A DNA stretch of 58,447 bases from positions 1 to 58,447 of IMG/VR virus record IMGVR_UViG_3300042507_007067; one strand, 5' to 3'. Made by a program: the position numbers and the translations under genes. This DNA comes from a virus. This document shows positions 1 to 58,447 of the stretch, piece by piece; the stretch's first letter is position 1, and each line of letters starts with the position of its first letter. Under the pieces are notes generated by a model, which had not been told where the DNA came from, ran no database searches, and saw nothing but the letters and a program-made list of their open reading frames with translations.

Positions 1-880
1 TAAAAATTTATCAACAAACAAAGTTGCAACTCCGCCGAATTCATTTTTTGCAACATCTGCCGCAATAAAATACTGCAACATAGACCCACTATTCATAGAT
101 ACCAATGATAGTCAAAACATTGATACGAAAAAGTTATCTGAACAAATAAATGAATATGATGGAGTTCTGCCTGTTAGTTTATATGGAAACCCTTGTGACC
201 TATCATCAATAGACAGTCTAGCAAAAAATAATGAGAAGTTTGTTATTCACGATGCCTGTCAAGCACACGGAGCTAAACATAATGGTGAAAATATTTGTAA
301 CTATTCAGACGCTACATGCTTTAGCTTTTATCCATCAAAAAACCTTGGAACCTTTGGAGAGGGCGGGGCTATATTAACCAACAATCAATCGCTATATGAA
401 GAGCTGGTTCAATTAAAAAATCATGGGCAAAAAACAAGATATTATCATGATATAATTGGCTATAACTATAGAATGAACGAGATTCAGGCAGAGGTTCTCT
501 CTGTTAAATTAAAATATCTAAACGAATGGACTGATGAAAGAATAACCATAGCCAATAGATATAGAAAGAATCTATCGTCTAATTCTAAAATTAGACTTTT
601 AAATGTAAACAGCAACGATAAATGCGTATATCACCTATTTCCAATCTTCACGGAATACAAACAGGATTTAATCAATTTATTTAATAAAGCAAATATTCAA
701 TACGGCTTTCATTATCCCGTCCCCATATACGACCAAAAACCCTTTGAATATCTAAATCTGAACAAAAAACTGTTTCCAAAAACCGAAAGCTCAAAAAATG
801 AGCAAATCAGTCTTCCTCTTTACGTGGGAATGACAAATGATGAGATTGACTATGTTAGCGAAGTGGTTAATAGGTTATAG
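1..880 (+). CDS. DegT/DnrJ/EryC1-family sugar aminotransferase, 5' end outside window
   Basis: PLP-dependent nucleotide-sugar aminotransferase that would make an amino sugar for glycan synthesis. The reading frame is open from base 2 through to the TAG at 878-880, so the start lies upstream of the window; an internal ATG at 473 is not the real start. Seen: the PLP-contacting Asp in HDACQAHGA (codon 251-253) and the Schiff-base lysine in FYPSKNLGTFGEGG (codon 338-340), followed by the NHG...Y and YNYRMNEIQAE motifs typical of the family. This is the classical active form, unlike the His-substituted homologue at 3115. It heads a plus-strand glycan cassette. The substrate cannot be told. Confidence 0.9.
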   Translation, partial: KNLSTNKVATPPNSFFATSAAIKYCNIDPLFIDTNDSQNIDTKKLSEQINEYDGVLPVSLYGNPCDLSSIDSLAKNNEKFVIHDACQAHGAKHNGENICNYSDATCFSFYPSKNLGTFGEGGAILTNNQSLYEELVQLKNHGQKTRYYHDIIGYNYRMNEIQAEVLSVKLKYLNEWTDERITIANRYRKNLSSNSKIRLLNVNSNDKCVYHLFPIFTEYKQDLINLFNKANIQYGFHYPVPIYDQKPFEYLNLNKKLFPKTESSKNEQISLPLYVGMTNDEIDYVSEVVNRL

Positions 881-907
881 GTTTTTTTATTATTATCAAT
901 TATTTAT

Positions 908-1771
908 ATGAAAATATGGGGAACTAGATTCAGTCTAATTGGTGATATTATAATGTCCTTGCCAATACTAGAGTATATTCACGAGCAGTATGGAGAATAC
1001 TATTCGTATTTTTGCGTGGCACAAAAATGCCAACAGGCTATACCATTATTTCTTAATCAGCCATTGATTAATGAAATTAAAATAAGCGATCATTATGAAG
1101 ATTTAGGCGATCTTGATAGAGAAATTATTTCTAAATGTGATTTAGCGCTCAACGTCAAGCCATCCGTTCCATTCGAGAAAAGTGGAATGCAAGACTGGTA
1201 CAATTATAGGTCTTGTGTTGAAGAAGTCGCATTGATGGCCGGGTTTGATCCACATAACTTTACGAATAGGGTTCCAAAATTAATACAATACTGGGAAGAT
1301 GATATAATCGCAAAAGATGACTCAAAACGTATTGTTATATGGCCATTTGCTGGATATGGGCAAGGAACACAAAGAAGCCCATCGGCAAGTTGGTGGCAAA
1401 AATGTGTTCATATATTAATAAATGACTTTAATTATAAAATAATTCATGCGGGGGTAGACTCTGAGCCCACAATAATAGATCACCCCAATTATACAAGAAT
1501 TACATCCTTATCGTTTTTTAAGCAAATTCAAGAATCACTTAAATGCGATATGGCAATAGGAACAGATTCTGGGTCGATGTGGGTTATTGGCGCATATTCC
1601 AAAATACCACAAATTAACCTATTAACAAACTGGTTTTTTTATCATCACACGAATCCGCTAGCACTTGCTCCGGCTGGCAATAAAACTATTAATTTATTTG
1701 CACCAAACGGTTGTGATAACATTAGTATAAACGAATTAATACAAAAAATAAATGAAAATATTTGCATATAA
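908..1771 (+). CDS. GT9-like (heptosyltransferase-type) glycosyltransferase
   Basis: 287 aa. The N-terminal FSLIGDIIMSLPILEYI matches the G-D-hydrophobic-P start of family GT9 (ADP-heptose/LPS type), and the C-terminal MAIGTDSGSMWVIGAYSKIP corresponds to the family's donor-site motif (IGNDSGPMHLA). Central IVIWPFAGYGQGTQRSP fits the glycine-rich hinge. It is somewhat shorter than bacterial heptosyltransferases (about 320-350 aa). It overlaps the next glycosyltransferase by 20 nt, implying co-translation. Sugar donor and acceptor are not inferable; an LPS-like or virion glycan is a guess. Confidence 0.75.
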   Translation: MKIWGTRFSLIGDIIMSLPILEYIHEQYGEYYSYFCVAQKCQQAIPLFLNQPLINEIKISDHYEDLGDLDREIISKCDLALNVKPSVPFEKSGMQDWYNYRSCVEEVALMAGFDPHNFTNRVPKLIQYWEDDIIAKDDSKRIVIWPFAGYGQGTQRSPSASWWQKCVHILINDFNYKIIHAGVDSEPTIIDHPNYTRITSLSFFKQIQESLKCDMAIGTDSGSMWVIGAYSKIPQINLLTNWFFYHHTNPLALAPAGNKTINLFAPNGCDNISINELIQKINENICI

Positions 1772-2771
1772 CGCACAATTAAACGATACTAAAGAATTTG
1801 GATCATTCACGGTTGTAGCGAGAAAATTAAACGAACAATTTAAAAAACTAAACGTATTAGGAGAAGAGAGCGATCCAGATACATTTGTTATTTTTCCCGA
1901 AGTTTTTGCTACAGAAAAAAGATGGAACAAACAAATTCCGCTTTTGGCTTGTGAATATAGCCTATCACCACAGATAGTTATTGATAAATTAAAAGCCTAT
2001 AATCCACAAGTTTTGGCAATAAGTGATTTTGCAAAGAAAAACCTAATAAATTCTGGATATGAAAAAGTAGAAACTGTTCACTTGGGCACCGACCCAGATA
2101 CATGGCATAGAACTAAGCATGAAAAATTTCCTACATTTACATACTTAACTGTAAATAGTAGCAATGACCGAAGTGGATTTGAAAAACTCTTACCTGCATT
2201 TATTGAATTTAGCAAAGATAAAAATGTTAATCTAATAATTAAAGATGGGCAAAACAGCAGTTTTGAAAACTATATTAAATCATTAAATAATACAAATATA
2301 ATATATATAGGGGGCATACTAGCTGAGGAGAAGCTACGAGAGCTATATAATAGGTGTCATATATTTATATATGCAAACAATACCACTTCTTTTGGGATGA
2401 ATATTTTAGACGCCGCATTATGCGAAATACCTATTATAGCCACATTAGGATCCGCAGTAAAAGAATTTTTACCAGAATGGACACAACCCATCAAGATAAA
2501 AACCGAAATAAAAAAACTTGACGCACAATCCATACGGGAGTGGAATTCAATTGGTATAAATAGTTTTCCAGAAAGTTTTTTATCAATATTTGGAGGAGAT
2601 ATATATGCAGAAAGGGTCATACAACAAGATATCTTTAACTCTCTAGAGTTTTCTTTTAAAAACTATCAGGACTATTGTATAATTTCTAAACAGTATAGAG
2701 ATTTTGTTTTAGCGAATTATACTTGGGAAATTTGCGCAAAAAACATAGTCAATAAACTATCAAATTTATGA
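1752..2771 (+). CDS. GT4-like glycosyltransferase
   Basis: 339 aa with a GT-B architecture. The C-terminal half carries the GT4 donor-binding block: IIYIGGILAEEKLRELYNRC, then FIYANNTTSFGMNILDAALC with the E/D-rich nucleotide-sugar site replaced by a shorter form, followed by EIPIIAT. A VHLGTDPDTWHR motif (the usual NGVD position) marks the domain linker. It starts inside the end of the GT9-like gene and its TGA overlaps the ATG of the next gene (ATGA). Likely acts in the same glycan pathway. Substrate unknown. Confidence 0.8.
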   Translation: MKIFAYNAQLNDTKEFGSFTVVARKLNEQFKKLNVLGEESDPDTFVIFPEVFATEKRWNKQIPLLACEYSLSPQIVIDKLKAYNPQVLAISDFAKKNLINSGYEKVETVHLGTDPDTWHRTKHEKFPTFTYLTVNSSNDRSGFEKLLPAFIEFSKDKNVNLIIKDGQNSSFENYIKSLNNTNIIYIGGILAEEKLRELYNRCHIFIYANNTTSFGMNILDAALCEIPIIATLGSAVKEFLPEWTQPIKIKTEIKKLDAQSIREWNSIGINSFPESFLSIFGGDIYAERVIQQDIFNSLEFSFKNYQDYCIISKQYRDFVLANYTWEICAKNIVNKLSNL

Positions 2772-3112
2772 TAAATCTTCAAGTAGACGAGGCCTATGCA
2801 TTTGATTATCTTTCAATAATGGAAGTAAAAAAGAACCTTGCGCCCTCGCCATTAAGGGCAGAAGGGTACGAAAAATGTCTTAATTTCCTGCGCGGTCAGG
2901 TATCAGATATCGATGCAATACTTTCCTCCCAAGAGTATAAAAAACTTTATGAATCAAATGTTTATACGTTTGGTCTAGTAGATAAGGCAAGAAACAACCA
3001 ACATGTATCAGCTAAAGAAGTAGATGATGCAAACATGGAAAGATTCCACTGTAAGCAAGCTTTGCAAAAATCATTTTTCTCTACAAACCTTGTAGAGACT
3101 AAGATACTATAA
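2768..3112 (+). CDS. Uncharacterised protein in glycan cassette
   Basis: 114 aa, not recognised. Predicted mostly helical and hydrophilic, no membrane segment and no catalytic motif that I can see. The start ATG overlaps the stop of the upstream glycosyltransferase by 4 nt, and the next gene starts 3 nt after its stop, so it is transcribed and probably translated as part of the same unit. Its position between a glycosyltransferase and a sugar dehydratase-like enzyme suggests a supporting role, but this is context only. Confidence 0.75.
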   Translation: MINLQVDEAYAFDYLSIMEVKKNLAPSPLRAEGYEKCLNFLRGQVSDIDAILSSQEYKKLYESNVYTFGLVDKARNNQHVSAKEVDDANMERFHCKQALQKSFFSTNLVETKIL

Positions 3113-3114
3113 AT

Positions 3115-4287
3115 ATGAAATGGTTCTTAAATATAAATAACTTCTCAATATTTGATAAAATCAAAATTTGCTTATTTTTACTAAACCCTAAAAATAGGTG
3201 GACTCAAGATAATCAAGTTAAGTTATTTGAGAAAAAGTTTGCGAAATTTGTTGGATCTAAGTATGCAGTATTTGTCTCTAGCGGATCAACGGCGAATACC
3301 TTAATCGCGCAATATTACAAAAGTATACAGAAAAATAATAATAAAAATATCATAGTACTACCTTCTACTACATGGCAGACATCATGTGCGCCTTGGGTTC
3401 AGGCTGGTTTCGAGCCACATTTTATAGATATATCTATGACAGATTTTAGTATAGATAAGATTAAACTTGAAGAATACGTTAAGAATAACCATGAAAAAAT
3501 TGCCTGCATTTTCCCTACTTCTTTGATTGGATATGTTCCAGATATGCAGTTTTATTTAAATTTAAAAAACACATATAATGTTAAGATAGCCTTTGATAAC
3601 TGCGAGAATACTCTCGGAACCTATAACAATAATAACATTTCTTCATTTTTTACTTCATCTACTTCTACGTATTTTGGGCATCAAGTTCAATCAATAGAAG
3701 GCGGATTTATTTTTACAAATTCAGATAAGGAATACCATTTTTATCTAATGAATAGAAACCACGGAATGACAAGAAGTCTTTCTGTATATGGAATTGATAA
3801 TAGTAAATATATAAATAAAAAAGTTGACTCGCTATTTGATTTTTATTCTCTAGGAAATAATTTCAGAAATACAGACTTAAATGCATTTATTGGGCAATTA
3901 GATTTTAATAGAATTAATTTTTACACAACAAAAAGAAAAGAACTTTATTCTTACTTTAATCTAGATCCTACAAAATTTTACCTACCAAATCCAAATAGAA
4001 ATAATGTAACTTCAGATGTTCCATTTTGCTTTCCCATAATTATAAAGGACTCCAATACAGAGTTATTCAATAAAGCTCTGGAATTATGTAAAAAAAATGG
4101 TATTGAATATCGTCCAATCATTTCCGGATATTTAGGATATCAAACTTGTTATAAAAAATTCTTTAAGTCCCAAAAGGACTATCCTAATTCTATCTATATC
4201 CATAAACATGGGTTTTATGTTGGCTTGCATTCCGGCGTAACAAAACAACAAATCATTAATTTTGTAGATAAATTAAACAATTTGTGA
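3115..4287 (+). CDS. DegT-fold enzyme with His replacing the PLP lysine (ColD/E1 dehydratase-like)
   Basis: 390 aa, type I PLP-fold enzyme of the DegT/DnrJ/EryC1/StrS family. Seen: VSSGSTANTLI near residue 54, PSTTWQTSCAPWVQAGFEP near 83, PLP-contacting Asp161 in AFDNCENTLG, and TYFGHQVQSIEGG, where His189 sits at the position of the Schiff-base lysine. In the known enzymes ColD (GDP-4-keto-6-deoxymannose 3-dehydratase) and E1 (CDP-hexulose 3-dehydrase) exactly this Lys-to-His change converts an aminotransferase into a 3-deoxygenating dehydratase, and the spacing from His to Gly-Gly matches E1. So a 3-deoxysugar route is inferred. The specific substrate is unknown. Confidence 0.8.
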   Translation: MKWFLNINNFSIFDKIKICLFLLNPKNRWTQDNQVKLFEKKFAKFVGSKYAVFVSSGSTANTLIAQYYKSIQKNNNKNIIVLPSTTWQTSCAPWVQAGFEPHFIDISMTDFSIDKIKLEEYVKNNHEKIACIFPTSLIGYVPDMQFYLNLKNTYNVKIAFDNCENTLGTYNNNNISSFFTSSTSTYFGHQVQSIEGGFIFTNSDKEYHFYLMNRNHGMTRSLSVYGIDNSKYINKKVDSLFDFYSLGNNFRNTDLNAFIGQLDFNRINFYTTKRKELYSYFNLDPTKFYLPNPNRNNVTSDVPFCFPIIIKDSNTELFNKALELCKKNGIEYRPIISGYLGYQTCYKKFFKSQKDYPNSIYIHKHGFYVGLHSGVTKQQIINFVDKLNNL

Positions 4288-4299
4288 TATAGTAAACAC
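4265..4299 (+). promoter_or_regulatory. Possible leaderless promoter for the FkbM-like gene
   Basis: TAGATA, 17 nt, TATAGT, then 6 nt to the ATG. The geometry matches the stronger promoters of this window but the -35 box is weak (4 of 6 to TTGACA) and it lies in the end of the upstream coding region. Confidence 0.4.
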
Positions 4300-5037
4300 A
4301 TGATAGAGAGGATTAAAAATTTACTAACGCCATATTATATAAATGATTTAAAAAGATATGGTGGAAATTCTGATGGGGGCTATATATTAAGCGAGTCTTT
4401 ACTTAATAATTCTAATATCATATACTCTTATGGAGTTGGGCCAGAGGAGCATTATATTAATTTTGACAAGCATATGTCGTTTTTAAATAAAAAGGTTTAT
4501 TTATACGATGCATCAATAAATGGCCTTTGGGGAAATGATCCAAATTTCATCTTTAAAAAAGAGTATGTTAACTCTAAAAACATACTAACCCATATAAGTG
4601 AGAATGGGCACTCCTCTGAAACGGAAATGGTTCTTAAAATGGATATTGAAGGAAATGAATTTGAAACTATTATTAATAGCGAATCAACACTGTTTAAATA
4701 TTTTAATCAAATTACCATTGAAGTTCATGATATATTAAATTCACATGACGAAGCAAATTTGGTTATCAACAATGACAACGAAGAAAAAAGATGGCTCAAT
4801 AAGATCAACTTGTTTGAAAAATTAAATACCTACTATAAATTAGTTCATATTCATGGCAATAATTATTCTAGAGCAAAAACTAACGGAATTTGCGATGTAG
4901 TTGAATTAACTTACATTAGAAATGATACATTTAATAATGATCTGGAAATTTCAAAATTACAATGTCCAATTCCAGACTTAGATTTTCCCAATAACCCATA
5001 CGATAATGATGTACAAATGAACTGGTGGATTAAATGA
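4300..5037 (+). CDS. FkbM-like SAM-dependent methyltransferase
   Basis: 245 aa. The diagnostic piece is VLKMDIEGNEFETI (about residues 110-123), the FkbM-family K-D-E-G-x-E motif, followed by ITIEVHDIL, a typical strand after it. N-terminal YSYGVGPEEHYINFD could be the SAM-binding loop (G-x-G). FkbM-like enzymes usually O-methylate sugars or small metabolites, consistent with the preceding glycan genes. A 4-nt ATGA overlap joins it to the nuclease gene downstream. Confidence 0.7.
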   Translation: MIERIKNLLTPYYINDLKRYGGNSDGGYILSESLLNNSNIIYSYGVGPEEHYINFDKHMSFLNKKVYLYDASINGLWGNDPNFIFKKEYVNSKNILTHISENGHSSETEMVLKMDIEGNEFETIINSESTLFKYFNQITIEVHDILNSHDEANLVINNDNEEKRWLNKINLFEKLNTYYKLVHIHGNNYSRAKTNGICDVVELTYIRNDTFNNDLEISKLQCPIPDLDFPNNPYDNDVQMNWWIK

Positions 5038-5450
5038 AATTCAAAAATATATACGGCAGGGAAGTTAATAAAAACATTATTCCCTATATAGTTAACTGGC
5101 AAAAAAAGGTTGGCAGTAATGCACAGACTAATGTCAAAAAATTCTTTGCTCAATACTGGGCTGGTCACATAGTTTGTGAAGAGTTTCCAGTACTGGGAAG
5201 CAAGATGAGATGTGATCTCATTAATTTTACAAAAAAAATTGCCATAGAGACACATGGTCAACAGCACGATAAATTCGTACCATTCTTCCACAAGAATAGG
5301 ACAAACTTTAAAAATAGCTTTAAACGAGACTTGGTCAAGCACAATTGGCTTGAACTTAATGGCTTTAAAGTAATTGAAATATTTGACAACGAAATCAAGC
5401 ACTTGACCCCAGATTGGGTCAAAGAAAAATTTGGAATAGAAATAATTTAA
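5034..5450 (+). CDS. Small PD-(D/E)XK / Vsr-like endonuclease
   Basis: 138 aa. Core MRCDLINFTKKIAIETHGQQH matches the PD-(D/E)XK signature of the Vsr/DUF559-type fold: Asp in RCDLI, then an Glu in IETHG with His-Gly-Gln following, then a helix beginning FKRDLVKHNWLELNGFKVIEI that is characteristic of these single-domain nucleases. Such proteins occur in phages as free-standing homing-type or DNA-processing nucleases. It overlaps the methyltransferase gene by 4 nt and ends just at the promoter of the dNMP kinase gene. Exact target unknown. Confidence 0.7.
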   Translation: MKFKNIYGREVNKNIIPYIVNWQKKVGSNAQTNVKKFFAQYWAGHIVCEEFPVLGSKMRCDLINFTKKIAIETHGQQHDKFVPFFHKNRTNFKNSFKRDLVKHNWLELNGFKVIEIFDNEIKHLTPDWVKEKFGIEII

Positions 5451-5486
5451 TTTACATACGGATAAATATACTCTATCATTGAAGGT
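5451..5486 (+). promoter_or_regulatory. Sigma70-like promoter, near-leaderless, dNMP kinase gene
   Basis: TTTACA, 17-nt spacer, TATCAT, then 7 nt to the ATG at 5487. The transcript would begin at or within a base of the start codon. Confidence 0.7.
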
Positions 5487-6095
5487 ATGAGTATTTTTTA
5501 TATAGGTATAGGAGGAGTTGCGAGATCTGGCAAGGACAGTTTTGCTAACAATCTTCTAGATATTTTAAAAGAAAACAATTTTAATGCAATTAAAAGCTCG
5601 CTAGCAGAGCCCTTGAAGCACGATTGCAAAGAATTTATTTCATCTAAACTTGGTCTCGATGTCTGGACGGACAAAACAGAAGAAAAGGCTATTTTTAGAG
5701 AGATGTTGGTATGGTATGGAAAAGTCAAAAGACAACAATCAGAAGGCCAATATTGGACAAATCTTCTAACAAAAAGAGTCGAAATGGCCGCTCCAGAGAT
5801 CTGTATTGTTCCAGATGTGAGATACCTCCAATATCCAGAAGACGAGGTTTTTTGGCTGAAAAACAAGATGAATGGAATTCTTATTCATATAGAAAGAAAA
5901 GACATCAATGGAGACATTGTTCCGCCAGCAAATATGGACGAATCAATTAATGATAAATTAATTAAAGACAATGCTGATTACTCTGTAGTCTGGCCCACAT
6001 ATGCTCCAGATGATCTTTCTAGTCTTGCCAACGAAGTAAAAAAGGTTTACCATGAGTTTATAGAAAAAAATATATATGCAGCAAAAAATTCGTAG
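5487..6095 (+). CDS. Deoxynucleoside monophosphate kinase (dNMP kinase)
   Basis: 202 aa. Phosphorylates dNMPs to dNDPs for phage DNA synthesis. P-loop GGVARSGKDS at residues 9-18 (Lys16), and PDVRYLQYPEDE near residue 110, the acceptor/Arg region seen in T4 gp1-type and related phage kinases; the C-terminal DESINDKLIKDNADYSV is also typical. It opens the nucleotide/replication cluster with its own promoter and overlaps dnaB by 20 nt. Confidence 0.85.
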   Translation: MSIFYIGIGGVARSGKDSFANNLLDILKENNFNAIKSSLAEPLKHDCKEFISSKLGLDVWTDKTEEKAIFREMLVWYGKVKRQQSEGQYWTNLLTKRVEMAAPEICIVPDVRYLQYPEDEVFWLKNKMNGILIHIERKDINGDIVPPANMDESINDKLIKDNADYSVVWPTYAPDDLSSLANEVKKVYHEFIEKNIYAAKNS

Positions 6096-7563
6096 CGTTA
6101 ATGTAGAAAAACACGTACTTGCGGGCTTTATTAAGCATCCAAAGGTATACCACGATGTTTCTCATTTTATAAATGAGCAGGATTTCACTAATGGGCATAA
6201 GACTATTTTTAGTGTCGTCAAAAATCAGATCATGCATAACCAGCCATTGGATGCGGTGATCCTGTCAGAAAAGATTAAAAATCTAGGCATTACATTTAAC
6301 AAACAGGATTTCAATATCTTTGACTACATTGAAGGGTTGTCATTTATCAAAATCAGCGAAAAGTCTCTTTTAGAAGCATGCAAGGAGCTTAAGACAGTCA
6401 CTATTCGTAGGGAAATTTTTGAAACATCGTCACAAATCCAAGAGGCAATGTTAAATTCTGGAGATCAGAATCCAGATCAAATTATCAGTTTGGCGGATAA
6501 GATGTACAATGATAAGATAAGTGCATATGATCTAGATGTAAAGCCAGAAGACTTGTTTGCAAATATCGAGCAACTAATCGAGGAAAGAGCAAACGCTCCA
6601 GTAGCCGAACTCGGATACATGACCCCCTACAAGCAATTTAATCAAATGTATGGTGGATTAAGGCCCGGCGAACTCTACGCTTGGGTATCTAGGCCAAAGC
6701 ACGGTAAAAGCACTATCCTAAACGACATCGCAACCAAGTCTACTGTTATTAATCCTAACATGCGCGCATTGATTCTTGATACGGAAATGCAGACTAATGT
6801 CATGAAGTTTCGTATCGCCAGCAGTATAACTGGTATACCAATGTGGTATCTAGAAACTGGTAATTTTAAAAACAATAAAGAACTATTGGCAAGATGGAAC
6901 AGCAAGAAGACAGAGCTTTCCCTAATTCAAGGAAGAGTTAATCATATGCAGGTAGCTGGAAAACCAGTTCAAGAAATTGAATCTATTATCCAAAGGTGGT
7001 ATTTAAGTGAAGTTGGTCGGGGCAATCCAGCTATGGTTGTTTATGACTATATCAAACTAACTGGCGAAACCGGAGATAAAAACAAACAAGAATATCAATT
7101 AATTGGCGACAAGGTAGACTCTTTGAAAAATCTATCAGTTAGATTAAATATTCCATTATTAACGGCTTGTCAGCTAAATAGAAATGCCGAAAACGGGGCA
7201 GATGACAGTTCCGCTATTTCTCAGAGTGATCGCTTGCAATGGTTCGCCGCATACGTTGGAATCTTTAGAAGGAAAACCTTAGAAGAACAAGCCGAGGATG
7301 GTATTCAGTATGGCACACACAAAATGATTGAACTTGCGGCCAGATATCAAGGCAAAAACGCTCATGGGCACAGCGACCTGATTAAGGTCAAAGATGGAAA
7401 CCAGTTCAAGTATAAAAAGAATTTCATTTCATTTAATGTAAATAATTTCGATGTACAAGAGAAGGGAACCTTGCAGGACATTGTAGATTCAAAGTCTGGC
7501 GTAAAGGTTGATATTTTTGATCGGGATTATAAAGAGGACGATGACAATGGGGAATTACTATGA
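6076..7563 (+). CDS. dnaB: Replicative DNA helicase, DnaB family
   Basis: 495 aa, normal length for DnaB. N-terminal helical domain (residues about 5-110, with LAGFIKHPKVYHDV and HKTIF like the DnaB-N fold), linker, then the RecA-like motor: GLRPGELYAWVSRPKHGKST with Walker A Lys211-Ser212, LILDTEMQT (Walker B region near 233), and LNIPLLTACQLNRNAEN (the DnaB motif ending in QLNR). Acts as hexamer at the fork, unwinding ahead of the Pol III-like enzyme encoded downstream. Its TGA overlaps the primase ATG, suggesting coupled synthesis of helicase and primase. Confidence 0.95.
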   Translation: MQQKIRSVNVEKHVLAGFIKHPKVYHDVSHFINEQDFTNGHKTIFSVVKNQIMHNQPLDAVILSEKIKNLGITFNKQDFNIFDYIEGLSFIKISEKSLLEACKELKTVTIRREIFETSSQIQEAMLNSGDQNPDQIISLADKMYNDKISAYDLDVKPEDLFANIEQLIEERANAPVAELGYMTPYKQFNQMYGGLRPGELYAWVSRPKHGKSTILNDIATKSTVINPNMRALILDTEMQTNVMKFRIASSITGIPMWYLETGNFKNNKELLARWNSKKTELSLIQGRVNHMQVAGKPVQEIESIIQRWYLSEVGRGNPAMVVYDYIKLTGETGDKNKQEYQLIGDKVDSLKNLSVRLNIPLLTACQLNRNAENGADDSSAISQSDRLQWFAAYVGIFRRKTLEEQAEDGIQYGTHKMIELAARYQGKNAHGHSDLIKVKDGNQFKYKKNFISFNVNNFDVQEKGTLQDIVDSKSGVKVDIFDRDYKEDDDNGELL

Positions 7564-8462
7564 ACCTAGTCGAGTTGCTCAAAAACGCTGGCTGTAAACC
7601 CAAGAGTCATGGTACATATTTAACATGTACGGCAAAATATCGTGGCGGAGATGATCCAACTTCCGTAGCGGTTTATCTTCAGACAAATACTGTTCATGAC
7701 TTTGTTACTAGTAAAACAATGTCGCTTGAGGAGTTCTTGAAAAAGACTCTAAACTTAAAGTCACATGAGCAATTAGATAAAATAATCAATGGAACGAAAG
7801 AATACTATTCTTCTTGCTTTTCCACTGTAGACAACGATGATCCGTTTAGCAAAACAGTAAAATATTACTCAAGTGATGATATGTTATCATTAAAAGACGA
7901 ACATTCCTACTGGAATGGCAGAGGCATAAGTAGCGAAATCTTAAAAACATTTCAGAGTGGAACATGCTATACTGGCAAAATGAAGAATAGGTATGTTTTC
8001 CCAATTTTTAATTCTCGAAAAAAAATAGAAGGGTTTTCTGGTAGAGATGTTTCCGGAGCTTCTAAAATCAAGTGGAAGCACATTGGTAAAAAAAATGATT
8101 GGGCATATCCATTGGTTTTTAGTCATAAATATATAACAGATAAAAATGAAATAATATTAACTGAAAGCATAGGGGACATGCTATCACTGTGGAGATCTGG
8201 TATAAAAAACACAGGAATAACATTTGGCACTGATATAGGAACTGGTTTAATAAAAGCAATATTGCGTCTAGATCCAAAAAGTATTATCATTGCAACTAAT
8301 AATGATCAAAATCAAGCAGGACAAAATGCGGCAAAGGGGATCAAAACAAAACTAATGGAGTTTTTTGACGATAACCAAATCAAAATTGCACATCCTATTA
8401 AAAATGATTTTGGCGAACAAGACGATGAAGAAAATTTACTTTGGTACAATAATTTAAAATAA
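7560..8462 (+). CDS. DNA primase, DnaG/Toprim type, degenerate zinc ribbon
   Basis: 300 aa, about half the length of bacterial DnaG. The region YLTCTAKYRGGDDPTSVAV (residues 20-38) aligns with the CHC2 zinc-ribbon start, but only one Cys remains and the downstream Cys pair is missing. Then WNGRGIS and FPIFNSRKKIEGFSGRDV (primase core), and the Toprim pieces ILTESIGDMLSLWRSG (Glu) and SIIIATNNDQNQAGQNAAK (the Asp/Asn acidic site). It would lay RNA primers with the adjacent DnaB. A helicase-binding C-terminal domain is not evident. Confidence 0.85.
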   Translation: MNLVELLKNAGCKPKSHGTYLTCTAKYRGGDDPTSVAVYLQTNTVHDFVTSKTMSLEEFLKKTLNLKSHEQLDKIINGTKEYYSSCFSTVDNDDPFSKTVKYYSSDDMLSLKDEHSYWNGRGISSEILKTFQSGTCYTGKMKNRYVFPIFNSRKKIEGFSGRDVSGASKIKWKHIGKKNDWAYPLVFSHKYITDKNEIILTESIGDMLSLWRSGIKNTGITFGTDIGTGLIKAILRLDPKSIIIATNNDQNQAGQNAAKGIKTKLMEFFDDNQIKIAHPIKNDFGEQDDEENLLWYNNLK

Positions 8463-8463
8463 T

Positions 8464-8949
8464 ATGAACTGGACAGAATACTACATGCGCCACCAATATC
8501 TGGCGTCCGAAAAAAGCAAAGACCCAAGTACCAAGATTGGTGCCGTATTGGTTCGTGGTGATAATATTGTATCTATTGGCTACAATGGTTTTCCAAGAGG
8601 AATTAATGATTCTCCGGAAAGACTTAATAACAGAGAAGAAAAGTATTTCTATGTTGTACATGCTGAATCCAACGCAATTTTAAATGCGGCAAGAAACGGC
8701 ATCGCAACAAAAGGTGCCATACTTTACACCTCTGGTATGCCATGTAATGAGTGTGCTAAAGCCATCATTCAGGCCGGGGTGCAAACTGTTTATCTTCACA
8801 AACAGTATCCTAGCCTATCACATGGCAAATGGTCAAAGTCTGTAAGCAAGGCCCAAGAAATGTTTTATGAGGCTGGAGTATTTGTCACAGAATTAGACCA
8901 GCAACTTAATATTAACTGCATTATTAATGGAGAAACAGTCAGCGTATGA
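8464..8949 (+). CDS. Deoxycytidylate (dCMP) deaminase
   Basis: 161 aa zinc enzyme converting dCMP to dUMP, the substrate for thymidylate synthesis; ThyX is encoded in the window at 20470. Zinc and catalytic residues are all visible: His66 and Glu68 in VVHAESNAIL, Cys94 and Cys97 in SGMPCNECAKAI. DPSTKIGAVLVRGD near residue 20 is the family N-terminal signature. It ends in an ATGA overlap with the next gene. Confidence 0.95.
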   Translation: MNWTEYYMRHQYLASEKSKDPSTKIGAVLVRGDNIVSIGYNGFPRGINDSPERLNNREEKYFYVVHAESNAILNAARNGIATKGAILYTSGMPCNECAKAIIQAGVQTVYLHKQYPSLSHGKWSKSVSKAQEMFYEAGVFVTELDQQLNINCIINGETVSV

Positions 8950-9947
8950 GCGAAGAACTTGTAAGACTATCTGCTAGCCGAATTAAAACTTTGCAGTCAT
9001 GCAGTTGGAGCTACTATGCAAACTATGTACTAAAATTACCTCAGACAAATAATTCTGGAGCAATGCGTGGAACCATTGCACACTTAATATTTGAAACCCT
9101 GTCCAATTCAAGGCATCACAAATATGTAAAAAAAATTGTTAAAAAGAACACGTGCGAAGCAGTTCCCAGTGTGTGGCGTTTAATATTTAAAACTGCAAAA
9201 AAAATCGGCCTAGATTTAGACGAGATGGTTAAACCATTGAAAAAAGAGCCAGAAATTACTAATTTAAAGTGCATAGATGAAATGATTCTAGTTGGATTAG
9301 AATTTGATTTCATGGATATTAATGGCTTTATTGGCAGTGAGTGGGCATTTGACATCGTGAATGAAAGCCCAAAGTATCGTATAGTTGGATTCGTAGATAG
9401 GCTAGTAAAAGAAAAGGATGGAAGATTAACGGTTAGAGATTATAAAAGTAGTAAAAAGCCATTTGATGCAGAAGAGCTTGAAAGCAATCTTCAAAGCATG
9501 ATGTACACACTTGCGCTAAAGAAGAAGTACCCAAATGAATACAAAGAAATCGTTGCGAAGTTTCTCTTTTTAAGATACCCAAAGGATCCAGAAAAATCCT
9601 CTCCAGTTTTTTCTGATATAGAGCTAGAGGGGTTCGAGCATTATCTCGAACATATATCAAAATATTTACAGAACTTTAACGATGAACATGCAAAAACTAA
9701 TTTTGCAAAGCATGACTTTAGTAAGAAGTGGATGTGTAAAACAAAATCTGGCTGGAAATGCCCATACTTGGAGCCAATATCCTACAAGGTTTTAGTTGAT
9801 AAAGATAAAAAAATAATTAAATCAGTGTTCGCAACGCAAGAAATAGATCCAGAAGATATTAAAGAAGGATTCACGATTGAAAACCGTGAATACTCAGGAT
9901 GTCCAGCTTGGGAAGTCAAAAAGCAGAAAGATGCATTTGACTTTTAA
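8946..9947 (+). CDS. RecB/Cas4-like PD-(D/E)XK nuclease, possible Fe-S protein
   Basis: 333 aa. N-terminal LSASRIKTLQSCSWSYYANY and GAMRGTIAHLIFETL are the characteristic RecB/AddB/Cas4 nuclease motifs (helix with Cys, then R-G-x-x-x-H). The active-site strand is TVRDYKSSKKP (D-x-K). Cys at about residue 19 together with Cys residues in WKCPYL and YSGCPAWE near the C-terminus resemble the one-plus-three cysteine arrangement of 4Fe-4S AddB/Cas4 nucleases, but the spacing is not canonical. In phages these act in recombination or replication-fork processing, which fits the replication cluster. Confidence 0.8.
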   Translation: MSEELVRLSASRIKTLQSCSWSYYANYVLKLPQTNNSGAMRGTIAHLIFETLSNSRHHKYVKKIVKKNTCEAVPSVWRLIFKTAKKIGLDLDEMVKPLKKEPEITNLKCIDEMILVGLEFDFMDINGFIGSEWAFDIVNESPKYRIVGFVDRLVKEKDGRLTVRDYKSSKKPFDAEELESNLQSMMYTLALKKKYPNEYKEIVAKFLFLRYPKDPEKSSPVFSDIELEGFEHYLEHISKYLQNFNDEHAKTNFAKHDFSKKWMCKTKSGWKCPYLEPISYKVLVDKDKKIIKSVFATQEIDPEDIKEGFTIENREYSGCPAWEVKKQKDAFDF

Positions 9948-9971
9948 ATAAAATACTGGTAACATCAGAGT
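9937..9971 (+). promoter_or_regulatory. Leaderless promoter, ClpP-like gene
   Basis: TTGACT, 17-nt spacer, TAACAT, then exactly 6 nt to the ATG at 9972. Its -35 box lies in the last codons of the upstream nuclease gene. Confidence 0.7.
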
Positions 9972-10532
9972 ATGCAATATATCTGCGTAAATCAAATCAA
10001 CGAACATGGTCTTAGGAAGTTTCGCCAAGAATTTTGGAATATAGATAGAAATACAGATCAGCCAATCATACCAATAGTTATTGATTGTTATGGTGGTGAA
10101 GTATATTCAGTATTGGGGATGGTGAGCATTATAAAAAGCACTGAGAAGCAGGTTTGCACTATAGTTGACTCCAAAGCCATGAGTGCCGCCGCCATCTTGT
10201 TAAGCTGTGGAACCAAGGGCTTGAGATTCGCAAGTGAATATGCTCATATCATGGTACATGAAGTGCTAACTGGAACTGGACAAACGAAAGTGAGTGATGT
10301 CAATATTGATACAAATCACGCACTCGCTTTAAATAAGCAGTTATTTTCAATTCTCGACAAGAACTGCGGCAAGACAAGCGGCTTCTTCTACAAGGCTGTA
10401 GAGAGCAACAAGAATAGCAATCTATACCTAAACGCCAAACAGGCAAAGAAATATGGCATTATTGATCACATCGACAGCCCAAGGCTAAACATCTCCAGAG
10501 AATATTCAATATCTACTTTAACCAATCAGTAA
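9972..10532 (+). CDS. clpP: ClpP-like serine protease with Asn at the acidic triad position
   Basis: 186 aa, ClpP fold. Seen: IDCYGGEVYSVLGM (the SPGG region, altered to CYGG), SKAMSAAAILLSCG with nucleophile Ser71, and HIMVHEV with catalytic His96. Aligning the C-terminal YLNAKQAKKYGIIDHI to the ClpP DRFLSAPEAVEYGLVD region puts Asn150 where the third catalytic residue, Asp, should be, so activity may be reduced. In phages ClpP-like proteins often act in head maturation, but this one stands between recombination and polymerase genes with its own promoter. Its start abuts the polymerase genes downstream with no gap. Confidence 0.8.
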   Translation: MQYICVNQINEHGLRKFRQEFWNIDRNTDQPIIPIVIDCYGGEVYSVLGMVSIIKSTEKQVCTIVDSKAMSAAAILLSCGTKGLRFASEYAHIMVHEVLTGTGQTKVSDVNIDTNHALALNKQLFSILDKNCGKTSGFFYKAVESNKNSNLYLNAKQAKKYGIIDHIDSPRLNISREYSISTLTNQ

Positions 10533-11279
10533 ATGATTCCAATATTCAGATCCAATTATTCGTTGACCTCGATCCTTACCTTGGACAAGGCAACCAATAT
10601 AAATGAAAGAAAGAAAAATCGTGCAGATTCTATTTTTGACATTTGTAATGATCAGGGTCTTGAAGACGTATTTATTGCTGATAATAATTTAAGTGGAATG
10701 GTAGAGGCTTATGAAAACGCCTCTAGCGCTGGTTTAAACTTGCGCTATGGATTCAGAGTCAGCGTCTGCAATAACATTGAAGATAAAACAGACGCATCCA
10801 CACAAACAGAAGGCAAATTAATTATCTTCGCCAAGAAGGAAAACTTTACAGACTTGGTTAAACTTCACAATGTCGCCAATACTGTTGGCAGTTTCAATGG
10901 TAAACCTAGGCTTGATTATAATATTCTAAAAAAGAATTGGAGCAAGAATCTATTAATGTTAATACCATTTTATGATTCATTTATATTCAATAATTTATTG
11001 CATGGCCATTGCTGCATTCCAGATATTGATTTTGCAAATCCTTACATTTCAATAGAAAATAATAACTTGCCATTTGACAATACTATTAAGAAACAAATAC
11101 AATCAAATATAAAATACGATCAGATTGAAAGCAAAACTATCTACTATAAGAACAGGTCTGATTTTAATGCTTATATGACTTATAGATGTATTTTAAATAG
11201 AACAAACTTTCAAAAGCCAGAATTGGCCCACTTTGGAAGCAGGGAATTCTGTATGGAGGCAATAAACAATGCAAGATAA
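10533..11279 (+). CDS. Separate, probably inactive PHP domain of DNA polymerase III alpha
   Basis: 248 aa, collinear with the N-terminal PHP domain of DnaE. IFRSNYSLTS near residue 4 aligns with HLRVHSDYSMID (both metal His lost), GLEDVFIADNNLSGMVEAY near 46 aligns with the AITDFTNLCGLVKFY region, and KLIIFAKKENFTDLVKLHN aligns with LTVLAANNTGYQNLTLL. The H-x-H and D-H-G type metal ligands are missing, so it is presumably structural, as in several bacterial DnaE proteins. Together with the 845-aa core at 11898 it restores a near full-length DnaE. It overlaps the exonuclease gene by 11 nt. The family call rests on this alignment by eye. Confidence 0.75.
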   Translation: MIPIFRSNYSLTSILTLDKATNINERKKNRADSIFDICNDQGLEDVFIADNNLSGMVEAYENASSAGLNLRYGFRVSVCNNIEDKTDASTQTEGKLIIFAKKENFTDLVKLHNVANTVGSFNGKPRLDYNILKKNWSKNLLMLIPFYDSFIFNNLLHGHCCIPDIDFANPYISIENNNLPFDNTIKKQIQSNIKYDQIESKTIYYKNRSDFNAYMTYRCILNRTNFQKPELAHFGSREFCMEAINNAR

Positions 11280-11901
11280 TCTTTTACGTTTTCAGAAAAA
11301 GCAAAAGTATTTGGTCTTTGATCTGGAAACCGAATCATTAAATCTTGCTAACTCTAGACCTTGGCAAATTTCTTGGTTAATTGCAGAGGGCAATAAAATC
11401 ATTAAAAATGAAGATAGGTTCGTTTATTGGGACGACCTAAAAATGTCTGATGGTGCTGCAAAGATAACGCGCTTCGATAGAGCCGCTTGGGCTAAAAAAG
11501 CAGAAGATCCTAAAAAGGTTGTTACTGATTTTGATAAATATCTTTATAATAAAGATTATATAATTATTGGCGCAAACCTACTTGGTTTCGATGTTTATCA
11601 ACACAATAACTTAAGAAGGGCAGTAGGACTAGAGACAGATTATTCTTATGTAGATAGAATTCTTGATGTACAATCAATACAAAAGAGTATATACTTGGGT
11701 ATTAAATCAATACCAGAAGATCGTTCTGGTTGGAATTTCCAAATGCAAAACTTTAGACAGCGAGGACTCAAAACATCGGTAAAACATCTTTCTAGCGTAT
11801 ATGAAATACCATACGATGAAAATCGTGCGCACGATGCTATTTACGATAACGAGCTAGTGTTTTCTATTTTTAAAAAACAAATTTTTTCAATTGAAGTATG
11901 A
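11269..11901 (+). CDS. DEDDh 3'-5' exonuclease (DnaQ/epsilon-like proofreader)
   Basis: 210 aa. Exo motifs in order: VFDLETESLNLAN (D-x-E, motif I, near residue 17), IIGANLLGFDVYQHN (Exo II Asp, near 101), and RAHDAIYDNELVF (H-x4-D, Exo III, near 190). It most likely proofreads for the split polymerase: it lies between the PHP and core genes and overlaps both (11 nt and 4 nt). A domain order of PHP, exonuclease, polymerase is reminiscent of PolC, where the exonuclease is inserted in the PHP domain. Confidence 0.9.
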   Translation: MQDNLLRFQKKQKYLVFDLETESLNLANSRPWQISWLIAEGNKIIKNEDRFVYWDDLKMSDGAAKITRFDRAAWAKKAEDPKKVVTDFDKYLYNKDYIIIGANLLGFDVYQHNNLRRAVGLETDYSYVDRILDVQSIQKSIYLGIKSIPEDRSGWNFQMQNFRQRGLKTSVKHLSSVYEIPYDENRAHDAIYDNELVFSIFKKQIFSIEV

Positions 11902-14435
11902 GCGATAAATTTCTTAAAGAATTCGGCACAATAAAGATTGACAACGTAAACCTTGTCCGTCTTCCTAGTATTAATCTTACCGATGAGGAAAAGACAGTTA
12001 TTAAAAAATCTGTAACTAATAATGACGAGTTTTTACAACAATTAATTAATAAGGGCTGGGTGTCTTTTAGGGATAAGGTAGACAAGACTCTGTGGCCTAC
12101 ATATATCGAAAGACTGCAAGAGGAGTTCTCTATTGTTCAGGAACTTGGATTCGTTGATTATTTTCTATTGGTTTGGAGAGTAATTAACAAGGCCAGACAA
12201 ATGGGAGCGTTCATTGATTGGGGTCGTGGAAGTGCCGCTGGTAGTTTGATATTCTTTTTAATTGGAGTAACAGGAGTTGATCCAATAGATAAGAAACTAT
12301 TCTTTACAAGATTCATTTCCAAGGTAAGAGCAAAAAAAGAAATTATTGACGGTGTAACATATATACAAGGAGATTTGGCACCAGATGTTGATATTAACTT
12401 GGGCGGGGTTAGAGAAGAAATAATCGAATGGTTAAAATCATGTTATCCTAATAAGGTTGCCAAGATTTCAGCCCTATCAACATTCTCTGGCAAGATTCTA
12501 GTTAAAGATGTTTTTAAGATAATAAATGAGGCAACAGAAGAAATGGCGTCCGATCTTGCGGATACGATTGGCAAGGCCTTTGGAGTAGTTGAAGATATTG
12601 AAGATTCCTACAATAATAGCGAAAAATTTAAAGAATGGGCGGACGCATATCCAGAGTCTTATGGCATAGCGTTAAAATTACGTGACCTAATCCGTGGAAA
12701 ATCCACACATGCAAGTGGGTACTTTATTTCATATTATCCATTAAATGAATTTATTCCTATTGAGCTAAATAAGGAAGGAGAAACAAGCATTTCATACGAA
12801 ATGAATACAGCGGCAAAGTTTGGTATTAAACTAGATCTGCTTGGTTTAACAAGTAATGAAATTATTAAGGATATCTTTGAGAACATTCCCGAAACAATTA
12901 ACGATATCGATCTTGATACAAATATCGACGTTTATAAACATTTACAGAGTGATAACTTAAAGCCATATGGCCTTTATCAAATTAGTGCTGATTGCGCATA
13001 TCGTGTTTGTCAGAAAATTAAACCAGCAAATATTCAAGAGCTTAGTGACGTAAACGCCATAGCAAGGCCCGGCGCTTTGGCCTATGAGGACAAGTATGTT
13101 TGTATGTCCGGTGAGCCACCGCATGAAAAATTAAGAGAAGTGTTCGCGGAAAGTAGAAACCTACCTCTATATCAAGAGCAACTTATTCAAAGCCTTGTTG
13201 CAGTAGGGTTTTCTGCAGATGAAGGAGAAATTATTCGTCGAGTTATTGGAAAAAAGAAAAGAGACGAAATGCCAAAATGGAAAGACAAGGTTTTTGAAAC
13301 GTGCAAAAATAATGGTTTTGGCGAACAGGTCGCGGAAGCGATTTGGAAAGTTTGCAGTGATTCGGCAGATTATTCATTTAATAAGTCACATTCAATGGCC
13401 ACGGCCTATCTTGGTGCACTTACGGTCTATCTTAAATATAAATATCCATTACAATTTTTTACGGCATGCCTAAATGCTAGTCAAAGGCTTCCAGAACCAA
13501 TGGAGGAAATCAGAAAAATACAACAAGAGTTGCCATATTTTAAAATTAAGCTACTGCCACCACACTTGCTTAAGTCTGATATGAAATTCACGATTGATGG
13601 AAACAATATTCGTTATGGATTAAGTGCAATCAAGGGAGTTTCAGATAGCGCCATGGAAAAATTAATTAAATTCCGTGGGGAGTATGACAGCAAGGTAGAT
13701 TGTTTTGTTGCGGCAAAACAGGCCGGACTAAATATTGGCGTACTATCTTCATTAATACAGGCCGGAGCTTTGGACGAACTGGATACAAAAAGAACAAGAC
13801 TTGTTCTTGAGGCACAAACTTACAATCTATTAACAGATCGTGAAAAACGTCTAGTTAAAGATATACATGATCAGACTGAAAATAAAGACGTTCTTTCAAT
13901 TATAAAGTTTTTGAATGAAAAAGCCCAAATCAAAGACAGTAGGTTCGAAACCATTAAGGGCAAGTACAATACTTACAAAGACATCTATACTCTAAATAGC
14001 AGAAATGAAGAGGTTACAAACTACTTCTACGAACGTAACTGCCTAGGTTTTAGCTACAGTCAGAACTTAACAAAGCTTTTTAAAAAGAAAAACGCTGAAT
14101 TTAATACGGTTGAATACATCAAAGAGAATAAGAAAGAAAACGATAGAGTGCTTATTGTGGGACAAGTGCTTGAATGCAAACAGTCCAAATCCAAGAATGG
14201 TAATAAATTCTATAAAGCGGTAGTTGCAGATGACACGGGAACAATTACTTGTTTACTATTTGATGGCAAGCAAGGCTTGTTAGATGAGTGCAAGCATGAC
14301 AATGGTGGAATACTACCAGAAGAGGATGATATTGTTGCTATAAAGGGTAGATTTAAGGGTAACGATGCGATTTTCGCAGACAAGATAATAAAGCAAGACT
14401 GTAAAATATATAAGAACATGCGTGACTTGAAATAA
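11898..14435 (+). CDS. dnaE: DNA polymerase III alpha core lacking the N-terminal PHP domain
   Basis: 845 aa, C-family polymerase catalytic part. Seen: FIDWGRGSAAGSLIFFLIG near residue 108 (the GRGSAAGS palm motif), LAPDVDINLGG near 158 (two catalytic Asp, PDxD), SGKILVKDVFKI, HASGYFISYYPL, and YSFNKSHSMATAYLGALTVY near 495 (FNKSH). A helix-hairpin-helix region follows near 600-640, and a C-terminal OB domain (RVLIVGQVLECKQSKSKNG to LLFDGKQG) near 755-800. The usual N-terminal about 250 residues are supplied by the gene at 10533. Last gene of the replication run; its ATG overlaps the exonuclease stop. Confidence 0.95.
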   Translation: MSDKFLKEFGTIKIDNVNLVRLPSINLTDEEKTVIKKSVTNNDEFLQQLINKGWVSFRDKVDKTLWPTYIERLQEEFSIVQELGFVDYFLLVWRVINKARQMGAFIDWGRGSAAGSLIFFLIGVTGVDPIDKKLFFTRFISKVRAKKEIIDGVTYIQGDLAPDVDINLGGVREEIIEWLKSCYPNKVAKISALSTFSGKILVKDVFKIINEATEEMASDLADTIGKAFGVVEDIEDSYNNSEKFKEWADAYPESYGIALKLRDLIRGKSTHASGYFISYYPLNEFIPIELNKEGETSISYEMNTAAKFGIKLDLLGLTSNEIIKDIFENIPETINDIDLDTNIDVYKHLQSDNLKPYGLYQISADCAYRVCQKIKPANIQELSDVNAIARPGALAYEDKYVCMSGEPPHEKLREVFAESRNLPLYQEQLIQSLVAVGFSADEGEIIRRVIGKKKRDEMPKWKDKVFETCKNNGFGEQVAEAIWKVCSDSADYSFNKSHSMATAYLGALTVYLKYKYPLQFFTACLNASQRLPEPMEEIRKIQQELPYFKIKLLPPHLLKSDMKFTIDGNNIRYGLSAIKGVSDSAMEKLIKFRGEYDSKVDCFVAAKQAGLNIGVLSSLIQAGALDELDTKRTRLVLEAQTYNLLTDREKRLVKDIHDQTENKDVLSIIKFLNEKAQIKDSRFETIKGKYNTYKDIYTLNSRNEEVTNYFYERNCLGFSYSQNLTKLFKKKNAEFNTVEYIKENKKENDRVLIVGQVLECKQSKSKNGNKFYKAVVADDTGTITCLLFDGKQGLLDECKHDNGGILPEEDDIVAIKGRFKGNDAIFADKIIKQDCKIYKNMRDLK

Positions 14436-14438
14436 ATA

Positions 14439-14476
14439 TTGATTTTTTTTAATTAAAAGTGTAATAATATATTACA
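14439..14476 (+). promoter_or_regulatory. Weak promoter with a perfect inverted repeat over the -10 box
   Basis: TTGATT, 17 nt, TAATAA. The -10 box is covered by TGTAATA-ATA-TATTACA (14460-14476), a perfect 7-bp inverted repeat with a 3-nt centre, a plausible operator for a repressor. The gene start is 21 nt past the -10, so unlike the others here this transcript would have a short leader. Confidence 0.45.
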
Positions 14477-14488
14477 AGACAATTATAT

Positions 14489-14881
14489 ATGAAGATCAAT
14501 ACAGAAATCAAGGCGTCCGAAGCAACTGGAGCGTTTTGCGCTACATTACTAAACGCTGCTACTGTAGCTCATATATTACATTTTCAGACCCGCAGTTTTT
14601 CACATCACGAGGCTTTAGGTGATTTATACGAAGGGTTGCCAGATTTTATAGATTCAATCGTTGAGGCATTTCAGGGAAAGACACAGTCTTTACTTCAATT
14701 TCCAGCACAATCAGTAACTACTCCAGCCAATGCCTTAGATTTTGTTATTTCACTAAACAGTTACTTATCATCCAATAGATATGTAGCATTCTCTGATAAG
14801 GACACAGAAATTCAGAATATTATAGATGAAATCGTAGTTCTCTTAGAGAAAACCATTTACAAATTAACATTCCTAGCCTAA
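14489..14881 (+). CDS. Ferritin-like four-helix protein (DUF5856-type)
   Basis: 130 aa, all-helical. ATVAHILHFQTRSFSHHEALGDLYEGLPDFIDSIVEAFQ is cut into two recognisable parts: the H-x-x-H-F-Q-T-R-S-F-x-x-H segment and the D-L-Y-E-G-L helix, the signature I associate with the ferritin-like DUF5856 proteins common in large phages. These resemble Dps/ferritin helices with His and Glu that could bind metal, but ferroxidase function is not proven. First gene after the polymerase, with its own promoter and operator-like palindrome. Confidence 0.7.
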   Translation: MKINTEIKASEATGAFCATLLNAATVAHILHFQTRSFSHHEALGDLYEGLPDFIDSIVEAFQGKTQSLLQFPAQSVTTPANALDFVISLNSYLSSNRYVAFSDKDTEIQNIIDEIVVLLEKTIYKLTFLA

Positions 14882-14888
14882 TAACCTT

Positions 14889-15725
14889 ATGCCACTACCA
14901 AAACCCAAAAATCAAGAAAAACGTTCGGAATTTGTATCTCGTTGTATTGGCGATGACCAAACAGCAAAAGACTTTCCAGATCAGAAGCAAAGAATTGCTA
15001 TTTGCTATACACAGTGGGAATCTGCAAAGAAAGAGGCAACTGCCATAGTAGGTAGTGGAGATAACGAAGTCTTGTTTTCCGCCCAAAAAACTTATGGCGG
15101 CAAAAAGCGTAGCGAATTAAAGAATAGCGATTTTCTTTACCCAAATGAAAGAAGCTTTCCTATCGTAACGCCAGCCGACGTTCAAGATGCCGTTAGTAGC
15201 TTTGGGCGCAGTAAAGGCAAAGATTATAATGATTTTAAGCGTAGGCTAGTAAAAAGAGTAAGATCAAAGGGTGCTAACTTTGTAAAAGCACTACCACAGT
15301 CTATTAAGGACGAATATAAAATCAAAGCATCGGAAGATAGTATTGAGGACTATCAAAGCGAATTCTTTGGCATGTCATTATCCTCATTAAAATCAATTAA
15401 ATCTAGGGTTGATGCTATTTTGGCCGCAGTAGAAGTTGACGAAAATGTTAAGTACAACCTAACAGAACCTTGGTTACAGGGAAAGATTGCTGTTATTGAT
15501 GACAATCTTAAGGGTGTTGCTGATTACATACTATTTACGGATGAATCCGAGGAAAGCGAAAGCGAATCTGAATCTGAAACAGAAAATGACGACATGATGG
15601 ATACAGAAGATTCGAATGAAATGGAAAACGAGTCCGAAGAAGAGACCGAGAACGAGTCGGAAGAAGACACTGAAGATGAAACAGAAGACCAAATGGGAAG
15701 TTCTCTTGGCATAAGCAATCTATAA
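14889..15725 (+). CDS. Phage protein with head-protein-like N-terminus and acidic C-terminal tail
   Basis: 278 aa. N-terminal KRSEFVSRCIGDDQTAKDFP with the following QKQRIAICYTQWE is a short Cys-containing motif often found in phage head-assembly proteins. A middle segment FPIVTPADVQDAVSSFGRSK followed by RLVKRVRSKGANFVKALP is a small basic domain also frequent in phages (DUF6582-like, by memory). From about residue 218 the chain is almost only Glu, Ser, Asp and Thr, an extremely acidic disordered tail of some 50 residues. Possibly scaffold or prohead-associated; role unproven. Confidence 0.65.
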   Translation: MPLPKPKNQEKRSEFVSRCIGDDQTAKDFPDQKQRIAICYTQWESAKKEATAIVGSGDNEVLFSAQKTYGGKKRSELKNSDFLYPNERSFPIVTPADVQDAVSSFGRSKGKDYNDFKRRLVKRVRSKGANFVKALPQSIKDEYKIKASEDSIEDYQSEFFGMSLSSLKSIKSRVDAILAAVEVDENVKYNLTEPWLQGKIAVIDDNLKGVADYILFTDESEESESESESETENDDMMDTEDSNEMENESEEETENESEEDTEDETEDQMGSSLGISNL

Positions 15726-15737
15726 TCATTACTAATA

Positions 15738-16334
15738 ATGAGCATTAAATCGCAAATCCATAATAAAGAATTAATATTTGTTGTTAGTTTTTGCGATGAT
15801 TGCGAGGAAAATTTTAGTAACGATCTAGCTGCAGAAGAGCTTACTGCTGATAATCTTTATATTCCAGAAGAGAGCGAGTACGTAAGCAGGGAAGAAATTG
15901 CTTTTGACGAAGCAAGTATTCTTGAATATGACATTGCAAAAGAAAGGCCCGGACTTTGGGAAAATATAAGACGTAAGAAAAAAAGGGAAGGCAAAAATTA
16001 TAAACCAGCTAAAGTTGGAGATAAAGACCGTCCTTCTCCAGATGCTTGGAAAAAAGCTCAGGGTGCCGAATATCAAGGTCAAAAGGTCACATTAAACAGG
16101 CCATTCAGAACTCCAAAAGGCCCAAAAAAATTTGCAGTATATACCAAAAACCAAGGTGGCAATGTTGTTATTGTAAGATTTGGTGATCCAAATATGGAAA
16201 TCAAGCGCGACAATCCTCAGCGTAGAAAAAATTTTAGATCAAGACATAATTGCAATAACCCCGGCCCAAAATGGAAGGCAAGGTATTGGTCTTGCCAGTG
16301 GTCTTGGTCTCCTAACAAAGGCGTTGGGGCATAA
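15738..16334 (+). CDS. Uncharacterised phage protein with basic Cys/Trp-rich C-terminus
   Basis: 198 aa. Acidic N-terminal 70 residues, then ERPGLWENIRRKKKREGKNY and a Lys/Pro-rich stretch, ending with FGDPNMEIKRDNPQRRKNFR, RHNCNNPGPKWKARYWSC. This last motif is familiar from proteins near phage head genes, where it sits behind a variable N-terminus, but I know no function for it. It follows the acidic-tail protein by 12 nt and probably belongs to the same unit. Confidence 0.65.
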   Translation: MSIKSQIHNKELIFVVSFCDDCEENFSNDLAAEELTADNLYIPEESEYVSREEIAFDEASILEYDIAKERPGLWENIRRKKKREGKNYKPAKVGDKDRPSPDAWKKAQGAEYQGQKVTLNRPFRTPKGPKKFAVYTKNQGGNVVIVRFGDPNMEIKRDNPQRRKNFRSRHNCNNPGPKWKARYWSCQWSWSPNKGVGA

Positions 16335-16340
16335 TATAGA

Positions 16341-16376
16341 TTGACATAGTATTAATTTTGTTTTATACTTAACAGT
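16341..16376 (+). promoter_or_regulatory. Leaderless promoter, 94-aa gene
   Basis: TTGACA, 17-nt spacer, TATACT, 7 nt, ATG at 16377. Strong consensus match in a true intergenic gap. Confidence 0.75.
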
Positions 16377-16661
16377 ATGAATGCATTATGGACAATTGAA
16401 GGATGTGACTGGCAGGAACATTTGGTTGCGCCAATAGATTCGAACCCTATAGAAATAGCAACTAGAGCGTTAGAATCCATACTTGATAATAATATGTATG
16501 ACAACGAACTCTCCCTTGGTATGATCATAATGATCACGCATGATAAGATGAAATCCATAGACGAAACATTTGTTTGCTACATGCCCACGATTTTGGCAAA
16601 TGCAGGATATTACACTGAATCCGATAACCTTCAGAAAAAGATTGACCTAGTTCTAAAATAG
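16377..16661 (+). CDS. Uncharacterised small protein
   Basis: 94 aa, acidic, not recognised. Two predicted helices with CDWQEHLVAPIDSNPIEIAT and a Met-rich central stretch; no signal peptide or membrane segment. Its own consensus promoter with a start codon at the expected transcription start argues that it is a real gene. Confidence 0.7.
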   Translation: MNALWTIEGCDWQEHLVAPIDSNPIEIATRALESILDNNMYDNELSLGMIIMITHDKMKSIDETFVCYMPTILANAGYYTESDNLQKKIDLVLK

Positions 16662-16676
16662 CAATATTCTTATCTC
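16642..16676 (+). promoter_or_regulatory. Leaderless promoter, 84-aa exported protein
   Basis: TTGACC, 17-nt spacer, TATTCT, exactly 6 nt to the ATG at 16677. The -35 box lies within the end of the upstream gene. Confidence 0.7.
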
Positions 16677-16931
16677 ATGAAAACAATTACCGTATTGGCG
16701 CTCATGAGTCTTGCAAACCTTGCTATTGCTTCTGACATCAAACCAACAGAATATAGACAGGTTACAATTATTGGTATTGGTAACAACTCTTTTAATGCTT
16801 GTAACGATGCAAATAATAGGGCGTTTAATAGTAAAAAAGTTTTTGTAGGAACTCCTAATGTAGATCTTCGGCCCCTACCGAACGGTGGCTATATCTCTAT
16901 TATTACTAGAACAGAAAAAGTAACACATTGA
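16677..16931 (+). CDS. Small exported protein with signal peptide
   Basis: 84 aa. MKTITVLALMSLANLAIA is a standard Sec signal peptide with an A-x-A cleavage site before SDIKP. The mature part, about 65 aa, is a small predicted alpha/beta domain (YRQVTIIGIGNNSFNACNDA) with one cysteine and no recognised family. It suggests a diderm host envelope as the destination, though that is inference. The stop is 1 nt before the VWA-protein start, so the two may be linked. Confidence 0.7.
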   Translation: MKTITVLALMSLANLAIASDIKPTEYRQVTIIGIGNNSFNACNDANNRAFNSKKVFVGTPNVDLRPLPNGGYISIITRTEKVTH

Positions 16932-16932
16932 T

Positions 16933-18186
16933 ATGTTGGAACTCTTGAGCTTTAACGAGTATCAGAAAATTCTAAACTCCTTAGTAAATCATCATGCAGT
17001 TTTTTATCAATTTTGGAGGTTAGTAAAACCTAGATATTGTAAAACAATAGACACTGCTTGCGTTAGTTTCAATAATGATGGTAAATGCGTAGACTTTTTA
17101 ATTAATAAAGATTTTTGGGATTCGATCTCCGAAGAGAAAAAACAATTTGTTATTTGTCATGAATGCATGCATGTAATTAATTCGCACGGCAAACGCATTG
17201 CCAAAAAGTTTGATCAATATGCCGAACAAGCAAATTGCGCTATGGATATTGTGGTAAATGAATCACTGATAAAGTATTTTGGCTTTAATAAAACGTCGAT
17301 AGATCCCAAGAATGAATACGCTTGGTTTGATTCTTTTTTTAAAGATAGAAATGACATTGTAAAAAACAATAGTTTTGAATATTATTTAAATAAAATTATA
17401 GAAGAAAATATAGAAGTGCCACAGGATTCGCGGTCTTATGTAAATAAACATACTGGGCTTAATATCCCTAATAAATTTGCACAAGAAATAATAAATGCTC
17501 TTTCAGATGAGGAAGCAGAGGTTCTTAAAAACATTGCCGAACGAGCCGAAAATGGTAAAAAAGAAGATTCAAATGATAAAATCGCCGGAAGTGGTACTGG
17601 AGATTTGATTAAAACCTTGGACAAGAAACCCATGAAAAAGAAAAGCAAATGGGAATCTATTATTAAAAAGTTTGTTAAAAGTTTTGGGAAAGAAGAAACA
17701 GATGAATCTCACTGGCTAGTAAGAGATCGCAGAATGCACAACTTAAGCTCAAGCATATTTCTACCATCCGAAATAGAATGTGAAGTAAGGAAAACAAATA
17801 AAGAGAAAATTAAAACTTATTTCTTTATGGACACTAGCGGTTCTTGCGAAGGGTTGGCTCAACGTTTTTTTAATGCGGCCAAAAGCATTGACCCTAATAA
17901 ATTTGATGTAGAATATTACTGTTTTGATACTCAAGTATTTAAGGTAGATATTAAAAAAAATAAACTATTTGGCTTTGGTGGCACTAGCTTTAAATGTATA
18001 AGTGATTTTGTATATAAACAAAAGAATGCAAATCCTTATGTTTGGGTATTGACAGATGGTTGGGGAGACTATCCCCCCATACCTGATAAAGAACAAGAAA
18101 AGTGGAGTTGGTTTTTAACTAAAGATAATTGCCAAAGATACATTCCGAGAGGGTGTAAAACATATCTTTTAGAAAATTTTGAGTAG
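16933..18186 (+). CDS. DUF2201-type putative metallopeptidase plus VWA-like domain
   Basis: 417 aa. N-terminal domain with zinc motif VICHECMHVINSH (H76-E-x-x-H80) followed by NCAMDIVVN, as in DUF2201 N-terminal metallopeptidase-like domains. A charged linker (residues about 200-290) leads to a von Willebrand A-like domain: YFFMDTSGSC gives the MIDAS D300-x-S302-x-S304, GGTSFKC the MIDAS Thr, and WVLTDGWGD the TDG motif. Known bacterial DUF2201 proteins sit beside MoxR AAA+ ATPases; here the ATPase gene follows 34 nt downstream. Such pairs act as chaperone or metal-insertion machines; the target here is unknown. Confidence 0.85.
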   Translation: MLELLSFNEYQKILNSLVNHHAVFYQFWRLVKPRYCKTIDTACVSFNNDGKCVDFLINKDFWDSISEEKKQFVICHECMHVINSHGKRIAKKFDQYAEQANCAMDIVVNESLIKYFGFNKTSIDPKNEYAWFDSFFKDRNDIVKNNSFEYYLNKIIEENIEVPQDSRSYVNKHTGLNIPNKFAQEIINALSDEEAEVLKNIAERAENGKKEDSNDKIAGSGTGDLIKTLDKKPMKKKSKWESIIKKFVKSFGKEETDESHWLVRDRRMHNLSSSIFLPSEIECEVRKTNKEKIKTYFFMDTSGSCEGLAQRFFNAAKSIDPNKFDVEYYCFDTQVFKVDIKKNKLFGFGGTSFKCISDFVYKQKNANPYVWVLTDGWGDYPPIPDKEQEKWSWFLTKDNCQRYIPRGCKTYLLENFE

Positions 18187-18220
18187 ACATATCATTCAAG
18201 ATGTGATATATTGATTAGTA
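18184..18220 (+). promoter_or_regulatory. Near-leaderless promoter, MoxR ATPase gene
   Basis: TAGACA, 17-nt spacer, TATATT, 8 nt, ATG at 18221. Confidence 0.55.
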
Positions 18221-19255
18221 ATGAATCAATCATTTGAACAAATTGAGAAAAAACTTGTACAGTATTTAAAATTGGGCAAAAATGTCTTATTAGAAGGAAA
18301 GCATGGAACTGGCAAGACGAGTCTTATTCAGAAAGTTTTTCAAGAAAACTGTAAAAATTGGTTGTATTTTTCTGGATCGACTTTAGATCCTTGGGTTGAT
18401 TTTGTTGGCATACCAAAAGAAACAAAAAAGAACGGAGAGAGTGTACTTTCCTTTGTTTTGCCGGAAAAGATGACAGACGATTCTATCGAGGCTATATTTA
18501 TAGATGAGTATAACCGTAGTCACAAAAAAATCCGTAATGCAACAATGGAGTTGATTCAATTTAAAAGCATTAATGGTAGAAAGTTTCCCAATTTAAAAGT
18601 AGTTTGGGGCGCCATCAATCCAAGTGACGATGAAGATGAGAGTTACGATGTAGAAACATTAGATCCAGCACAATCTGATCGTTTTCAAGTTCATATTAAA
18701 ATACCATATATTCCAGACTTTCAATATTTTGAAAATAAATTTGGTAAAAAAATGGCAATTGCGGCAATAGAATGGTGGGACGGTCTACCAAAAGAAGCCA
18801 AGCAACTCGTGTCTCCTAGAAGGCTAGATTATGCCTTGGAGATTTACAATGAAGGTGGCGATATCTTTGACGTTCTAAAAGAACAAACAAACCCAACAAA
18901 ACTATTGGTTACATTACAGGTTGGAAGTTTAGAGGGAAAGATCAAGCAGCTTTTTGAAGAAAAAAATGGCAAGGAAACAAGAGAGTTTTTTACAAATGAA
19001 AACAACTTTCAAGGAGCATTGCCTATTATTAAAAGAAATAAAGATTACTTGAAGTTTTTCTTGCCACTAATTAATAACGAACGCTTGGCCGCAGTATTTT
19101 TTTCTGATGATAAGTCTCAAAAATATATACTAGAAAACTCGCAAATGTTTAAAGATGCCCTAGAAGAAATATCAAAACTAAAAGCGATAGACCCAGTAGT
19201 TTTATCCAAGATAAACCACTCGCTTAAAAAAATTGGCAACGTACAGTATTTTTAG
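18221..19255 (+). CDS. MoxR-family AAA+ ATPase
   Basis: 344 aa. Walker A GKHGTGKTS (Lys32), Walker B region EAIFIDEYNRSHKKIRNATM near residue 88, LKVVWGAINP (sensor 1 strand) near 128, and LDPAQSDRFQVHIKIPY near 147 (arginine-finger/DRF motif of MoxR proteins); SPRRLDYALEIY near 201 is the sensor 2 region. It would act with the DUF2201/VWA protein just upstream, the VWA part presenting a client or metal site to the ATPase ring. The C-terminal 100 residues are not recognised. Confidence 0.9.
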   Translation: MNQSFEQIEKKLVQYLKLGKNVLLEGKHGTGKTSLIQKVFQENCKNWLYFSGSTLDPWVDFVGIPKETKKNGESVLSFVLPEKMTDDSIEAIFIDEYNRSHKKIRNATMELIQFKSINGRKFPNLKVVWGAINPSDDEDESYDVETLDPAQSDRFQVHIKIPYIPDFQYFENKFGKKMAIAAIEWWDGLPKEAKQLVSPRRLDYALEIYNEGGDIFDVLKEQTNPTKLLVTLQVGSLEGKIKQLFEEKNGKETREFFTNENNFQGALPIIKRNKDYLKFFLPLINNERLAAVFFSDDKSQKYILENSQMFKDALEEISKLKAIDPVVLSKINHSLKKIGNVQYF

Positions 19256-19464
19256 AAATTTAAAATATTTCTAAAGAAAGACCAAACCGCCAAACCAGTG
19301 AGTCCATAAGAACCTATCATTGCCGCACCAACCGTAGCGCCAATGGCTACATATAATAAAGTGAATAAAAGAGCAATTATACTTAATATAAGTAATAAAT
19401 CAAAAACTGTACAAATAGCCCTGATTTTTCTCCTTTTGCTAATTGCTGTAATATTTTTTTGCAT
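19252..19464 (-). CDS. Small membrane protein, two predicted TM segments
   Basis: 70 aa, minus strand, converging on the MoxR gene with 4 nt of shared 3' ends. Basic N-terminus, then hydrophobic VFDLLLILSIIALLFTLLYV and GAAMIGSYGLTGLAVWSFF with a short turn, so two helices with the N-terminus probably cytoplasmic. Size and topology would allow a holin-like role, but nothing proves it. It is 4 nt downstream of another TM protein in the same orientation. Confidence 0.6.
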   Translation of the reverse strand: MQKNITAISKRRKIRAICTVFDLLLILSIIALLFTLLYVAIGATVGAAMIGSYGLTGLAVWSFFRNILNF

Positions 19465-19468
19465 TTTA

Positions 19469-19795
19469 TTAATTTTTTATTTGTTCAGCAAGACGCAATA
19501 AGACTGCGGCGGTTTTTTCTAAGTCTCTAATTCTGTTGTCAATAACCTGCAATTGGGCAGTTTGGGTGGCATCTATTTGGTTTTTAATCTCTAATTGCGC
19601 TAATACTAACTCAATTTTTTGAACCCTTGCATCCATGCGCTCAAATTGCGCTCTGCTGGTATAGTTCTGTTGCAAATACAAATTTGCCGCCATAAAGGCC
19701 AAAACAGAAATTTTCCATATATTATCTACTGAAAAGATACCATCTAACTTTGATTTTTTGACAAAATCATTAGCACTTGAGGGGTGGGTAGGCAT
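19469..19795 (-). CDS. Small protein: N-terminal TM segment plus coiled coil
   Basis: 108 aa, minus strand. One predicted membrane helix (about residues 27-45, WKISVLAFMAANLYLQQ) followed by a long amphipathic helix from about 48 to the end (RMDARVQKIELVLAQLEIK) that looks like a coiled coil. This layout is seen in inner-membrane spanin-like or virion-associated phage proteins; which is unclear. It pairs with the 70-aa membrane protein downstream, so a lysis-related pair is one possibility. Confidence 0.65.
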   Translation of the reverse strand: MPTHPSSANDFVKKSKLDGIFSVDNIWKISVLAFMAANLYLQQNYTSRAQFERMDARVQKIELVLAQLEIKNQIDATQTAQLQVIDNRIRDLEKTAAVLLRLAEQIKN

Positions 19796-19895
19796 ATATA
19801 TATTTACATTTAAATAAAACCAATTAACAATTTAATTGTACTTTTTATTAAAAATTACTGAATAATCCACAACATATAGAAGAATAACTATATTA

Positions 19896-19931
19896 TTGCT
19901 TTATCTTTAAATAAAGAGCATATATATAAAT
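19896..19931 (+). promoter_or_regulatory. Near-leaderless promoter, MazG-like gene
   Basis: TTGCTT, 17-nt spacer, CATATA (or TATATA two nt further), about 7 nt, ATG at 19932. Located in a 136-nt divergent gap between the minus-strand TM gene and the MazG-like gene. Confidence 0.5.
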
Positions 19932-20450
19932 ATGCACTATCAAAACAAAGTCAAGGAATTCATGAAGGTTTTTGGTCAAGATTGTCCTGATATCCCAACA
20001 ATTCCAGATATAAATACTAGAATTTTAAGAGTAAAGCTTCTTTTGGAAGAGGTATTAGAACTTGCGGAGGCAAGCGGGGTAGAGATAATTGATACATTTA
20101 ATGCGCCGCTAGACACAAGCTCTATCAAAACTAATAAAATTAAATTCAAAGAAATTGAAAATTCCGCCACATCCTTAGTTGGAGTGGCTGATGCGATTGC
20201 GGATATTTCCTACGTTAATTACGGCGCGGCAAATGCCTATGGAATAAACATAGAGCCAATCGAAGAAGAGGTTCACAGATCAAATATGACCAAGTTATTC
20301 TCCTTAGATGAAATAAGCAAGCTGGATCAGAATAATTTTAAAATCACCAAGATTAGCGACAACCAGTTTTTAGTCAAGGCGCTTGACGGCAAAGTACAAA
20401 AAAGCCCAAGTTATTCCTCAGCTAACATAGATATTCTATTAAACAAGTAA
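19932..20450 (+). CDS. MazG-like / PRA-PH-fold NTP pyrophosphohydrolase
   Basis: 172 aa, all-alpha NTP-PPase superfamily. LLLEEVLELAEAS near residue 36 gives the E-E-x-x-E metal motif and ADAIADISYVNYGAANAYGI near 87 the downstream E/D-x-x-D helix; EVHRSNMTKL is the common C-terminal landmark of the phage versions. It would hydrolyse unwanted or alarmone-type nucleotides to monophosphates. It lies 19 nt upstream of thyX, grouping nucleotide-pool genes. Confidence 0.8.
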   Translation: MHYQNKVKEFMKVFGQDCPDIPTIPDINTRILRVKLLLEEVLELAEASGVEIIDTFNAPLDTSSIKTNKIKFKEIENSATSLVGVADAIADISYVNYGAANAYGINIEPIEEEVHRSNMTKLFSLDEISKLDQNNFKITKISDNQFLVKALDGKVQKSPSYSSANIDILLNK

Positions 20451-20469
20451 CTAATATTATAAAAACTTA

Positions 20470-21114
20470 ATGAAAGTAGAACTTTTAAACCATTTTGGTG
20501 ACGATTTAATGATAGCTAACATTGCTAGGGTGTCTTATGATAAAGAAAGTGCAGAACTATCGGAAAAAGATGAGAAATTAATTAAATTTTTAGCAGAGCA
20601 CAAACATACTTCACCATTTAGACATGCACAGCTTCAATTTAGAATTCAATGCCCTATATTCGTAGAGCGACAATTGTTTACGCATCAAATAGGCTGGGCT
20701 AGAAATAGTATTTCTGGTAGATATGTGGACTTTTCTGATTCATACGATGTACCAACTAAGCTAAGATACCAATCTAAAAGCAGTAAGCAGGGTAGTGATG
20801 GAGAGTTATCCGATACAGATAATAAGTATTTTCAAGAAAAAATACAAAATATAATTAACATTTCCAAAGACCTGTACAAGGAAATGAGTGATTTTGGAAT
20901 TGCCAAGGAACTTTGCAGAGTTCATTTACCATTAGCCCTAGAGACAAAATTTATTTGGACTGGTAGTTTTCAAGCATTTATACATCTTTGCTCGTTGCGT
21001 TTAAAAAACGACACGCAAAAAGAAACCAGAGAAATAGTAACAGAAATGCTTATACTTACTAAGCTTATTAAAGGAAACCCATTTAAATACTCTATTCTAG
21101 CATTTAATTTATGA
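20470..21114 (+). CDS. thyX: Flavin-dependent thymidylate synthase ThyX
   Basis: 214 aa, converts dUMP to dTMP with FAD, NADPH and methylene-THF. SPFRHAQLQFRIQCPIFVER (residues 48-67) and THQIGWARNSISGRY (71-85) match the ThyX motif region; the RHR start is THQ here, with one extra residue before the Asn, a variation that also occurs in phage ThyX proteins. CRVHLPLALETKFIWTGS near 143 and FIHLCSLRLKNDTQKE near 163 complete the nucleotide site. Together with dCMP deaminase and dNMP kinase it completes a dTTP supply route. Confidence 0.9.
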   Translation: MKVELLNHFGDDLMIANIARVSYDKESAELSEKDEKLIKFLAEHKHTSPFRHAQLQFRIQCPIFVERQLFTHQIGWARNSISGRYVDFSDSYDVPTKLRYQSKSSKQGSDGELSDTDNKYFQEKIQNIINISKDLYKEMSDFGIAKELCRVHLPLALETKFIWTGSFQAFIHLCSLRLKNDTQKETREIVTEMLILTKLIKGNPFKYSILAFNL

Positions 21115-21126
21115 TTTATTTCACCA

Positions 21127-21672
21127 TTATTTACAGAACTGCAAGTTCCCAAGCGTAGACTTACCAAGGGTCTGTGGTCTTTTATTTAAATAGTCACTTG
21201 GGTTACTGCAAGCATTGTGTGCCACAGTACCTGTAATTCCTATACACATTTTAACTTCAACACATTTCTTACTAGACTCGAAGTCACTAGCCTCAAAAAC
21301 TTGTCGATCATTAAGCAAATCTTGAAGGCTTTTATTGTTGTCTTTAAAACCTTTTGCAAGATACCACCATTCTTCATTTAATAATTTGTATAACACGTTA
21401 GGATATTTACCTCCCGGTTGATTGCTTTCAAACAAAAGGCTGATAGCAGTTTTTTCTGTTTCAGAAAGTTGTCCTAAACGACCACTAAGCGATAGGTTTA
21501 CAGGAGAATCGAGACTAAGAGTCTCTATAGCTGTTTCTATATCCTCTACCCAAGTTACTTCAACTTTTGGCACTTCACCTTCCACTCCCCTAAAGGGAAT
21601 TGGGGTTGCTACCGATTTATAATGAAATTGAAACGAACCGCAAAGATTTAAACTGTATGTACATTGTGTCAT
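21127..21672 (-). CDS. Probable virion-associated protein, unknown
   Basis: 181 aa on the minus strand, the last gene of a minus-strand structural run. Seven Cys residues spread along the chain (ending QFCK) and several predicted strands; SLSLSGRLGQLSETEKT resembles linkers of virion proteins. No family recognised. It converges on thyX, with 12 nt between the stops. Confidence 0.6.
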   Translation of the reverse strand: MTQCTYSLNLCGSFQFHYKSVATPIPFRGVEGEVPKVEVTWVEDIETAIETLSLDSPVNLSLSGRLGQLSETEKTAISLLFESNQPGGKYPNVLYKLLNEEWWYLAKGFKDNNKSLQDLLNDRQVFEASDFESSKKCVEVKMCIGITGTVAHNACSNPSDYLNKRPQTLGKSTLGNLQFCK

Positions 21673-21689
21673 ATTTTTTATATATATTT

Positions 21690-24158
21690 TTAAGCAAAGC
21701 TCACAAATCCAGTTTCTATAGAAGTGGAAGTTAAATTTTTCAATAAGTACTTTTGACTTTCAATATCTTTAGTGGCTTTTAAAAAGGCTAGACCCATTGA
21801 AGAATCCTCGGAAGCGGCCAGCCCATATGCATAACCACTATATTCTGTTAAAAATAGATTATCTATTATAAATGATAATTCTCCAGTAATTGATGATGGT
21901 ATACCTCCAGACGCGAACCCACCAGAAGCAAAATTATTACTATATAAATAACTTATGCCAGTGTTATATACAACAAGATCCGTGTGACTATTATAATATC
22001 CACCAGTGCTTAAAATTGAAATAGAATATGGGGTTCCACTTGGAATTAAACCATTCCATACGTTACCAGAATTTACATTGCCATACTTATTTCCATATAA
22101 TCTGTAAAAACTAGTACCAGTTAAATTTATAGATTGTTTTAAATAATCATTAAATCCAGTTATTGCCAAGCCAGAACCAAAAGATATCCTCATGCCACTT
22201 GGAATGGCATTTTGCCTATTGTAACTCGTAACACCAGAATACGTGCCCTCACCATAACTTGCGCTATAAGTTTTGCCGCTAACTACGTCATGATCAGATA
22301 TAAATACTATTCTTTCGCCGCTACCAATACCAGTTTTTACGCATAGTACGCCATCTACTGCTCCAGAACAAAACCCATAATAATTATTTGGATATATATA
22401 AGCGCCAAAATCTAGTGCTCCATAGTTTTGAGAATTAATGTTATTAAATTGAGTAAGTAAATTAGAACTAAATAAGTTAAATACTTTTACCTTTCTTCGA
22501 TTGTCAATATTATCAAATATATTATTACTATATATTTGCTCTACAACGCAGGCACGATTTCCAGAAGCACTAAGTATTGCCTTAAATGATAAATTATTAT
22601 CACCAGTCACCGAACCTGAAATATCATAACCTAATTGCTGCCAATCTGGATCTTGATATTTAAAAACTATAAATGGGTTTTGATTGGTGTTTATATCTGC
22701 AGCAACAATTGACAATTCTGCGCCACCAATTGACAATAAATCTCCATTTCTATTAAGCGAGATTCCACCAAAACCGAAAGTGCCACTAACTTTTTGTCCA
22801 TAAATTGTTTTTCCTAACTGTTCCCAGTCAGATTGCAATTCATTATATTTAAATATTTTTAAAGCACCTGCAGCTGCTTTTCCAGTTTGTATTGTTATAT
22901 CTGCCCCCGGATAGCTTATAGCTATTATATCACCAGAACCATTCATAGATATCGAAGTGCCACAGTACTCATTCTTTTTACCATAGAAAGTTTCACCCAA
23001 GTCTACCCATCTAGACCCCTTGTATTCATACGCTTTAGCATAGCCATCTTGCGGCAAAGAGTCTTGCAAAGAATACATTGACGAAAGTGGAGATGACACT
23101 ATGATTCTGTCACCAATTGAATTAATAGCAGTTAAAAAAGTAGATTGAGCGTTTACTGCCCCTGTTATCACTTGACCTAATCTAACCCATTGATTGTTAC
23201 CACTAAATTCATAAACACTGGCCTCTTGAGCAATACCACTCAAAAGATTACTTGGGAAACCAGCTACAAAGCGATTACCAGACTCATTTAATGACACCGA
23301 AACTCCGCGATACTCGCTAGGAATTTGTCCAGAAATTGTTTGACCTATTTGATTCCAAGTATTTCCACTATAATTATACACTCTTACTGCACTAAAATTA
23401 TTAATTCCACTTAAATTATTATAATTAGTACCTATCACTACTCTATCACCAGCACCATTCAGTGAAACAGTATTATTAGCAATAGATATCTCAAAAGGAT
23501 TTCTTCCAGTAAAGAATTGCTGCCCAATAACTACCCCATCTATCTGCATAATATCCATCGAATATACGAAACTCCTACCTCCAACTTTATTATCAATTGC
23601 ATTACCCAAACGAGACCACTGCGCTCCACTATACTGGAAAATTTCTACTCTTTGGGTAGAATTAGGAGAATCACCACTGATGTTGCACACTGCAGCCACT
23701 CTGGATCCATCAGCATTGATTGATACACATTCAAATTCCACATCACGTATACCACTATTCAAAAAAATATCTTGATTTATTTTTTCTATAGCCTGTCTTT
23801 TTGTTACGTCCCAAGAACCATTATCATCATCCGTTGTTTTTAAGGAATTTGGTATCACAAATTTCTGATACTCACCATATTGCACTTCTGGCCCATACAC
23901 GTATTCAGAAGAGTATAGAATATTAGAGCTATCTTGATTTAAAACAGAAAAAGCATAACCAGAGCTTGTTTCTACTAGAGAAATACTGGGAGTTGCCACG
24001 CCTTCATTGTCTATTAACTTGATTGAGTTTTTATTGCTAGCAAAATTTAAATTATTATCGAAATAATTAGAATCAGAAAATAATTTAAGACCCTTTAATG
24101 CCGAAAGATATAAAGAATCTCCTAATTTTTTGTAAATTGTTTCTGTATTTAATGACAT
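21690..24158 (-). CDS. Virion fibre/adhesin with predicted seven-bladed beta-propeller
   Basis: 822 aa, minus strand. From about residue 150 to 560 there are seven copies of a 60-70 residue unit: a strand of the form S-[LIM]-N-x-x-G-[DN]-R, an F/I-x-G turn, then a [VA]-x-[VI]-[FY]-x-[YF]-S-G...W-x-[QR]-L-G strand (for example SLNGAGDRVVIGT and VRVYNYSGNTWNQIGQ). Seven such blades fit a closed propeller (FG-GAP/integrin-like). The C-terminal 250 residues are Gly/Ser/Tyr-rich and look like a virion beta domain. No membrane segment. Likely host-surface binding; ligand unknown. Confidence 0.75.
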   Translation of the reverse strand: MSLNTETIYKKLGDSLYLSALKGLKLFSDSNYFDNNLNFASNKNSIKLIDNEGVATPSISLVETSSGYAFSVLNQDSSNILYSSEYVYGPEVQYGEYQKFVIPNSLKTTDDDNGSWDVTKRQAIEKINQDIFLNSGIRDVEFECVSINADGSRVAAVCNISGDSPNSTQRVEIFQYSGAQWSRLGNAIDNKVGGRSFVYSMDIMQIDGVVIGQQFFTGRNPFEISIANNTVSLNGAGDRVVIGTNYNNLSGINNFSAVRVYNYSGNTWNQIGQTISGQIPSEYRGVSVSLNESGNRFVAGFPSNLLSGIAQEASVYEFSGNNQWVRLGQVITGAVNAQSTFLTAINSIGDRIIVSSPLSSMYSLQDSLPQDGYAKAYEYKGSRWVDLGETFYGKKNEYCGTSISMNGSGDIIAISYPGADITIQTGKAAAGALKIFKYNELQSDWEQLGKTIYGQKVSGTFGFGGISLNRNGDLLSIGGAELSIVAADINTNQNPFIVFKYQDPDWQQLGYDISGSVTGDNNLSFKAILSASGNRACVVEQIYSNNIFDNIDNRRKVKVFNLFSSNLLTQFNNINSQNYGALDFGAYIYPNNYYGFCSGAVDGVLCVKTGIGSGERIVFISDHDVVSGKTYSASYGEGTYSGVTSYNRQNAIPSGMRISFGSGLAITGFNDYLKQSINLTGTSFYRLYGNKYGNVNSGNVWNGLIPSGTPYSISILSTGGYYNSHTDLVVYNTGISYLYSNNFASGGFASGGIPSSITGELSFIIDNLFLTEYSGYAYGLAASEDSSMGLAFLKATKDIESQKYLLKNLTSTSIETGFVSFA

Positions 24159-24177
24159 ATTATTAAAATGTTAATTA

Positions 24178-25140
24178 TTACCAAGTGATAATACCAATCC
24201 CTCCAGCTTCCGATTCGTTGATGCCAGTAATTGGTTGACTAGTTTTTGGAGTGGATAACACGGAATAGAACATCTCGGCGTTGGAGTTGGCCCTGTTAAC
24301 TACTATTTCCCAAAGATTTGGATCTGGGAAGTCTTTATAAACAGAACCCTCAAAATCTGGATTTAAACTCGTGGCCCATTCTGGTGCTGTTCCAGAGAAT
24401 TGAACTGTTCCAGTAAGTGCAGGTAATCCAAGATGAGGGTACAGGTCTTCAACCCCACTAAAGAATACACTCACCACGTTTGGATAGACTACAGGCGTTG
24501 GCGTAGGTGGTGGCACTGCTATTGAAACTACTCCACTATTTAAAGGATTTAGCTCAAACTGTTCACCATATAAAGAAAATTTATGTCTTGCATCTATTTC
24601 AATTTTATTGTTTACATCCCTAACTCGTGATGAGTAAGTGTATAAATTAAAATTTCTTCCAGATCCTTTTGCCACGCCTAATAAAGCATTTACCCCAGCG
24701 CCAGTTAAAACTACCATTTCCGAGAAATAACCAGATGGCAGATCGGCATTTTGCCCAGTAGAATATTCATACCCATTATATTGAACTGACTGCCACAAGT
24801 CATTATATCCTAACTTTTTTAATTCATTTTTATCGTAAATAAAATTACCTGTTTCATTTGTAGCAACCAATTGGTTTTCAGTAGAAAGAATACCACTAAA
24901 CGCTTGCTCACTATCAAAAAATGCTTGCTTGGATGTATATCTGCTAAAACTAGGATATTTTACTATTATCGTTGGCGGTGCTTCTAATTGATTTGGGTCG
25001 TTATAAATTGATAACGATGGAACATTTTCAGCAGATGCGGAAAATACGTTACTAAAGGAAGCTGCCTCAATTTTAGAAAACCTATTTAATAAATAGGATA
25101 TTTTTGACTTTCCTGCTTGCTTGTTATTGTTGATATTCAT
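24178..25140 (-). CDS. Probable virion structural protein with proline-rich linker
   Basis: 320 aa, minus strand. N-terminal 80 residues are helical/charged; the middle is beta-rich; VAVPPPTPTPVVYPN near residue 210 is a proline-rich hinge between domains, and the C-terminal 100 residues are again beta-rich (VSVFFSGVEDLYPHLGLPAL). Tightly packed between other minus-strand structural genes, 19 nt upstream of the propeller gene. Family not recognised; a fibre or baseplate-linked protein is a reasonable guess. Confidence 0.65.
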   Translation of the reverse strand: MNINNNKQAGKSKISYLLNRFSKIEAASFSNVFSASAENVPSLSIYNDPNQLEAPPTIIVKYPSFSRYTSKQAFFDSEQAFSGILSTENQLVATNETGNFIYDKNELKKLGYNDLWQSVQYNGYEYSTGQNADLPSGYFSEMVVLTGAGVNALLGVAKGSGRNFNLYTYSSRVRDVNNKIEIDARHKFSLYGEQFELNPLNSGVVSIAVPPPTPTPVVYPNVVSVFFSGVEDLYPHLGLPALTGTVQFSGTAPEWATSLNPDFEGSVYKDFPDPNLWEIVVNRANSNAEMFYSVLSTPKTSQPITGINESEAGGIGIITW

Positions 25141-25697
25141 TATAGGTCAATTTTTACAAGCGCATAACCATCTGTACCGACGGTGCTTAAAAATTTTCCA
25201 ATTACAATAATACCATCCGTAGCAATTTTTCCATCGTTACCAGCGTATGCTGCGTCACCAACGTCTGGAAGGCCACCACCAGCACCACGGTCAGTAGTGT
25301 CAATATCATTTATTAAAACTAGTCCCTTTGTTAAAATTGGAACTGCCTGATGTGGTAGCACGGCATCCATCTCGGCTAACTTTCTTTGATTAAAAATAAG
25401 CGGCTCGCCATTTTCATCCAACTCTCTTACGTCTTTTAATAAGATTCCCATTGGTGCCGGAACTGTATTGTAAAGAGCGGTTGTCGTAACGTCTGCTACC
25501 ACATCAAACCTAGCTGACAAGGAATTAGCAACTGGAGAAATATTTGTTGCACTTTGAGAAACACCGCCATCCGTATTTTTCCAAGTGAATACAGGCGTTA
25601 CCAATGTTCCCTTATTTACCGGAGACTGTCCAGAATACGAATATAGATTTATAACATCATGTTCACTGTAGTCACGAAATGGTTTTAAATTTGGCAT
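25140..25697 (-). CDS. Probable virion protein (decoration-like composition)
   Basis: 185 aa, minus strand, first gene of this structural run. It is polar, beta-rich and lacks cysteines; it contains ATNISPVANSLSARFDVVAD, a Gly-rich loop DRGAGGGLPDVGDAAY and a compact C-terminal strand IIVIGKFLSTVGTDGYALVKI. The general look is of a small phage head-decoration or fibre-tip protein, but I recognise no family. It shares 1 nt with the 24178 gene. Confidence 0.65.
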   Translation of the reverse strand: MPNLKPFRDYSEHDVINLYSYSGQSPVNKGTLVTPVFTWKNTDGGVSQSATNISPVANSLSARFDVVADVTTTALYNTVPAPMGILLKDVRELDENGEPLIFNQRKLAEMDAVLPHQAVPILTKGLVLINDIDTTDRGAGGGLPDVGDAAYAGNDGKIATDGIIVIGKFLSTVGTDGYALVKIDL

Positions 25698-25775
25698 AAA
25701 ATCGAATAGTTATAAAGTATTTTACACTTTTTTATGGATTATTATCTAATAATGGTTAAAATATTTTAACAACAC

Positions 25776-26213
25776 ATGACAATGGAAGACGAGCAGTTGG
25801 AGTTAGTTAACAATTTAATTGTAAATATTTTATTTTGTGCTACCCCAAAATCTCCTGTTACTATTAGTAGAAATAAGAAAATTATAAAAAACGCATTTTA
25901 TAATATATTTGGCTTATACATAAAAAATACTAGCCAATACGTAGTTTTTGTTAAGATATTCACTATTTCTAGCAGAAAATATAGCAATAATTCACATGTT
26001 AATATGAAACATAATGATACACTTGTTTTCGATACAAAAGAACAAGTTTTCTCCTATCTTTCCAGTTTTATAGCTGATATCGAAGAACACGAACGTTTTT
26101 TAAACGAAGATATCGTAAATAATGACAATATTACTGGCGCAAAGGCGGTCTTTTTAATGACCGAATGGCAAAAAATTATAACAGATTACTTTAATAAAAA
26201 AAGCAATTGGTGA
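25776..26213 (+). CDS. Uncharacterised protein
   Basis: 145 aa, plus strand, isolated between two minus-strand virion genes. Lys/Asn/Ile-rich (LVNNLIVNILFCATPKSPVT, RNKKIIKNAF) with an acidic helix near residue 105 (ADIEEHERFLNEDI). No membrane segment or motif recognised. Start could be ATG 25776 or ATG 25782. The stop is 3 nt from the converging stop at 26217. Confidence 0.6.
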   Translation: MTMEDEQLELVNNLIVNILFCATPKSPVTISRNKKIIKNAFYNIFGLYIKNTSQYVVFVKIFTISSRKYSNNSHVNMKHNDTLVFDTKEQVFSYLSSFIADIEEHERFLNEDIVNNDNITGAKAVFLMTEWQKIITDYFNKKSNW

Positions 26214-26216
26214 AAA

Positions 26217-26561
26217 CTAGTTCTGCAAGCTAGCGTAACCCCAAATATTATTACCACTTACGTTACTGTAAAGTCTAATGTGGCTTACTGGAGAATCCAT
26301 AAACGCGGCTGGTGCATAACCAGAACTAACACTAGTAAACTCATATAAATCAACACCTTCTGCAACGCCACCAATATCAAAAACTGGCGACCCACTTAAG
26401 GCTGTTCTTGTTTGAAGGTCAACAGGAACGATTCCGGTTCTGTTACCATACACAACAAGCATAATATTTCTAGCAGCTGCAACGTTAACCCACTCACCAG
26501 TAAAAGGAGTGGCCTGTCCTGTTGCTAAACTTACTGTTCCGATAAATGAAGAAGCTGGCAT
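26217..26561 (-). CDS. Small probable virion structural protein
   Basis: 114 aa, minus strand. Ala/Gly/Ser/Val-rich beta protein (GTVSLATGQATPFTGEW, MLVVYGNRTGIVPVDLQTRT) ending in NNIWGYASLQN; the style matches small fibre or decoration subunits. No family recognised. Opposite in orientation to the glycosyltransferase gene that starts 53 nt away, so the gap likely holds divergent promoters. Confidence 0.6.
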   Translation of the reverse strand: MPASSFIGTVSLATGQATPFTGEWVNVAAARNIMLVVYGNRTGIVPVDLQTRTALSGSPVFDIGGVAEGVDLYEFTSVSSGYAPAAFMDSPVSHIRLYSNVSGNNIWGYASLQN

Positions 26562-26614
26562 ATATAAATATTACACACGATTTTGAAATTTACCTATAAA
26601 TTCATATAATTTAT

Positions 26615-27826
26615 ATGAAAAAAGAAAATAATACTATTTTCATACAGATAGCCTCATATAGAGATCCAGAACTGCTTCCTACAATAAGAGATTGTATTAA
26701 TAAGGCAAAATATCCAAATAATTTAACATTTGGAATTTGCTGGCAGAGAGATGAGAGCGAATCATTAGAAGAATTTCAACAAGATAGCAGATTTAAAATC
26801 ATAGATGTTCCTTGGAATGAAAGCAGGGGAGCGTGTTGGGCTAGAAGTTTAGTACAAAAACTTTGGAATGGCGAAAAATACACAATGCAGTTAGATTCTC
26901 ATCACAGGTTTTTACAAGATTGGGATGTGGAACTTATTGAAATGATGAAAATGACAGGATCAAAAAAACCAATTATTACATCATACGTTGGTATGTATAA
27001 ACCAAGCACAAACGAACTTGTCAATATAGAACCATATAAAATGGTTGCGCAGCGATTTAATAGGGATGGACTAGTTTTATTTCTTCCGAATGTAATACCA
27101 AAATGGCAAAACTTATCTTCTCCAATTCCGGCTCGTTTTATAAGTGGACATTTTTATTTTACCCTAGGCGAACATTGTATAGAGTGCAAATATGATCCCA
27201 ACTTATATTTTCATGGAGAAGAAATCTCTTTAAGCGTACGATCCTATACATCAGGATATGACTTATTTCATCCACATAAGACAATAATTTGGCACGAATA
27301 CACTAGAGAGGGAAGAACAAAACATTGGGACGATTTTAACAATGAAAATCAAAAAATAGGAAAAATAAAAAATCAATGGTGGGAGACGGACGTTTTAAGT
27401 AAAAAAAGAGTTAGAAATTTATTTGGCCAAGAAGACAATCAAATAGACTCAGCAGAGTATGGATTTGGCGACACAAGAACTTTTAGCGATTATGAATTTT
27501 ATGCTGGAATTCATTTTAAAAATCAAAAAGTTCATCCAGAGACCTTAGCTGGAAAAGATCCACCAATTAACGACGCTTCCGACTGGTTTAATATCGAAGA
27601 AAAATCTTATAACTTTAGTTTAGATATACCAAAAACAGATAATTTTAAATTTATTTATATAGGAATTGAAGATATTAATGGAAAGCAAATATACAGAACA
27701 GATTTGAAAGAATATAAACCAAAAATAACATTAGAGTTTAAATCTTTCTCTGAGCCATACAAATGGATATATTGGCCAGTTGACAATAATGACAATTGGC
27801 ATAACAGAAAAGATACTATCTTATGA
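26615..27826 (+). CDS. GlcNAc-type glycosyltransferase (PF11397-like)
   Basis: 403 aa. N-terminal TIFIQIASYRDPELLPTIRD and the following ICWQRDESESLEEFQQD match the PF11397 GlcNAc-transferase family (SKP1 Gnt1-like, also found in phages and giant viruses). The donor/metal motif is MQLDSHHRFLQDWD near residue 90 (D-x-H). ARFISGHFYFTLGEHCIE and YFHGEEISLSVRSYTSGYDL (near 205) belong to the acceptor side, and FHPHKTIIWHEYTREGRTKH is typical. C-terminal 100 residues form a beta domain. In Dictyostelium the enzyme modifies hydroxyproline; the phage acceptor is unknown. Confidence 0.8.
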   Translation: MKKENNTIFIQIASYRDPELLPTIRDCINKAKYPNNLTFGICWQRDESESLEEFQQDSRFKIIDVPWNESRGACWARSLVQKLWNGEKYTMQLDSHHRFLQDWDVELIEMMKMTGSKKPIITSYVGMYKPSTNELVNIEPYKMVAQRFNRDGLVLFLPNVIPKWQNLSSPIPARFISGHFYFTLGEHCIECKYDPNLYFHGEEISLSVRSYTSGYDLFHPHKTIIWHEYTREGRTKHWDDFNNENQKIGKIKNQWWETDVLSKKRVRNLFGQEDNQIDSAEYGFGDTRTFSDYEFYAGIHFKNQKVHPETLAGKDPPINDASDWFNIEEKSYNFSLDIPKTDNFKFIYIGIEDINGKQIYRTDLKEYKPKITLEFKSFSEPYKWIYWPVDNNDNWHNRKDTIL

Positions 27827-28242
27827 AAAAAATTACCGCACAAAAAATATTGAGAAATATATGTGTGGATTATTCTATAAAAATACGTTTTCAAAAAAAA
27901 TTAAAAAACGATACGGGGGCAGTAGTCGATGGATTGTGTTCAATTTCTCCAGAAAAACGGGTTATTTATATTAATAAAAGCTTTTGTAATAATAGAATGG
28001 CCTCTGCCGTATTTCACGAGCTTGGACACATGTATTGCATGGATCATGGTATATGGAAAAAATTTCACGAAGAAACCGTTTCACCAGAAATTGCTTTTAA
28101 AGTGGAAAATTGGATAGAATGGTGGGCAAAAAAAGAATGGGACTCAAGAAAGATGAGAAAATTATTCGGCCATTACAGTTTCTCCTATTCCAAATCAAGA
28201 GAAAAAGAAATATTGCGGTGGTTGAAAAAGCATTACAATTAA
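27823..28242 (+). CDS. Small zinc metallopeptidase-like protein (HExxH)
   Basis: 139 aa. SAVFHELGHMYCMDHG near residue 65 carries the H-E-x-x-H zinc motif with a third His six residues on, and SPEIAFKVENWIEWW may hold the next ligand. No signal peptide; so probably intracellular. Its start overlaps the glycosyltransferase stop (ATGA), implying a shared mRNA. Related to the short HExxH proteins in many large phages; substrate unknown. Confidence 0.7.
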   Translation: MKKITAQKILRNICVDYSIKIRFQKKLKNDTGAVVDGLCSISPEKRVIYINKSFCNNRMASAVFHELGHMYCMDHGIWKKFHEETVSPEIAFKVENWIEWWAKKEWDSRKMRKLFGHYSFSYSKSREKEILRWLKKHYN

Positions 28243-28249
28243 AATTGTG

Positions 28250-28284
28250 TTGACTTTTTATAAAATTTTAATGATCATCAATAA
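28250..28284 (+). promoter_or_regulatory. Leaderless promoter, metallophosphoesterase gene
   Basis: TTGACT, 17-nt spacer, GATCAT, 6 nt, ATG at 28285. It starts the long plus-strand block of small genes. Confidence 0.65.
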
Positions 28285-29070
28285 ATGCGAAGCGTTATTG
28301 CAATAGGAGACATTCACAACCATTGGGTTGAGGCAGAGGCTATTGCATCGAAGTATGATGATACTCATACCATTGTCTTTACTGGAGATTATTTTGACAA
28401 CTTCGGTGACTCCGCCATTGACGCAGATCAGACTGCTCGTTGGCTAAAGACATCACTAGGTAAATCTAATCGAATTCATTTGATGGGTAATCATGACATT
28501 AATTATTCCTATTTTAACTTGAGACATGGTTCTAGAATTGGTGATCAGATTTATATTTGCTCTGGTTATAGTCCGGCCAAGGACGATGCTATTAATAGGA
28601 TCATGTCTAATGAAGATTGGGATAAGATTAAGTTTGGTCATAAAGAGAATGGTTTCTGGTTCTCTCATGCTGGGTTCCATCCTTTTTGGTTCTCTAGCCC
28701 TCCTTATGGAATGGATGATGAAATCATTGAGATTAAGCTTAAGAAGATTCAGAAGGCTATTCAGGACAGAGAGTTCAGTAATGAGCTTGGTGCTGCTGGA
28801 AAGTGTAGAGGTGGAATGAATCGAGTGGGGGGATTGATTTGGAGAGATCATGTAAGAGAGTCTTATGCTGGTTCTTATTGGAATGACCAGTCTGGTATTA
28901 AGCAAGTATGTGGTCATACTCCTATGATAAATGGCATTGATATTGAAGAGACTCGAAATAAGGGACTCTGTATTGATATTGATTGTGGATTGTCTCAGGT
29001 GCTTGAAATCCTAGAAGATGGTACCTATAATATTATTGACACTGGACTTCAGAACTTTTATAAAAAATAA
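28285..29070 (+). CDS. Calcineurin-like metallophosphoesterase (Ser/Thr phosphatase-like)
   Basis: 261 aa with the full motif set: IAIGDIHNHW (D-x-H, residue 8-10), FTGDYFDNFGD (GD-x-x-D), LMGNHDIN (GNHD, about residue 75), FSHAGFHP (H) and VCGHTPMING (GH). Two-metal phosphoesterase; could dephosphorylate protein, nucleotide or bis-nucleotide substrates. One of three paralogous-type metallophosphoesterases in the window (others at 33016 and 36358), this one the longest and closest to PPP-type phosphatases. Confidence 0.85.
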   Translation: MRSVIAIGDIHNHWVEAEAIASKYDDTHTIVFTGDYFDNFGDSAIDADQTARWLKTSLGKSNRIHLMGNHDINYSYFNLRHGSRIGDQIYICSGYSPAKDDAINRIMSNEDWDKIKFGHKENGFWFSHAGFHPFWFSSPPYGMDDEIIEIKLKKIQKAIQDREFSNELGAAGKCRGGMNRVGGLIWRDHVRESYAGSYWNDQSGIKQVCGHTPMINGIDIEETRNKGLCIDIDCGLSQVLEILEDGTYNIIDTGLQNFYKK

Positions 29071-29085
29071 TAAGCTAAACAAATC

Positions 29086-29280
29086 ATGAAAACTATTAGA
29101 CTAGAAGTTGAATTGACATATAATAATAATATTATGCATGAAGATGATTCAGATGGTATTGAATGGTTTTATAGAGATGTTCTAGGAAAAGTATGTGAAG
29201 ATGGGTCTCCTAATCTAATATTACATTCTAATGAACTAGGTGATGAGGTTGGTGTTATTAATGTATTAAAGATTTTATGA
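29086..29280 (+). CDS. Uncharacterised small acidic protein
   Basis: 64 aa, acidic, with one predicted strand at each end (IRLEVELTYNN and VGVINVLKIL) around a charged middle. A small alpha/beta fold of unknown job, of a type often seen in early regions of large phages. Its stop overlaps the next start by 4 nt. Confidence 0.6.
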   Translation: MKTIRLEVELTYNNNIMHEDDSDGIEWFYRDVLGKVCEDGSPNLILHSNELGDEVGVINVLKIL

Positions 29281-29669
29281 AGAAGATACTAAAACCAAAA
29301 CAACATGAACAAGCTGTTTACTTTTCTGACTTTACAGGTCAGCCCTTTGGGGGTCTTTATCATCCTCCTGTAGAGCTGAAGATGACATTTAACTATGGAT
29401 CAAATTATGATGGGTCTGATATTACTTTACATTTGTCTCATAAGGATATAGAACCTATTTTAGATCTTATTCAATCTAAACTTAATCCTGATTATAAAAA
29501 AGATCTCAGACAAACATTAGATTATAATAATGAAGAATTAGATATGGCGGCAGATTCAAGAGACCCAATGATGTATGAATATTATATCTCTTGCAATAGT
29601 CTTATTAGGAAACTTTTAGGTCCAGTAGATTCGACTGATTTTATTTCTGAAGATAGAGATAGAGGATGA
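29277..29669 (+). CDS. Uncharacterised protein
   Basis: 130 aa, not recognised. Predicted beta N-terminus (VYFSDFTGQPFGGLYHPPVE) and a helical C-terminal half with many Asp and Asn. Overlaps its neighbours at both ends (ATGA at each), so it is translated within a tightly linked set of short genes. Confidence 0.65.
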   Translation: MKKILKPKQHEQAVYFSDFTGQPFGGLYHPPVELKMTFNYGSNYDGSDITLHLSHKDIEPILDLIQSKLNPDYKKDLRQTLDYNNEELDMAADSRDPMMYEYYISCNSLIRKLLGPVDSTDFISEDRDRG

Positions 29670-29794
29670 AATGGTTTAAAAGATTTCTCTATATAACTAG
29701 TGGTAAATCATGGAGAACAAGATTTTATTTTCTTAGCTGTGCCTATATGCCTTGGTTAATCCATAGAGTAATTTGGAGAGGATATAAAGAATAA
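29666..29794 (+). CDS. Very short basic protein, 42 aa
   Basis: ATG at 29666 overlaps the preceding stop by 4 nt; the frame runs to TAA at 29792-29794. It is Trp/Arg/Tyr-rich (MKWFKRFLYI, RFYFLSCAYMPWLIHRVIW) with a hydrophobic middle, so it could associate with a membrane. Support is its start overlap and composition; function unknown. Confidence 0.5.
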   Translation: MKWFKRFLYITSGKSWRTRFYFLSCAYMPWLIHRVIWRGYKE

Positions 29795-29796
29795 GC

Positions 29797-29831
29797 TTGA
29801 CTAATCCTTTAAGAATCTCTATTATAGACAG
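29797..29831 (+). promoter_or_regulatory. Leaderless promoter, HAD-like gene
   Basis: TTGACT, 17-nt spacer, TATTAT, 6 nt, ATG at 29832. The spacer contains TCCTTTAA, close to the TCCTAAA found in several other promoters here. Confidence 0.75.
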
Positions 29832-30254
29832 ATGAACAGGGAAATTATCTGCTTTGACTTTGACTACACTTTAGCCATTGAAGAAGTGTCTGGAGGGTGG
29901 ATTGCTGTAGGTACAGGTGTTCTAAAGCCTATTCAAAAGATTGTTGATATGGTTCTAGAGAAGGATAGAGAAGGATTTGATTGTCATATTGTAACTTTTA
30001 GAAAGGAAGAAGATATCCCAGAAGTAGAAGAGTTTGTAAAGAAGCACAATTTGCCTATTAAGGGTATTCACAGTACATCAGGAAGATCAAAGATTCCTAT
30101 TCTAAAGAAGCTCAATTGTACTTTGATGATTGATGATCAGGTAGAAGTCTGTACAGCTTGTATAATGAATGATATTCCCTGTTTACTTGTTGATCATGGA
30201 TTCTCAGGAACAAATAATGTTGTCGCAGATAGAATGGATAAAATCAAAGTTTAG
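29832..30254 (+). CDS. HAD-superfamily phosphatase
   Basis: 140 aa. Motif I CFDFDYTLAIEE (nucleophile Asp about residue 8, D-x-D-x-T), motif II HIVTFRKEED (T near residue 55), a Lys region (SGRSKIPILKK) and motif III TLMIDDQVEV (DD). The short length means there is almost no cap domain, as in small HAD phosphatases that act on polynucleotide ends or phosphoproteins. Its start codon sits 6 nt from its -10 box. Confidence 0.8.
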   Translation: MNREIICFDFDYTLAIEEVSGGWIAVGTGVLKPIQKIVDMVLEKDREGFDCHIVTFRKEEDIPEVEEFVKKHNLPIKGIHSTSGRSKIPILKKLNCTLMIDDQVEVCTACIMNDIPCLLVDHGFSGTNNVVADRMDKIKV

Positions 30255-30256
30255 GC

Positions 30257-30291
30257 TTGAAGTGTCCTAAAAATACCTATATTATAAAGGC
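30257..30291 (+). promoter_or_regulatory. Leaderless promoter of the TCCTAAA family (copy 1)
   Basis: TTGAAG, 17-nt spacer, TATTAT, 6 nt, ATG at 30292. The block GGCTTGAAGTGTCCTAAA, covering the -35 box and first half of the spacer, recurs at 30484 and 31325. Confidence 0.75.
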
Positions 30292-30483
30292 ATGAAGAAC
30301 AAGGAGCAGATCGAAGAAGTGATGCATAAAATTATTAAGATGAAGGAAGAACTTAAAGGTCTTTATAGTACTCTTGAAACTGTGCTCATTTGTAATGATT
30401 ACAAATACCAACCATCTCTTGGTACATATGACACTGATGAGAATATAGATAAAAAGATGAATGAAATTTTAGATACAGTTTAG
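30292..30483 (+). CDS. Small uncharacterised protein, helical
   Basis: 63 aa, charged and mainly helical (EEVMHKIIKMKEELKGLYST), the sort of short amphipathic helix that mediates protein contacts. No family recognised. Its ATG begins exactly where the promoter predicts the transcript to start. Confidence 0.65.
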   Translation: MKNKEQIEEVMHKIIKMKEELKGLYSTLETVLICNDYKYQPSLGTYDTDENIDKKMNEILDTV

Positions 30484-30485
30484 GC

Positions 30486-30520
30486 TTGAAGTGTCCTAAA
30501 AGTTCCTATAGACTATATAT
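30486..30520 (+). promoter_or_regulatory. Leaderless promoter of the TCCTAAA family (copy 2)
   Basis: TTGAAG, 17-nt spacer, TAGACT, 6 nt, ATG at 30521. The -35 and spacer start are identical to copy 1. Confidence 0.75.
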
Positions 30521-30778
30521 ATGGCCAAGAACATCTGGAAAGAAGCAATTATTGAGGAGATGATGACTACTGGCATCTACACTGAAGAGTGGGCAAAGGA
30601 TCCTAAGAAAGCTTTACATCATCTTGCCTGTTGGTATACTGAGTGTGGAATGCATTTTGCTAAAGAAGAGAGATGGCATAAGAGCTTTAGGAGGATGTGG
30701 ATTAGTCTTTGGTATAGTACACCATTTCCTTATTGGTACTGGAGAATGAAGTATAGAAATAACCAGCCACCCTTTTAA
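30521..30778 (+). CDS. Small uncharacterised Trp-rich protein
   Basis: 85 aa with eight or more Trp residues; WKEAIIEEMMTTG helix first, a HHLACWYTECGMHFAKEERW middle with two Cys, and a basic aromatic tail (FRRMWISLWYSTPFPYWYW). No family recognised. The stop TAA is directly followed by the next ATG. Confidence 0.65.
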   Translation: MAKNIWKEAIIEEMMTTGIYTEEWAKDPKKALHHLACWYTECGMHFAKEERWHKSFRRMWISLWYSTPFPYWYWRMKYRNNQPPF

Positions 30779-30779
30779 T

Positions 30780-31073
30780 ATGAATTGCCCTTATGACTAT
30801 GATGACCCAGAGTTTAGACTCGAATGGTTTGAAGACAGGCTAGAAAAAGTAGAACTAGAAAGAGATGCTCTGTGGGTTAAGACTCAAGAGGATGAGAGGA
30901 TTATAAATGATCTGAATGATGCTGTAACTGAAAAGAAAAGGCAGATAGATGAAGCTATTGAACTAGTTAAAGAACTAATGCCTTTTGCTACATTTGATTT
31001 AGATACTGATAGGTTTGGTTTGATTACAGAACTTCAGACTAGGTTTGAAGAATTGATACTTGAAGTGTCCTAA
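30780..31073 (+). CDS. Small coiled-coil protein
   Basis: 97 aa. Acidic N-terminus (NCPYDYDDPEFRLEWFEDRL), then a heptad-like run (about residues 20-70) with alternating charges, ending with an Asp-rich segment. Probably a coiled coil; no motif to name it. It begins 1 nt after the preceding stop. Confidence 0.65.
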   Translation: MNCPYDYDDPEFRLEWFEDRLEKVELERDALWVKTQEDERIINDLNDAVTEKKRQIDEAIELVKELMPFATFDLDTDRFGLITELQTRFEELILEVS

Positions 31074-31096
31074 AAATTCCTATAGCATATAAGAGT
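31060..31096 (+). promoter_or_regulatory. Near-leaderless promoter of the TCCTAAA family (copy 3)
   Basis: TTGAAG, 17-nt spacer beginning TGTCCTAAA, TAGCAT, 8 nt, ATG at 31097. It overlaps the end of the upstream coding sequence. Confidence 0.65.
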
Positions 31097-31330
31097 ATGA
31101 AAGTATTACCAAATCTCAAAGCTGTTTGTGATGGATGTATCTCAGAAAGAGAGATACTAAAAGCAATGCCTGAAGATCTTGTTCCTGTTTGGGAGAAGTA
31201 TATGAGAGGTAAAACAGTTCAAGAAATTGGATTTGATGATTGGGGTGTACCAGAGAGTGATTATGAATCATTTAGGAGGCATATTATTAATCATTGTTTG
31301 AAGCATATGTCTGAAGAAGAAAAGGCTTGA
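31097..31330 (+). CDS. Small uncharacterised protein with Cys pair
   Basis: 77 aa. AVCDGCISEREILKAMPEDL holds a C-x-x-C near residue 11 and a helix; ends HIINHCLKHMSEEEK with another Cys and His. A single zinc knuckle is possible (C-x-x-C with His/Cys later) but not clear. No family recognised. Confidence 0.65.
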   Translation: MKVLPNLKAVCDGCISEREILKAMPEDLVPVWEKYMRGKTVQEIGFDDWGVPESDYESFRRHIINHCLKHMSEEEKA

Positions 31331-31361
31331 AGTGTCCTAAAGAATCATATAGACTAAGAGT
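31327..31361 (+). promoter_or_regulatory. Leaderless promoter of the TCCTAAA family (copy 4)
   Basis: TTGAAG, 17-nt spacer beginning TGTCCTAAA, TAGACT, 6 nt, ATG at 31362. Confidence 0.75.
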
Positions 31362-32024
31362 ATGAAGAATAACAAAAAGGAATATAAGAAGGTGACTATA
31401 ACCTTTGATGAAAGGCATTTGCCAGTGATCAATAGAGCATTAGAATGTTACATGAGACTTCGTAGTGGTCAGATTGTTATGGCTATGGATGAAGTCTATT
31501 CTGATAAGCAGTCTAAGATGTTAAAGGATAAGAACTATCATCACTATGATGATAACAAGGCTATTGAAACCTTTATTAGATCTGTGTACTTTAAAGACCT
31601 TGATAGTCCTAATGCAGCTTGGGGAATTGGTCAGTATGGACATGGTGGTGAAGAAGCCTATATGATATCAAAGACTCTTAGGCAGTATATGGCTTATGAG
31701 AGAAATGATGGTTATTCTGGTTCTGGAAGAGACTTTGATACAACTTGGGGTTCTTATTCAGATGTTCCTAATCCAGTTGTAGAAGGTTTTAGTACTAGGA
31801 AATTCTTTGAGGCTCCTAAAAGTTTGCAAAAGAAACTTTATTTATTGGTTTATAATGGAGCTTATAAAGAAGCTTTTGTTCTCATTGATAAAAAGTGGAA
31901 GACCTTACCTAGAGGTGACAAGTATGAGATTGGAATTGAAAAAGAATATGATGGTGATAATATGCCAGTATCAATTGTTGGCGTATGGGTAACAGCACCA
32001 AGAAAGAAAGAGGAGGGCTGGTAA
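31362..32024 (+). CDS. Uncharacterised phage protein
   Basis: 220 aa. The N-terminal part (VTITFDERHLPVINRALECY, MRLRSGQIVMAMDEVYSD) resembles proteins I have seen only in phage early regions; the middle is Gly/Tyr/Asp-rich and the C-terminus has two strands (KYEIGIEKEYDGD, VSIVGVWVTAPRKK). No catalytic motif. Larger than its neighbours, with its own strong promoter. Confidence 0.65.
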   Translation: MKNNKKEYKKVTITFDERHLPVINRALECYMRLRSGQIVMAMDEVYSDKQSKMLKDKNYHHYDDNKAIETFIRSVYFKDLDSPNAAWGIGQYGHGGEEAYMISKTLRQYMAYERNDGYSGSGRDFDTTWGSYSDVPNPVVEGFSTRKFFEAPKSLQKKLYLLVYNGAYKEAFVLIDKKWKTLPRGDKYEIGIEKEYDGDNMPVSIVGVWVTAPRKKEEGW

Positions 32025-32025
32025 T

Positions 32026-32136
32026 ATGATAAACCTTTGGCATAAATTCATAGATTGGAAGAGAGATTATTTTGATGTATATGAGATTGCTGAAAAGAAG
32101 ATGGGTGATGCAAATGATGAGGGGATGATTGATTAA
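32026..32136 (+). CDS. Very short acidic protein, 36 aa
   Basis: ATG at 32026 follows the previous stop by 1 nt; open to TAA at 32134-32136, overlapping nothing else and ending 1 nt before the next ATG. The chain starts MINLWHKFIDWKRDYFDVY and ends acidic. Presented as a probable gene because the tight packing leaves no room for anything else; function unknown. Confidence 0.45.
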   Translation: MINLWHKFIDWKRDYFDVYEIAEKKMGDANDEGMID

Positions 32137-32137
32137 T

Positions 32138-32419
32138 ATGCCTCCTTATATACATAAACCATCGAAAGAAGTTGTTGGTGCATCAAAGAGAGCAGCTATT
32201 AGAGAAGCTCTTTTAGAACTCTTAATCAAAGAGAAGAAAGCAAATATTACTATTAAATGTGGACTCAGAGTATTGGATCAGGTTCTTCTTATGCCAGAAT
32301 GTATGAGAACTATTGATGAAGCATTTCTAGAAATTGCTGGTTGTGTAATTCAAGTAAAAATAGACTTTGAATTAGATCCTTGGAAAGTAGTGTATGAGGA
32401 TGAAGTAATTTTTAATTGA
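32138..32419 (+). CDS. Small uncharacterised protein
   Basis: 93 aa from ATG 32138; a TTG at 32129 could extend it by three residues but would overlap the preceding gene. Basic helical N-terminal half (RAAIREALLELLIKEKKA) then a beta-rich acidic half. No recognised family. Its stop is at the -35 box of the next promoter. Confidence 0.6.
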   Translation: MPPYIHKPSKEVVGASKRAAIREALLELLIKEKKANITIKCGLRVLDQVLLMPECMRTIDEAFLEIAGCVIQVKIDFELDPWKVVYEDEVIFN

Positions 32420-32450
32420 CACCTCCTCCTAAAGCATATAGAATAAGATT
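32416..32450 (+). promoter_or_regulatory. Leaderless promoter, nearly identical to the one at 39013
   Basis: TTGACA, 17-nt spacer containing CCTCCTCCTAAAG, TAGAAT, AAGATT, ATG at 32451. Near consensus; the 39013 copy differs at two spacer positions only. Confidence 0.8.
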
Positions 32451-32741
32451 ATGAATGAGCCAAAGTATACAATTGTTTACGATGAGATGTCCTGCTATGA
32501 TTGGGGATACTCTATTAATGGTGTATGGAGAAGTGGAGAAGTGGATGAAGGTGTCAAACAACCTGAAGAAGATGACGAGCTTCTTGACTATCTTCTTCTA
32601 AAACTAAAAGAAGGAATCAAGGATGGTACTTGTTCATTTATGAATCTTGTAGAATGCTTTCAATCAGATGATACAGAATTTGCAAAACATTCCTGTGATG
32701 ATTGTGGTCATTCTGGACACAGAACAACTTGGAAGATTTAA
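32451..32741 (+). CDS. Uncharacterised acidic protein with C-terminal Cys pair
   Basis: 96 aa. KYTIVYDEMSCYDWGYSING is beta-rich; the middle is acidic helix; the C-terminus SCDDCGHSGHRTTWK has C-x-x-C plus two His close together, which might bind zinc. Family not recognised. Its ATG begins at the predicted transcription start. Confidence 0.65.
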   Translation: MNEPKYTIVYDEMSCYDWGYSINGVWRSGEVDEGVKQPEEDDELLDYLLLKLKEGIKDGTCSFMNLVECFQSDDTEFAKHSCDDCGHSGHRTTWKI

Positions 32742-32744
32742 ATT

Positions 32745-32972
32745 ATGAAGGTTAAACAGCTAATTGAAATGCTACAGAAGTTTGATCCAGAACTACCTGT
32801 ATTTGTAGATGGTTATGAAGGGGGTTATGATACACCTCAATTACCTTTTCAATCACCTATGAAGCTAAATGTTCATGATTATGAAAATGAATGGTATTAT
32901 GGAATACATGAACTTCATAGAATATCTGATATAGTGAAAGCAGATTGTGAAGCTGTAATAATTTCAAGGTAA
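32745..32972 (+). CDS. Small conserved-looking protein
   Basis: 75 aa. VKQLIEMLQKFDPELPVFVD followed by GYEGGYDTP is a pattern I have met in many short bacterial and phage proteins (a helix leading to a L-P-V-F-V-D strand and a GYEGGY loop). Function not known. It starts 3 nt after the preceding stop. Confidence 0.65.
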   Translation: MKVKQLIEMLQKFDPELPVFVDGYEGGYDTPQLPFQSPMKLNVHDYENEWYYGIHELHRISDIVKADCEAVIISR

Positions 32973-32977
32973 TCCTC

Positions 32978-33015
32978 TTGCCTTATTATAAAATTTCTTA
33001 TATACTTTATAGATT
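32978..33015 (+). promoter_or_regulatory. Near-leaderless promoter, second metallophosphoesterase gene
   Basis: TTGCCT, 17-nt spacer, TATACT, 9 nt, ATG at 33016. Confidence 0.55.
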
Positions 33016-33681
33016 ATGAAGGAATTGTTTTACAAGCCTGTAAAAATTTCAAGTACAGATCATGATGTTCTGTTTTGGGGATGTATGCACTATGGTCACG
33101 ATCCAAAGTGGGATGTTCCTATTTGGAAGACCAGAGGATACAATAGTTCCTTTGAACACGATGAGGGATTAATTCGTAATTGGAACAAGAAAGCTAGCGC
33201 AAGCACTATTGGGTTTCTTCTTGGCGATACGATCTTTGGTCATAATGCTGATGAAAGATTGATTAGCCTTTTCCGTAGATTAGACTTTAAGGAATTATAC
33301 ATTTTACCCGGCAACCACCAAGCTGGTTATAAACAACTGATTGAAAGGGCGCAGGATAACATCCTTCTGCCTTCTGCTTCTGAATACAAGCAAGTTCATT
33401 TTGTTCCAAATTATTTGGAGACTGTAGTAAATGGACAAGCTATTGTAATGAGTCATTATCCTATTCTATCTTGGAATGGAGCAGGAAAGGGAGCATATCA
33501 TATTTTTGCCCATGTACATGGTAATCTTAACAGATCAGAGCTTGGTAGGATGTATCTAAAGACAGGACTAAACTATGAAGTATCTGTTGAGAATTGCCCA
33601 AGTCCTATTACCTTTGGGGAACTAAGGGCTGAGATGAGAAAGAAAGTGCAAAGCTGTCCAGATCATCATAATGAAGCTTGA
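33016..33681 (+). CDS. Metallophosphoesterase (second copy)
   Basis: 221 aa. Motifs: VLFWGCMHYGHDP (D replaced by G-C-M-H, near residue 20), FLLGDTIFGHNADE (GD), YILPGNHQAGYK (GNH), VMSHYPILSW (H) and HIFAHVHGNLN (H-x-H). The first D-x-H is altered to C-x-H, so metal binding may differ. Many phages carry such enzymes of unknown substrate. Codon use is like its plus-strand neighbours. Confidence 0.8.
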   Translation: MKELFYKPVKISSTDHDVLFWGCMHYGHDPKWDVPIWKTRGYNSSFEHDEGLIRNWNKKASASTIGFLLGDTIFGHNADERLISLFRRLDFKELYILPGNHQAGYKQLIERAQDNILLPSASEYKQVHFVPNYLETVVNGQAIVMSHYPILSWNGAGKGAYHIFAHVHGNLNRSELGRMYLKTGLNYEVSVENCPSPITFGELRAEMRKKVQSCPDHHNEA

Positions 33682-33712
33682 CATTATTACTAAAATATAC
33701 TATTATTAAATA
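33678..33712 (+). promoter_or_regulatory. Leaderless promoter, 124-aa gene
   Basis: TTGACA, 17-nt spacer with ACTAAAA, TATTAT, 6 nt, ATG at 33713. The -35 lies inside the end of the upstream gene. Confidence 0.75.
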
Positions 33713-34087
33713 ATGAAATATCAAATTCGCAAAGCTGAACAATACACTGTATGGCAAGCAACTGAAGTTGCAAATCTTGATCCAGAAGACTTTAAGAATC
33801 TTGAAGAAAATCCATACGCAGGGGATTCTGAAGAGGAGTTCCTAAAGTATATTGCTGAATTTATAAATACCTGCCGTTGGGATGGATTCCCTAGTGATCT
33901 TAATAGTGCCGCTACTAAAGAGCTTGATAAGATGGTAGAGAATGTTAACTGGACAGAGTATCATAACTCCTCATTTGATGGAGAGGAATCTTGGTACGAA
34001 ATCGGAGAGGCAGACGAATCATATCGTAAGAGTGGAGGATTTAATTCCCGCTTTGATACCATTCAAAATACAAACACCGATTGGTAA
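33713..34087 (+). CDS. Uncharacterised acidic protein
   Basis: 124 aa with net strong negative charge (DPEDFKNLEENPYAGDSEEE, ESWYEIGEADESYRK). The acidic, aromatic composition is reminiscent of DNA-mimic proteins, but I do not recognise a family and this is only a thought. It ends in TAATG overlap with the HAD gene. Confidence 0.6.
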   Translation: MKYQIRKAEQYTVWQATEVANLDPEDFKNLEENPYAGDSEEEFLKYIAEFINTCRWDGFPSDLNSAATKELDKMVENVNWTEYHNSSFDGEESWYEIGEADESYRKSGGFNSRFDTIQNTNTDW

Positions 34088-34644
34088 TGCAAACAAAATG
34101 CTATCTTGATATGGATGGCGTTTTGGCCAACCTGTTTGATTTTATTTCTATTAAAATTCTTGGCAAGGAATACAAAGCAATTGAAACGCCCGAAGAAAAG
34201 TTAAAACTAAAAAAAATTTGGACTGATAAAGACTTATTTATCGAAAAACTAGGAAAGCCAGCTGATTTATTCATAAATCTTAGTCCATATAGTACTAACG
34301 ATGTGCTAATAAATAAAGTAATAGAAAAGTTTAATGGTTTTTATATTTGTTCGTCTCCAGCGAAAATGTTTCCAGATGAATGCATACTTGGAAAACTGCG
34401 ATGGATAGGTCAACACATTATCCCTAAATATTCCACTTATTTTAAGGGAGCGGTTTTTCCAAGGCAAAAGTCAGAATATGCCATGAATGAAGATAGGTCT
34501 AAGAATATTTTGATAGACGACTATCAGCCTTACATAGATAGCTGGGAAGCTGCCGGGGGCATTCCAATTAAATTACAAAGCTCATTACACGATAGTCAAA
34601 GCATTTTAAAACTTCTTGAGGAAGAATTTAAAAATATTAATTGA
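34087..34644 (+). CDS. HAD-superfamily 5'(3')-deoxyribonucleotidase-like
   Basis: 185 aa from ATG 34087 (TTG at 34081 is less likely). Motif I CYLDMDGVLANLFDF (nucleophile Asp about residue 7), motif II YICSSPAKMF (S near 82), motif III KNILIDDYQPYIDSWEAAGG (DD near residue 140), matching 5'-nucleotidase-type HAD proteins of phages. Could trim nucleotide pools. The start overlaps the previous stop. Confidence 0.75.
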   Translation: MQTKCYLDMDGVLANLFDFISIKILGKEYKAIETPEEKLKLKKIWTDKDLFIEKLGKPADLFINLSPYSTNDVLINKVIEKFNGFYICSSPAKMFPDECILGKLRWIGQHIIPKYSTYFKGAVFPRQKSEYAMNEDRSKNILIDDYQPYIDSWEAAGGIPIKLQSSLHDSQSILKLLEEEFKNIN

Positions 34645-34675
34645 CATTAATGTAAATATTAATAATAATAAAATT
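34641..34675 (+). promoter_or_regulatory. Leaderless promoter, 210-aa gene
   Basis: TTGACA, 17-nt spacer, AATAAT, 6 nt, ATG at 34676. This spacing decides the start of the downstream gene; the in-frame TTG at 34616 lies upstream of the promoter. Confidence 0.65.
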
Positions 34676-35308
34676 ATGGGCATGTTTGATACTATACTAG
34701 CAAAAAGAAAACTTCCACTCACAAAGGAAATCAAGAAGGCTTTTCCTGATACCGATTGGGCTCAGGAAAGTTTTCAAACGAAGTCATTAGACAATACAAT
34801 GACCACTTATACCATTAAAGGTACTGGTCTTTATTGGTCTAAGGTAGAAGGAGAGTATGTCAGGACAATGACAGAAGAGGAAGAGAAGAAGGCCAAAAAG
34901 AGTAGGAAGTGGGTATGGCCTTATGAATTTGTTGAATATAGTCGGAAGACTGTAAACGTTCCATTTCATGGAACTATTAACTTTTATTCCTATAAGGAAG
35001 ACAAGGATAATAATACTTGGGACATAGAGTTCGATGCACTTTTTAATACTGGTAAGCTTGTGAGCATTAAGCTCGTGAAGGGCGAGATCTCAACCACAGC
35101 GGAAGAAAACGCCGCTAGAGACAAGGAGTGGCGGGATAGACTAGATGCCCATGAAAACCATCCTTGGACAAAGACTAAGAAGATTCTGAATAAGATTACT
35201 TTTGGCTATTGGACAAAGTTCTGGAGTAGCTATGTATCTAGAGGTCTTTACTGGATTTCCCAAAAGACGCAAAAGCTTCAGCTTTGGGTTATTCGAACGC
35301 TCGCTTAA
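34676..35308 (+). CDS. Uncharacterised phage protein
   Basis: 210 aa. Begins MGMFDTILAKRKLPLTKEIK, a start often seen in phage proteins of unknown role; the middle contains beta strands (TYTIKGTGLYWSKVEGEYV) and a basic helix; the C-terminal 40 residues are aromatic/basic (ITFGYWTKFWSSYVSRGLYW) and possibly membrane-seeking. Start chosen from the promoter geometry. Confidence 0.6.
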   Translation: MGMFDTILAKRKLPLTKEIKKAFPDTDWAQESFQTKSLDNTMTTYTIKGTGLYWSKVEGEYVRTMTEEEEKKAKKSRKWVWPYEFVEYSRKTVNVPFHGTINFYSYKEDKDNNTWDIEFDALFNTGKLVSIKLVKGEISTTAEENAARDKEWRDRLDAHENHPWTKTKKILNKITFGYWTKFWSSYVSRGLYWISQKTQKLQLWVIRTLA

Positions 35309-35309
35309 C

Positions 35310-35414
35310 ATGAGAGGGGACTATATTCCTTTATTGTCATGGCTTTCTGCTATGTTGATAGGCATGGTGATTTGGTTTTATTTAATTAAATTTATATGGC
35401 TCATTTTTGCTTAA
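35310..35414 (+). CDS. Very short membrane protein, 34 aa
   Basis: Starts at ATG 35310, 1 nt after the preceding stop, ends TAA 35412-35414, overlapping the next gene by 19 nt. One hydrophobic helix (SAMLIGMVIWFYLIKFIWLI) spans most of it. A frame starting upstream at 35202 also leads into it, but that part lies inside the previous gene and is likely a shadow. Confidence 0.45.
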   Translation: MRGDYIPLLSWLSAMLIGMVIWFYLIKFIWLIFA

Positions 35415-36013
35415 ACGCCCCTGTCTCTCAGCATATTTATGGCTATGTTGATAAAGCGATACTTCATGGAAGCCTTACTCCACAGCACGAATACGAACCT
35501 TGCATTATATTTGGCATAACATCCATCCCATCACGGGCTTTACATTTTTCAATATTGTGCGAGTCAGGAGCGCAGTGGGCAAGAATACCAATTCATATGT
35601 TAAGGCATGAAAAGCCAACCTACTCCTTATCAAAAACACATGATCTGAGTAATTTGCAAATGTGGGATAATCATGGTTGGGATTTTAGCGTTGTTCACTA
35701 TGACTTCTTGAGAGAAATGGGCTGTGAGTATATCAACAAAGATAATATTAAAATACCAGCACGTTATTGGTTTACTTTAGATCATACGGACAATGGTTAT
35801 TCGCAATACCCATCACAACATAAATGTTATCATTTATTGTTACTGGAAGATGGTAGCGGCCAAATAGCCGCACAACCAAATAATAGAATTTTATGGAAAG
35901 AACATTCGTTTGTCAAGAATGTGGATAAAATAACTTATAAAACAATGTCTCCAAAAACTTGGCATTGTGAGACGGGTAAAAACGCAGACGAAACATCGTT
36001 TACAAATAACTAA
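35396..36013 (+). CDS. Uncharacterised protein
   Basis: 205 aa. Aromatic, His-rich, beta-predicted (IFGITSIPSRALHFSILCES, QWARIPIHMLRHEK). The C-terminus has HLLLLEDGSGQIAAQPNNRI, a strand-turn-strand unit. No family recognised. Overlaps the short membrane protein by 19 nt. Codon use is close to the 5-14 kb genes rather than to the small-gene block. Confidence 0.6.
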   Translation: MAHFCLNAPVSQHIYGYVDKAILHGSLTPQHEYEPCIIFGITSIPSRALHFSILCESGAQWARIPIHMLRHEKPTYSLSKTHDLSNLQMWDNHGWDFSVVHYDFLREMGCEYINKDNIKIPARYWFTLDHTDNGYSQYPSQHKCYHLLLLEDGSGQIAAQPNNRILWKEHSFVKNVDKITYKTMSPKTWHCETGKNADETSFTNN

Positions 36014-36020
36014 TTTATAT

Positions 36021-36305
36021 ATGAACAAAACTAGGGTAAACAATGAAGTGTATGTAGACATTTCTAAACCCCTGAGTAAAAAAACAAAAAAGCTCCTTAG
36101 AAACGCAAAACCCGCAAAAAAACATTTTTGTTATAATTTGTTTAATAAAAAGATCAGCATCGGGCTTTGGGAGATTCCAGATACAAAATATAAGAATTAT
36201 CCAAAACTTAGCTTTGCAAACTTTAAATCATATGCAAAAATAGGAATTTCTTGGAAGAAGAACCTGTTTGAGATTGTTTGGAATAAGAAAACCCGTTCTT
36301 ATTAA
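36021..36305 (+). CDS. Small basic protein
   Basis: 94 aa from ATG 36021, preceded by AATTTATAT. An upstream frame extension (to 35967) would overlap the previous gene, so the ATG is preferred. Very basic (PLSKKTKKLLRNAKPAKKH) with a beta C-terminal half (KKISIGLWEIPD, KIGISWKKNLFEIVW). Could bind nucleic acid. Its stop lies inside a terminator stem. Confidence 0.6.
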   Translation: MNKTRVNNEVYVDISKPLSKKTKKLLRNAKPAKKHFCYNLFNKKISIGLWEIPDTKYKNYPKLSFANFKSYAKIGISWKKNLFEIVWNKKTRSY

Positions 36306-36322
36306 AGAACGGATTTATTTTC
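36293..36322 (+). terminator. Rho-independent terminator
   Basis: Perfect 8-bp stem CCGTTCTT / AAGAACGG (36293-36300 and 36305-36312), 4-nt loop ATTA, then ATTTATTTTC. It straddles the stop codon of the 94-aa gene and sits immediately upstream of the promoter for the third metallophosphoesterase, insulating the two units. Confidence 0.8.
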
Positions 36323-36357
36323 TTGACATGCACTACTAAAGTATGTAGAATCATATA
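36323..36357 (+). promoter_or_regulatory. Leaderless promoter, third metallophosphoesterase gene
   Basis: TTGACA, 17-nt spacer with CTACTAAAG, TAGAAT, CATATA, ATG at 36358. Near-consensus and cleanly separated from the upstream terminator. Confidence 0.8.
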
Positions 36358-36984
36358 ATGAAAAATGTTTTCATCATTGCAGATCTTCACTTCGGAGACC
36401 CTGATATGTGCAACCTGTTAAAAGCAGATGGCCACCCTATGCGACCATTTAATAGCGTAGAGGAGCATGATGCTACACTGATTGAAAACTGGAACAAGGT
36501 TGTTACTGACCCAAGCGATAAGGTTTATGTTCTTGGTGACGTAGCACAGAAAAGGAAAGACATTGAAAACTTTGGCAAACTCAATGGGAAAAAGATCCTT
36601 ATCAAGGGCAATCATGATATCTATGAGATGAAAGAGTATGCGAAGTATTTCAAAGATATTCGTGCAACTCATAGGTTGGAGAATGGTATTCTTATGAGTC
36701 ATATTCCGGTTCATCCCGGCACTTTTGGCAAAGCACATAAGGTAAATGTACATGGTCACATTCATGATAAGAGGATAATGATGCCAGCACCATTTTATCC
36801 AGACGGTATGTTAAAGGTTCCAGATCCCAAGTATTTCTGCGTATCTTGTGAACATATTAACTATACCCCTATGGAACTTGGTGCCATAGAGATAGAAGTC
36901 TTCGGATTTGAAAACCGTGCAAAGACCTTGGAGGAACTTGCGACACAGGCACAGGAACTTAATATGGGATATGAATTAAAATGA
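36358..36984 (+). CDS. Metallophosphoesterase (third copy)
   Basis: 208 aa with intact motifs: FIIADLHFGDP (D-x-H), VYVLGDVAQKR (GD), ILIKGNHDIYEM (GNHD), ILMSHIPVHP (H) and VNVHGHIHDKR (G-H-x-H). Similar to small phage phosphoesterases of the YfcE/Mre11-like superfamily. Its TGA overlaps the next ATG. Confidence 0.85.
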   Translation: MKNVFIIADLHFGDPDMCNLLKADGHPMRPFNSVEEHDATLIENWNKVVTDPSDKVYVLGDVAQKRKDIENFGKLNGKKILIKGNHDIYEMKEYAKYFKDIRATHRLENGILMSHIPVHPGTFGKAHKVNVHGHIHDKRIMMPAPFYPDGMLKVPDPKYFCVSCEHINYTPMELGAIEIEVFGFENRAKTLEELATQAQELNMGYELK

Positions 36985-37355
36985 ACAATCATCAAAAAAT
37001 TGTAGAACTAAACAAGATTTGGTATGATCTTATAACTTGCGAGTACCATAAGGACAGGGATTGTCATTTCTATATCATAACTGATTACCAGTATGGTGAG
37101 AAGGTTGTTTATACTGTTCAACACGTTGGGTATATTAATCATCGTTATGATGATACTGACTGGGAGACGATAGCAGAAGCTGAAATAGAACTTATTAAGG
37201 TTTTGTCTGAATGCATATTAAATGAAGTTGAATGGTACTTAGAACATTACGGAGACCCAAATTGGGATCAGCATGCAAGATATAATAATAAAGAGCTTGA
37301 AAGTATAAAGCAAGCTGTACTTGATATAAAATCTAATGTAAAAGCAGAAAGGTAA
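36981..37355 (+). CDS. Uncharacterised protein
   Basis: 124 aa. Mixed alpha/beta with FYIITDYQYGEKVVYTVQHV as a central beta hairpin and a long acidic helix (ETIAEAEIELIKVLSECIL). No motif recognised. It overlaps the metallophosphoesterase by 4 nt, suggesting translation coupling. Confidence 0.6.
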   Translation: MNNHQKIVELNKIWYDLITCEYHKDRDCHFYIITDYQYGEKVVYTVQHVGYINHRYDDTDWETIAEAEIELIKVLSECILNEVEWYLEHYGDPNWDQHARYNNKELESIKQAVLDIKSNVKAER

Positions 37356-37362
37356 ATAGTAT

Positions 37363-37632
37363 ATGGTCTTAAAAGATATTGTAAGGGAAGTCTCAGGGTC
37401 TATCATGTCCCTATGCTGCTTAATAGGTTCAATGCCTCAGATTTATAAAATCCTTAAGACAAAGCATTCAGCTGACCTTGCGCCAGCTTCTATTCTTATT
37501 TCTTTTACTTGTGCTGTGTCAGGTATGGTCTATATATTGACTGGCACATACTCTTTTTGGTTGTTTTTAAATTGTATAAATGGTGTAATATTATCAACAA
37601 TCTTATTTTTCTGTTGGTACAAATACAAATAA
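37363..37632 (+). CDS. PQ-loop / SemiSWEET-like membrane transporter
   Basis: 89 aa, three predicted TM helices: about residues 8-28, 37-57 and 62-85. The first ends with IGSMPQIYKILKTK, containing the Pro25-Gln26 pair that defines PQ-loop repeats, and the second shows ASILISFTCAVSGMVYILTG with a small-residue-rich face as in SemiSWEET. SemiSWEETs are sugar channels that act as dimers in bacterial inner membranes. To find one on a phage is unusual; whether it moves sugars is not shown. It starts 7 nt after the previous stop. Confidence 0.7.
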   Translation: MVLKDIVREVSGSIMSLCCLIGSMPQIYKILKTKHSADLAPASILISFTCAVSGMVYILTGTYSFWLFLNCINGVILSTILFFCWYKYK

Positions 37633-37640
37633 ATAATAGT

Positions 37641-37844
37641 ATGCAACATAATGATATCCATGTTATTGGCCATGCTGCTATAGGCCTATTAGCATTTGGA
37701 ATGCTTATGTTCTTCTGGATGATCTTGAAAGGAGTTAAGAAGGTAAAGAAGAAAGGTAGAAAAGCAGTGAAAAGAACTACTAGATTCGATTTATATCTGG
37801 AGGAACTAGAAAATTTTAAGAAAAACTGGTTTTATGATATTTAA
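37641..37844 (+). CDS. Small single-TM protein with basic tail
   Basis: 67 aa from ATG 37641. One TM helix (residues about 8-29, HAAIGLLAFGMLMFFWMIL) followed by a strongly basic juxtamembrane segment (KGVKKVKKKGRKAVKRTTRF) that should face the cytoplasm. An alternative longer frame from 37509 overlaps the SemiSWEET-like gene and is rejected. Overlaps the next gene by 11 nt. Confidence 0.6.
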   Translation: MQHNDIHVIGHAAIGLLAFGMLMFFWMILKGVKKVKKKGRKAVKRTTRFDLYLEELENFKKNWFYDI

Positions 37845-38124
37845 AAATAAATTTATATACAAACTTATAATAATACTGTCTTTAGTGACACTTGGAACTT
37901 TAAGTGGCTATGAAAAGCCAGAATTTAAACTGATTGATTATCTTGATTCTTTCCATAATAGTGGAGATGTTATAGAGGACATGAATAGGTTGCAATCCAA
38001 GTATCATCTCAGGGTATCCAAGAAGAGAGATTGGCAATTAGGTGGAATTATTATTAGAGACTTTAAGTTTCATGGGGGCAATCAACCTATTGTTACTCAG
38101 ACTGGATTAATGTTTGCATTTTAA
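37834..38124 (+). CDS. Small protein with N-terminal membrane or signal segment
   Basis: 96 aa. KNKFIYKLIIILSLVTLGTL is a hydrophobic N-terminal segment that may be a signal anchor; the rest is a soluble domain with DSFHNSGDVIEDMNRLQSKY and several strands. Family not recognised. Confidence 0.6.
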   Translation: MIFKNKFIYKLIIILSLVTLGTLSGYEKPEFKLIDYLDSFHNSGDVIEDMNRLQSKYHLRVSKKRDWQLGGIIIRDFKFHGGNQPIVTQTGLMFAF

Positions 38125-38126
38125 TC

Positions 38127-38161
38127 TTGACAGGTTTACCATATATTTATACCATATTGGT
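38127..38161 (+). promoter_or_regulatory. Leaderless promoter, coiled-coil gene
   Basis: TTGACA, 17-nt spacer, TACCAT, 6 nt, ATG at 38162. It sets the start at 38162 rather than an upstream in-frame ATG at 38114. Confidence 0.75.
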
Positions 38162-38557
38162 ATGTACAATTGGTTTAACTATTCTAGAGTGAAGAAGCAA
38201 CTTGAGAGTCAACTGGCTGAAAATGCGGCTCTTAGAGAAGAAAATAAAAATCTAGAAGATATCCTCAAGTCTATTGAGCAGGATGGAACAGAAGAGCATA
38301 ATAATGCAATAAAGCTTAGGCAGGAGAATGCAAAGCTTAAGGATGAGATTGCTAAGTGGGAAAAGTCTTGGGAAGAAGCAGCATCTGATTTAGCTTTGAG
38401 AGTAATAAAGCTCGAAAAACAAATAGAAGAGCTTAAAATTGTAAATATAACTAATCCATATAGTGCTATGAAACCTGATGGTACACTTAAAGCTATTAAT
38501 TGTGTAGGACATATACCTACAAATGGGTATGTGCCATCAAATCAAGATGCATTTTAA
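38162..38557 (+). CDS. Coiled-coil protein
   Basis: 131 aa. Heptad repeats run from about residue 12 to 90 (KKQLESQLAENAALREENK, KLRQENAKLKDEIAKWEKSW), giving one long coiled coil; the last 40 residues are Gly/Pro-rich and flexible. Possibly a structural or scaffolding role; no family name possible. Start taken from promoter geometry. Confidence 0.7.
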   Translation: MYNWFNYSRVKKQLESQLAENAALREENKNLEDILKSIEQDGTEEHNNAIKLRQENAKLKDEIAKWEKSWEEAASDLALRVIKLEKQIEELKIVNITNPYSAMKPDGTLKAINCVGHIPTNGYVPSNQDAF

Positions 38558-38563
38558 AATATT

Positions 38564-38794
38564 ATGCCTAAAGCCACAATACAATATAATCTCCCAGAGG
38601 AGCAAAGTGAATTTGATCTAGCAAATAATGCTTCGAAGTATTATTCTGTTCTATGGGACTTGGATCAATATCTTAGAAACTTTGTCAAGTATCCATCTGA
38701 TAGAGAAGATCCAATTCTTACTGATACTATGGCTAAGGTAAGAGGTGAGCTTTGGAGACTCATGAATGAACACAACCTAAATTTAGACCAATGA
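38564..38794 (+). CDS. Small uncharacterised protein
   Basis: 76 aa, helical and acidic (KYYSVLWDLDQYLRNFVKYP; MAKVRGELWRLMNEHNLNLD). Similar in look to small phage regulator-like proteins but unassigned. It overlaps the next gene by 4 nt (ATGA). Confidence 0.6.
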   Translation: MPKATIQYNLPEEQSEFDLANNASKYYSVLWDLDQYLRNFVKYPSDREDPILTDTMAKVRGELWRLMNEHNLNLDQ

Positions 38795-39000
38795 AACCAG
38801 AATGGGAATTTAGAAATGATAGTGAAGGTAATCTTGACGAGATTGTTGCAGAAGATGTCCAGTTCTTCCATCTAGAAAGAATGGATAATGGCCATTGGTG
38901 GCTTGGCGTAACTCTTCAAGATGGTTCTAGGATTTCGGCCAATCTTATTTCAGATCTTAATAAAAGAATTAATTGTGTAGCACATAAAGAAGAACCTTAA
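38791..39000 (+). CDS. Small uncharacterised protein
   Basis: 69 aa. A small beta domain is suggested by VQFFHLERMDNGHWWLGVTL followed by QDGSRISANLISDLNK, a pattern of strand-turn-strand pairs. Acidic overall. No family known to me. Confidence 0.6.
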   Translation: MKPEWEFRNDSEGNLDEIVAEDVQFFHLERMDNGHWWLGVTLQDGSRISANLISDLNKRINCVAHKEEP

Positions 39001-39012
39001 AATGTTTGAAAA

Positions 39013-39047
39013 TTGACACCTCCTCCTAAAAGATATAGAATAAGATT
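39013..39047 (+). promoter_or_regulatory. Leaderless promoter, nearly identical to the one at 32416
   Basis: TTGACA, 17-nt spacer containing CCTCCTCCTAAAA, TAGAAT, AAGATT, ATG at 39048. Confidence 0.8.
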
Positions 39048-39398
39048 ATGAATAAAGAACTTTTTGAAGAAATTATCCTAAAGCTTCAGCTAATGCATGA
39101 AAAGGGTCGAAAGCTCTATGAACTTGGAATTGATCTGCTGGAATATACAGAATCATATGAAAGGATTATTGATGTCCTTTTGAAAGCTCATTTCAATGAT
39201 GATCAGATTGGATGGATTGATTGGTATCTTTATGAAAGACCATCTTTGACAGAGAGAGGAAAGTCAAACAAAGCTTATAAGACAGTTGGGAAGAAGAAAG
39301 TAGAAATCTGTCACACTATTGATTCTTTGTGGGAGACTATTCAGGAATATACCCCTCAAGCAGAATGGGATAAAAGGTGGCCGGGTAGAAACAAATGA
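39048..39398 (+). CDS. Uncharacterised helical protein
   Basis: 116 aa. Leu-rich helices (LFEEIILKLQLMHEKGRKLY, YELGIDLLEYTESYERIIDVL), then a Trp-rich patch (IGWIDWYLYE) and a basic C-terminus ending RWPGRNK. No motif recognised. Overlaps the following 39-aa frame by 4 nt. Confidence 0.6.
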   Translation: MNKELFEEIILKLQLMHEKGRKLYELGIDLLEYTESYERIIDVLLKAHFNDDQIGWIDWYLYERPSLTERGKSNKAYKTVGKKKVEICHTIDSLWETIQEYTPQAEWDKRWPGRNK

Positions 39399-39514
39399 TT
39401 AAAGCTTTAACAACTTGTATAATCCTAGTATGCTTTTGTATACTTGAAGGTTGGTTTACATCTAATCTTATAAAGGTTCTTGCTTATAACGAAGTTATTC
39501 TAAATGACAATTAA
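39395..39514 (+). CDS. Very short protein, 39 aa, one hydrophobic helix
   Basis: ATG at 39395 overlaps the preceding stop (ATGA) and its own end overlaps the kinase start at 39504. Sequence begins MIKALTTCIILVCFCILEGW, a possible signal anchor. Presented as likely because of the overlaps at both ends; role unknown. Confidence 0.5.
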   Translation: MIKALTTCIILVCFCILEGWFTSNLIKVLAYNEVILNDN

Positions 39515-40058
39515 ACCTACAGTAATTTGGTTAACAGGCCTATCTGGTTCTGGAAAGACTTCCATTGCCGAGGCCCTTAACAATAAGCTTAAAGCGAATG
39601 GAATTAGATCAGGAGTAGCAGATAGTGATACTCTAAGACTTGATACTAAAACACTTGTTGGGTTTGATATAGAAGGCAGATGGGTAGCTGTTAATAGAAT
39701 GATCTATGCTGTTAAGAATATGATTGAATTCCAAAAGGCAGAAGTTGTTATTGTTGCTAGTATTTCTCCTCTTATAGAGATGAGAAAACAAGCTAGGCAT
39801 ATTCTTACAAATTATTCAAACGCTAATTTTATTGAAGTATTCGTTGATACGTCTATTGAGATTTGTGAACAAAGAGATGTTAAAGGTCTCTATAAAAAAT
39901 TTCGAGATGGTCTGATTAAAAATATGTCTGGAATTGATTCTCCATATGAAGCAGATGCAAATGTAGAAGTTTGGCTTCCATATAAAAATCCATATACTGG
40001 AGAATTGACAGTTGACAACGCCGTAAAGATTATTTACAATGCTATTTATCAATTATGA
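39504..40058 (+). CDS. cysC: Adenylylsulfate kinase-like (CysC-type) P-loop kinase
   Basis: 184 aa. IWLTGLSGSGKTS gives Walker A (Lys18-Thr19), GVADSDTLR is the DGDxxR-type substrate motif, IVASISPLIEMRKQAR the family strand after Walker B, and DVKGLYKKFRDGLIKNMSGI with DSPYEA the characteristic APS-kinase C-terminal motif. APS kinases make PAPS, the sulfate donor, from APS. No sulfurylase or sulfotransferase is visible nearby, so substrate may differ or the phage may sulfate a glycan with host help. Overlaps both neighbours. Confidence 0.8.
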   Translation: MTIKPTVIWLTGLSGSGKTSIAEALNNKLKANGIRSGVADSDTLRLDTKTLVGFDIEGRWVAVNRMIYAVKNMIEFQKAEVVIVASISPLIEMRKQARHILTNYSNANFIEVFVDTSIEICEQRDVKGLYKKFRDGLIKNMSGIDSPYEADANVEVWLPYKNPYTGELTVDNAVKIIYNAIYQL

Positions 40059-40429
40059 TAAAGAAAGTATTACAACCAACTAACGACGCTTTCGTTCAGT
40101 TTACCGAAGAAGAACTTGAGTCTATTGGCGCAGGACCGGGCACAAAGTTTAGTGTTAAACTTCATGATGATGGGTCTGTTGAGCTTCGACCTTATGTAAA
40201 AATGGAAGTTGACATTGAGAACTGGTCTAGAGAAGTCCTTGAACTAATAATTAAAGAATCATGCGAACGAGATGTTTCAGTGAATGATGTTATTATTGAT
40301 TTTATAAAAGAATCAATTAATAAAGAAGATATTAGTGCAGAAAACAAGGAAATTTTTGAGGGCAATTTACAGGCCGCATCGTTGGATCCAAATTTCACAA
40401 ATCAAGACACCAGCGTTGTTAAATATTAA
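40055..40429 (+). CDS. Possible small DNA-binding regulator
   Basis: 124 aa. FTEEELESIGAGPGTKFSVK looks like the AbrB/MazE swapped-hairpin start (G-x-G-T-x-F-x-V), followed by strands, then a C-terminal pair of helices (EVLELIIKESCERDVSVNDV) resembling ribbon-helix-helix. A MazE- or AbrB-like DNA-binding role is possible but not proven. It overlaps the kinase gene by 4 nt. Confidence 0.5.
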   Translation: MIKKVLQPTNDAFVQFTEEELESIGAGPGTKFSVKLHDDGSVELRPYVKMEVDIENWSREVLELIIKESCERDVSVNDVIIDFIKESINKEDISAENKEIFEGNLQAASLDPNFTNQDTSVVKY

Positions 40430-40444
40430 TTATTAAATAATTTT

Positions 40445-41035
40445 GTGAACGACAAGCTAAGGAAAGAAACGGTTTTAGTATTGAACCGCAATTGGCAAGC
40501 TATTCATGTTAAAAGCCCTACCGAGGCGATTACAATGATGTACGCTGAAAACGCCACTGGTCTTGACATAAGAGGAGAAGACAATATGGTTCCATTAAAA
40601 TGGGCGGATTGGATTCAATTACCCATTGAAAACGAAACGGACGACTATATTCAAAGTATTCGTGGCAATATTAAAATACCAAAGGTAATTGTTCTTTGTC
40701 ATTATAATTTAGTTCCTAGAAAGCGGCCAAAATTTTCCGCTAAAGCCATATGGGAAAGAGACATGGGAACTTGCCAGTATACTGGGCAAAAGTTAATCCC
40801 AAATGATGCAAATATTGACCATGTAATTCCAAAATCTCGTGGCGGAAAAACCGATTGGTCTAACTGTGTACTCACGCATAAAGATATTAATGCAAAAAAA
40901 GCAGACAGGACGCCAGAAGAAGCTGGGCTACGCTTGATCAAGCGGCCACAAGATCCTAAAGAATTACCCTCTACTTTTTATATTAAAAATAAACACAAGG
41001 TTAAAGAATGGGAACTATTCTTAAATTGGAATTGA
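40445..41035 (+). CDS. HNH endonuclease
   Basis: 196 aa, GTG start at 40445. VLNRNWQAIHVKSPTEAITM is the common N-terminus of bacterial and phage HNH proteins; then IWERDMGTCQYTGQKLIP, ANIDHVIPKSRGGKTDWSNC and LTHKDINAKKADRTPEE form the HNH/zinc-finger domain (His in DHVIP, Asn, His in LTHKDIN). Free-standing homing-type or host-DNA-degrading nuclease. Not inserted in a recognisable gene. Confidence 0.8.
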   Translation: MNDKLRKETVLVLNRNWQAIHVKSPTEAITMMYAENATGLDIRGEDNMVPLKWADWIQLPIENETDDYIQSIRGNIKIPKVIVLCHYNLVPRKRPKFSAKAIWERDMGTCQYTGQKLIPNDANIDHVIPKSRGGKTDWSNCVLTHKDINAKKADRTPEEAGLRLIKRPQDPKELPSTFYIKNKHKVKEWELFLNWN

Positions 41036-41066
41036 CATACAATACATATACTGTTATCATATATTT
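41032..41066 (+). promoter_or_regulatory. Leaderless promoter, 249-aa gene
   Basis: TTGACA, 17-nt spacer, TATCAT, 6 nt, ATG at 41067. Located just behind the HNH gene. Confidence 0.8.
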
Positions 41067-41816
41067 ATGAATGCGAAAATTATTAAAACCCTAACTAAAA
41101 GATTAGAGGGCTCAAAAATCTTACCCTATATAAAGGTTAATAGTGTGGATGATTATTTTAATTTGCCAAGTTCAGAACGCGAAAGGTGGGGTCTTTATAG
41201 ACGGCCATTTGCATTGCCATGTGAATGGCTAGAAACTCGAATGGGCAAAAAGAGCGGCGACCTAAAGCCAGAGAAGAGGGGCTGGGCTTCTTGGCGTGAA
41301 CAAATTAAGCGCGAATATCCTGTTCAGTGGTTCCTACGTGAATGGTGTTTTAGTTACGAAAATCCAATCTATGCCTTTATTAAAGGCGTATACTTTGATT
41401 ATACGGAAAAGAAATATGCAATAAAGCGTTTTATTAAACCTTTTTATCCACGCTTTCGCAAGTCAATGCCACGGCATAAATATATTGATGTATGCGAAGC
41501 TCTGAAGAGAGTCAATTTTGCACTTATTTTAGATTTTTGGCACGATGAAATGAGTAGTGGAACTGTTGACTGGGAAGATAACGCCCAGCATAAAAATTTC
41601 TATAAGCGGGTAGAGGCACTAGTTAAATATATTGAAGTTGAACGTCCTGCACTAGAAAAGAAGGCCGACGACGCGCTCACGTTAGCGACCAATAAAAAGA
41701 CTGGAACATATGAACAACGTTATTCAAAATACAATGCAATAGAAGCAAAGATTGCACAAAAAGATACGGATCTTTTAGTATGGGCTATGCAAAATCGTGA
41801 GATGTTTTGGACGTAA
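41067..41816 (+). CDS. Uncharacterised phage protein
   Basis: 249 aa, basic and aromatic (ERERWGLYRRPFALPCEWLE, FIKPFYPRFRKSMPRHKYID) with a helical C-terminus. The aromatic/Arg-rich N-terminal half might bind nucleic acid or a protein partner; no known family. Preceded by a strong leaderless promoter. Confidence 0.6.
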   Translation: MNAKIIKTLTKRLEGSKILPYIKVNSVDDYFNLPSSERERWGLYRRPFALPCEWLETRMGKKSGDLKPEKRGWASWREQIKREYPVQWFLREWCFSYENPIYAFIKGVYFDYTEKKYAIKRFIKPFYPRFRKSMPRHKYIDVCEALKRVNFALILDFWHDEMSSGTVDWEDNAQHKNFYKRVEALVKYIEVERPALEKKADDALTLATNKKTGTYEQRYSKYNAIEAKIAQKDTDLLVWAMQNREMFWT

Positions 41817-41820
41817 TACC

Positions 41821-42834
41821 ATGAGTAATGTTCTATTAATAGAAAGTTGCGAAAAAAAGACTATAGAAGAAAACTTTTCTAATACTTCCATAGTACATGT
41901 AAGAAATTCGCTAATCTTGAAGAAAGAACTTGGCTATGAGCTAGTTACACATATGTCACAAATTCCCAATGCCCTAGAGAAACAATGGGATCATATCGTT
42001 TGTTGCTATGCCTCCCCTTATATGAAATATAAAGCATACATGGATATTATTGATAATAATCCTAATGCAAAACTGTGGTTTCTAGTAAATGATTACGATT
42101 TAGAGGATAATGTATTATTGCGAAATGTGGTAAAGAAATACCATAAAAAGTATAATGTTATTTGTAATACCGAAAGATCTGGATACCGCCATTGGATTTT
42201 GGGCAAGAAGCTTGAAGAAAAAAAGTTGAATGATTGGATTGATGAGTGGCACGTTGCAAATTTAAATTGTTTAATTTTTAATTATAAAAACAATATCGAA
42301 CAGCCTTTAGCAAATAAAAGTAATTGTATATATTTTGGAACGCCTAGAAAGCATAGGTATAAGGACATGGTGGCCTTTAATGGCATCGAAGATTACTACA
42401 TATCCTCTTCGGCAAAAAACCAGCTAAAATACACAAACGCCGGGATTGAGGCTCAGTATATAGATAAACTCGACTGGACTACTGGCAATGAAACCTTGAA
42501 TGAATATAAATACTCAATATATTTTGAAGACGTTCATACGCATAATGTATATTCCGGATTAGCGAATAGGTTCTACGAATGCCTAATGTGTGATGTGGTT
42601 TTGTTTTTTGACGCTAAATGCGAAAAAACAGTTCAGAAAGCAAGAGATCACGGCTATAAAATTAGCGATTTTCTACTAGTCAAAGATGCCAAAGATTTAA
42701 ATTCTAAAATGCAATTAATGAATAAAAATCACGAGATGTATTTAGAAGTACTCGGCGCGCAAAGAGAGAATATAGACGTTGCCCTAGTAGATAGGAACAT
42801 CTGTTTGGATAAAATTAATACTATTCTTTCCTAA
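41821..42834 (+). CDS. GT-B-like glycosyltransferase or sugar-binding protein
   Basis: 337 aa from ATG 41821, 4 nt after the preceding stop. The layout resembles a GT-B enzyme: N-terminal half with VLLIESCEKKTIEENF and AKLWFLVNDYDLED, and a C-terminal half where YSIYFEDVHTHNVYSGLANR and YECLMCDVVLFFDAKCEKT recall the donor-side helix (E-x-x-x-C/G-x-P) of such enzymes. Not strong enough to name a CAZy family. Possibly glycosylates the same target as the other enzymes in the window. Confidence 0.5.
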   Translation: MSNVLLIESCEKKTIEENFSNTSIVHVRNSLILKKELGYELVTHMSQIPNALEKQWDHIVCCYASPYMKYKAYMDIIDNNPNAKLWFLVNDYDLEDNVLLRNVVKKYHKKYNVICNTERSGYRHWILGKKLEEKKLNDWIDEWHVANLNCLIFNYKNNIEQPLANKSNCIYFGTPRKHRYKDMVAFNGIEDYYISSSAKNQLKYTNAGIEAQYIDKLDWTTGNETLNEYKYSIYFEDVHTHNVYSGLANRFYECLMCDVVLFFDAKCEKTVQKARDHGYKISDFLLVKDAKDLNSKMQLMNKNHEMYLEVLGAQRENIDVALVDRNICLDKINTILS

Positions 42835-42841
42835 AGCGTGT

Positions 42842-43081
42842 TTAGTATAACTTGTTTTTAATAAAATTTACTGCTTCAATAAAATTAATAATTTTAGAAT
42901 CGGAAATGCGATTTTCATTAATCTTATTTACTAAAGTAATATCACCTAGTGGATCTAAATAAAAACTTAAATGAAATGCATTTTCTGAAAAGTTAATTGT
43001 AATTTCTTGTTTTTTAAATAAATTTGTACCAATTTCCTCGAACCCTAGTGATATTATATAATTATAAATAATTTCGTTCAT
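42842..43081 (-). CDS. Small uncharacterised protein
   Basis: 79 aa, minus strand, 3' end of the second structural run. Alternating alpha/beta (IISLGFEEIGTNLFKKQEIT, FHLSFYLDPLGDITLVNKIN). It follows the giant propeller-like gene by 8 nt, so perhaps a chaperone or accessory to it; that is only context. Confidence 0.6.
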   Translation of the reverse strand: MNEIIYNYIISLGFEEIGTNLFKKQEITINFSENAFHLSFYLDPLGDITLVNKINENRISDSKIINFIEAVNFIKNKLY

Positions 43082-43089
43082 AAACTTGA

Positions 43090-46000
43090 TTACACTCCAA
43101 ATCCTTTAAAATTCTTATCTAAATTTCCGCTATAATCCATTGCGGCAGTTGAGCATCTAAAATCTGGATGACGAAGATTTGAAAATAGTCCATGAAAATA
43201 AATTCGGTCGTTATTAAACGAGGCGTCGTAAACAAACATATTTGCAGAACTTGATGATGTACCAAGCTCTTGATTATTCTGGAATGCAAATGTTTGGTTA
43301 TCTATCACAAAATCATAATTAGTAAGATTATTTCCAGTTATTTTATCTTTTAAAGTAATAAAAGAATTTTGTGGAGAGGGCGAATTCATATGCCTATATT
43401 CCAACATGTCACCAAACTCCCCCACAGTTATTAACTCATCTCCATATGTCTTTATGTCCCATATTTGACCGGGGAACTGGTCTCCAAAACCAAATGGTGG
43501 ACGTTCTCTAAATACGCTATTTGGGCCAGCCCCCCCATAATTTCTAATTATATTACCACTTGTTAAACCTACTAAAAATACGCCTCTAGGACTATTACTA
43601 TCTCCAGAACCTCCTACTGATACAAGGTCTCCTCCTACAAATAAACCACTTGGATGAAGATGTAAAGCTGTAATTCCGTCAGTACCAAGAACATTTCTAG
43701 TATTATACCAATAAGAAGTATTTACAGTATATCCAGAGAAAGGTCTGAATGTTGTTAAGTGTGCAGCTGTATTTGTATCAAATGCAGCTACTCCTACATA
43801 TGCACTAACTGGCGCCGCTCCAAATTGTGATGTTGTTCCAGCTGTGTATATAGTATTTCCAGTAATAGCCATTTTTCTTAACACTCCATTAAGAATGCTT
43901 GGATTATATGACTCTAAAGCACCGCCAGAAGCCGCCGAAACGTCAAATCTGCAAATTCTGTTTCTACTCAAACCACTTACCGTAGTGAAGTCACCACAAG
44001 CAAACATCTTATTACCACTAAACTGTAAATCCCAAACATCAGCATTCATATTTGGGTTCCAGCTATCTAACGTATTATCATTAAGATTAATTCTAGCAAT
44101 TCTATTCCTTGCTGTTCCAAGTACAGATGTAAATGTTCCGCCAATATAAAGAAAATTATCTCTTCTTTTTATTGCAAAAACACTATTATTAACATTATAA
44201 TCAATCCCTGAAATTCTCTGGTTATTTAAATCAAACCATGCCACTCTATTTCTTGTAACTGTTGACTCATTACTTGTTGTCGGAGACATATTTTGAACAA
44301 GTGTAAATTGTCCACCGATATACATAAATCCAGATTCCAAGAAACTAGACAATATACCGCCATTCCGAGTACAACGTGGCGCTCCATTATTAATATTACC
44401 AGTAATAAGATTTCCAGAATCTAAGTTATAAGCAAGTTGATTTGCATAAGGCCTAAAATTTTCATTTCCAACTGATATACCCAAACTATTAAATGTTCCG
44501 TTGATATATGCATTATTATTATATATTTCTATAGTTCTACCAGCGCCTACCTGATTAAGCATTAAACTCAAAACAGGGGTATCTAAAAGAGTGCCACTTT
44601 GAATACTGAACATCGCCATGCCGCCCCTTCTTTCTCCAGCATGCGCAAAACTTCCACAAACTAAAACTCCAGATGGGGTTACCCTGATATTTGTAGGTTC
44701 TCTAGGTAATTTTGGATCCCATGCTAATAATCCAGTGTTATTTAAATTAATTGCCGCGCCGAAGTTTCTTTCTTGACCCAAGACTCTTCTAAATGCCCCA
44801 CCTATATACAATGTATTAGTACTTGTATCAATATCCATTGCCTTAACTTCACGATCAAGGTTTAAATTAAAATTTGTAATTGCATTATTTTGCAAGTCTA
44901 AACAGAATAATCCATTTCTAATCAAACCGCTTACTGTACCAAAAGTGCCACCAACATAGAGTCTGTCATTCTGTCTGCGCATGCACGAAATAACGGAATT
45001 AGAACTTGGCCCGGTTTTATTAGAATTAAAGCCAAAATTTTGAACTATTTCAAAATTTGTTCCATATCTCACTTGATTAGTATTTATATCAATACCAGCA
45101 AAAGACCTAATTCTATTTGGAACCGAACCAGAAACAAAATTTCCACCCATAAATAGAACATTACCGCTTTTTTCTAAACATAAAATGTCGGTGTTAACGC
45201 CAAGATCAACATTGAAATTTGTAGTTAACCCACCAGTTCTCAAGTCTACAATCGCCACAGAATTTCTAATACCCGTAGTAAGTGTTGGCGAGTTTAGGCT
45301 ATTGAATCTACCACCAATTGCCAAAGTATTATCTCCAGTATCTAAGTGCATAGACCAAATCCCCTGCGCAAGATTATTTGACGAATAATTACTTGTTGGC
45401 GCGCTAACCATTTGAATATTTGGATTCCAGTCTAGAATTCTATTTGTATTCAGATCTACAGCAAAAGCATTATTTCTTTTTATTTTTTCAATAAATCCAC
45501 CATGACTTCTTCCAAAAATTAGCATGTTATTACCACGTTTTTGATAAGAATCAAATAAAAATCCATTACTTCCATGATAGTAACTATTACCACCACAACC
45601 TTGACTTAATCCAGTGTGTATTGTCAGACCACTCACATTGTCTATAATGTAAGGTGGATTTACAGGATTATGATCATTTGCTATTAATGTTGGATTTGAT
45701 GTTGAGTTATTAACTCTATATGTCCAAAGTCTGGACTGGTCAACCCTCAAATCCACAATAACCTTATTTCCAAACTCATTTACATATCCGCACAACACCT
45801 GAGGTAAAATGGAATTTGGCCTGAATCCAGTCATTATTATTCCATTTTCATAACCAACTCTACATAAAAATTGGTAATTGCCACCAGTTCCGCCTACGTT
45901 TGTAAAATCTCCACCAATGTAAAGGCCGCTTACACCGGTATTCATTGATCTAACAATTCCATTTAAGTTAGGATTAAATGGTAATAAAGTCATATCCGGA

Positions 46001-46944
46001 AATGTAACTGCGGCAATTCTATTCCTAGTAACCCCACCAACTGTGGTAAAAGTTCCATTAAAGTAAATTTTATTACCAGAACGTATCATGCTATAAATTT
46101 CACCATTTGGGCCAGCCGCAGAAGTAAATCCAGTAATTGCTGTACCGCTAACATAATCTAAACAAACTATGCGGTTCCAACTCCCACCCGCCGCTGTTGT
46201 GAAATTTCCACAAACCCAAACGCCAGTTCTATTAGGATAAAAATTTCCAGTATCTACAAAATAATCGTTAGAATTTGAATTAGTGCTCGTGCTATTTGAA
46301 AAATTTTGAAACCAAGTTCTATCTGGAATTAAAGACCATCTATAATTATTTGCTGGATTTACTTCTAAGTTCATTTTAACTATAGATTGAGGATACAAAC
46401 CAAATCCATAGTTACCACCATTAATGACACTATTGCCATTAAATACTTGAATATTATTTCCATTGTGTTGGAAAAGAATTCCAGAACCAACCCATTTTAG
46501 TAGTCTAGTTGCGTTACCGCCTCCCAAACTCATCCCCAGTCCCGTATTAACACCAGAAGGGGTAATTTGTATAAAACCCTCTCTACCACCAAGCATATTT
46601 GCTGGGGAAGTAGATATGGATCCATCTGGACGACAAACTTGCGAAATATTATTAAAATTTCTAAAATTGCCACAAAAATACTTATTTCCATATGGATCCA
46701 CTTCATAACCTACCTTGGTATAACCAATGCTATCTCCATAAATTTTAGCATCTACATTTGCAGGATATATATTTAAATTTGGATCTATCTCAGCGAAAGG
46801 AGAGTAAACTTGGCAAAGCGAGTTAAAATTGCCTCCAAAATATAAAACATTACCACTAATAGCTGATGCCAAAACTGGCCCATTTGGATATAAAAAGTTT
46901 TTTTCGTTAGTATCCTTATCTAAATTTGAAAACGGGAAAAACAT
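43090..46944 (-). CDS. Giant virion adhesin with delta-60/DUF5122-type beta-propeller repeats
   Basis: 1284 aa, minus strand. Roughly 16 copies of a 45-60 residue unit of the form [LV]-Y-[IV]-G-G-x-F-x-x-V...R-N-[RG]-[IL]-A-x-[IF]-[ND]...W-N-P-N-x-[ND] (for example YIGGTFTSVLGTARNRIARI; FACGDFTTVSGLSRNRICRF). This is the pattern of delta-60/DUF5122 beta-propeller proteins. N- and C-terminal parts beyond the repeats are Gly/Asn/Ser-rich. No signal peptide; likely a tail fibre or host-binding appendage rather than a secreted protein. The largest gene in the window. Confidence 0.8.
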   Translation of the reverse strand: MFFPFSNLDKDTNEKNFLYPNGPVLASAISGNVLYFGGNFNSLCQVYSPFAEIDPNLNIYPANVDAKIYGDSIGYTKVGYEVDPYGNKYFCGNFRNFNNISQVCRPDGSISTSPANMLGGREGFIQITPSGVNTGLGMSLGGGNATRLLKWVGSGILFQHNGNNIQVFNGNSVINGGNYGFGLYPQSIVKMNLEVNPANNYRWSLIPDRTWFQNFSNSTSTNSNSNDYFVDTGNFYPNRTGVWVCGNFTTAAGGSWNRIVCLDYVSGTAITGFTSAAGPNGEIYSMIRSGNKIYFNGTFTTVGGVTRNRIAAVTFPDMTLLPFNPNLNGIVRSMNTGVSGLYIGGDFTNVGGTGGNYQFLCRVGYENGIIMTGFRPNSILPQVLCGYVNEFGNKVIVDLRVDQSRLWTYRVNNSTSNPTLIANDHNPVNPPYIIDNVSGLTIHTGLSQGCGGNSYYHGSNGFLFDSYQKRGNNMLIFGRSHGGFIEKIKRNNAFAVDLNTNRILDWNPNIQMVSAPTSNYSSNNLAQGIWSMHLDTGDNTLAIGGRFNSLNSPTLTTGIRNSVAIVDLRTGGLTTNFNVDLGVNTDILCLEKSGNVLFMGGNFVSGSVPNRIRSFAGIDINTNQVRYGTNFEIVQNFGFNSNKTGPSSNSVISCMRRQNDRLYVGGTFGTVSGLIRNGLFCLDLQNNAITNFNLNLDREVKAMDIDTSTNTLYIGGAFRRVLGQERNFGAAINLNNTGLLAWDPKLPREPTNIRVTPSGVLVCGSFAHAGERRGGMAMFSIQSGTLLDTPVLSLMLNQVGAGRTIEIYNNNAYINGTFNSLGISVGNENFRPYANQLAYNLDSGNLITGNINNGAPRCTRNGGILSSFLESGFMYIGGQFTLVQNMSPTTSNESTVTRNRVAWFDLNNQRISGIDYNVNNSVFAIKRRDNFLYIGGTFTSVLGTARNRIARINLNDNTLDSWNPNMNADVWDLQFSGNKMFACGDFTTVSGLSRNRICRFDVSAASGGALESYNPSILNGVLRKMAITGNTIYTAGTTSQFGAAPVSAYVGVAAFDTNTAAHLTTFRPFSGYTVNTSYWYNTRNVLGTDGITALHLHPSGLFVGGDLVSVGGSGDSNSPRGVFLVGLTSGNIIRNYGGAGPNSVFRERPPFGFGDQFPGQIWDIKTYGDELITVGEFGDMLEYRHMNSPSPQNSFITLKDKITGNNLTNYDFVIDNQTFAFQNNQELGTSSSSANMFVYDASFNNDRIYFHGLFSNLRHPDFRCSTAAMDYSGNLDKNFKGFGV

Positions 46945-46946
46945 AT

Positions 46947-47957
46947 TTAGTTACTGAAGTCTTTAACATAAGTTGAATAAAAATTTGAACCAATTCTTAG
47001 TACTGTATAAATATCAACCCTGCTTTGTTGTAAAGTTAATGAAGGAGTTACGCCGCCTGGGAACTTATATGCAAAATTAAATGCCATATTGTTGCTTCCA
47101 CTAGGACTTTGTTGAATTTCAATAATAATACTATCTCCATTAACCATATTAATAGGCGCGTTTAGCGTTGCCGTGGCCCCAGCAACTCCAGTTAAAACAT
47201 ATTCAAAAACCCGTGCTTCATTTGCGTCTGGAGTAAAATTATTTCCAGTAAAAGATCTTATGTTTCTTAGAAAATAAACAGGTTGGCCACTAACTTGGGG
47301 CGTAGTCGTAAAGTTTTTAAGGCCACTGACTGTTTGATTACCTGTAGTAAACATTATGTTACTAGATGAAGAATTTACATAGCCGCTTAGGTTGTTAATG
47401 TTAGTTTGTAGCGTAGAACCAGTAGAAGCGAGGTTGGCTGGAGTAGCCGCTTCACCACTTAAAACAACGCCTGTTTCGTTAACTAATAAACGCTGATTTG
47501 TTCTCCATTGGCCAGATAAAACTCTATCTGTCCAAACAAGAGTGGCATCGCTTAACCCTGTCGGACTTGCCGTATTACCCGCTGTTAGGTATCCTTTTTT
47601 AGTGATAAAACCTCCAGCACCAAAAACAATGCCGTATCCATAAGGAGATGGGGCCGTTCCTGCCCTATATATAACAGTCGATCCATTACCAGACTCTATA
47701 AATATTTTAGTACCTAAATCCGTTGCAAAAACTCCCGCGTTACCTAAATTTATAGTTTTACTACCTTCCGTATTTGTTATTGTGAGTGGGGTTGAATTGC
47801 CGCTTAAAACAGTTGCCCCAAGAAAAGTTTTATTTCCAGTGATGGTTTGATCACCAGTCGTAAAAACAACTGATCCCGTAACTGGGACTGGTAGGTAACC
47901 AGTCAACTGAGACTTTAAAGCATACCTACATAAATCATCATAATTAGGTAGTGGCAT
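46947..47957 (-). CDS. Tail-fibre-like protein
   Basis: 336 aa, minus strand. Two copies of a short motif common in fibre proteins: VFTTGDQTITGNKTF near residue 30 and MFTTGNQTVSGLKNF near 205, each a V-x-T-G-[DN]-Q-T-[IV]-[TS]-G turn; the chain is Gly/Ser/Thr/Asn-rich with NLSGYVNSSS linkers. A C-terminal beta domain follows (ARVFEYVLTGVAGATATLNA). Tightly placed between other virion genes (2 nt and 13 nt gaps). Confidence 0.7.
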   Translation of the reverse strand: MPLPNYDDLCRYALKSQLTGYLPVPVTGSVVFTTGDQTITGNKTFLGATVLSGNSTPLTITNTEGSKTINLGNAGVFATDLGTKIFIESGNGSTVIYRAGTAPSPYGYGIVFGAGGFITKKGYLTAGNTASPTGLSDATLVWTDRVLSGQWRTNQRLLVNETGVVLSGEAATPANLASTGSTLQTNINNLSGYVNSSSSNIMFTTGNQTVSGLKNFTTTPQVSGQPVYFLRNIRSFTGNNFTPDANEARVFEYVLTGVAGATATLNAPINMVNGDSIIIEIQQSPSGSNNMAFNFAYKFPGGVTPSLTLQQSRVDIYTVLRIGSNFYSTYVKDFSN

Positions 47958-47970
47958 AAAAAAGAAAAGT

Positions 47971-49248
47971 TTATCTACTTATTTCTTCCCAGTCCATTGT
48001 TGCCAATATTTTAGCTGGACTGCCTCCAGTAGCCGTGCCAGCGGATATAACTAGTGTTAATTCTTGAGCGGCTCCAGTGAGGCCATTACGTTCTAGCTGA
48101 AATTTAAAAAGAGCTTCCTTTAAAATATCAAGCGTTGGATTGGCCTGATTAGTTTGACTAATAAATCCTGCCGCTAAAATTCTACCACCAGAAAGAGTTG
48201 TTGCATCCATTTTATATTCTACAGCAGAATTATTGCCAGCACTTAACCAAGTGCCACTGCCGCCACTAGTGGTAGCATTTGCAACTACTTTCCATTTAAA
48301 GTTGCCACTTGATACTGGTAAGATGCTCAGCGCAGTAAGAATTACAATAGCATCCAATCTGCTTGATTTTAGTCTAATAGTAATTACAGGATAATCAGTA
48401 TTAGTTGTGGTTATTAATTCATAAGGAACAGTTACATCCTGACCAATTGCCTGTTGTAACCCCCTTAATTCATAGCCACCTTCTGAAATCACAGACGAAC
48501 ACACTTGCTTTAATGTACTTGGCCCACTAGTGGCAGATGTGTTTATTATTTCATATCTCAATGGCAATGAAGCAGTAGTGATATAGGTCGAATCAATAAT
48601 ATTCGCATGATGAAAAGTATGACAAACAATAAATTTACCATTAATAATAAATCCCATACGCACTGATCCAAGACCAAGCCATTCAACGTCCATCCATAAA
48701 ATTTGCGCCTTACTTATATCTAGTGTTAATCCAGAAGCTCCCTTTCCATCTAATTTATCCCCATTCCAATTTGATTTTAATACCCTTGTTTCAGTGGCCG
48801 GAGAGCCGTTTATCAAACTACGCTCTACAAAATTTAAATTATTACCATCTAACTCTAGATACATGCCATTGTCTTGGCCAAAATAACCCACTCTTTGTCT
48901 TAAACCAGTTTTTGCTGGCGACATAACGAATGTGTTGAAAATCAATAAAGATTTGCCCGGCTGATAAGAGAAAACTTTTGTTGTCTCTTTGGTCACAAAA
49001 GATCCAGAAGCGTTGGTTACCCTCATCTCAACCAGTCCTTGATTTTGATTGAAAACACCACTACCACTAACACCACTAGCAATAGACCAAAGATTGTTAT
49101 CAGCATATCTATGAGAGGAATCAAATAGAGTTAATGGCTGGGCTACTCTTAAACGACCAAATGCATCTACTGCGCCATCTGGATAACCAGCTATATTAAC
49201 ATAATTGGGATTAGAGGTTTGAAAATACGTTTCGACTCTATTGATCAT
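47971..49248 (-). CDS. Virion structural protein (common in large phages)
   Basis: 425 aa, minus strand, first gene of the structural run. DAFGRLRVAQPLTLFDSSHR with the downstream RVGYFGQDNGMYLELDGNNL and HTFHHANIIDSTYITTASLP are elements I recognise from structural proteins of unknown detail in large phages and cyanophages. Beta-rich C-terminal half ends with ILATMDWEEIS. Divergent from the AT-hook gene, with an 83-nt gap. Confidence 0.65.
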   Translation of the reverse strand: MINRVETYFQTSNPNYVNIAGYPDGAVDAFGRLRVAQPLTLFDSSHRYADNNLWSIASGVSGSGVFNQNQGLVEMRVTNASGSFVTKETTKVFSYQPGKSLLIFNTFVMSPAKTGLRQRVGYFGQDNGMYLELDGNNLNFVERSLINGSPATETRVLKSNWNGDKLDGKGASGLTLDISKAQILWMDVEWLGLGSVRMGFIINGKFIVCHTFHHANIIDSTYITTASLPLRYEIINTSATSGPSTLKQVCSSVISEGGYELRGLQQAIGQDVTVPYELITTTNTDYPVITIRLKSSRLDAIVILTALSILPVSSGNFKWKVVANATTSGGSGTWLSAGNNSAVEYKMDATTLSGGRILAAGFISQTNQANPTLDILKEALFKFQLERNGLTGAAQELTLVISAGTATGGSPAKILATMDWEEISR

Positions 49249-49296
49249 ACAGTATATTACACAGTTTTTAGAAAAAATTAATTTTTAAAAAAATAC

Positions 49297-49331
49297 TTGC
49301 TTAACTGTAAAAATAGGATTACTATGGACGA
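49297..49331 (+). promoter_or_regulatory. Leaderless promoter, AT-hook regulator gene
   Basis: TTGCTT, 17-nt spacer, TACTAT, 6 nt, ATG at 49332. It lies in the divergent gap opposite the virion-gene promoter. Confidence 0.7.
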
Positions 49332-49847
49332 ATGAAGAACACTGAAAAAACACAGAAACTTGGCTGGCTACAGGCGGGAGATACGTTTGAAATCCCTTCT
49401 CTGAAAGACTTGATGCGAAATTTGAAGGTTTTGTCTACAAACGAGTCGAGCACTTCTGTACAGGGAGATCGTCGTGACAGCGTTAACGACGAGTGGAGAA
49501 GTTTCAGGTTCCCAATTTCAAACGATGTAAATGTGATCGTTGTTGAAAGAAATCCGATTAAAGAGACAGTTGACGAAAACGGTTCGAAAAAAATCGAGGA
49601 AAAACAGGTTGAGACAAAGGCCACGAAGCGCGGCAGGGGTAGACCATCAAATCACGTGAAGTCACTAAACGAAATGAGTGGAACCTCTGGAGAGTTTACA
49701 GTTAATGATATTGTTTCCAAGAATGGCGTTAAAGAGTATCAGGCGCACAATTTAGTGAGGAGTGCCCTTAAGCAAGGCAAGGTGACGGTGGTGAAGGAAA
49801 TCTCTGGTGGCAGGGGAAAGCCGAGGAAGGTTTATCGTCTAGCTTAA
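49332..49847 (+). CDS. AT-hook plus winged-helix-like DNA-binding regulator
   Basis: 171 aa. ATKRGRGRPSNHVKS at about residue 98 is an AT-hook (R-G-R-P core). From about 118 a winged-helix-like domain is suggested: GEFTVNDIVSKNGVKEYQAH, NLVRSALKQGKVTVV and the wing GRGKPRKVYRL. The N-terminal 70 residues are charged. Such a protein would bind AT-rich DNA, possibly to switch the oppositely oriented virion genes, but target and role are inference. Confidence 0.65.
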   Translation: MKNTEKTQKLGWLQAGDTFEIPSLKDLMRNLKVLSTNESSTSVQGDRRDSVNDEWRSFRFPISNDVNVIVVERNPIKETVDENGSKKIEEKQVETKATKRGRGRPSNHVKSLNEMSGTSGEFTVNDIVSKNGVKEYQAHNLVRSALKQGKVTVVKEISGGRGKPRKVYRLA

Positions 49848-49861
49848 TTAATTAAATTAAT

Positions 49862-50281
49862 ATGGAATATAAATATACTCCAGAAAACATAACCTCGTTG
49901 GATAAAAATGAGGTTTTTGTTTTTGGTAGTAACCTTGCTGGAATTCATGGGGCCGGTGCCGCAAAACTTGCCCATACTAATTTTGGCGCAATATATGGAA
50001 AGGGAAATGGCATTCAAGGACAATCCTACGCCATTCCAACAAAAGACTTTGCAATAGAAACACTTGAGTATACTAATATTGAAAAACATGTTCAAGACTT
50101 TATTACTTTTGCCAGAGAAAATCCTAAAAAAATCTTTCTAGTTACTCTAATTGGTTGCGGATTGGCTGGATATAACCCAAAAGATATCGCGCCATTATTT
50201 TACTCTGTTCCATTGAATGTAATTTTACCAAAAGAATTCGCCAGCGATGCCTACAACAAGAGATTCTTTAATGAAGATTAA
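49862..50281 (+). CDS. Macro-domain-like phage protein (A1S_2505-type)
   Basis: 139 aa. EVFVFGSNLAGIHGAGAAKL near residue 17 is the hallmark of the A1S_2505-type family in phages and mobile elements, and its GSNxxGxHGxGAA loop resembles the ADP-ribose-binding glycine loop of macro domains; GNGIQGQSYAIPTKD and VTLIGCGLAGY fit too. A role in ADP-ribose or NAD-derived signal removal, perhaps counter-defence, is plausible but unproven. Its end overlaps the next gene. Confidence 0.7.
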   Translation: MEYKYTPENITSLDKNEVFVFGSNLAGIHGAGAAKLAHTNFGAIYGKGNGIQGQSYAIPTKDFAIETLEYTNIEKHVQDFITFARENPKKIFLVTLIGCGLAGYNPKDIAPLFYSVPLNVILPKEFASDAYNKRFFNED

Positions 50282-50957
50282 ATATAAACTAAAAAATATT
50301 GGTGAGAATATTTTTCTCTGCACAATAAATAATCATTACGATCTTTGCATGACGTTTTGTCGTAGTCAAGAGTTTTACGAATCGCCATACAAAGCAATTC
50401 GAGGCAAAAATTTTAAACTTTTAGACTTTATGAGCCTTTACGCAAAGGATAGTGAAGATGGGGTTTTCACATACCCGGCGGATTGGGTTGGATTTAATAT
50501 ACCAAGCAATGTTTTGGAAAATCTTTACTATAATCCTATTCAAGATATTAATGATTATGATCATACTGTAAAAGAAATACTGACCAAAATCGGTAAAAAT
50601 CTAAAAACCAAGGATAAGCGTTACTATTTAATTGCCGCTGTGCCCAACGATATTGAAACAATTTCACACGAAATTGCACATGCATTATACAATCTAAATA
50701 AAAACTATAAAAAAGACATGGATGCCCTGACAGATAGCATACCAAAACCAATATACGTTAAACTTTTAGACACTCTTTTTGCCCTTGGCTATTGCAAACA
50801 AGTAGCTAAAGATGAAATTCAAGCTTATTTTTCGAATGATTCCTACATGTTTAATGACAATTTAAAACTCAAGGACAGAAAAAAACTTAAGAAATTTGAG
50901 TTACAGTATAAAAGTATATATAATAAATACAAAACCAGTCTTAAAATAAAGATTTAA
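50271..50957 (+). CDS. Metallopeptidase-like protein (HExxH)
   Basis: 228 aa from ATG 50271 (an in-frame ATG at 50247 would add eight residues but overlaps more of the previous gene). ETISHEIAHALYNLNKNYKK near residue 137 is a zinc-binding H-E-x-x-H helix. No signal peptide. Its TAA is directly followed by the tRNA at 50958, so the transcript may continue into it. Homologues occur in many phages with unknown role. Confidence 0.7.
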   Translation: MKIKYKLKNIGENIFLCTINNHYDLCMTFCRSQEFYESPYKAIRGKNFKLLDFMSLYAKDSEDGVFTYPADWVGFNIPSNVLENLYYNPIQDINDYDHTVKEILTKIGKNLKTKDKRYYLIAAVPNDIETISHEIAHALYNLNKNYKKDMDALTDSIPKPIYVKLLDTLFALGYCKQVAKDEIQAYFSNDSYMFNDNLKLKDRKKLKKFELQYKSIYNKYKTSLKIKI

Positions 50958-51040
50958 TGAGCAGTGGAGGAATTGGTAAACTCGGAGGTCTTTGGAACCT
51001 CTGTCGTAAGACGCTGAACGTTCAAGTCGTTCCTGCTCAG
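50958..51040 (+). tRNA. tRNA with leucine-type body and Gln(UUG) anticodon
   Basis: 7-bp acceptor TGAGCAG/CTGCTCA, D-arm GAG/CTC with GG in the loop, 5-bp anticodon stem GAGGT/ACCTC with loop C-T-T-T-G-G-A (anticodon UUG), a 14-nt variable region with a GTC/GAC hairpin, and T-arm GAACG/CGTTC. Discriminator is G73, first pair U1-A72, both typical of tRNA-Gln. However the long variable arm and the string GGAATTGGTA in the D-arm are typical of tRNA-Leu. No CCA is encoded. Isotype most likely Gln; the body looks borrowed from Leu. Confidence 0.8.
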
Positions 51041-51087
51041 CTTTATATTTTTATTCATATTATGAAAATTAATGTGTATTAATTAAT

Positions 51088-51288
51088 ATGACTACCGCTT
51101 CAAATAACAGCGTTGAAAAATGGAGTGGTTTTTATAAAACATCAGACGAAGCACAGGCATCTCTTGAAAAACAAGTTAAAACGATGGCTTTAAAAAAATT
51201 AATTATTTCTGCCAAAAAGGAACTCATATTGCAGAATAAAAATCCGATGCTTTTGTATAAATTTACAGTGGTTACCGCCGTTAAATAG
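51088..51288 (+). CDS. Small uncharacterised protein
   Basis: 66 aa, basic, helical middle (TSDEAQASLEKQVKTMALKK) with a short hydrophobic end (LLYKFTVVTAV). Lies between the tRNA and a terminator. Start ATG preceded by TTAATTAAT. Function unknown. Confidence 0.55.
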   Translation: MTTASNNSVEKWSGFYKTSDEAQASLEKQVKTMALKKLIISAKKELILQNKNPMLLYKFTVVTAVK

Positions 51289-51291
51289 TTT

Positions 51292-51335
51292 AGCGATTTT
51301 TCTCATAAAAATTGCTTTACTTTTTTTATTTTTAT
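51292..51335 (+). terminator. Rho-independent terminator
   Basis: 10-bp stem AGCGATTTTT / AAAAATTGCT (one G-U pair; 51292-51301 and 51307-51316), 5-nt loop CTCAT, followed by a T-rich tract ending near 51335. It lies just after the stop of the 66-aa gene. Confidence 0.7.
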
Positions 51336-51349
51336 GTGTAAATACCTGA

Positions 51350-52066
51350 GTGAAAACATACAAACCATCATATATAGACCAATTATCTAAAGAGGAGTTT
51401 GGTAATATAATTAAGCAATGCTTTTCTCGTAAGGAGTTTTTTATCAAAGTAAATATGAGGTTAAGTGGCGCCTCATGTAAAATACTTAATCGTCGCATTG
51501 TAGAAGATAATATAGACATTTCTCACTTTAAAAGTCCTAGTCTCTTAAGAAAAAATAATGGAGAAGTTCCTTTGCATGAACTTTTAGTAAATAATTCTAG
51601 ATACGTAAGTTCTAGTAGTTTAAAAATAAAAATAATTAAAGCTGGATTAATTGAATACAAATGCCTAATTTGTGGCAATAATGGCAATCATTTAGGAAAA
51701 CCCTTAGTACTACAATTAGACCACATTAATGGAGAGAGAAATGATAACCGAATAGAAAATTTAAGAATATTATGTCCTAATTGCCATACACAAACAGAAA
51801 CTTTTTGCGGGAAACATAAGAAAAAAAGAGAAAAAATTCCAAGCTATTGTGGTAAATGTGGGAGTGTTAAATATAAAAAAGCAACTAATTGTAAAAAATG
51901 CGCTGTTTATCCCGGTAAAATAAATTGGCCAGATAAATCCGCCTTAATTTTAATGCTGAAAAACTACCCAATGACAAAAATTGGTAAAATCTTAGGAGTT
52001 AGTGATAACGCGATAAGGAAACATTGTATAAAAAATAATATTGACTATAAGGTAAAAAATATCTAA
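51350..52066 (+). CDS. HNH homing-type endonuclease with zinc ribbon and HTH
   Basis: 238 aa with GTG start at 51350. N-terminal half is a DNA-contact region; KCLICGNNGNHLGKPLVLQL then DHINGERNDNRIENLRIL and CPNCHTQTETFC form a zinc-ribbon HNH domain (C-x-x-C...DH...C-x-x-C). A second cysteine cluster (CGKCGSVKYKK, CKKCA) and a C-terminal helix-turn-helix-like segment (MTKIGKILGVSDNAIRKHC) follow. It lies between tRNA genes, a common spot for such mobile nucleases. Confidence 0.8.
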   Translation: MKTYKPSYIDQLSKEEFGNIIKQCFSRKEFFIKVNMRLSGASCKILNRRIVEDNIDISHFKSPSLLRKNNGEVPLHELLVNNSRYVSSSSLKIKIIKAGLIEYKCLICGNNGNHLGKPLVLQLDHINGERNDNRIENLRILCPNCHTQTETFCGKHKKKREKIPSYCGKCGSVKYKKATNCKKCAVYPGKINWPDKSALILMLKNYPMTKIGKILGVSDNAIRKHCIKNNIDYKVKNI

Positions 52067-52079
52067 TATATTACATATA

Positions 52080-52158
52080 GCGCGATTTGGATAGCGGCGA
52101 TTCCACCAGATTTACATTCTGGTTTTCATCGGGGGTTCGAGTCCCTCATCGCGTACCA
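52080..52158 (+). tRNA. tRNA-Val(UAC)
   Basis: 7-bp acceptor GCGCGAT/ATCGCGT (terminal G-U pair), D-arm with GG, anticodon stem CCAGA/TCTGG with loop T-T-T-A-C-A-T giving anticodon UAC, 8-nt variable region, T-arm GGGGG/CCCTC with TTCGAGT loop, discriminator A, CCA encoded. The D-arm is atypical for Val and the isotype is read from the anticodon alone. Confidence 0.75.
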
Positions 52159-52167
52159 ATTTTAATT

Positions 52168-52353
52168 ATGAACGCACATATCAAGGCTATTATTAAGTGT
52201 AAGAATAATAAGGAGTTTCCTTTTGATTCAGTAGTTGTTATAAAAGAAGACGATCTATCTTCTATTAAAAACAAGATAGCAGAAAACGCTGGAGTTAGTA
52301 ATGCTTGTGAAGTTTCTAATGTAGAAGTTCAATATCTTTTTACGGGGATATAG
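52168..52353 (+). CDS. Small uncharacterised protein ending inside a tRNA gene
   Basis: 61 aa from ATG 52168. Alpha/beta look (AHIKAIIKCKNNKEFPFDSV, VVIKEDDLSSIKNKIAENAG). A longer frame beginning at 52087 would be a translation of the tRNA-Val gene and is not real. The last codons GGG GAT ATA TAG overlap the acceptor and D-arm start of the tRNA-Ala gene at 52344. Confidence 0.55.
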   Translation: MNAHIKAIIKCKNNKEFPFDSVVVIKEDDLSSIKNKIAENAGVSNACEVSNVEVQYLFTGI

Positions 52354-52416
52354 CTCAGTTGGTAGAGCATCTGCTTTGCAAGCAGAACGTCAGGAGTTCG
52401 AGTCTCCTTATCTCCA
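52344..52416 (+). tRNA. tRNA-Ala(UGC)
   Basis: Acceptor GGGGATA/TATCTCC with the G3-U70 pair that is the alanine identity element; TAGCTCAGTTGGTAGAGCA D-arm; anticodon stem CTGCT/AGCAG with loop T-T-T-G-C-A-A (anticodon UGC); T-arm with TTCGAGT loop; discriminator A. No CCA encoded. Standard in every part. Confidence 0.9.
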
Positions 52417-52436
52417 TATTTTTTAAAATTTAATTT

Positions 52437-52664
52437 ATGATAAATGTAATAAATAGAATACTATTAACACTTGATTTAATTGTTATTATCTCAACATTAT
52501 TTTCAATCATGGCGGTTAACAAGTTCTATAACGAAGATGTTGATGCGTTTGTTGAAGATCCCAAGAATAACTGGGTAACCAGAATAGTTGGATATGGATG
52601 CATATTGTTGGTTTTATCTATTATTTACTGGAGTTTGCGCTTGTTTTTATTCGGAAAGTTTTAA
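52437..52664 (+). CDS. Small membrane protein, two TM segments
   Basis: 75 aa. TM1 about residues 3-25 (ILLTLDLIVIISTLFSIMAV), a short acidic loop (YNEDVDAFVEDPKNN), TM2 about residues 49-70 (IVGYGCILLVLSIIYWSLRL). Basic C-terminus. Unknown role; holin-like topology is possible but common to many small proteins. Confidence 0.6.
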   Translation: MINVINRILLTLDLIVIISTLFSIMAVNKFYNEDVDAFVEDPKNNWVTRIVGYGCILLVLSIIYWSLRLFLFGKF

Positions 52665-52667
52665 AAA

Positions 52668-52844
52668 ATGATTAAAATTATATTTTATAAATTTTTAGTT
52701 TTATTTTTCTATTATTGTGGAAATTTTCTTAGCAAGATAAACAATGAGTTTTGTTTTTATTACTACCAAAAGTCAATGAGCTTATCTTTATATTTCGATG
52801 ATATCGTCGGGCCTTGCTGGCTTTGGAAAAGAATTAAAAAATAG
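52668..52844 (+). CDS. Very short hydrophobic/aromatic protein, 58 aa
   Basis: ATG at 52668, 3 nt after the preceding stop; TAG at 52842-52844, just before the tmRNA promoter. N-terminal hydrophobic helix (FYKFLVLFFYYCGNF), Tyr-rich middle, C-terminal PCWLWKRIKK. Listed because of its position and composition; could also be spurious. Confidence 0.45.
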   Translation: MIKIIFYKFLVLFFYYCGNFLSKINNEFCFYYYQKSMSLSLYFDDIVGPCWLWKRIKK

Positions 52845-52845
52845 T

Positions 52846-52874
52846 TTGACAATACGTGGAAATAATTATATTAT
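52846..52874 (+). promoter_or_regulatory. Sigma70-like promoter for the tmRNA
   Basis: TTGACA, 17-nt spacer, TATTAT. Strong consensus; the mature tmRNA 5' end lies about 93 nt downstream, so a leader must be removed. Confidence 0.75.
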
Positions 52875-52927
52875 AAGTGTGTGGAATAAATGCCTTGTGT
52901 AATTATTCTATTCTAGATAATCTCTAG

Positions 52928-52948
52928 TTGTAGAGCCAATCTCTACAA
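52928..52948 (+). other. Perfect hairpin in the tmRNA leader
   Basis: TTGTAGAG / CTCTACAA, 8-bp stem with loop CCAAT, 20 nt upstream of the tmRNA 5' end. It may assist processing of the primary transcript, or may be a weak upstream attenuator. Confidence 0.5.
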
Positions 52949-52967
52949 ATGATCTTTTACAAATTTT

Positions 52968-53409
52968 GGGGGCGTACTAGATTCGACTTAATCGTTGAAA
53001 TTTAGATATGCATGTGGTAGTTGATCAGTTGGCTACCTTAAAAACTGATCGAAAAAATAAAAGCAAAAGCTATCGCTAATGCAGTAAAGTCGGTTAAGTC
53101 AGCAATGACAAACGTTGTAGAATTCTTCCGCGAGGAAGAGCGCTACGCGCTAGCCGCCTAAGCACCAAAGCGGATCCTATTAAAGCTTTGGAAAATAAAA
53201 TAGGTTAGGCTAATCATGTGTTGCCTGTTAAATAAGCATGAGGGTGTCTGTAGACTCTTCACTATAGAAGGTAGGACTCTAAACACGGATAGGTTAATAA
53301 CACCTTGTTACCTTTAGTCAACCAAAGTACGAAGTTATTTAAACATGTGAATGAATATTTAAATACCAATATTAAGGACACGAGGGGCAGTTCCTCGTCG
53401 CCTCCACCA
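52968..53409 (+). ncRNA. ssrA: tmRNA with about 32-residue tag
   Basis: About 442 nt. The 5' end GGGGGCGTACTAGATTCGAC and 3' end CGCCTCC-A-CCA pair as a 7-bp acceptor with a G3-U70 alanine identity pair. Aligned to E. coli tmRNA, the AAAAAATA before GCA at 53063 marks the resume codon; the frame 53063-53161 encodes a tag of 32 residues beginning AKAIANAV and ending RYALAA, with TAA stop. The T-arm is ACGAGG/CCTCGT with loop GGCAGTT, lacking the usual TTCGAAT. CCA is encoded. It rescues ribosomes and marks products for proteolysis. Confidence 0.9.
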
Positions 53410-53413
53410 ATTT

Positions 53414-53489
53414 GCCCTTGTAGCTCAGTTGATAGAGCAGCTGATTTGTAATCAGCAGGTCGTCGGTTTGAATCCGACCGGGGGCTCCA
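53414..53489 (+). tRNA. tRNA-Thr(UGU)
   Basis: Acceptor GCCCTTG/CGGGGGC (two G-U pairs), TAGCTCAGTTGATAGAGCA D-arm, anticodon stem GCTGA/TCAGC with loop T-T-T-G-T-A-A (UGU), T-arm GTCGG/CCGAC with TTTGAAT loop, discriminator U, CCA encoded. It begins 4 nt after the tmRNA end. Confidence 0.85.
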
Positions 53490-53499
53490 ATTTATCATC

Positions 53500-53572
53500 A
53501 GGACTATAACTCAGTTGGTAGAGTGGCATGTTGATAACGTGTTTGTCGTAGGTTCGACCCCTACTAGTCCTA
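53500..53572 (+). tRNA. tRNA-Ile(GAU)
   Basis: Acceptor AGGACTA/TAGTCCT, TAACTCAGTTGGTAGAGT D-arm, anticodon stem GCATG/CGTGT with loop T-T-G-A-T-A-A (anticodon GAU), T-arm GTAGG/CCTAC with TTCGACC loop, discriminator A, no CCA encoded. The anticodon stem has G-U pairs. Confidence 0.85.
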
Positions 53573-53578
53573 AACTTT

Positions 53579-53653
53579 ACGGTATTAGTATAGTGGCTAT
53601 TATTAGACTCTTCCAAAGTCAGGACGAGAGTTCGATTCTCTCATACCGTACCA
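53579..53653 (+). tRNA. tRNA-Gly(UCC)
   Basis: Acceptor ACGGTAT/ATACCGT, anticodon loop C-T-T-C-C-A-A (anticodon UCC) on a short stem GACT/AGTC with a mismatched fifth pair, T-arm GAGAG/CTCTC with TTCGATT loop, discriminator A, CCA encoded. D-arm is short and weaker than usual. Confidence 0.75.
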
Positions 53654-53665
53654 CTTTAATAAAAA

Positions 53666-54298
53666 ATGCAAAGTATTGATGCCATATATTATATAAACCT
53701 AGATCACAGAACGGATAGAAACGAACAGTTTTTACAAGAGATTGAAAAAATTAATTTTCCAATCAATAAAGTAACAAGAATATCTGGCGTTTATAATAAA
53801 GAGCTTGGCGCACTAGGATGCTCTTTGAGCCATATTAAAGTATTAAAAACTTTTTTAAATTCATCTTATAGTAATTGCATAATATTTGAGGATGATTTCA
53901 CGTTTACTACCGAAAGTGATTTTGTAAACGATACGATAAATAAAATACTCACAAGCAATTTGGGGTACGATATAATAATGTTATCAGCTAATTGTATATA
54001 TTCTGTCGCAACGCCTGAGTCACCACTTGTTTATAAGGTTTATAATGCAAGCACAGCGTCTGGTTATATGGTAACAAAAGAGTTTGCAAAAATATTACTA
54101 AATAATATAGAAGAATCTGCACTTTTATTAGAAGATCATTATAACAAAACTAACGAAAGGCACCATGAGTATTGCTTGGATCAGTATTTTAAAAAACTAC
54201 AACCAATTTCAAACTGGTACGTTTGTAATCCAAAACTGGGAAAACAAAGGCAAGGTTACTCAGATAACGAGTATATGATAGTTGATTACAATTGTTAG
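53666..54298 (+). CDS. GT25-family (LPS-type) glycosyltransferase
   Basis: 210 aa. IDAIYYINLDHRTDRNEQFL at the N-terminus is the hallmark of family GT25 (YxINLDxRxDR), and GALGCSLSHIKVLK followed by CIIFEDDFTF gives the acceptor helix and the E-D-D donor motif near residue 70. LDQYFKKLQ appears near 170. Family members make LPS oligosaccharide (galactosyl and similar transfers). A second GT25 protein is encoded at 55127. Substrate unknown. Confidence 0.85.
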   Translation: MQSIDAIYYINLDHRTDRNEQFLQEIEKINFPINKVTRISGVYNKELGALGCSLSHIKVLKTFLNSSYSNCIIFEDDFTFTTESDFVNDTINKILTSNLGYDIIMLSANCIYSVATPESPLVYKVYNASTASGYMVTKEFAKILLNNIEESALLLEDHYNKTNERHHEYCLDQYFKKLQPISNWYVCNPKLGKQRQGYSDNEYMIVDYNC

Positions 54299-54314
54299 TA
54301 AATTAAATAATTAA

Positions 54315-54402
54315 GGAAGTAGCCCGGTTGGTCGAGGACACTGTCTTGAAAACAGCTGAGGTATTAAAGCCTTCGTAGGTTCGAATCCTACTGCTTCCGC
54401 CA
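54315..54402 (+). tRNA. tRNA-Ser(UGA)
   Basis: Acceptor GGAAGTA/TGCTTCC, AGCCCGGTTGGTCGAGGACA D-arm typical of Ser, anticodon loop C-T-T-G-A-A-A (UGA), long variable arm (GAGGTATTAAAGCCTTC), T-arm GTAGG/CCTAC with TTCGAAT loop, discriminator G, CCA encoded. Standard class II tRNA. Confidence 0.9.
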
Positions 54403-54423
54403 TTTTTTGGTGTAATAAGTATT

Positions 54424-54597
54424 ATGATTGATCCCTTCATATCTGCATTATGGGGTTTCATACTTATCCCGTATGTTTTATATTGCTTTTTTGAAAAATA
54501 TGGCAAGTTTTTGTGGGAATTTTTACATATCATTCTTGGCTTGACCTTAATGGCAATTATTGGTACTATTATCACATGGCTAAGTATACTTTTATAA
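54424..54597 (+). CDS. Small membrane protein, 57 aa, two TM segments
   Basis: ATG at 54424, TAA at 54595-54597. Two hydrophobic helices: SALWGFILIPYVLYCFF and FLHIILGLTLMAIIGTIITW with a short charged turn (EKYGKF). Small-membrane-protein topology compatible with a holin, but also with unrelated roles. Downstream of the tRNA-Ser gene. Confidence 0.55.
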   Translation: MIDPFISALWGFILIPYVLYCFFEKYGKFLWEFLHIILGLTLMAIIGTIITWLSILL

Positions 54598-54621
54598 ATT
54601 CTAATAATTAATCTAATTACT

Positions 54622-54861
54622 ATGAACAATTCAATAAATAGCACTCTAGAAAAAAGAAGAAATAATGCGGCAGATTGGATGATAGATCTGCCAGCTGGTG
54701 AGAATTATCCAAAAATTGAAATGGCAATACAGAATTGCATGGAAGAAGGAAAGAGCCGAAAGCAAATAGTTAATTTTCTTTTGTCCGCTTTTTCTCGTGA
54801 AATCGACGAGCATATTGAATGGCACGATTACTTAAATATAGATTGCTTTAGTAAAAATTAA
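54622..54861 (+). CDS. Small uncharacterised protein
   Basis: 79 aa, helical (LEKRRNNAADWMIDLPAGEN; FLLSAFSREIDEHIEWHDYL) with balanced charge. No family recognised. Ends with TAA directly before an A/T-rich spacer to the next ATG. Confidence 0.55.
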   Translation: MNNSINSTLEKRRNNAADWMIDLPAGENYPKIEMAIQNCMEEGKSRKQIVNFLLSAFSREIDEHIEWHDYLNIDCFSKN

Positions 54862-54897
54862 TTGATCTTTACTGGAATTTTAACATCATATATAAAT

Positions 54898-55134
54898 ATG
54901 ACAACAATAGGTGATACTTATCTACTGGAAATACTTTTGCCAGATACGGAAAATTGGAGAGATGTGGGCATGAAAAGTAAGTTTAAAACTCTTGAAGAAG
55001 CGCAACTGGAACTAGAAAACACTCTTTTATATTATAATCATAGCTATAAGTTTAGAATAAATCATATAGTATGCAATGAAAGTATTGTGTTTGAAACGCA
55101 AGGGCTAAAGGATACGCTAACTTTTAATGAGTAA
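54898..55134 (+). CDS. Small uncharacterised protein
   Basis: 78 aa from ATG 54898, preceded by TATATAAAT; an upstream TTG (54862) would add a leader with no gap from the previous stop and is not preferred. Beta strands and one helix (DTYLLEILLPDTENW; LEEAQLELENTLLYYNH). Overlaps the GT25 gene by 8 nt. Confidence 0.55.
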   Translation: MTTIGDTYLLEILLPDTENWRDVGMKSKFKTLEEAQLELENTLLYYNHSYKFRINHIVCNESIVFETQGLKDTLTFNE

Positions 55135-55888
55135 AGCCCATTCCCTACCAATTTATTGTATTAGTTTAAAGCGTTGCACCGAGCGGCGCGAGACATTTTA
55201 CAAAAGGTGGATAGAAGGTCTTGGTTATACAGTAGAATTTTTCGATGCAGTTGACAAAAACGATATAACTGCCGAAGAGATAGCATGGGCAGAAAAGGAA
55301 ATATCTAAATTACCATACAGTCCTTACTATCTTTTTGAGGGCGGTTATTCGCTGTCTGGAGTAATGGCGTGTAGTAAATCACACCTTAAACTATTAAAAT
55401 CATTAAAAGATGAGGTAGGAGAGCAGGGCGTGGTAATTATGGAAGATGACGTTATTCCATTGGAAGGGGCAGACCAGTTACAAGAAAGAATAGAACTGGC
55501 TAAAAAACATTTCCCAAACGTACAAAATATAATTTGTAATGATTATCATAAACAACAAGCTATGTATGGGCCGCAGTTTGTCCTAAGTGCAATTGAAAAA
55601 AAGTATTTTAGCTGGGATGAATCTAAACATGCAGTAACAATTCCAAATGCCAAAGCATCTCTGGTAAGAATGTCACCGCCGGGCTCATACTTTCGCTGGT
55701 ATAGTAAACAGGGTGTTTTAAATATGATTAAATATATGGAAGGTAAGGAATTTTACCCAGTTCCAGTATTTTATACAGAATTTGCAAAAGCAAGAACATT
55801 ACTAATACTATCTCCGGGGCTGGGAACTCATTGCTTCGAGGTTAAAAGCGAAATTAACGTTCCGCCATTCCATTTTTACGGACAATAA
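55127..55888 (+). CDS. GT25-family glycosyltransferase, second copy
   Basis: 253 aa. SLPIYCISLKRCTERRETFY is the GT25 start motif; VMACSKSHLKLLK and VVIMEDDVIPL (near residue 104) give the acceptor helix and E-D-D motif. Longer than the 53666 protein and with different ends, so a distinct paralogue rather than a recent duplicate. Both probably decorate the same glycan class. Confidence 0.85.
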   Translation: MSKAHSLPIYCISLKRCTERRETFYKRWIEGLGYTVEFFDAVDKNDITAEEIAWAEKEISKLPYSPYYLFEGGYSLSGVMACSKSHLKLLKSLKDEVGEQGVVIMEDDVIPLEGADQLQERIELAKKHFPNVQNIICNDYHKQQAMYGPQFVLSAIEKKYFSWDESKHAVTIPNAKASLVRMSPPGSYFRWYSKQGVLNMIKYMEGKEFYPVPVFYTEFAKARTLLILSPGLGTHCFEVKSEINVPPFHFYGQ

Positions 55889-55917
55889 TATAAACGCGCG
55901 TGTAATATATTGTTAAC

Positions 55918-57183
55918 ATGGCAACAAAAAGAAACCAAATAATTAGCATTCCACCAGCTGCTACTACTGTACTTAATACAGCCCATGTTTTTACCGGGCA
56001 ACCAAGGACTATACGTTTTAATCAATTTACAACTAGTGCTGGTAATTTGCCAATTACTTATACAATAACACCAATTCTTGTTAACAAACTTGGCGGTGCG
56101 GCTACTATCACGACACGAACAGGCTTTGTAGATGTTACCGTGACTCAACCGGGATCTTTTACCATTACTGCTAGACAAGCTGGTAACGCAACATTTAATC
56201 CAACTACTATAAGTAGAACACTCAATTGTAAACTAACTCAGTCAATCATTCCTCCAACGAATCTTTTAAATACTTATGCATGTGGAGTAACTACAATACC
56301 ATTAGGTAGCGCCACATCTGGACTCCCTATAACTGCAAAAGTAATCAATGGAACTGGCGCGGCTACAGTTAGTGGTAATAGATTAACATTAACTAGAACT
56401 GGAACATTTCAGTTACAGTTTAACCAGTCTGGTGATTACAGGTACTATCCGGCAACTTTTACAAGGGCAGGAGTCACTACAGTTGGTGCCACAAGTAGTA
56501 ATTTAAATGGCCCAGCGCCAGTTACCCGCGTGTTTAACATGCAATATCAAACAGAAGGAACTACGCCATTTAAAGAGTTTAATATTATTCAACAAATAAG
56601 AAGCCAATATCCAGCACTGGCGAATCAAAATCTAACTAATTTTAGACCTTGGGCCGTTGATTTGCCCGTATCTGACTCCTTTGGCTTTACAGAGAATTGG
56701 ACTGTAGGATATGTTACTGACACATGTCAAACTTTTCTTGGAAAACCTACTGATAACTGTACTTCATCTGTATCCAAGACTGGTAAAGTGGGTACTGTAA
56801 AATTAAGAACTGCCAGCTTTGGCGCAGAGCGAGAACCTTTAAGTAATACCAAGCCGATATCCCAAAGCGTAACTTGGAATAATGCATATAAAGTTAATTT
56901 ATTGCTTAGAGAAAGTAATATAAACACTACTGAAAATAGAACATTTGCCCTTTTCAGACCTAATGGGGATTTTACATCTTACAGGGTAGGCAAATCTACA
57001 TTTAATAGAAACTCATTTCCTAGTATAGGGGTAACAATTACTATGCCAACTCCTGTTCTAACTTCTAGTGGCACCGTAGCAGCAAACACGGCTATCAATA
57101 ATATTGTATGGGGATTTGAATGCGATAATACAAGTAGTTGCAATCAAACACTAAGATTTTTAGTATCTATAAATTACGTATAA
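55918..57183 (+). CDS. Probable virion protein with Ig-like repeats
   Basis: 421 aa, plus strand. Two bacterial-Ig-like units: LPITYTITPILVNKLGGAAT with TVTQPGSFTITARQAGNATF, and LPITAKVINGTGAATVSGNR with LTRTGTFQLQFNQSGDYRYY, the pattern x-x-x-P-I-T...V-T...G-x-F-x-[IL]-x-x-x-x-x-G. C-terminal 200 residues are a Ser/Thr/Asn-rich beta domain. No signal peptide. Likely a fibre or surface decoration protein; paired with the next gene. Confidence 0.65.
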   Translation: MATKRNQIISIPPAATTVLNTAHVFTGQPRTIRFNQFTTSAGNLPITYTITPILVNKLGGAATITTRTGFVDVTVTQPGSFTITARQAGNATFNPTTISRTLNCKLTQSIIPPTNLLNTYACGVTTIPLGSATSGLPITAKVINGTGAATVSGNRLTLTRTGTFQLQFNQSGDYRYYPATFTRAGVTTVGATSSNLNGPAPVTRVFNMQYQTEGTTPFKEFNIIQQIRSQYPALANQNLTNFRPWAVDLPVSDSFGFTENWTVGYVTDTCQTFLGKPTDNCTSSVSKTGKVGTVKLRTASFGAEREPLSNTKPISQSVTWNNAYKVNLLLRESNINTTENRTFALFRPNGDFTSYRVGKSTFNRNSFPSIGVTITMPTPVLTSSGTVAANTAINNIVWGFECDNTSSCNQTLRFLVSINYV

Positions 57184-57187
57184 ATAT

Positions 57188-57952
57188 ATGAATATCTTAA
57201 ACGCTTTCAATAGTAGCAACGAGCTTCCTTATACAGTTGGGCCAGTGACTAGCGCATGTATATCTTGTGAAGCATTAGGGTATAACCCTCCTTGCAATTG
57301 TACAGAAGAAGCACGGATACAGATTACAAATGAATGGGGTGACACCCTCGAATGCTGCCCAAAGTGTGGTCAATGCCCTACAGTTAGTCAACTCCTAGGG
57401 TGCAGTGGTAGAGATCAAGTCGCTATAACTGGGGGGTTTCTTAGAATACCTGCTCAAGCAGGTTTTCCGGGTTTTACAGGCGCGATACCAAATCTTGTGT
57501 TTGGCGGTTTATTGAACCCATTAGATACATGTGTAGCCATCGACAGCTTTGACCAGCATACCGATAGTCCTTTTGGCCACAATGAACAACAATTTGGCCA
57601 TAGATTCGCAACAATGAGTGGAGATCCTAAGAATAACTGCGAGTTAGCAATTTCTTTAGATAAAGCCAAGGTGCGCAATCAGCAATTTCTCACAGGATCT
57701 TGCGTAGGTTGCCCAATAATTGACCAGACTATCTCTTGTGCGACGGCTATTATACCAACAGGCATATTTATAGCACGACAGTCAATAATGGCTCAGGGGA
57801 TGAGTATTGGCCCGATTACCGTTACAGCAATTTATGAATCCGGTGCCTATACTTGCAACCCCCTAGCCCCAGCAACGTTAGTATACGAACCTCGCATTTA
57901 CCAAGGCACTGCAACTTATTCCTTGGCACTTATACCATTTAATTCAATTTAG
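57188..57952 (+). CDS. Cys-rich probable virion protein
   Basis: 254 aa with 17 or more cysteines, mostly in pairs in the first 85 residues (CISCEALGYNPPCNC; CCPKCGQC) and later (GSCVGC). These could bind several zinc ions or form disulfides. Beta-rich, with a QAGFPGFTG turn; no family recognised. It follows the Ig-like protein by 4 nt and is the last coding gene in the window. Confidence 0.6.
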   Translation: MNILNAFNSSNELPYTVGPVTSACISCEALGYNPPCNCTEEARIQITNEWGDTLECCPKCGQCPTVSQLLGCSGRDQVAITGGFLRIPAQAGFPGFTGAIPNLVFGGLLNPLDTCVAIDSFDQHTDSPFGHNEQQFGHRFATMSGDPKNNCELAISLDKAKVRNQQFLTGSCVGCPIIDQTISCATAIIPTGIFIARQSIMAQGMSIGPITVTAIYESGAYTCNPLAPATLVYEPRIYQGTATYSLALIPFNSI

Positions 57953-58006
57953 TATTTGGTAACTAAGTAGATAGACTTTCCGGGCCGTTGCTCGAATTAT
58001 TACAAG

Positions 58007-58022
58007 GAAGTAACTTTACTTC
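58007..58022. repeat. Perfect palindromic inverted repeat
   Basis: GAAGTAA-CT-TTACTTC, 7-bp arms with a 2-nt centre. Confidence 0.6.
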
Positions 58023-58032
58023 TAACGATTGT

Positions 58033-58051
58033 ATAAGAACCTTCTTCTTAT
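58033..58051. repeat. Hairpin
   Basis: ATAAGAA / TTCTTAT, 7-bp perfect stem with a 5-nt loop. Confidence 0.55.
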
Positions 58052-58058
58052 ATAAAAT

Positions 58059-58097
58059 AACAGCTATTGTATGTTAAAATACAATTCTTACGCTGTT
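58059..58097. repeat. Nested hairpin
   Basis: Outer arms AACAGC / GCTGTT (6 bp) enclosing inner arms TTGTAT / ATACAA (6 bp) with a 6-nt loop; separated by 2 and 7 unpaired nt. A compact structured RNA or DNA element. Confidence 0.55.
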
Positions 58098-58119
58098 TAT
58101 ACTACTATATATACCCTTA

Positions 58120-58330
58120 ATAAACCCTAAATACACCTAACCCTACGTCAGATTAGAGTTACAGGTTTAAAGTATATTTATATTTAATTTCAATACGGTT
58201 ATTCTTACCCAAGTTACCCGAAAAACCACCCGATTACACCGAATTATTCCCTACCCGAACCCCACCCGAACCCTCCCGAAATACCCACCCTTCCCTACCC
58301 CCCGTAACAGAGTAAAATACACCCCCCATA
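58120..58330. repeat. C-rich strand-asymmetric repeat region
   Basis: Plus strand dominated by C, A and T; four CCCGAA and one CCCGAT in about 80 nt, many runs of three to six C, and CCCTA units at 58120-58150. The minus strand is correspondingly G-rich with repeated TCGGGT and GGGT tracts that could fold into G-quadruplexes. Confidence 0.6.
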
Positions 58331-58447
58331 CAATACAAACATATATAGAGATAAACAATAAAAGAATATATACGAATAGAATAGAATGTAGTGTTGTGTT
58401 TGATGGATGTGTTTAAGTAAAAAGAACATTGCCCTTTATATAATTAA

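Follow-up and report, generated by a model that had tools for sequence, protein, structure and literature searches.

To our knowledge, a promoter placed right at the start codon is an arrangement known from few phages. In the Thermus phage phiYS40, most of the middle and late transcripts are reported to be without a leader (PMC3594737, citing Sevostyanova 2007). Bacterial TA-led genes, in which TANNNT lies about 12 nt before the start, have been taken as leaderless (Zheng 2011, PMC3160421), and in the genome survey of that report leaderless genes are concentrated in archaea, Actinobacteria and Deinococcus-Thermus (PMC3160421), while for D. radiodurans a −10 motif is described 6–7 bp before the ORF (PMC12340547). 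The late promoters of phage T4 are reported to lack a −35 element and to use one TATA-type box of 8 bp set roughly a helical turn ahead of the start site, and gp55 of T4 is presented as a small divergent phage sigma with sigma-70 likeness in domain 2 only (PMC2988020).

The window analyzed here is the whole stretch of 58,447 nucleotides of virus record IMGVR_UViG_3300042507_007067 and has a base composition of 35% GC. An earlier sequence-only reading had proposed uniform TTGACA and TATAAT boxes with a 17-nt spacer at 21 gene starts, and both the spacer (21/21) and the distances then given from the −10 box to the start codon (d; 6, 7, 8 and 9 nt in 15, 3, 2 and 1 cases, respectively) are confirmed, but the uniformity of the boxes themselves was overstated and the consensus is TTGAC-N18-TANNNT, referred to below as P1. 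An exact match is found at 10/21 starts and one mismatch in 8 positions at a further 9 (19/21 at ≤1), with the starts at 19932 and 49332 being the poorer ones; an initial scan with the −10 box written as TATANT returned zero matches because the −10 is TANNNT. Since the genome is AT-rich, TATA-like words might stand before ATGs by chance, and at a loose cut of ≤4 mismatches to TTGACA plus TATAAT this is seen at 70/2031 other ATGs of the window as compared with 19/21 of the starts. However, the counts are 16/21 versus 11/2031 at ≤3 mismatches and 11/21 versus 2/2031 at ≤2, and shuffled upstream regions yield 0.17, 1.08 and 5.38 matches per 89 starts at ≤2, ≤3 and ≤4 mismatches, so that the excess at the 21 starts expected from the earlier reading is present against both controls. 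A single spacer length is also favored. With gene starts taken from our own simple ORF caller, strict TTGAC-N18-TANNNT occurs at 15 sites in the window, 10 of them with a called start 6–9 nt downstream, versus 25 sites and 1 such start for eight alternative spacers pooled (13–16 and 18–21), and in six relatives the corresponding values are 74/181 sites for the 17-nt spacer (45 at exactly 6 nt) versus 22/413 for the eight alternatives pooled. When the −35 word is varied, TTGAC gives 84/196, the near-consensus words TTGAA and TTGCC give 13/133 and 2/51, and five altered or scrambled words give 1/221; 92/196 strict P1 sites have no called gene inside 60 nt. Across 13 close related records there are 172 P1 pattern matches versus 13 reversed-pattern controls, and the promoters are conserved in many orthologues, as detailed below. 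We therefore regard chance as an extremely improbable source of the pattern, and for the promoter set as a whole these controls rule it out, although it could still account for the site at 19932.

All of the P1 sites are on the plus strand. At d = 6 the match is exact before the genes starting at 9972 (9937..9974; orthologues 3/3 exact), 16677 (16642..16679; orthologue 1/1), 29832 (29797..29834; counted orthologue 1/1), 32451 (32416..32453), 33713 (33678..33715; orthologue 1/1), 36358 (36323..36360; orthologues 2/3), 38162 (38127..38164; orthologue 1/1), 39048 (39013..39050; orthologues 1/2) and 41067 (41032..41069; orthologues 2/2 at ≤1 mismatch), and the sites of 32451 and 39048 share the cassette TTGACACCTCCTCCTAAA. 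One mismatch at this distance is found before the metallophosphatase-like gene 28285 (28250..28287) and before 34676 (34641..34678), the latter with AATAAT as its −10 box and both with orthologues 2/5 at ≤2 mismatches, and before 30292 (30257..30294), 30521 (30486..30523), whose sole counted orthologue is without P1, and 31362 (31327..31364), which together with 31097 (31060..31099; d = 8, one mismatch) carry the repeated cassette TTGAAGTGTCCTAAA. At d = 7 are the sites of the dNMP kinase-like gene 5487 (5451..5489; counted orthologues 6/6 at ≤1 mismatch of 8) and of 16377 (16341..16379), which is exact and has orthologues 5/5 at ≤1 mismatch with d of 6–11. Sites with one mismatch also precede the AAA ATPase gene 18221 at d = 8 (18184..18223; orthologues 2/3 at ≤2 mismatches) and gene 33016 at d = 9 (32978..33018; orthologues 3/4 at ≤1 mismatch). 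The two weak sites are the P1-like one of 19932 (19896..19934; d = 7), with 6 mismatches in 12 and better orthologues (3/3 at ≤2 mismatches of 8), and that of 49332 (49297..49334; d = 6), with 5 mismatches in 12 and an orthologue in record G001 at 2 mismatches of 8.

Conservation of these promoters was followed in orthologous genes, where 22/69 gene-contig pairs were not countable. Of the 47 that were counted, 31 have starts that differ at no more than one of the 8 positions (none in the control) and 11 have more than 2 mismatches, and individual promoters therefore come and go. The matches are spread unevenly over the 13 close records, with 3 to 26 in each and, for example, 3 over the 125 kb of G004 and 4 over the 121 kb of G006; per kb, the window has 0.19 matches and the close records have 0.02–0.19. 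The leaderless layout had been put forward as a defining property of the phage, and this fits the window but not the varying density among its close relatives. When columns are anchored on the ATG there is no clear contrast in conservation (68% for TTGAC versus 69% upstream), partly because the promoter-to-ATG distances vary. Anchored on the promoter, conservation is 86% for TTGAC, 92% for TA, 94% for the final T, 69% for an AAA within the spacer, 44–49% for the rest of the spacer and 62% upstream, in a set that was selected by ≤2 mismatches at the same 8 positions, such that the AAA contrast alone is free of selection. The conserved AAA inside the P1 spacer is a new feature here, and the strict P1 form with AAA has 3 matches in the window.

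The start codons themselves point in the same direction. The −10 TANNNT lies about 12 nt before the start codon of P1 genes, with a spike in the distance distribution at 6 nt after the −10, and at d = 6 the codon is ATG in 60 cases, GTG in 0 and TTG in 0. The proposed lack of a Shine-Dalgarno sequence also stands, with SD-like words at −17 to −4 of 1/21 starts (control 1/21), the single case being an AGGA before 49332 that overlaps its own promoter; at P1 starts of seven records the count is 5/166 versus 13/166 for the control, and tightly packed genes are mildly enriched (76/438, or 17%, versus 35/438). Real promoters could nevertheless be followed by true start codons further downstream, giving mRNAs with ordinary leaders, and 6/21 genes (16677, 19932, 30292, 30521, 32451 and 34676) do have another in-frame ATG within 13 codons. 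We consider this very improbable, as the next in-frame ATG is at least 15 codons away in the other 15/21, ATG is the sole start-like codon at d = 6, in most counted cases the proteins of the orthologues can be aligned from their first residue and the promoter distance is similar, and codons 2–16 show 30, 17 and 92 changes of 210 at positions 1, 2 and 3, which is coding-type evolution from codon 2 onward. It might also be that the motifs mark promoters but that longer read-through transcripts make most of the protein and leaderless RNAs are minor, since a large number of genes share a strand and are separated by short gaps. This too is improbable, if a little less so, because the starts are without an SD sequence for leadered translation and the 6-nt spike with AUG only suggests selection on the 5′ end of the mRNA.

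We propose that P1 very probably represents sigma-70-type promoters set 6–9 nt before start codons that give rise to leaderless mRNAs, and that the second element described below probably follows the same logic for some of the late genes. As P1 is set 6–9 nt before the start codon, transcripts are predicted to begin at or near the ATG, and by sigma-70 geometry the start would be at the A of the ATG where d is 6, and at most some 3 nt ahead of it elsewhere. The host RNA polymerase probably reads the P1 promoters, and translation would then proceed via recognition of a 5′-terminal AUG rather than a Shine-Dalgarno sequence. An mRNA that starts at or near the ATG, as the sequence-only reading had it, is the best reading of the promoter position, AUG exclusivity, orthologues and coding signal, with phiYS40 as a positive control, and it stays a prediction. 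The same TTGAC-N18-TANNNT-N6–9-ATG layout is found in phiYS40 at 11 sites versus 1 control in 152 kb, and the same scan gives 2 in T4, 0 in SPO1, 4 in S-PM2 and 1 in DSS3_MAL1, each versus 0 controls. However, phiYS40 has a density of 0.07 matches per kb as compared with 0.19 in the window, SD-like words at 24/58 annotated starts scored within the first 50 kb (59 genes are listed there, of which a cut one was omitted) as compared with 5/166 P1 starts here, and a differently annotated polymerase where the window has a DnaE-like one. With the TA-led genes of Actinobacteria and Deinococcus-Thermus P1 shares the position of TANNNT, few SD-like words and the AUG start, but here these are found in a phage at 35% GC with a strong −35, one dominant spacer length and the conserved AAA. 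Among the matches listed, identity to phage-database proteins is 25–26% for DnaE and 22–24% for TerL of G001, and we found no report of the lineage in open-license literature on leaderless mRNA with phages, CPR/Patescibacteria, tmRNA tags and phage promoters.

A second element, GTGTAAWW (P2), is new here, often lies at a leaderless distance and is probably used late. It occurs in 86/378 regions versus 14.8 expected, and the distance from GTGTAA to the start is 8 in 37/135; upstream of GTGTAAWW, TTGAC is present in 0/66, TTGA in 12/66 and TTG in 23/66. In the window P2 precedes the virion structural protein gene 47971–49248 as GTGTAATA (49246..49262, minus strand; GTGTAA 8 nt from the ATG), gene 26217–26561 (26559..26576, minus strand; d = 9) and gene 55918 (55900..55920, plus strand; d = 12), and a P2-like GTGTAA at gene 42842–43081 (43079..43095, minus strand; d = 8) shares bases with the stop codon of the preceding gene and may be due to chance. 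Two kinds of promoter are thus apparently set at a leaderless distance in the same lineage, and for gene 29832 the orthologues in G008 and G010 have GTGTAA 8 nt before the ATG in place of P1. With GTGTAAWW at a matching distance for other genes, some of the late program is probably leaderless as well. P2 with a leader is found at gene 14489 (14459..14491, plus strand) and gene 25140–25697 (25695..25727, minus strand), both with d = 24. SD-like words are present in 17% of the tightly packed genes, as noted above, and in 14/51 genes that are linked to GTGTAA and have a longer leader, so these phages would not use leaderless initiation throughout; some of the GTGTAA-linked genes would instead use a leader with an SD-like sequence.

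P2 may resemble the T4 late promoters, as a single octamer without a −35 and with a candidate phage sigma-like protein, but GTGTAAWW replaces the T4 box and its position predicts a leaderless mRNA. It would probably be read late in infection with a phage-encoded sigma-like factor, and the candidate partner, which would read GTGTAAWW, is a sigma-like ORF of about 200 residues that is present in relatives, while a search of the window for a match to it found none. The protein has weak region-4 and helix-turn-helix signals, where gp55 is described with likeness in domain 2 only; its predicted structure is poor (pLDDT 54.9), and Foldseek returned mostly transcription-initiation entries, 1/389 with E ≤ 0.001 and with TM-scores of 0.35 or less. 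GTGTAA is also found in relatives that are only about 40% alike in DnaE, in which P1 is rarer, and this suggests that the phage sigma is kept while host-type promoters follow the host. More tentatively, and just short of a reading that we would favor, much of the program may be leaderless, with the host-type TTGAC/AAA/TANNAT promoters and the phage-sigma GTGTAAWW promoters tuned separately to the start codon, orthologues such as that of 29832 able to switch between them, and a host that is itself largely leaderless. In any case, a 35%-GC lineage that has this layout across many transcription units, with host-type and phage-type promoters at similar distances from the AUG, offers natural data on the geometry of leaderless start sites, and SD-based prediction of starts may do badly on such genomes.

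The P1 pattern also provides a promoter signature with which to seek the host. A scan of genome contigs gave a single distant relative, at 40% identity in DnaE, within a Flavobacteriaceae MAG, the tmRNA tag of which (GENNYALAA) is unlike that of the phage. The promoter-to-ATG arrangement shows no group excess among 41 Bacteroidota genomes (284 matches versus 292 controls; 19 genomes exceed their own control and 18 fall short of it), in which the highest values, 30 versus 8 in this same MAG (G022) and 26 versus 2 in G036, still correspond to a density per kb more than 10-fold lower than that of the window. The AAA form is present in 15/61 Bacteroidota genomes, with one match each and 11 controls in total. 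The virion protein encoded at 47971–49248 has 62–65% identity to cyanophage proteins among the matches listed, and no cyanobacterial host is inferred from this because the protein may be a mobile module. A search for the tmRNA of G010 among plasmids gave zero matches. The tmRNA of the window (52968..53409, plus strand) matches the Rfam tmRNA model RF00023 end to end and encodes a 32-residue tag ending in YALAA, and its P1-like promoter (52846..52874, plus strand) lies 93 nt upstream, in agreement with the normal leader that had been predicted for this RNA gene.

The window carries a real and recurrent promoter pattern, P1, a sigma-70-type promoter lying 6-9 nt before the ATG of 21 genes. The sequence-only reading had claimed uniform, leaderless TTGACA-N17-TATAAT promoters at 21 genes, and when each of these starts was scored for that motif at 6-9 nt, the 17-nt spacer was borne out at all 21 and the distances from the -10 box were as described (6 nt at 15 starts, 7 at three, 8 at two, and 9 at one). 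The spacing is therefore uniform as claimed, but the true consensus is looser, TTGAC-N18-TANNNT, which 10 of the 21 starts fit exactly and nine with one mismatch of 8, while 19932 and 49332 fit less well. A motif scan against other ATGs also upheld the claim, with two or fewer mismatches over 12 positions at 11 of the 21 starts versus 2 of 2031 other ATGs; this level was reached by 11 of 89 called window starts and by 1 of 653 other ATGs with AT-rich sequence upstream, while shuffled upstreams would yield 0.17. The window has 15 strict sites of spacer 17, and in 10 cases a called start follows after 6-9 nt, versus one of 25 strict sites with eight other spacers.

The DnaE-like polymerase (11898-14435) was used as the query to find relatives, and it retrieved 41 viral loci. 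Nineteen of them are close to the query (73-100% identity), and the other 22 are distant (38-44%). Matches to TTGAC-N18-TANNNT-N6..9-ATG number 172 in 13 close records including the window, versus 13 for the reversed pattern, and 18 versus 2 in nine distant records. One close record, G003, is probably redundant with the window because its DnaE is 100% identical and its pattern counts are equal. Density varies widely, with matches per kb of 0.19 in the window, 0.024 and 0.033 in the related records G004 and G006, and 0.10 in all 13 close records. P1 with at most one mismatch is found in 140 of 603 upstream regions of the close set plus window (control 1) and in 6 of 123 of the distant set (control 0). 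Spacers were scanned in six close contigs, with G005 and G010 complete and G001, G009, G012, and G008 covered for 140,000 of 140,531, 160,000 of 166,536, 140,000 of 146,949, and 68,475 of 108,475 bases, respectively. Spacer 17 gave 181 sites, with a start at 6-9 nt for 74 and at exactly 6 nt for 45, and eight other spacers gave 413 sites, 22 with a start at 6-9 nt. For 92 of the 196 strict sites in seven records, no gene was called within 60 nt; some of these sites lie ahead of RNA genes or of ORFs that are short or were missed in calling, and the others are probably chance.

The P1 logo (84 sites) consists of a TTGAC[AT] -35 with an A-rich stretch on its 5' side, TANNAT, and a spacer in which offsets 14 and 15 (0 is the first T of the -35) are A in 85-87% of sites, and at these offsets A is also maximal in the 21 window promoters (18 and 17 of 21). 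We take the position of the spacer AAA to match that of the described 'Z element' contacted by core polymerase, and the A-rich stretch is presumably where UP elements lie. One promoter cassette is common to the genes at 30292, 30521, 31097, and 31362 and another to 32451 and 39048; these near-identical cassettes (TTGAAGTGTCCTAAA..., TTGACACCTCCTCCTAAA...) stand ahead of small genes at 30257-31364, 32416-32453, and 39013-39050. Similar copies are seen in G001, G008, and G010.

Among ORFs of at least 30 codons located 6 nt past strict sites (n = 190), 60 begin with ATG and none with GTG or TTG. In 15 orthologue pairs of the window and G001 with at least 60% identity whose alignment begins at residue 1 (14 of them free of early gaps), changes in codons 2-16 affect 30, 17, and 92 of 210 sites at positions 1, 2, and 3, so the sequence is coding as early as its second codon. 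Matches in six contigs gave 69 gene-contig pairs, of which 47 were countable (residue 1 on ATG) and 22 were excluded. The promoter is kept at 31 of these 47 starts with at most one mismatch of 8 (reversed control 0) and at 36 with at most two (reversed control 4), while at the other 11 P1 is lost or was never present, and so P1 is conserved in many but not all orthologues. The gene at 29832 lies behind P1 in both the window and G001, but in G008 and G010 the orthologous genes instead carry GTGTAA 8 nt ahead of the ATG, a switch of promoter class in which the leaderless distance is retained.

The P1 arrangement is best explained as predicted leaderless expression. Most middle and late mRNA of phage phiYS40 is reported to have no leader (PMC3594737), and the identical scan of phiYS40 gave 11 matches versus 1 control, while T4, SPO1, S-PM2, and DSS3_MAL1 gave 2, 0, 4, and 1 (controls 0). 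This is the best non-experimental support that such an arrangement would mean leaderless mRNA. The cited reports also describe leaderless genes with TANNNT ~12 nt upstream in many bacteria (PMC3160421, PMC12340547) and call phage transcripts in general 'often leaderless' (PMC5312081). The arrangement is of a kind already known from phiYS40; the novel parts are an additional promoter element and a phage protein that is a candidate sigma factor.

The 21 genes of the sequence-only reading had been said to have no Shine-Dalgarno (SD), and SD-like words (AAGG, AGGA, GGAG, or GAGG at -17..-4) indeed occur at only 1 of the 21 window starts. Absent SD alone is no proof of leaderless mRNA, as Flavobacterium is described as having no SD and yet leaders that average 33 nt (PMC6847099); it is promoter position that indicates leaderless mRNA. 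In seven records SD-like words occur at 5 of 166 P1 starts (upstream control 13), 4 of 59 and 14 of 51 starts with GTGTAA at 7-13 and 14-50 nt (controls 1 and 3), 76 of 438 tightly packed genes (control 35), 21 of 292 other starts where the gap is at least 25 (control 16), and 3 of 76 remaining starts (control 9). By these counts SD would be used by a minority of phage genes and not by P1 starts, and host ribosomes are probably able to use it. T at -1 (63% of 86 called window genes) and A at -3 (58% of tightly packed genes, seven records) represent a start context distinct from SD.

The second element, P2, came from a word count in 378 upstream regions with at least three mismatches to P1, 86 of which contain GTGTAA versus 14.8 expected. 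A start lies within 60 nt of 135 of 423 GTGTAA sites, at 7-13 nt for 66 and at exactly 8 nt for 37. In the same test control words ranged from 9 of 355 (GTGTTA) to 46 of 821 (GTATAA), the reverse complement TTACAC gave 50 of 423, and none had such a spike at 8 nt. The logo is GTGTAAWW, and the modal octamer ends 6 nt before the ATG, matching the P1 -10; upstream of 66 sites TTGAC was found at none, TTGA at 12, and TTG at 23. In the distant set GTGTAA is in 26 of 123 regions versus 2.6 expected, and among all 279 upstreams 21 of 32 sites are at 8-12 nt. In the 20-60 kb region of G001, which includes the terminase gene, P1 precedes 1 of 39 genes and GTGTAA 10. P2 may be 'late', but outside this region the two classes are intermixed. 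Window P2 sites include one ahead of a virion structural gene (47971-49248, minus strand; PHROG 1645), whose product has 62-65% identity to Synechococcus myophage proteins among the matches listed, unlike DnaE, which is only ~25% like its phage-database relatives; the gene would be a shared structural module.

Six of 10 records gave a weak Sigma70_r4 signal, always short of the cut-off, and this led to a ~200-aa sigma-like protein with 53-86% identity among close contigs. P1 precedes its gene in all five cases inspected (four exact, G008 with one mismatch), and in G005 the exact P1 precedes the second ATG. Each of the five proteins has a hit to PHROG 351 'RNA polymerase sigma factor' (E 6.7e-6 to 3.4e-10). 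Pfam Sigma70_r2 scores 24.1 (cut-off 24) in one and 21.5 and 22.5 in two, with no signal in the other two, one of which is slightly above the cut-off of P16-Arc, an unrelated eukaryotic family. The structure model is poor (pLDDT 54.9), and its Foldseek matches, of low TM-score, are mostly transcription-initiation or sigma entries. A second protein of ~225 aa, present in the close and distant sets, has Sigma70_r2 above the cut-off in both members scanned. There are two distinct sigma-like proteins in this phage lineage (L081:16324-16923 and L069:16645-17322, the latter on the minus strand, each with orthologues), and one of them may read GTGTAAWW; a search of the window for both gave nothing better than E 0.4.

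Bacteroidota as a group are an unlikely host because P1-pattern matches in 41 genomes are no higher than controls (284 versus 292; 19 genomes above and 18 below). The top genomes, G022 (30 versus 8) and G036 (26 versus 2), have less than a tenth of the window's density per kb. A distant relative (L042, 40% DnaE) is on a 25-kb contig in G022, a Flavobacteriaceae MAG, possibly through mixed bins. The window tmRNA (52968-53409) matches the Rfam model over its whole length. Its 32-residue tag, AKAIANAVKSVKSAMTNVVEFFREEERYALAA, is resembled by the tags of the related loci L046 (by ARAGORN), L048, and L050, while that of L047, by inspection, differs; 32-residue tags of two kinds, ending in YALAA or YLMAA, are found in one phage clade (window, L044-L050). 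The GlcNAc-type glycosyltransferase at 26615-27826 (plus strand) has phage-database matches only in three large Xanthomonas/Stenotrophomonas phages, at 35-38% identity.
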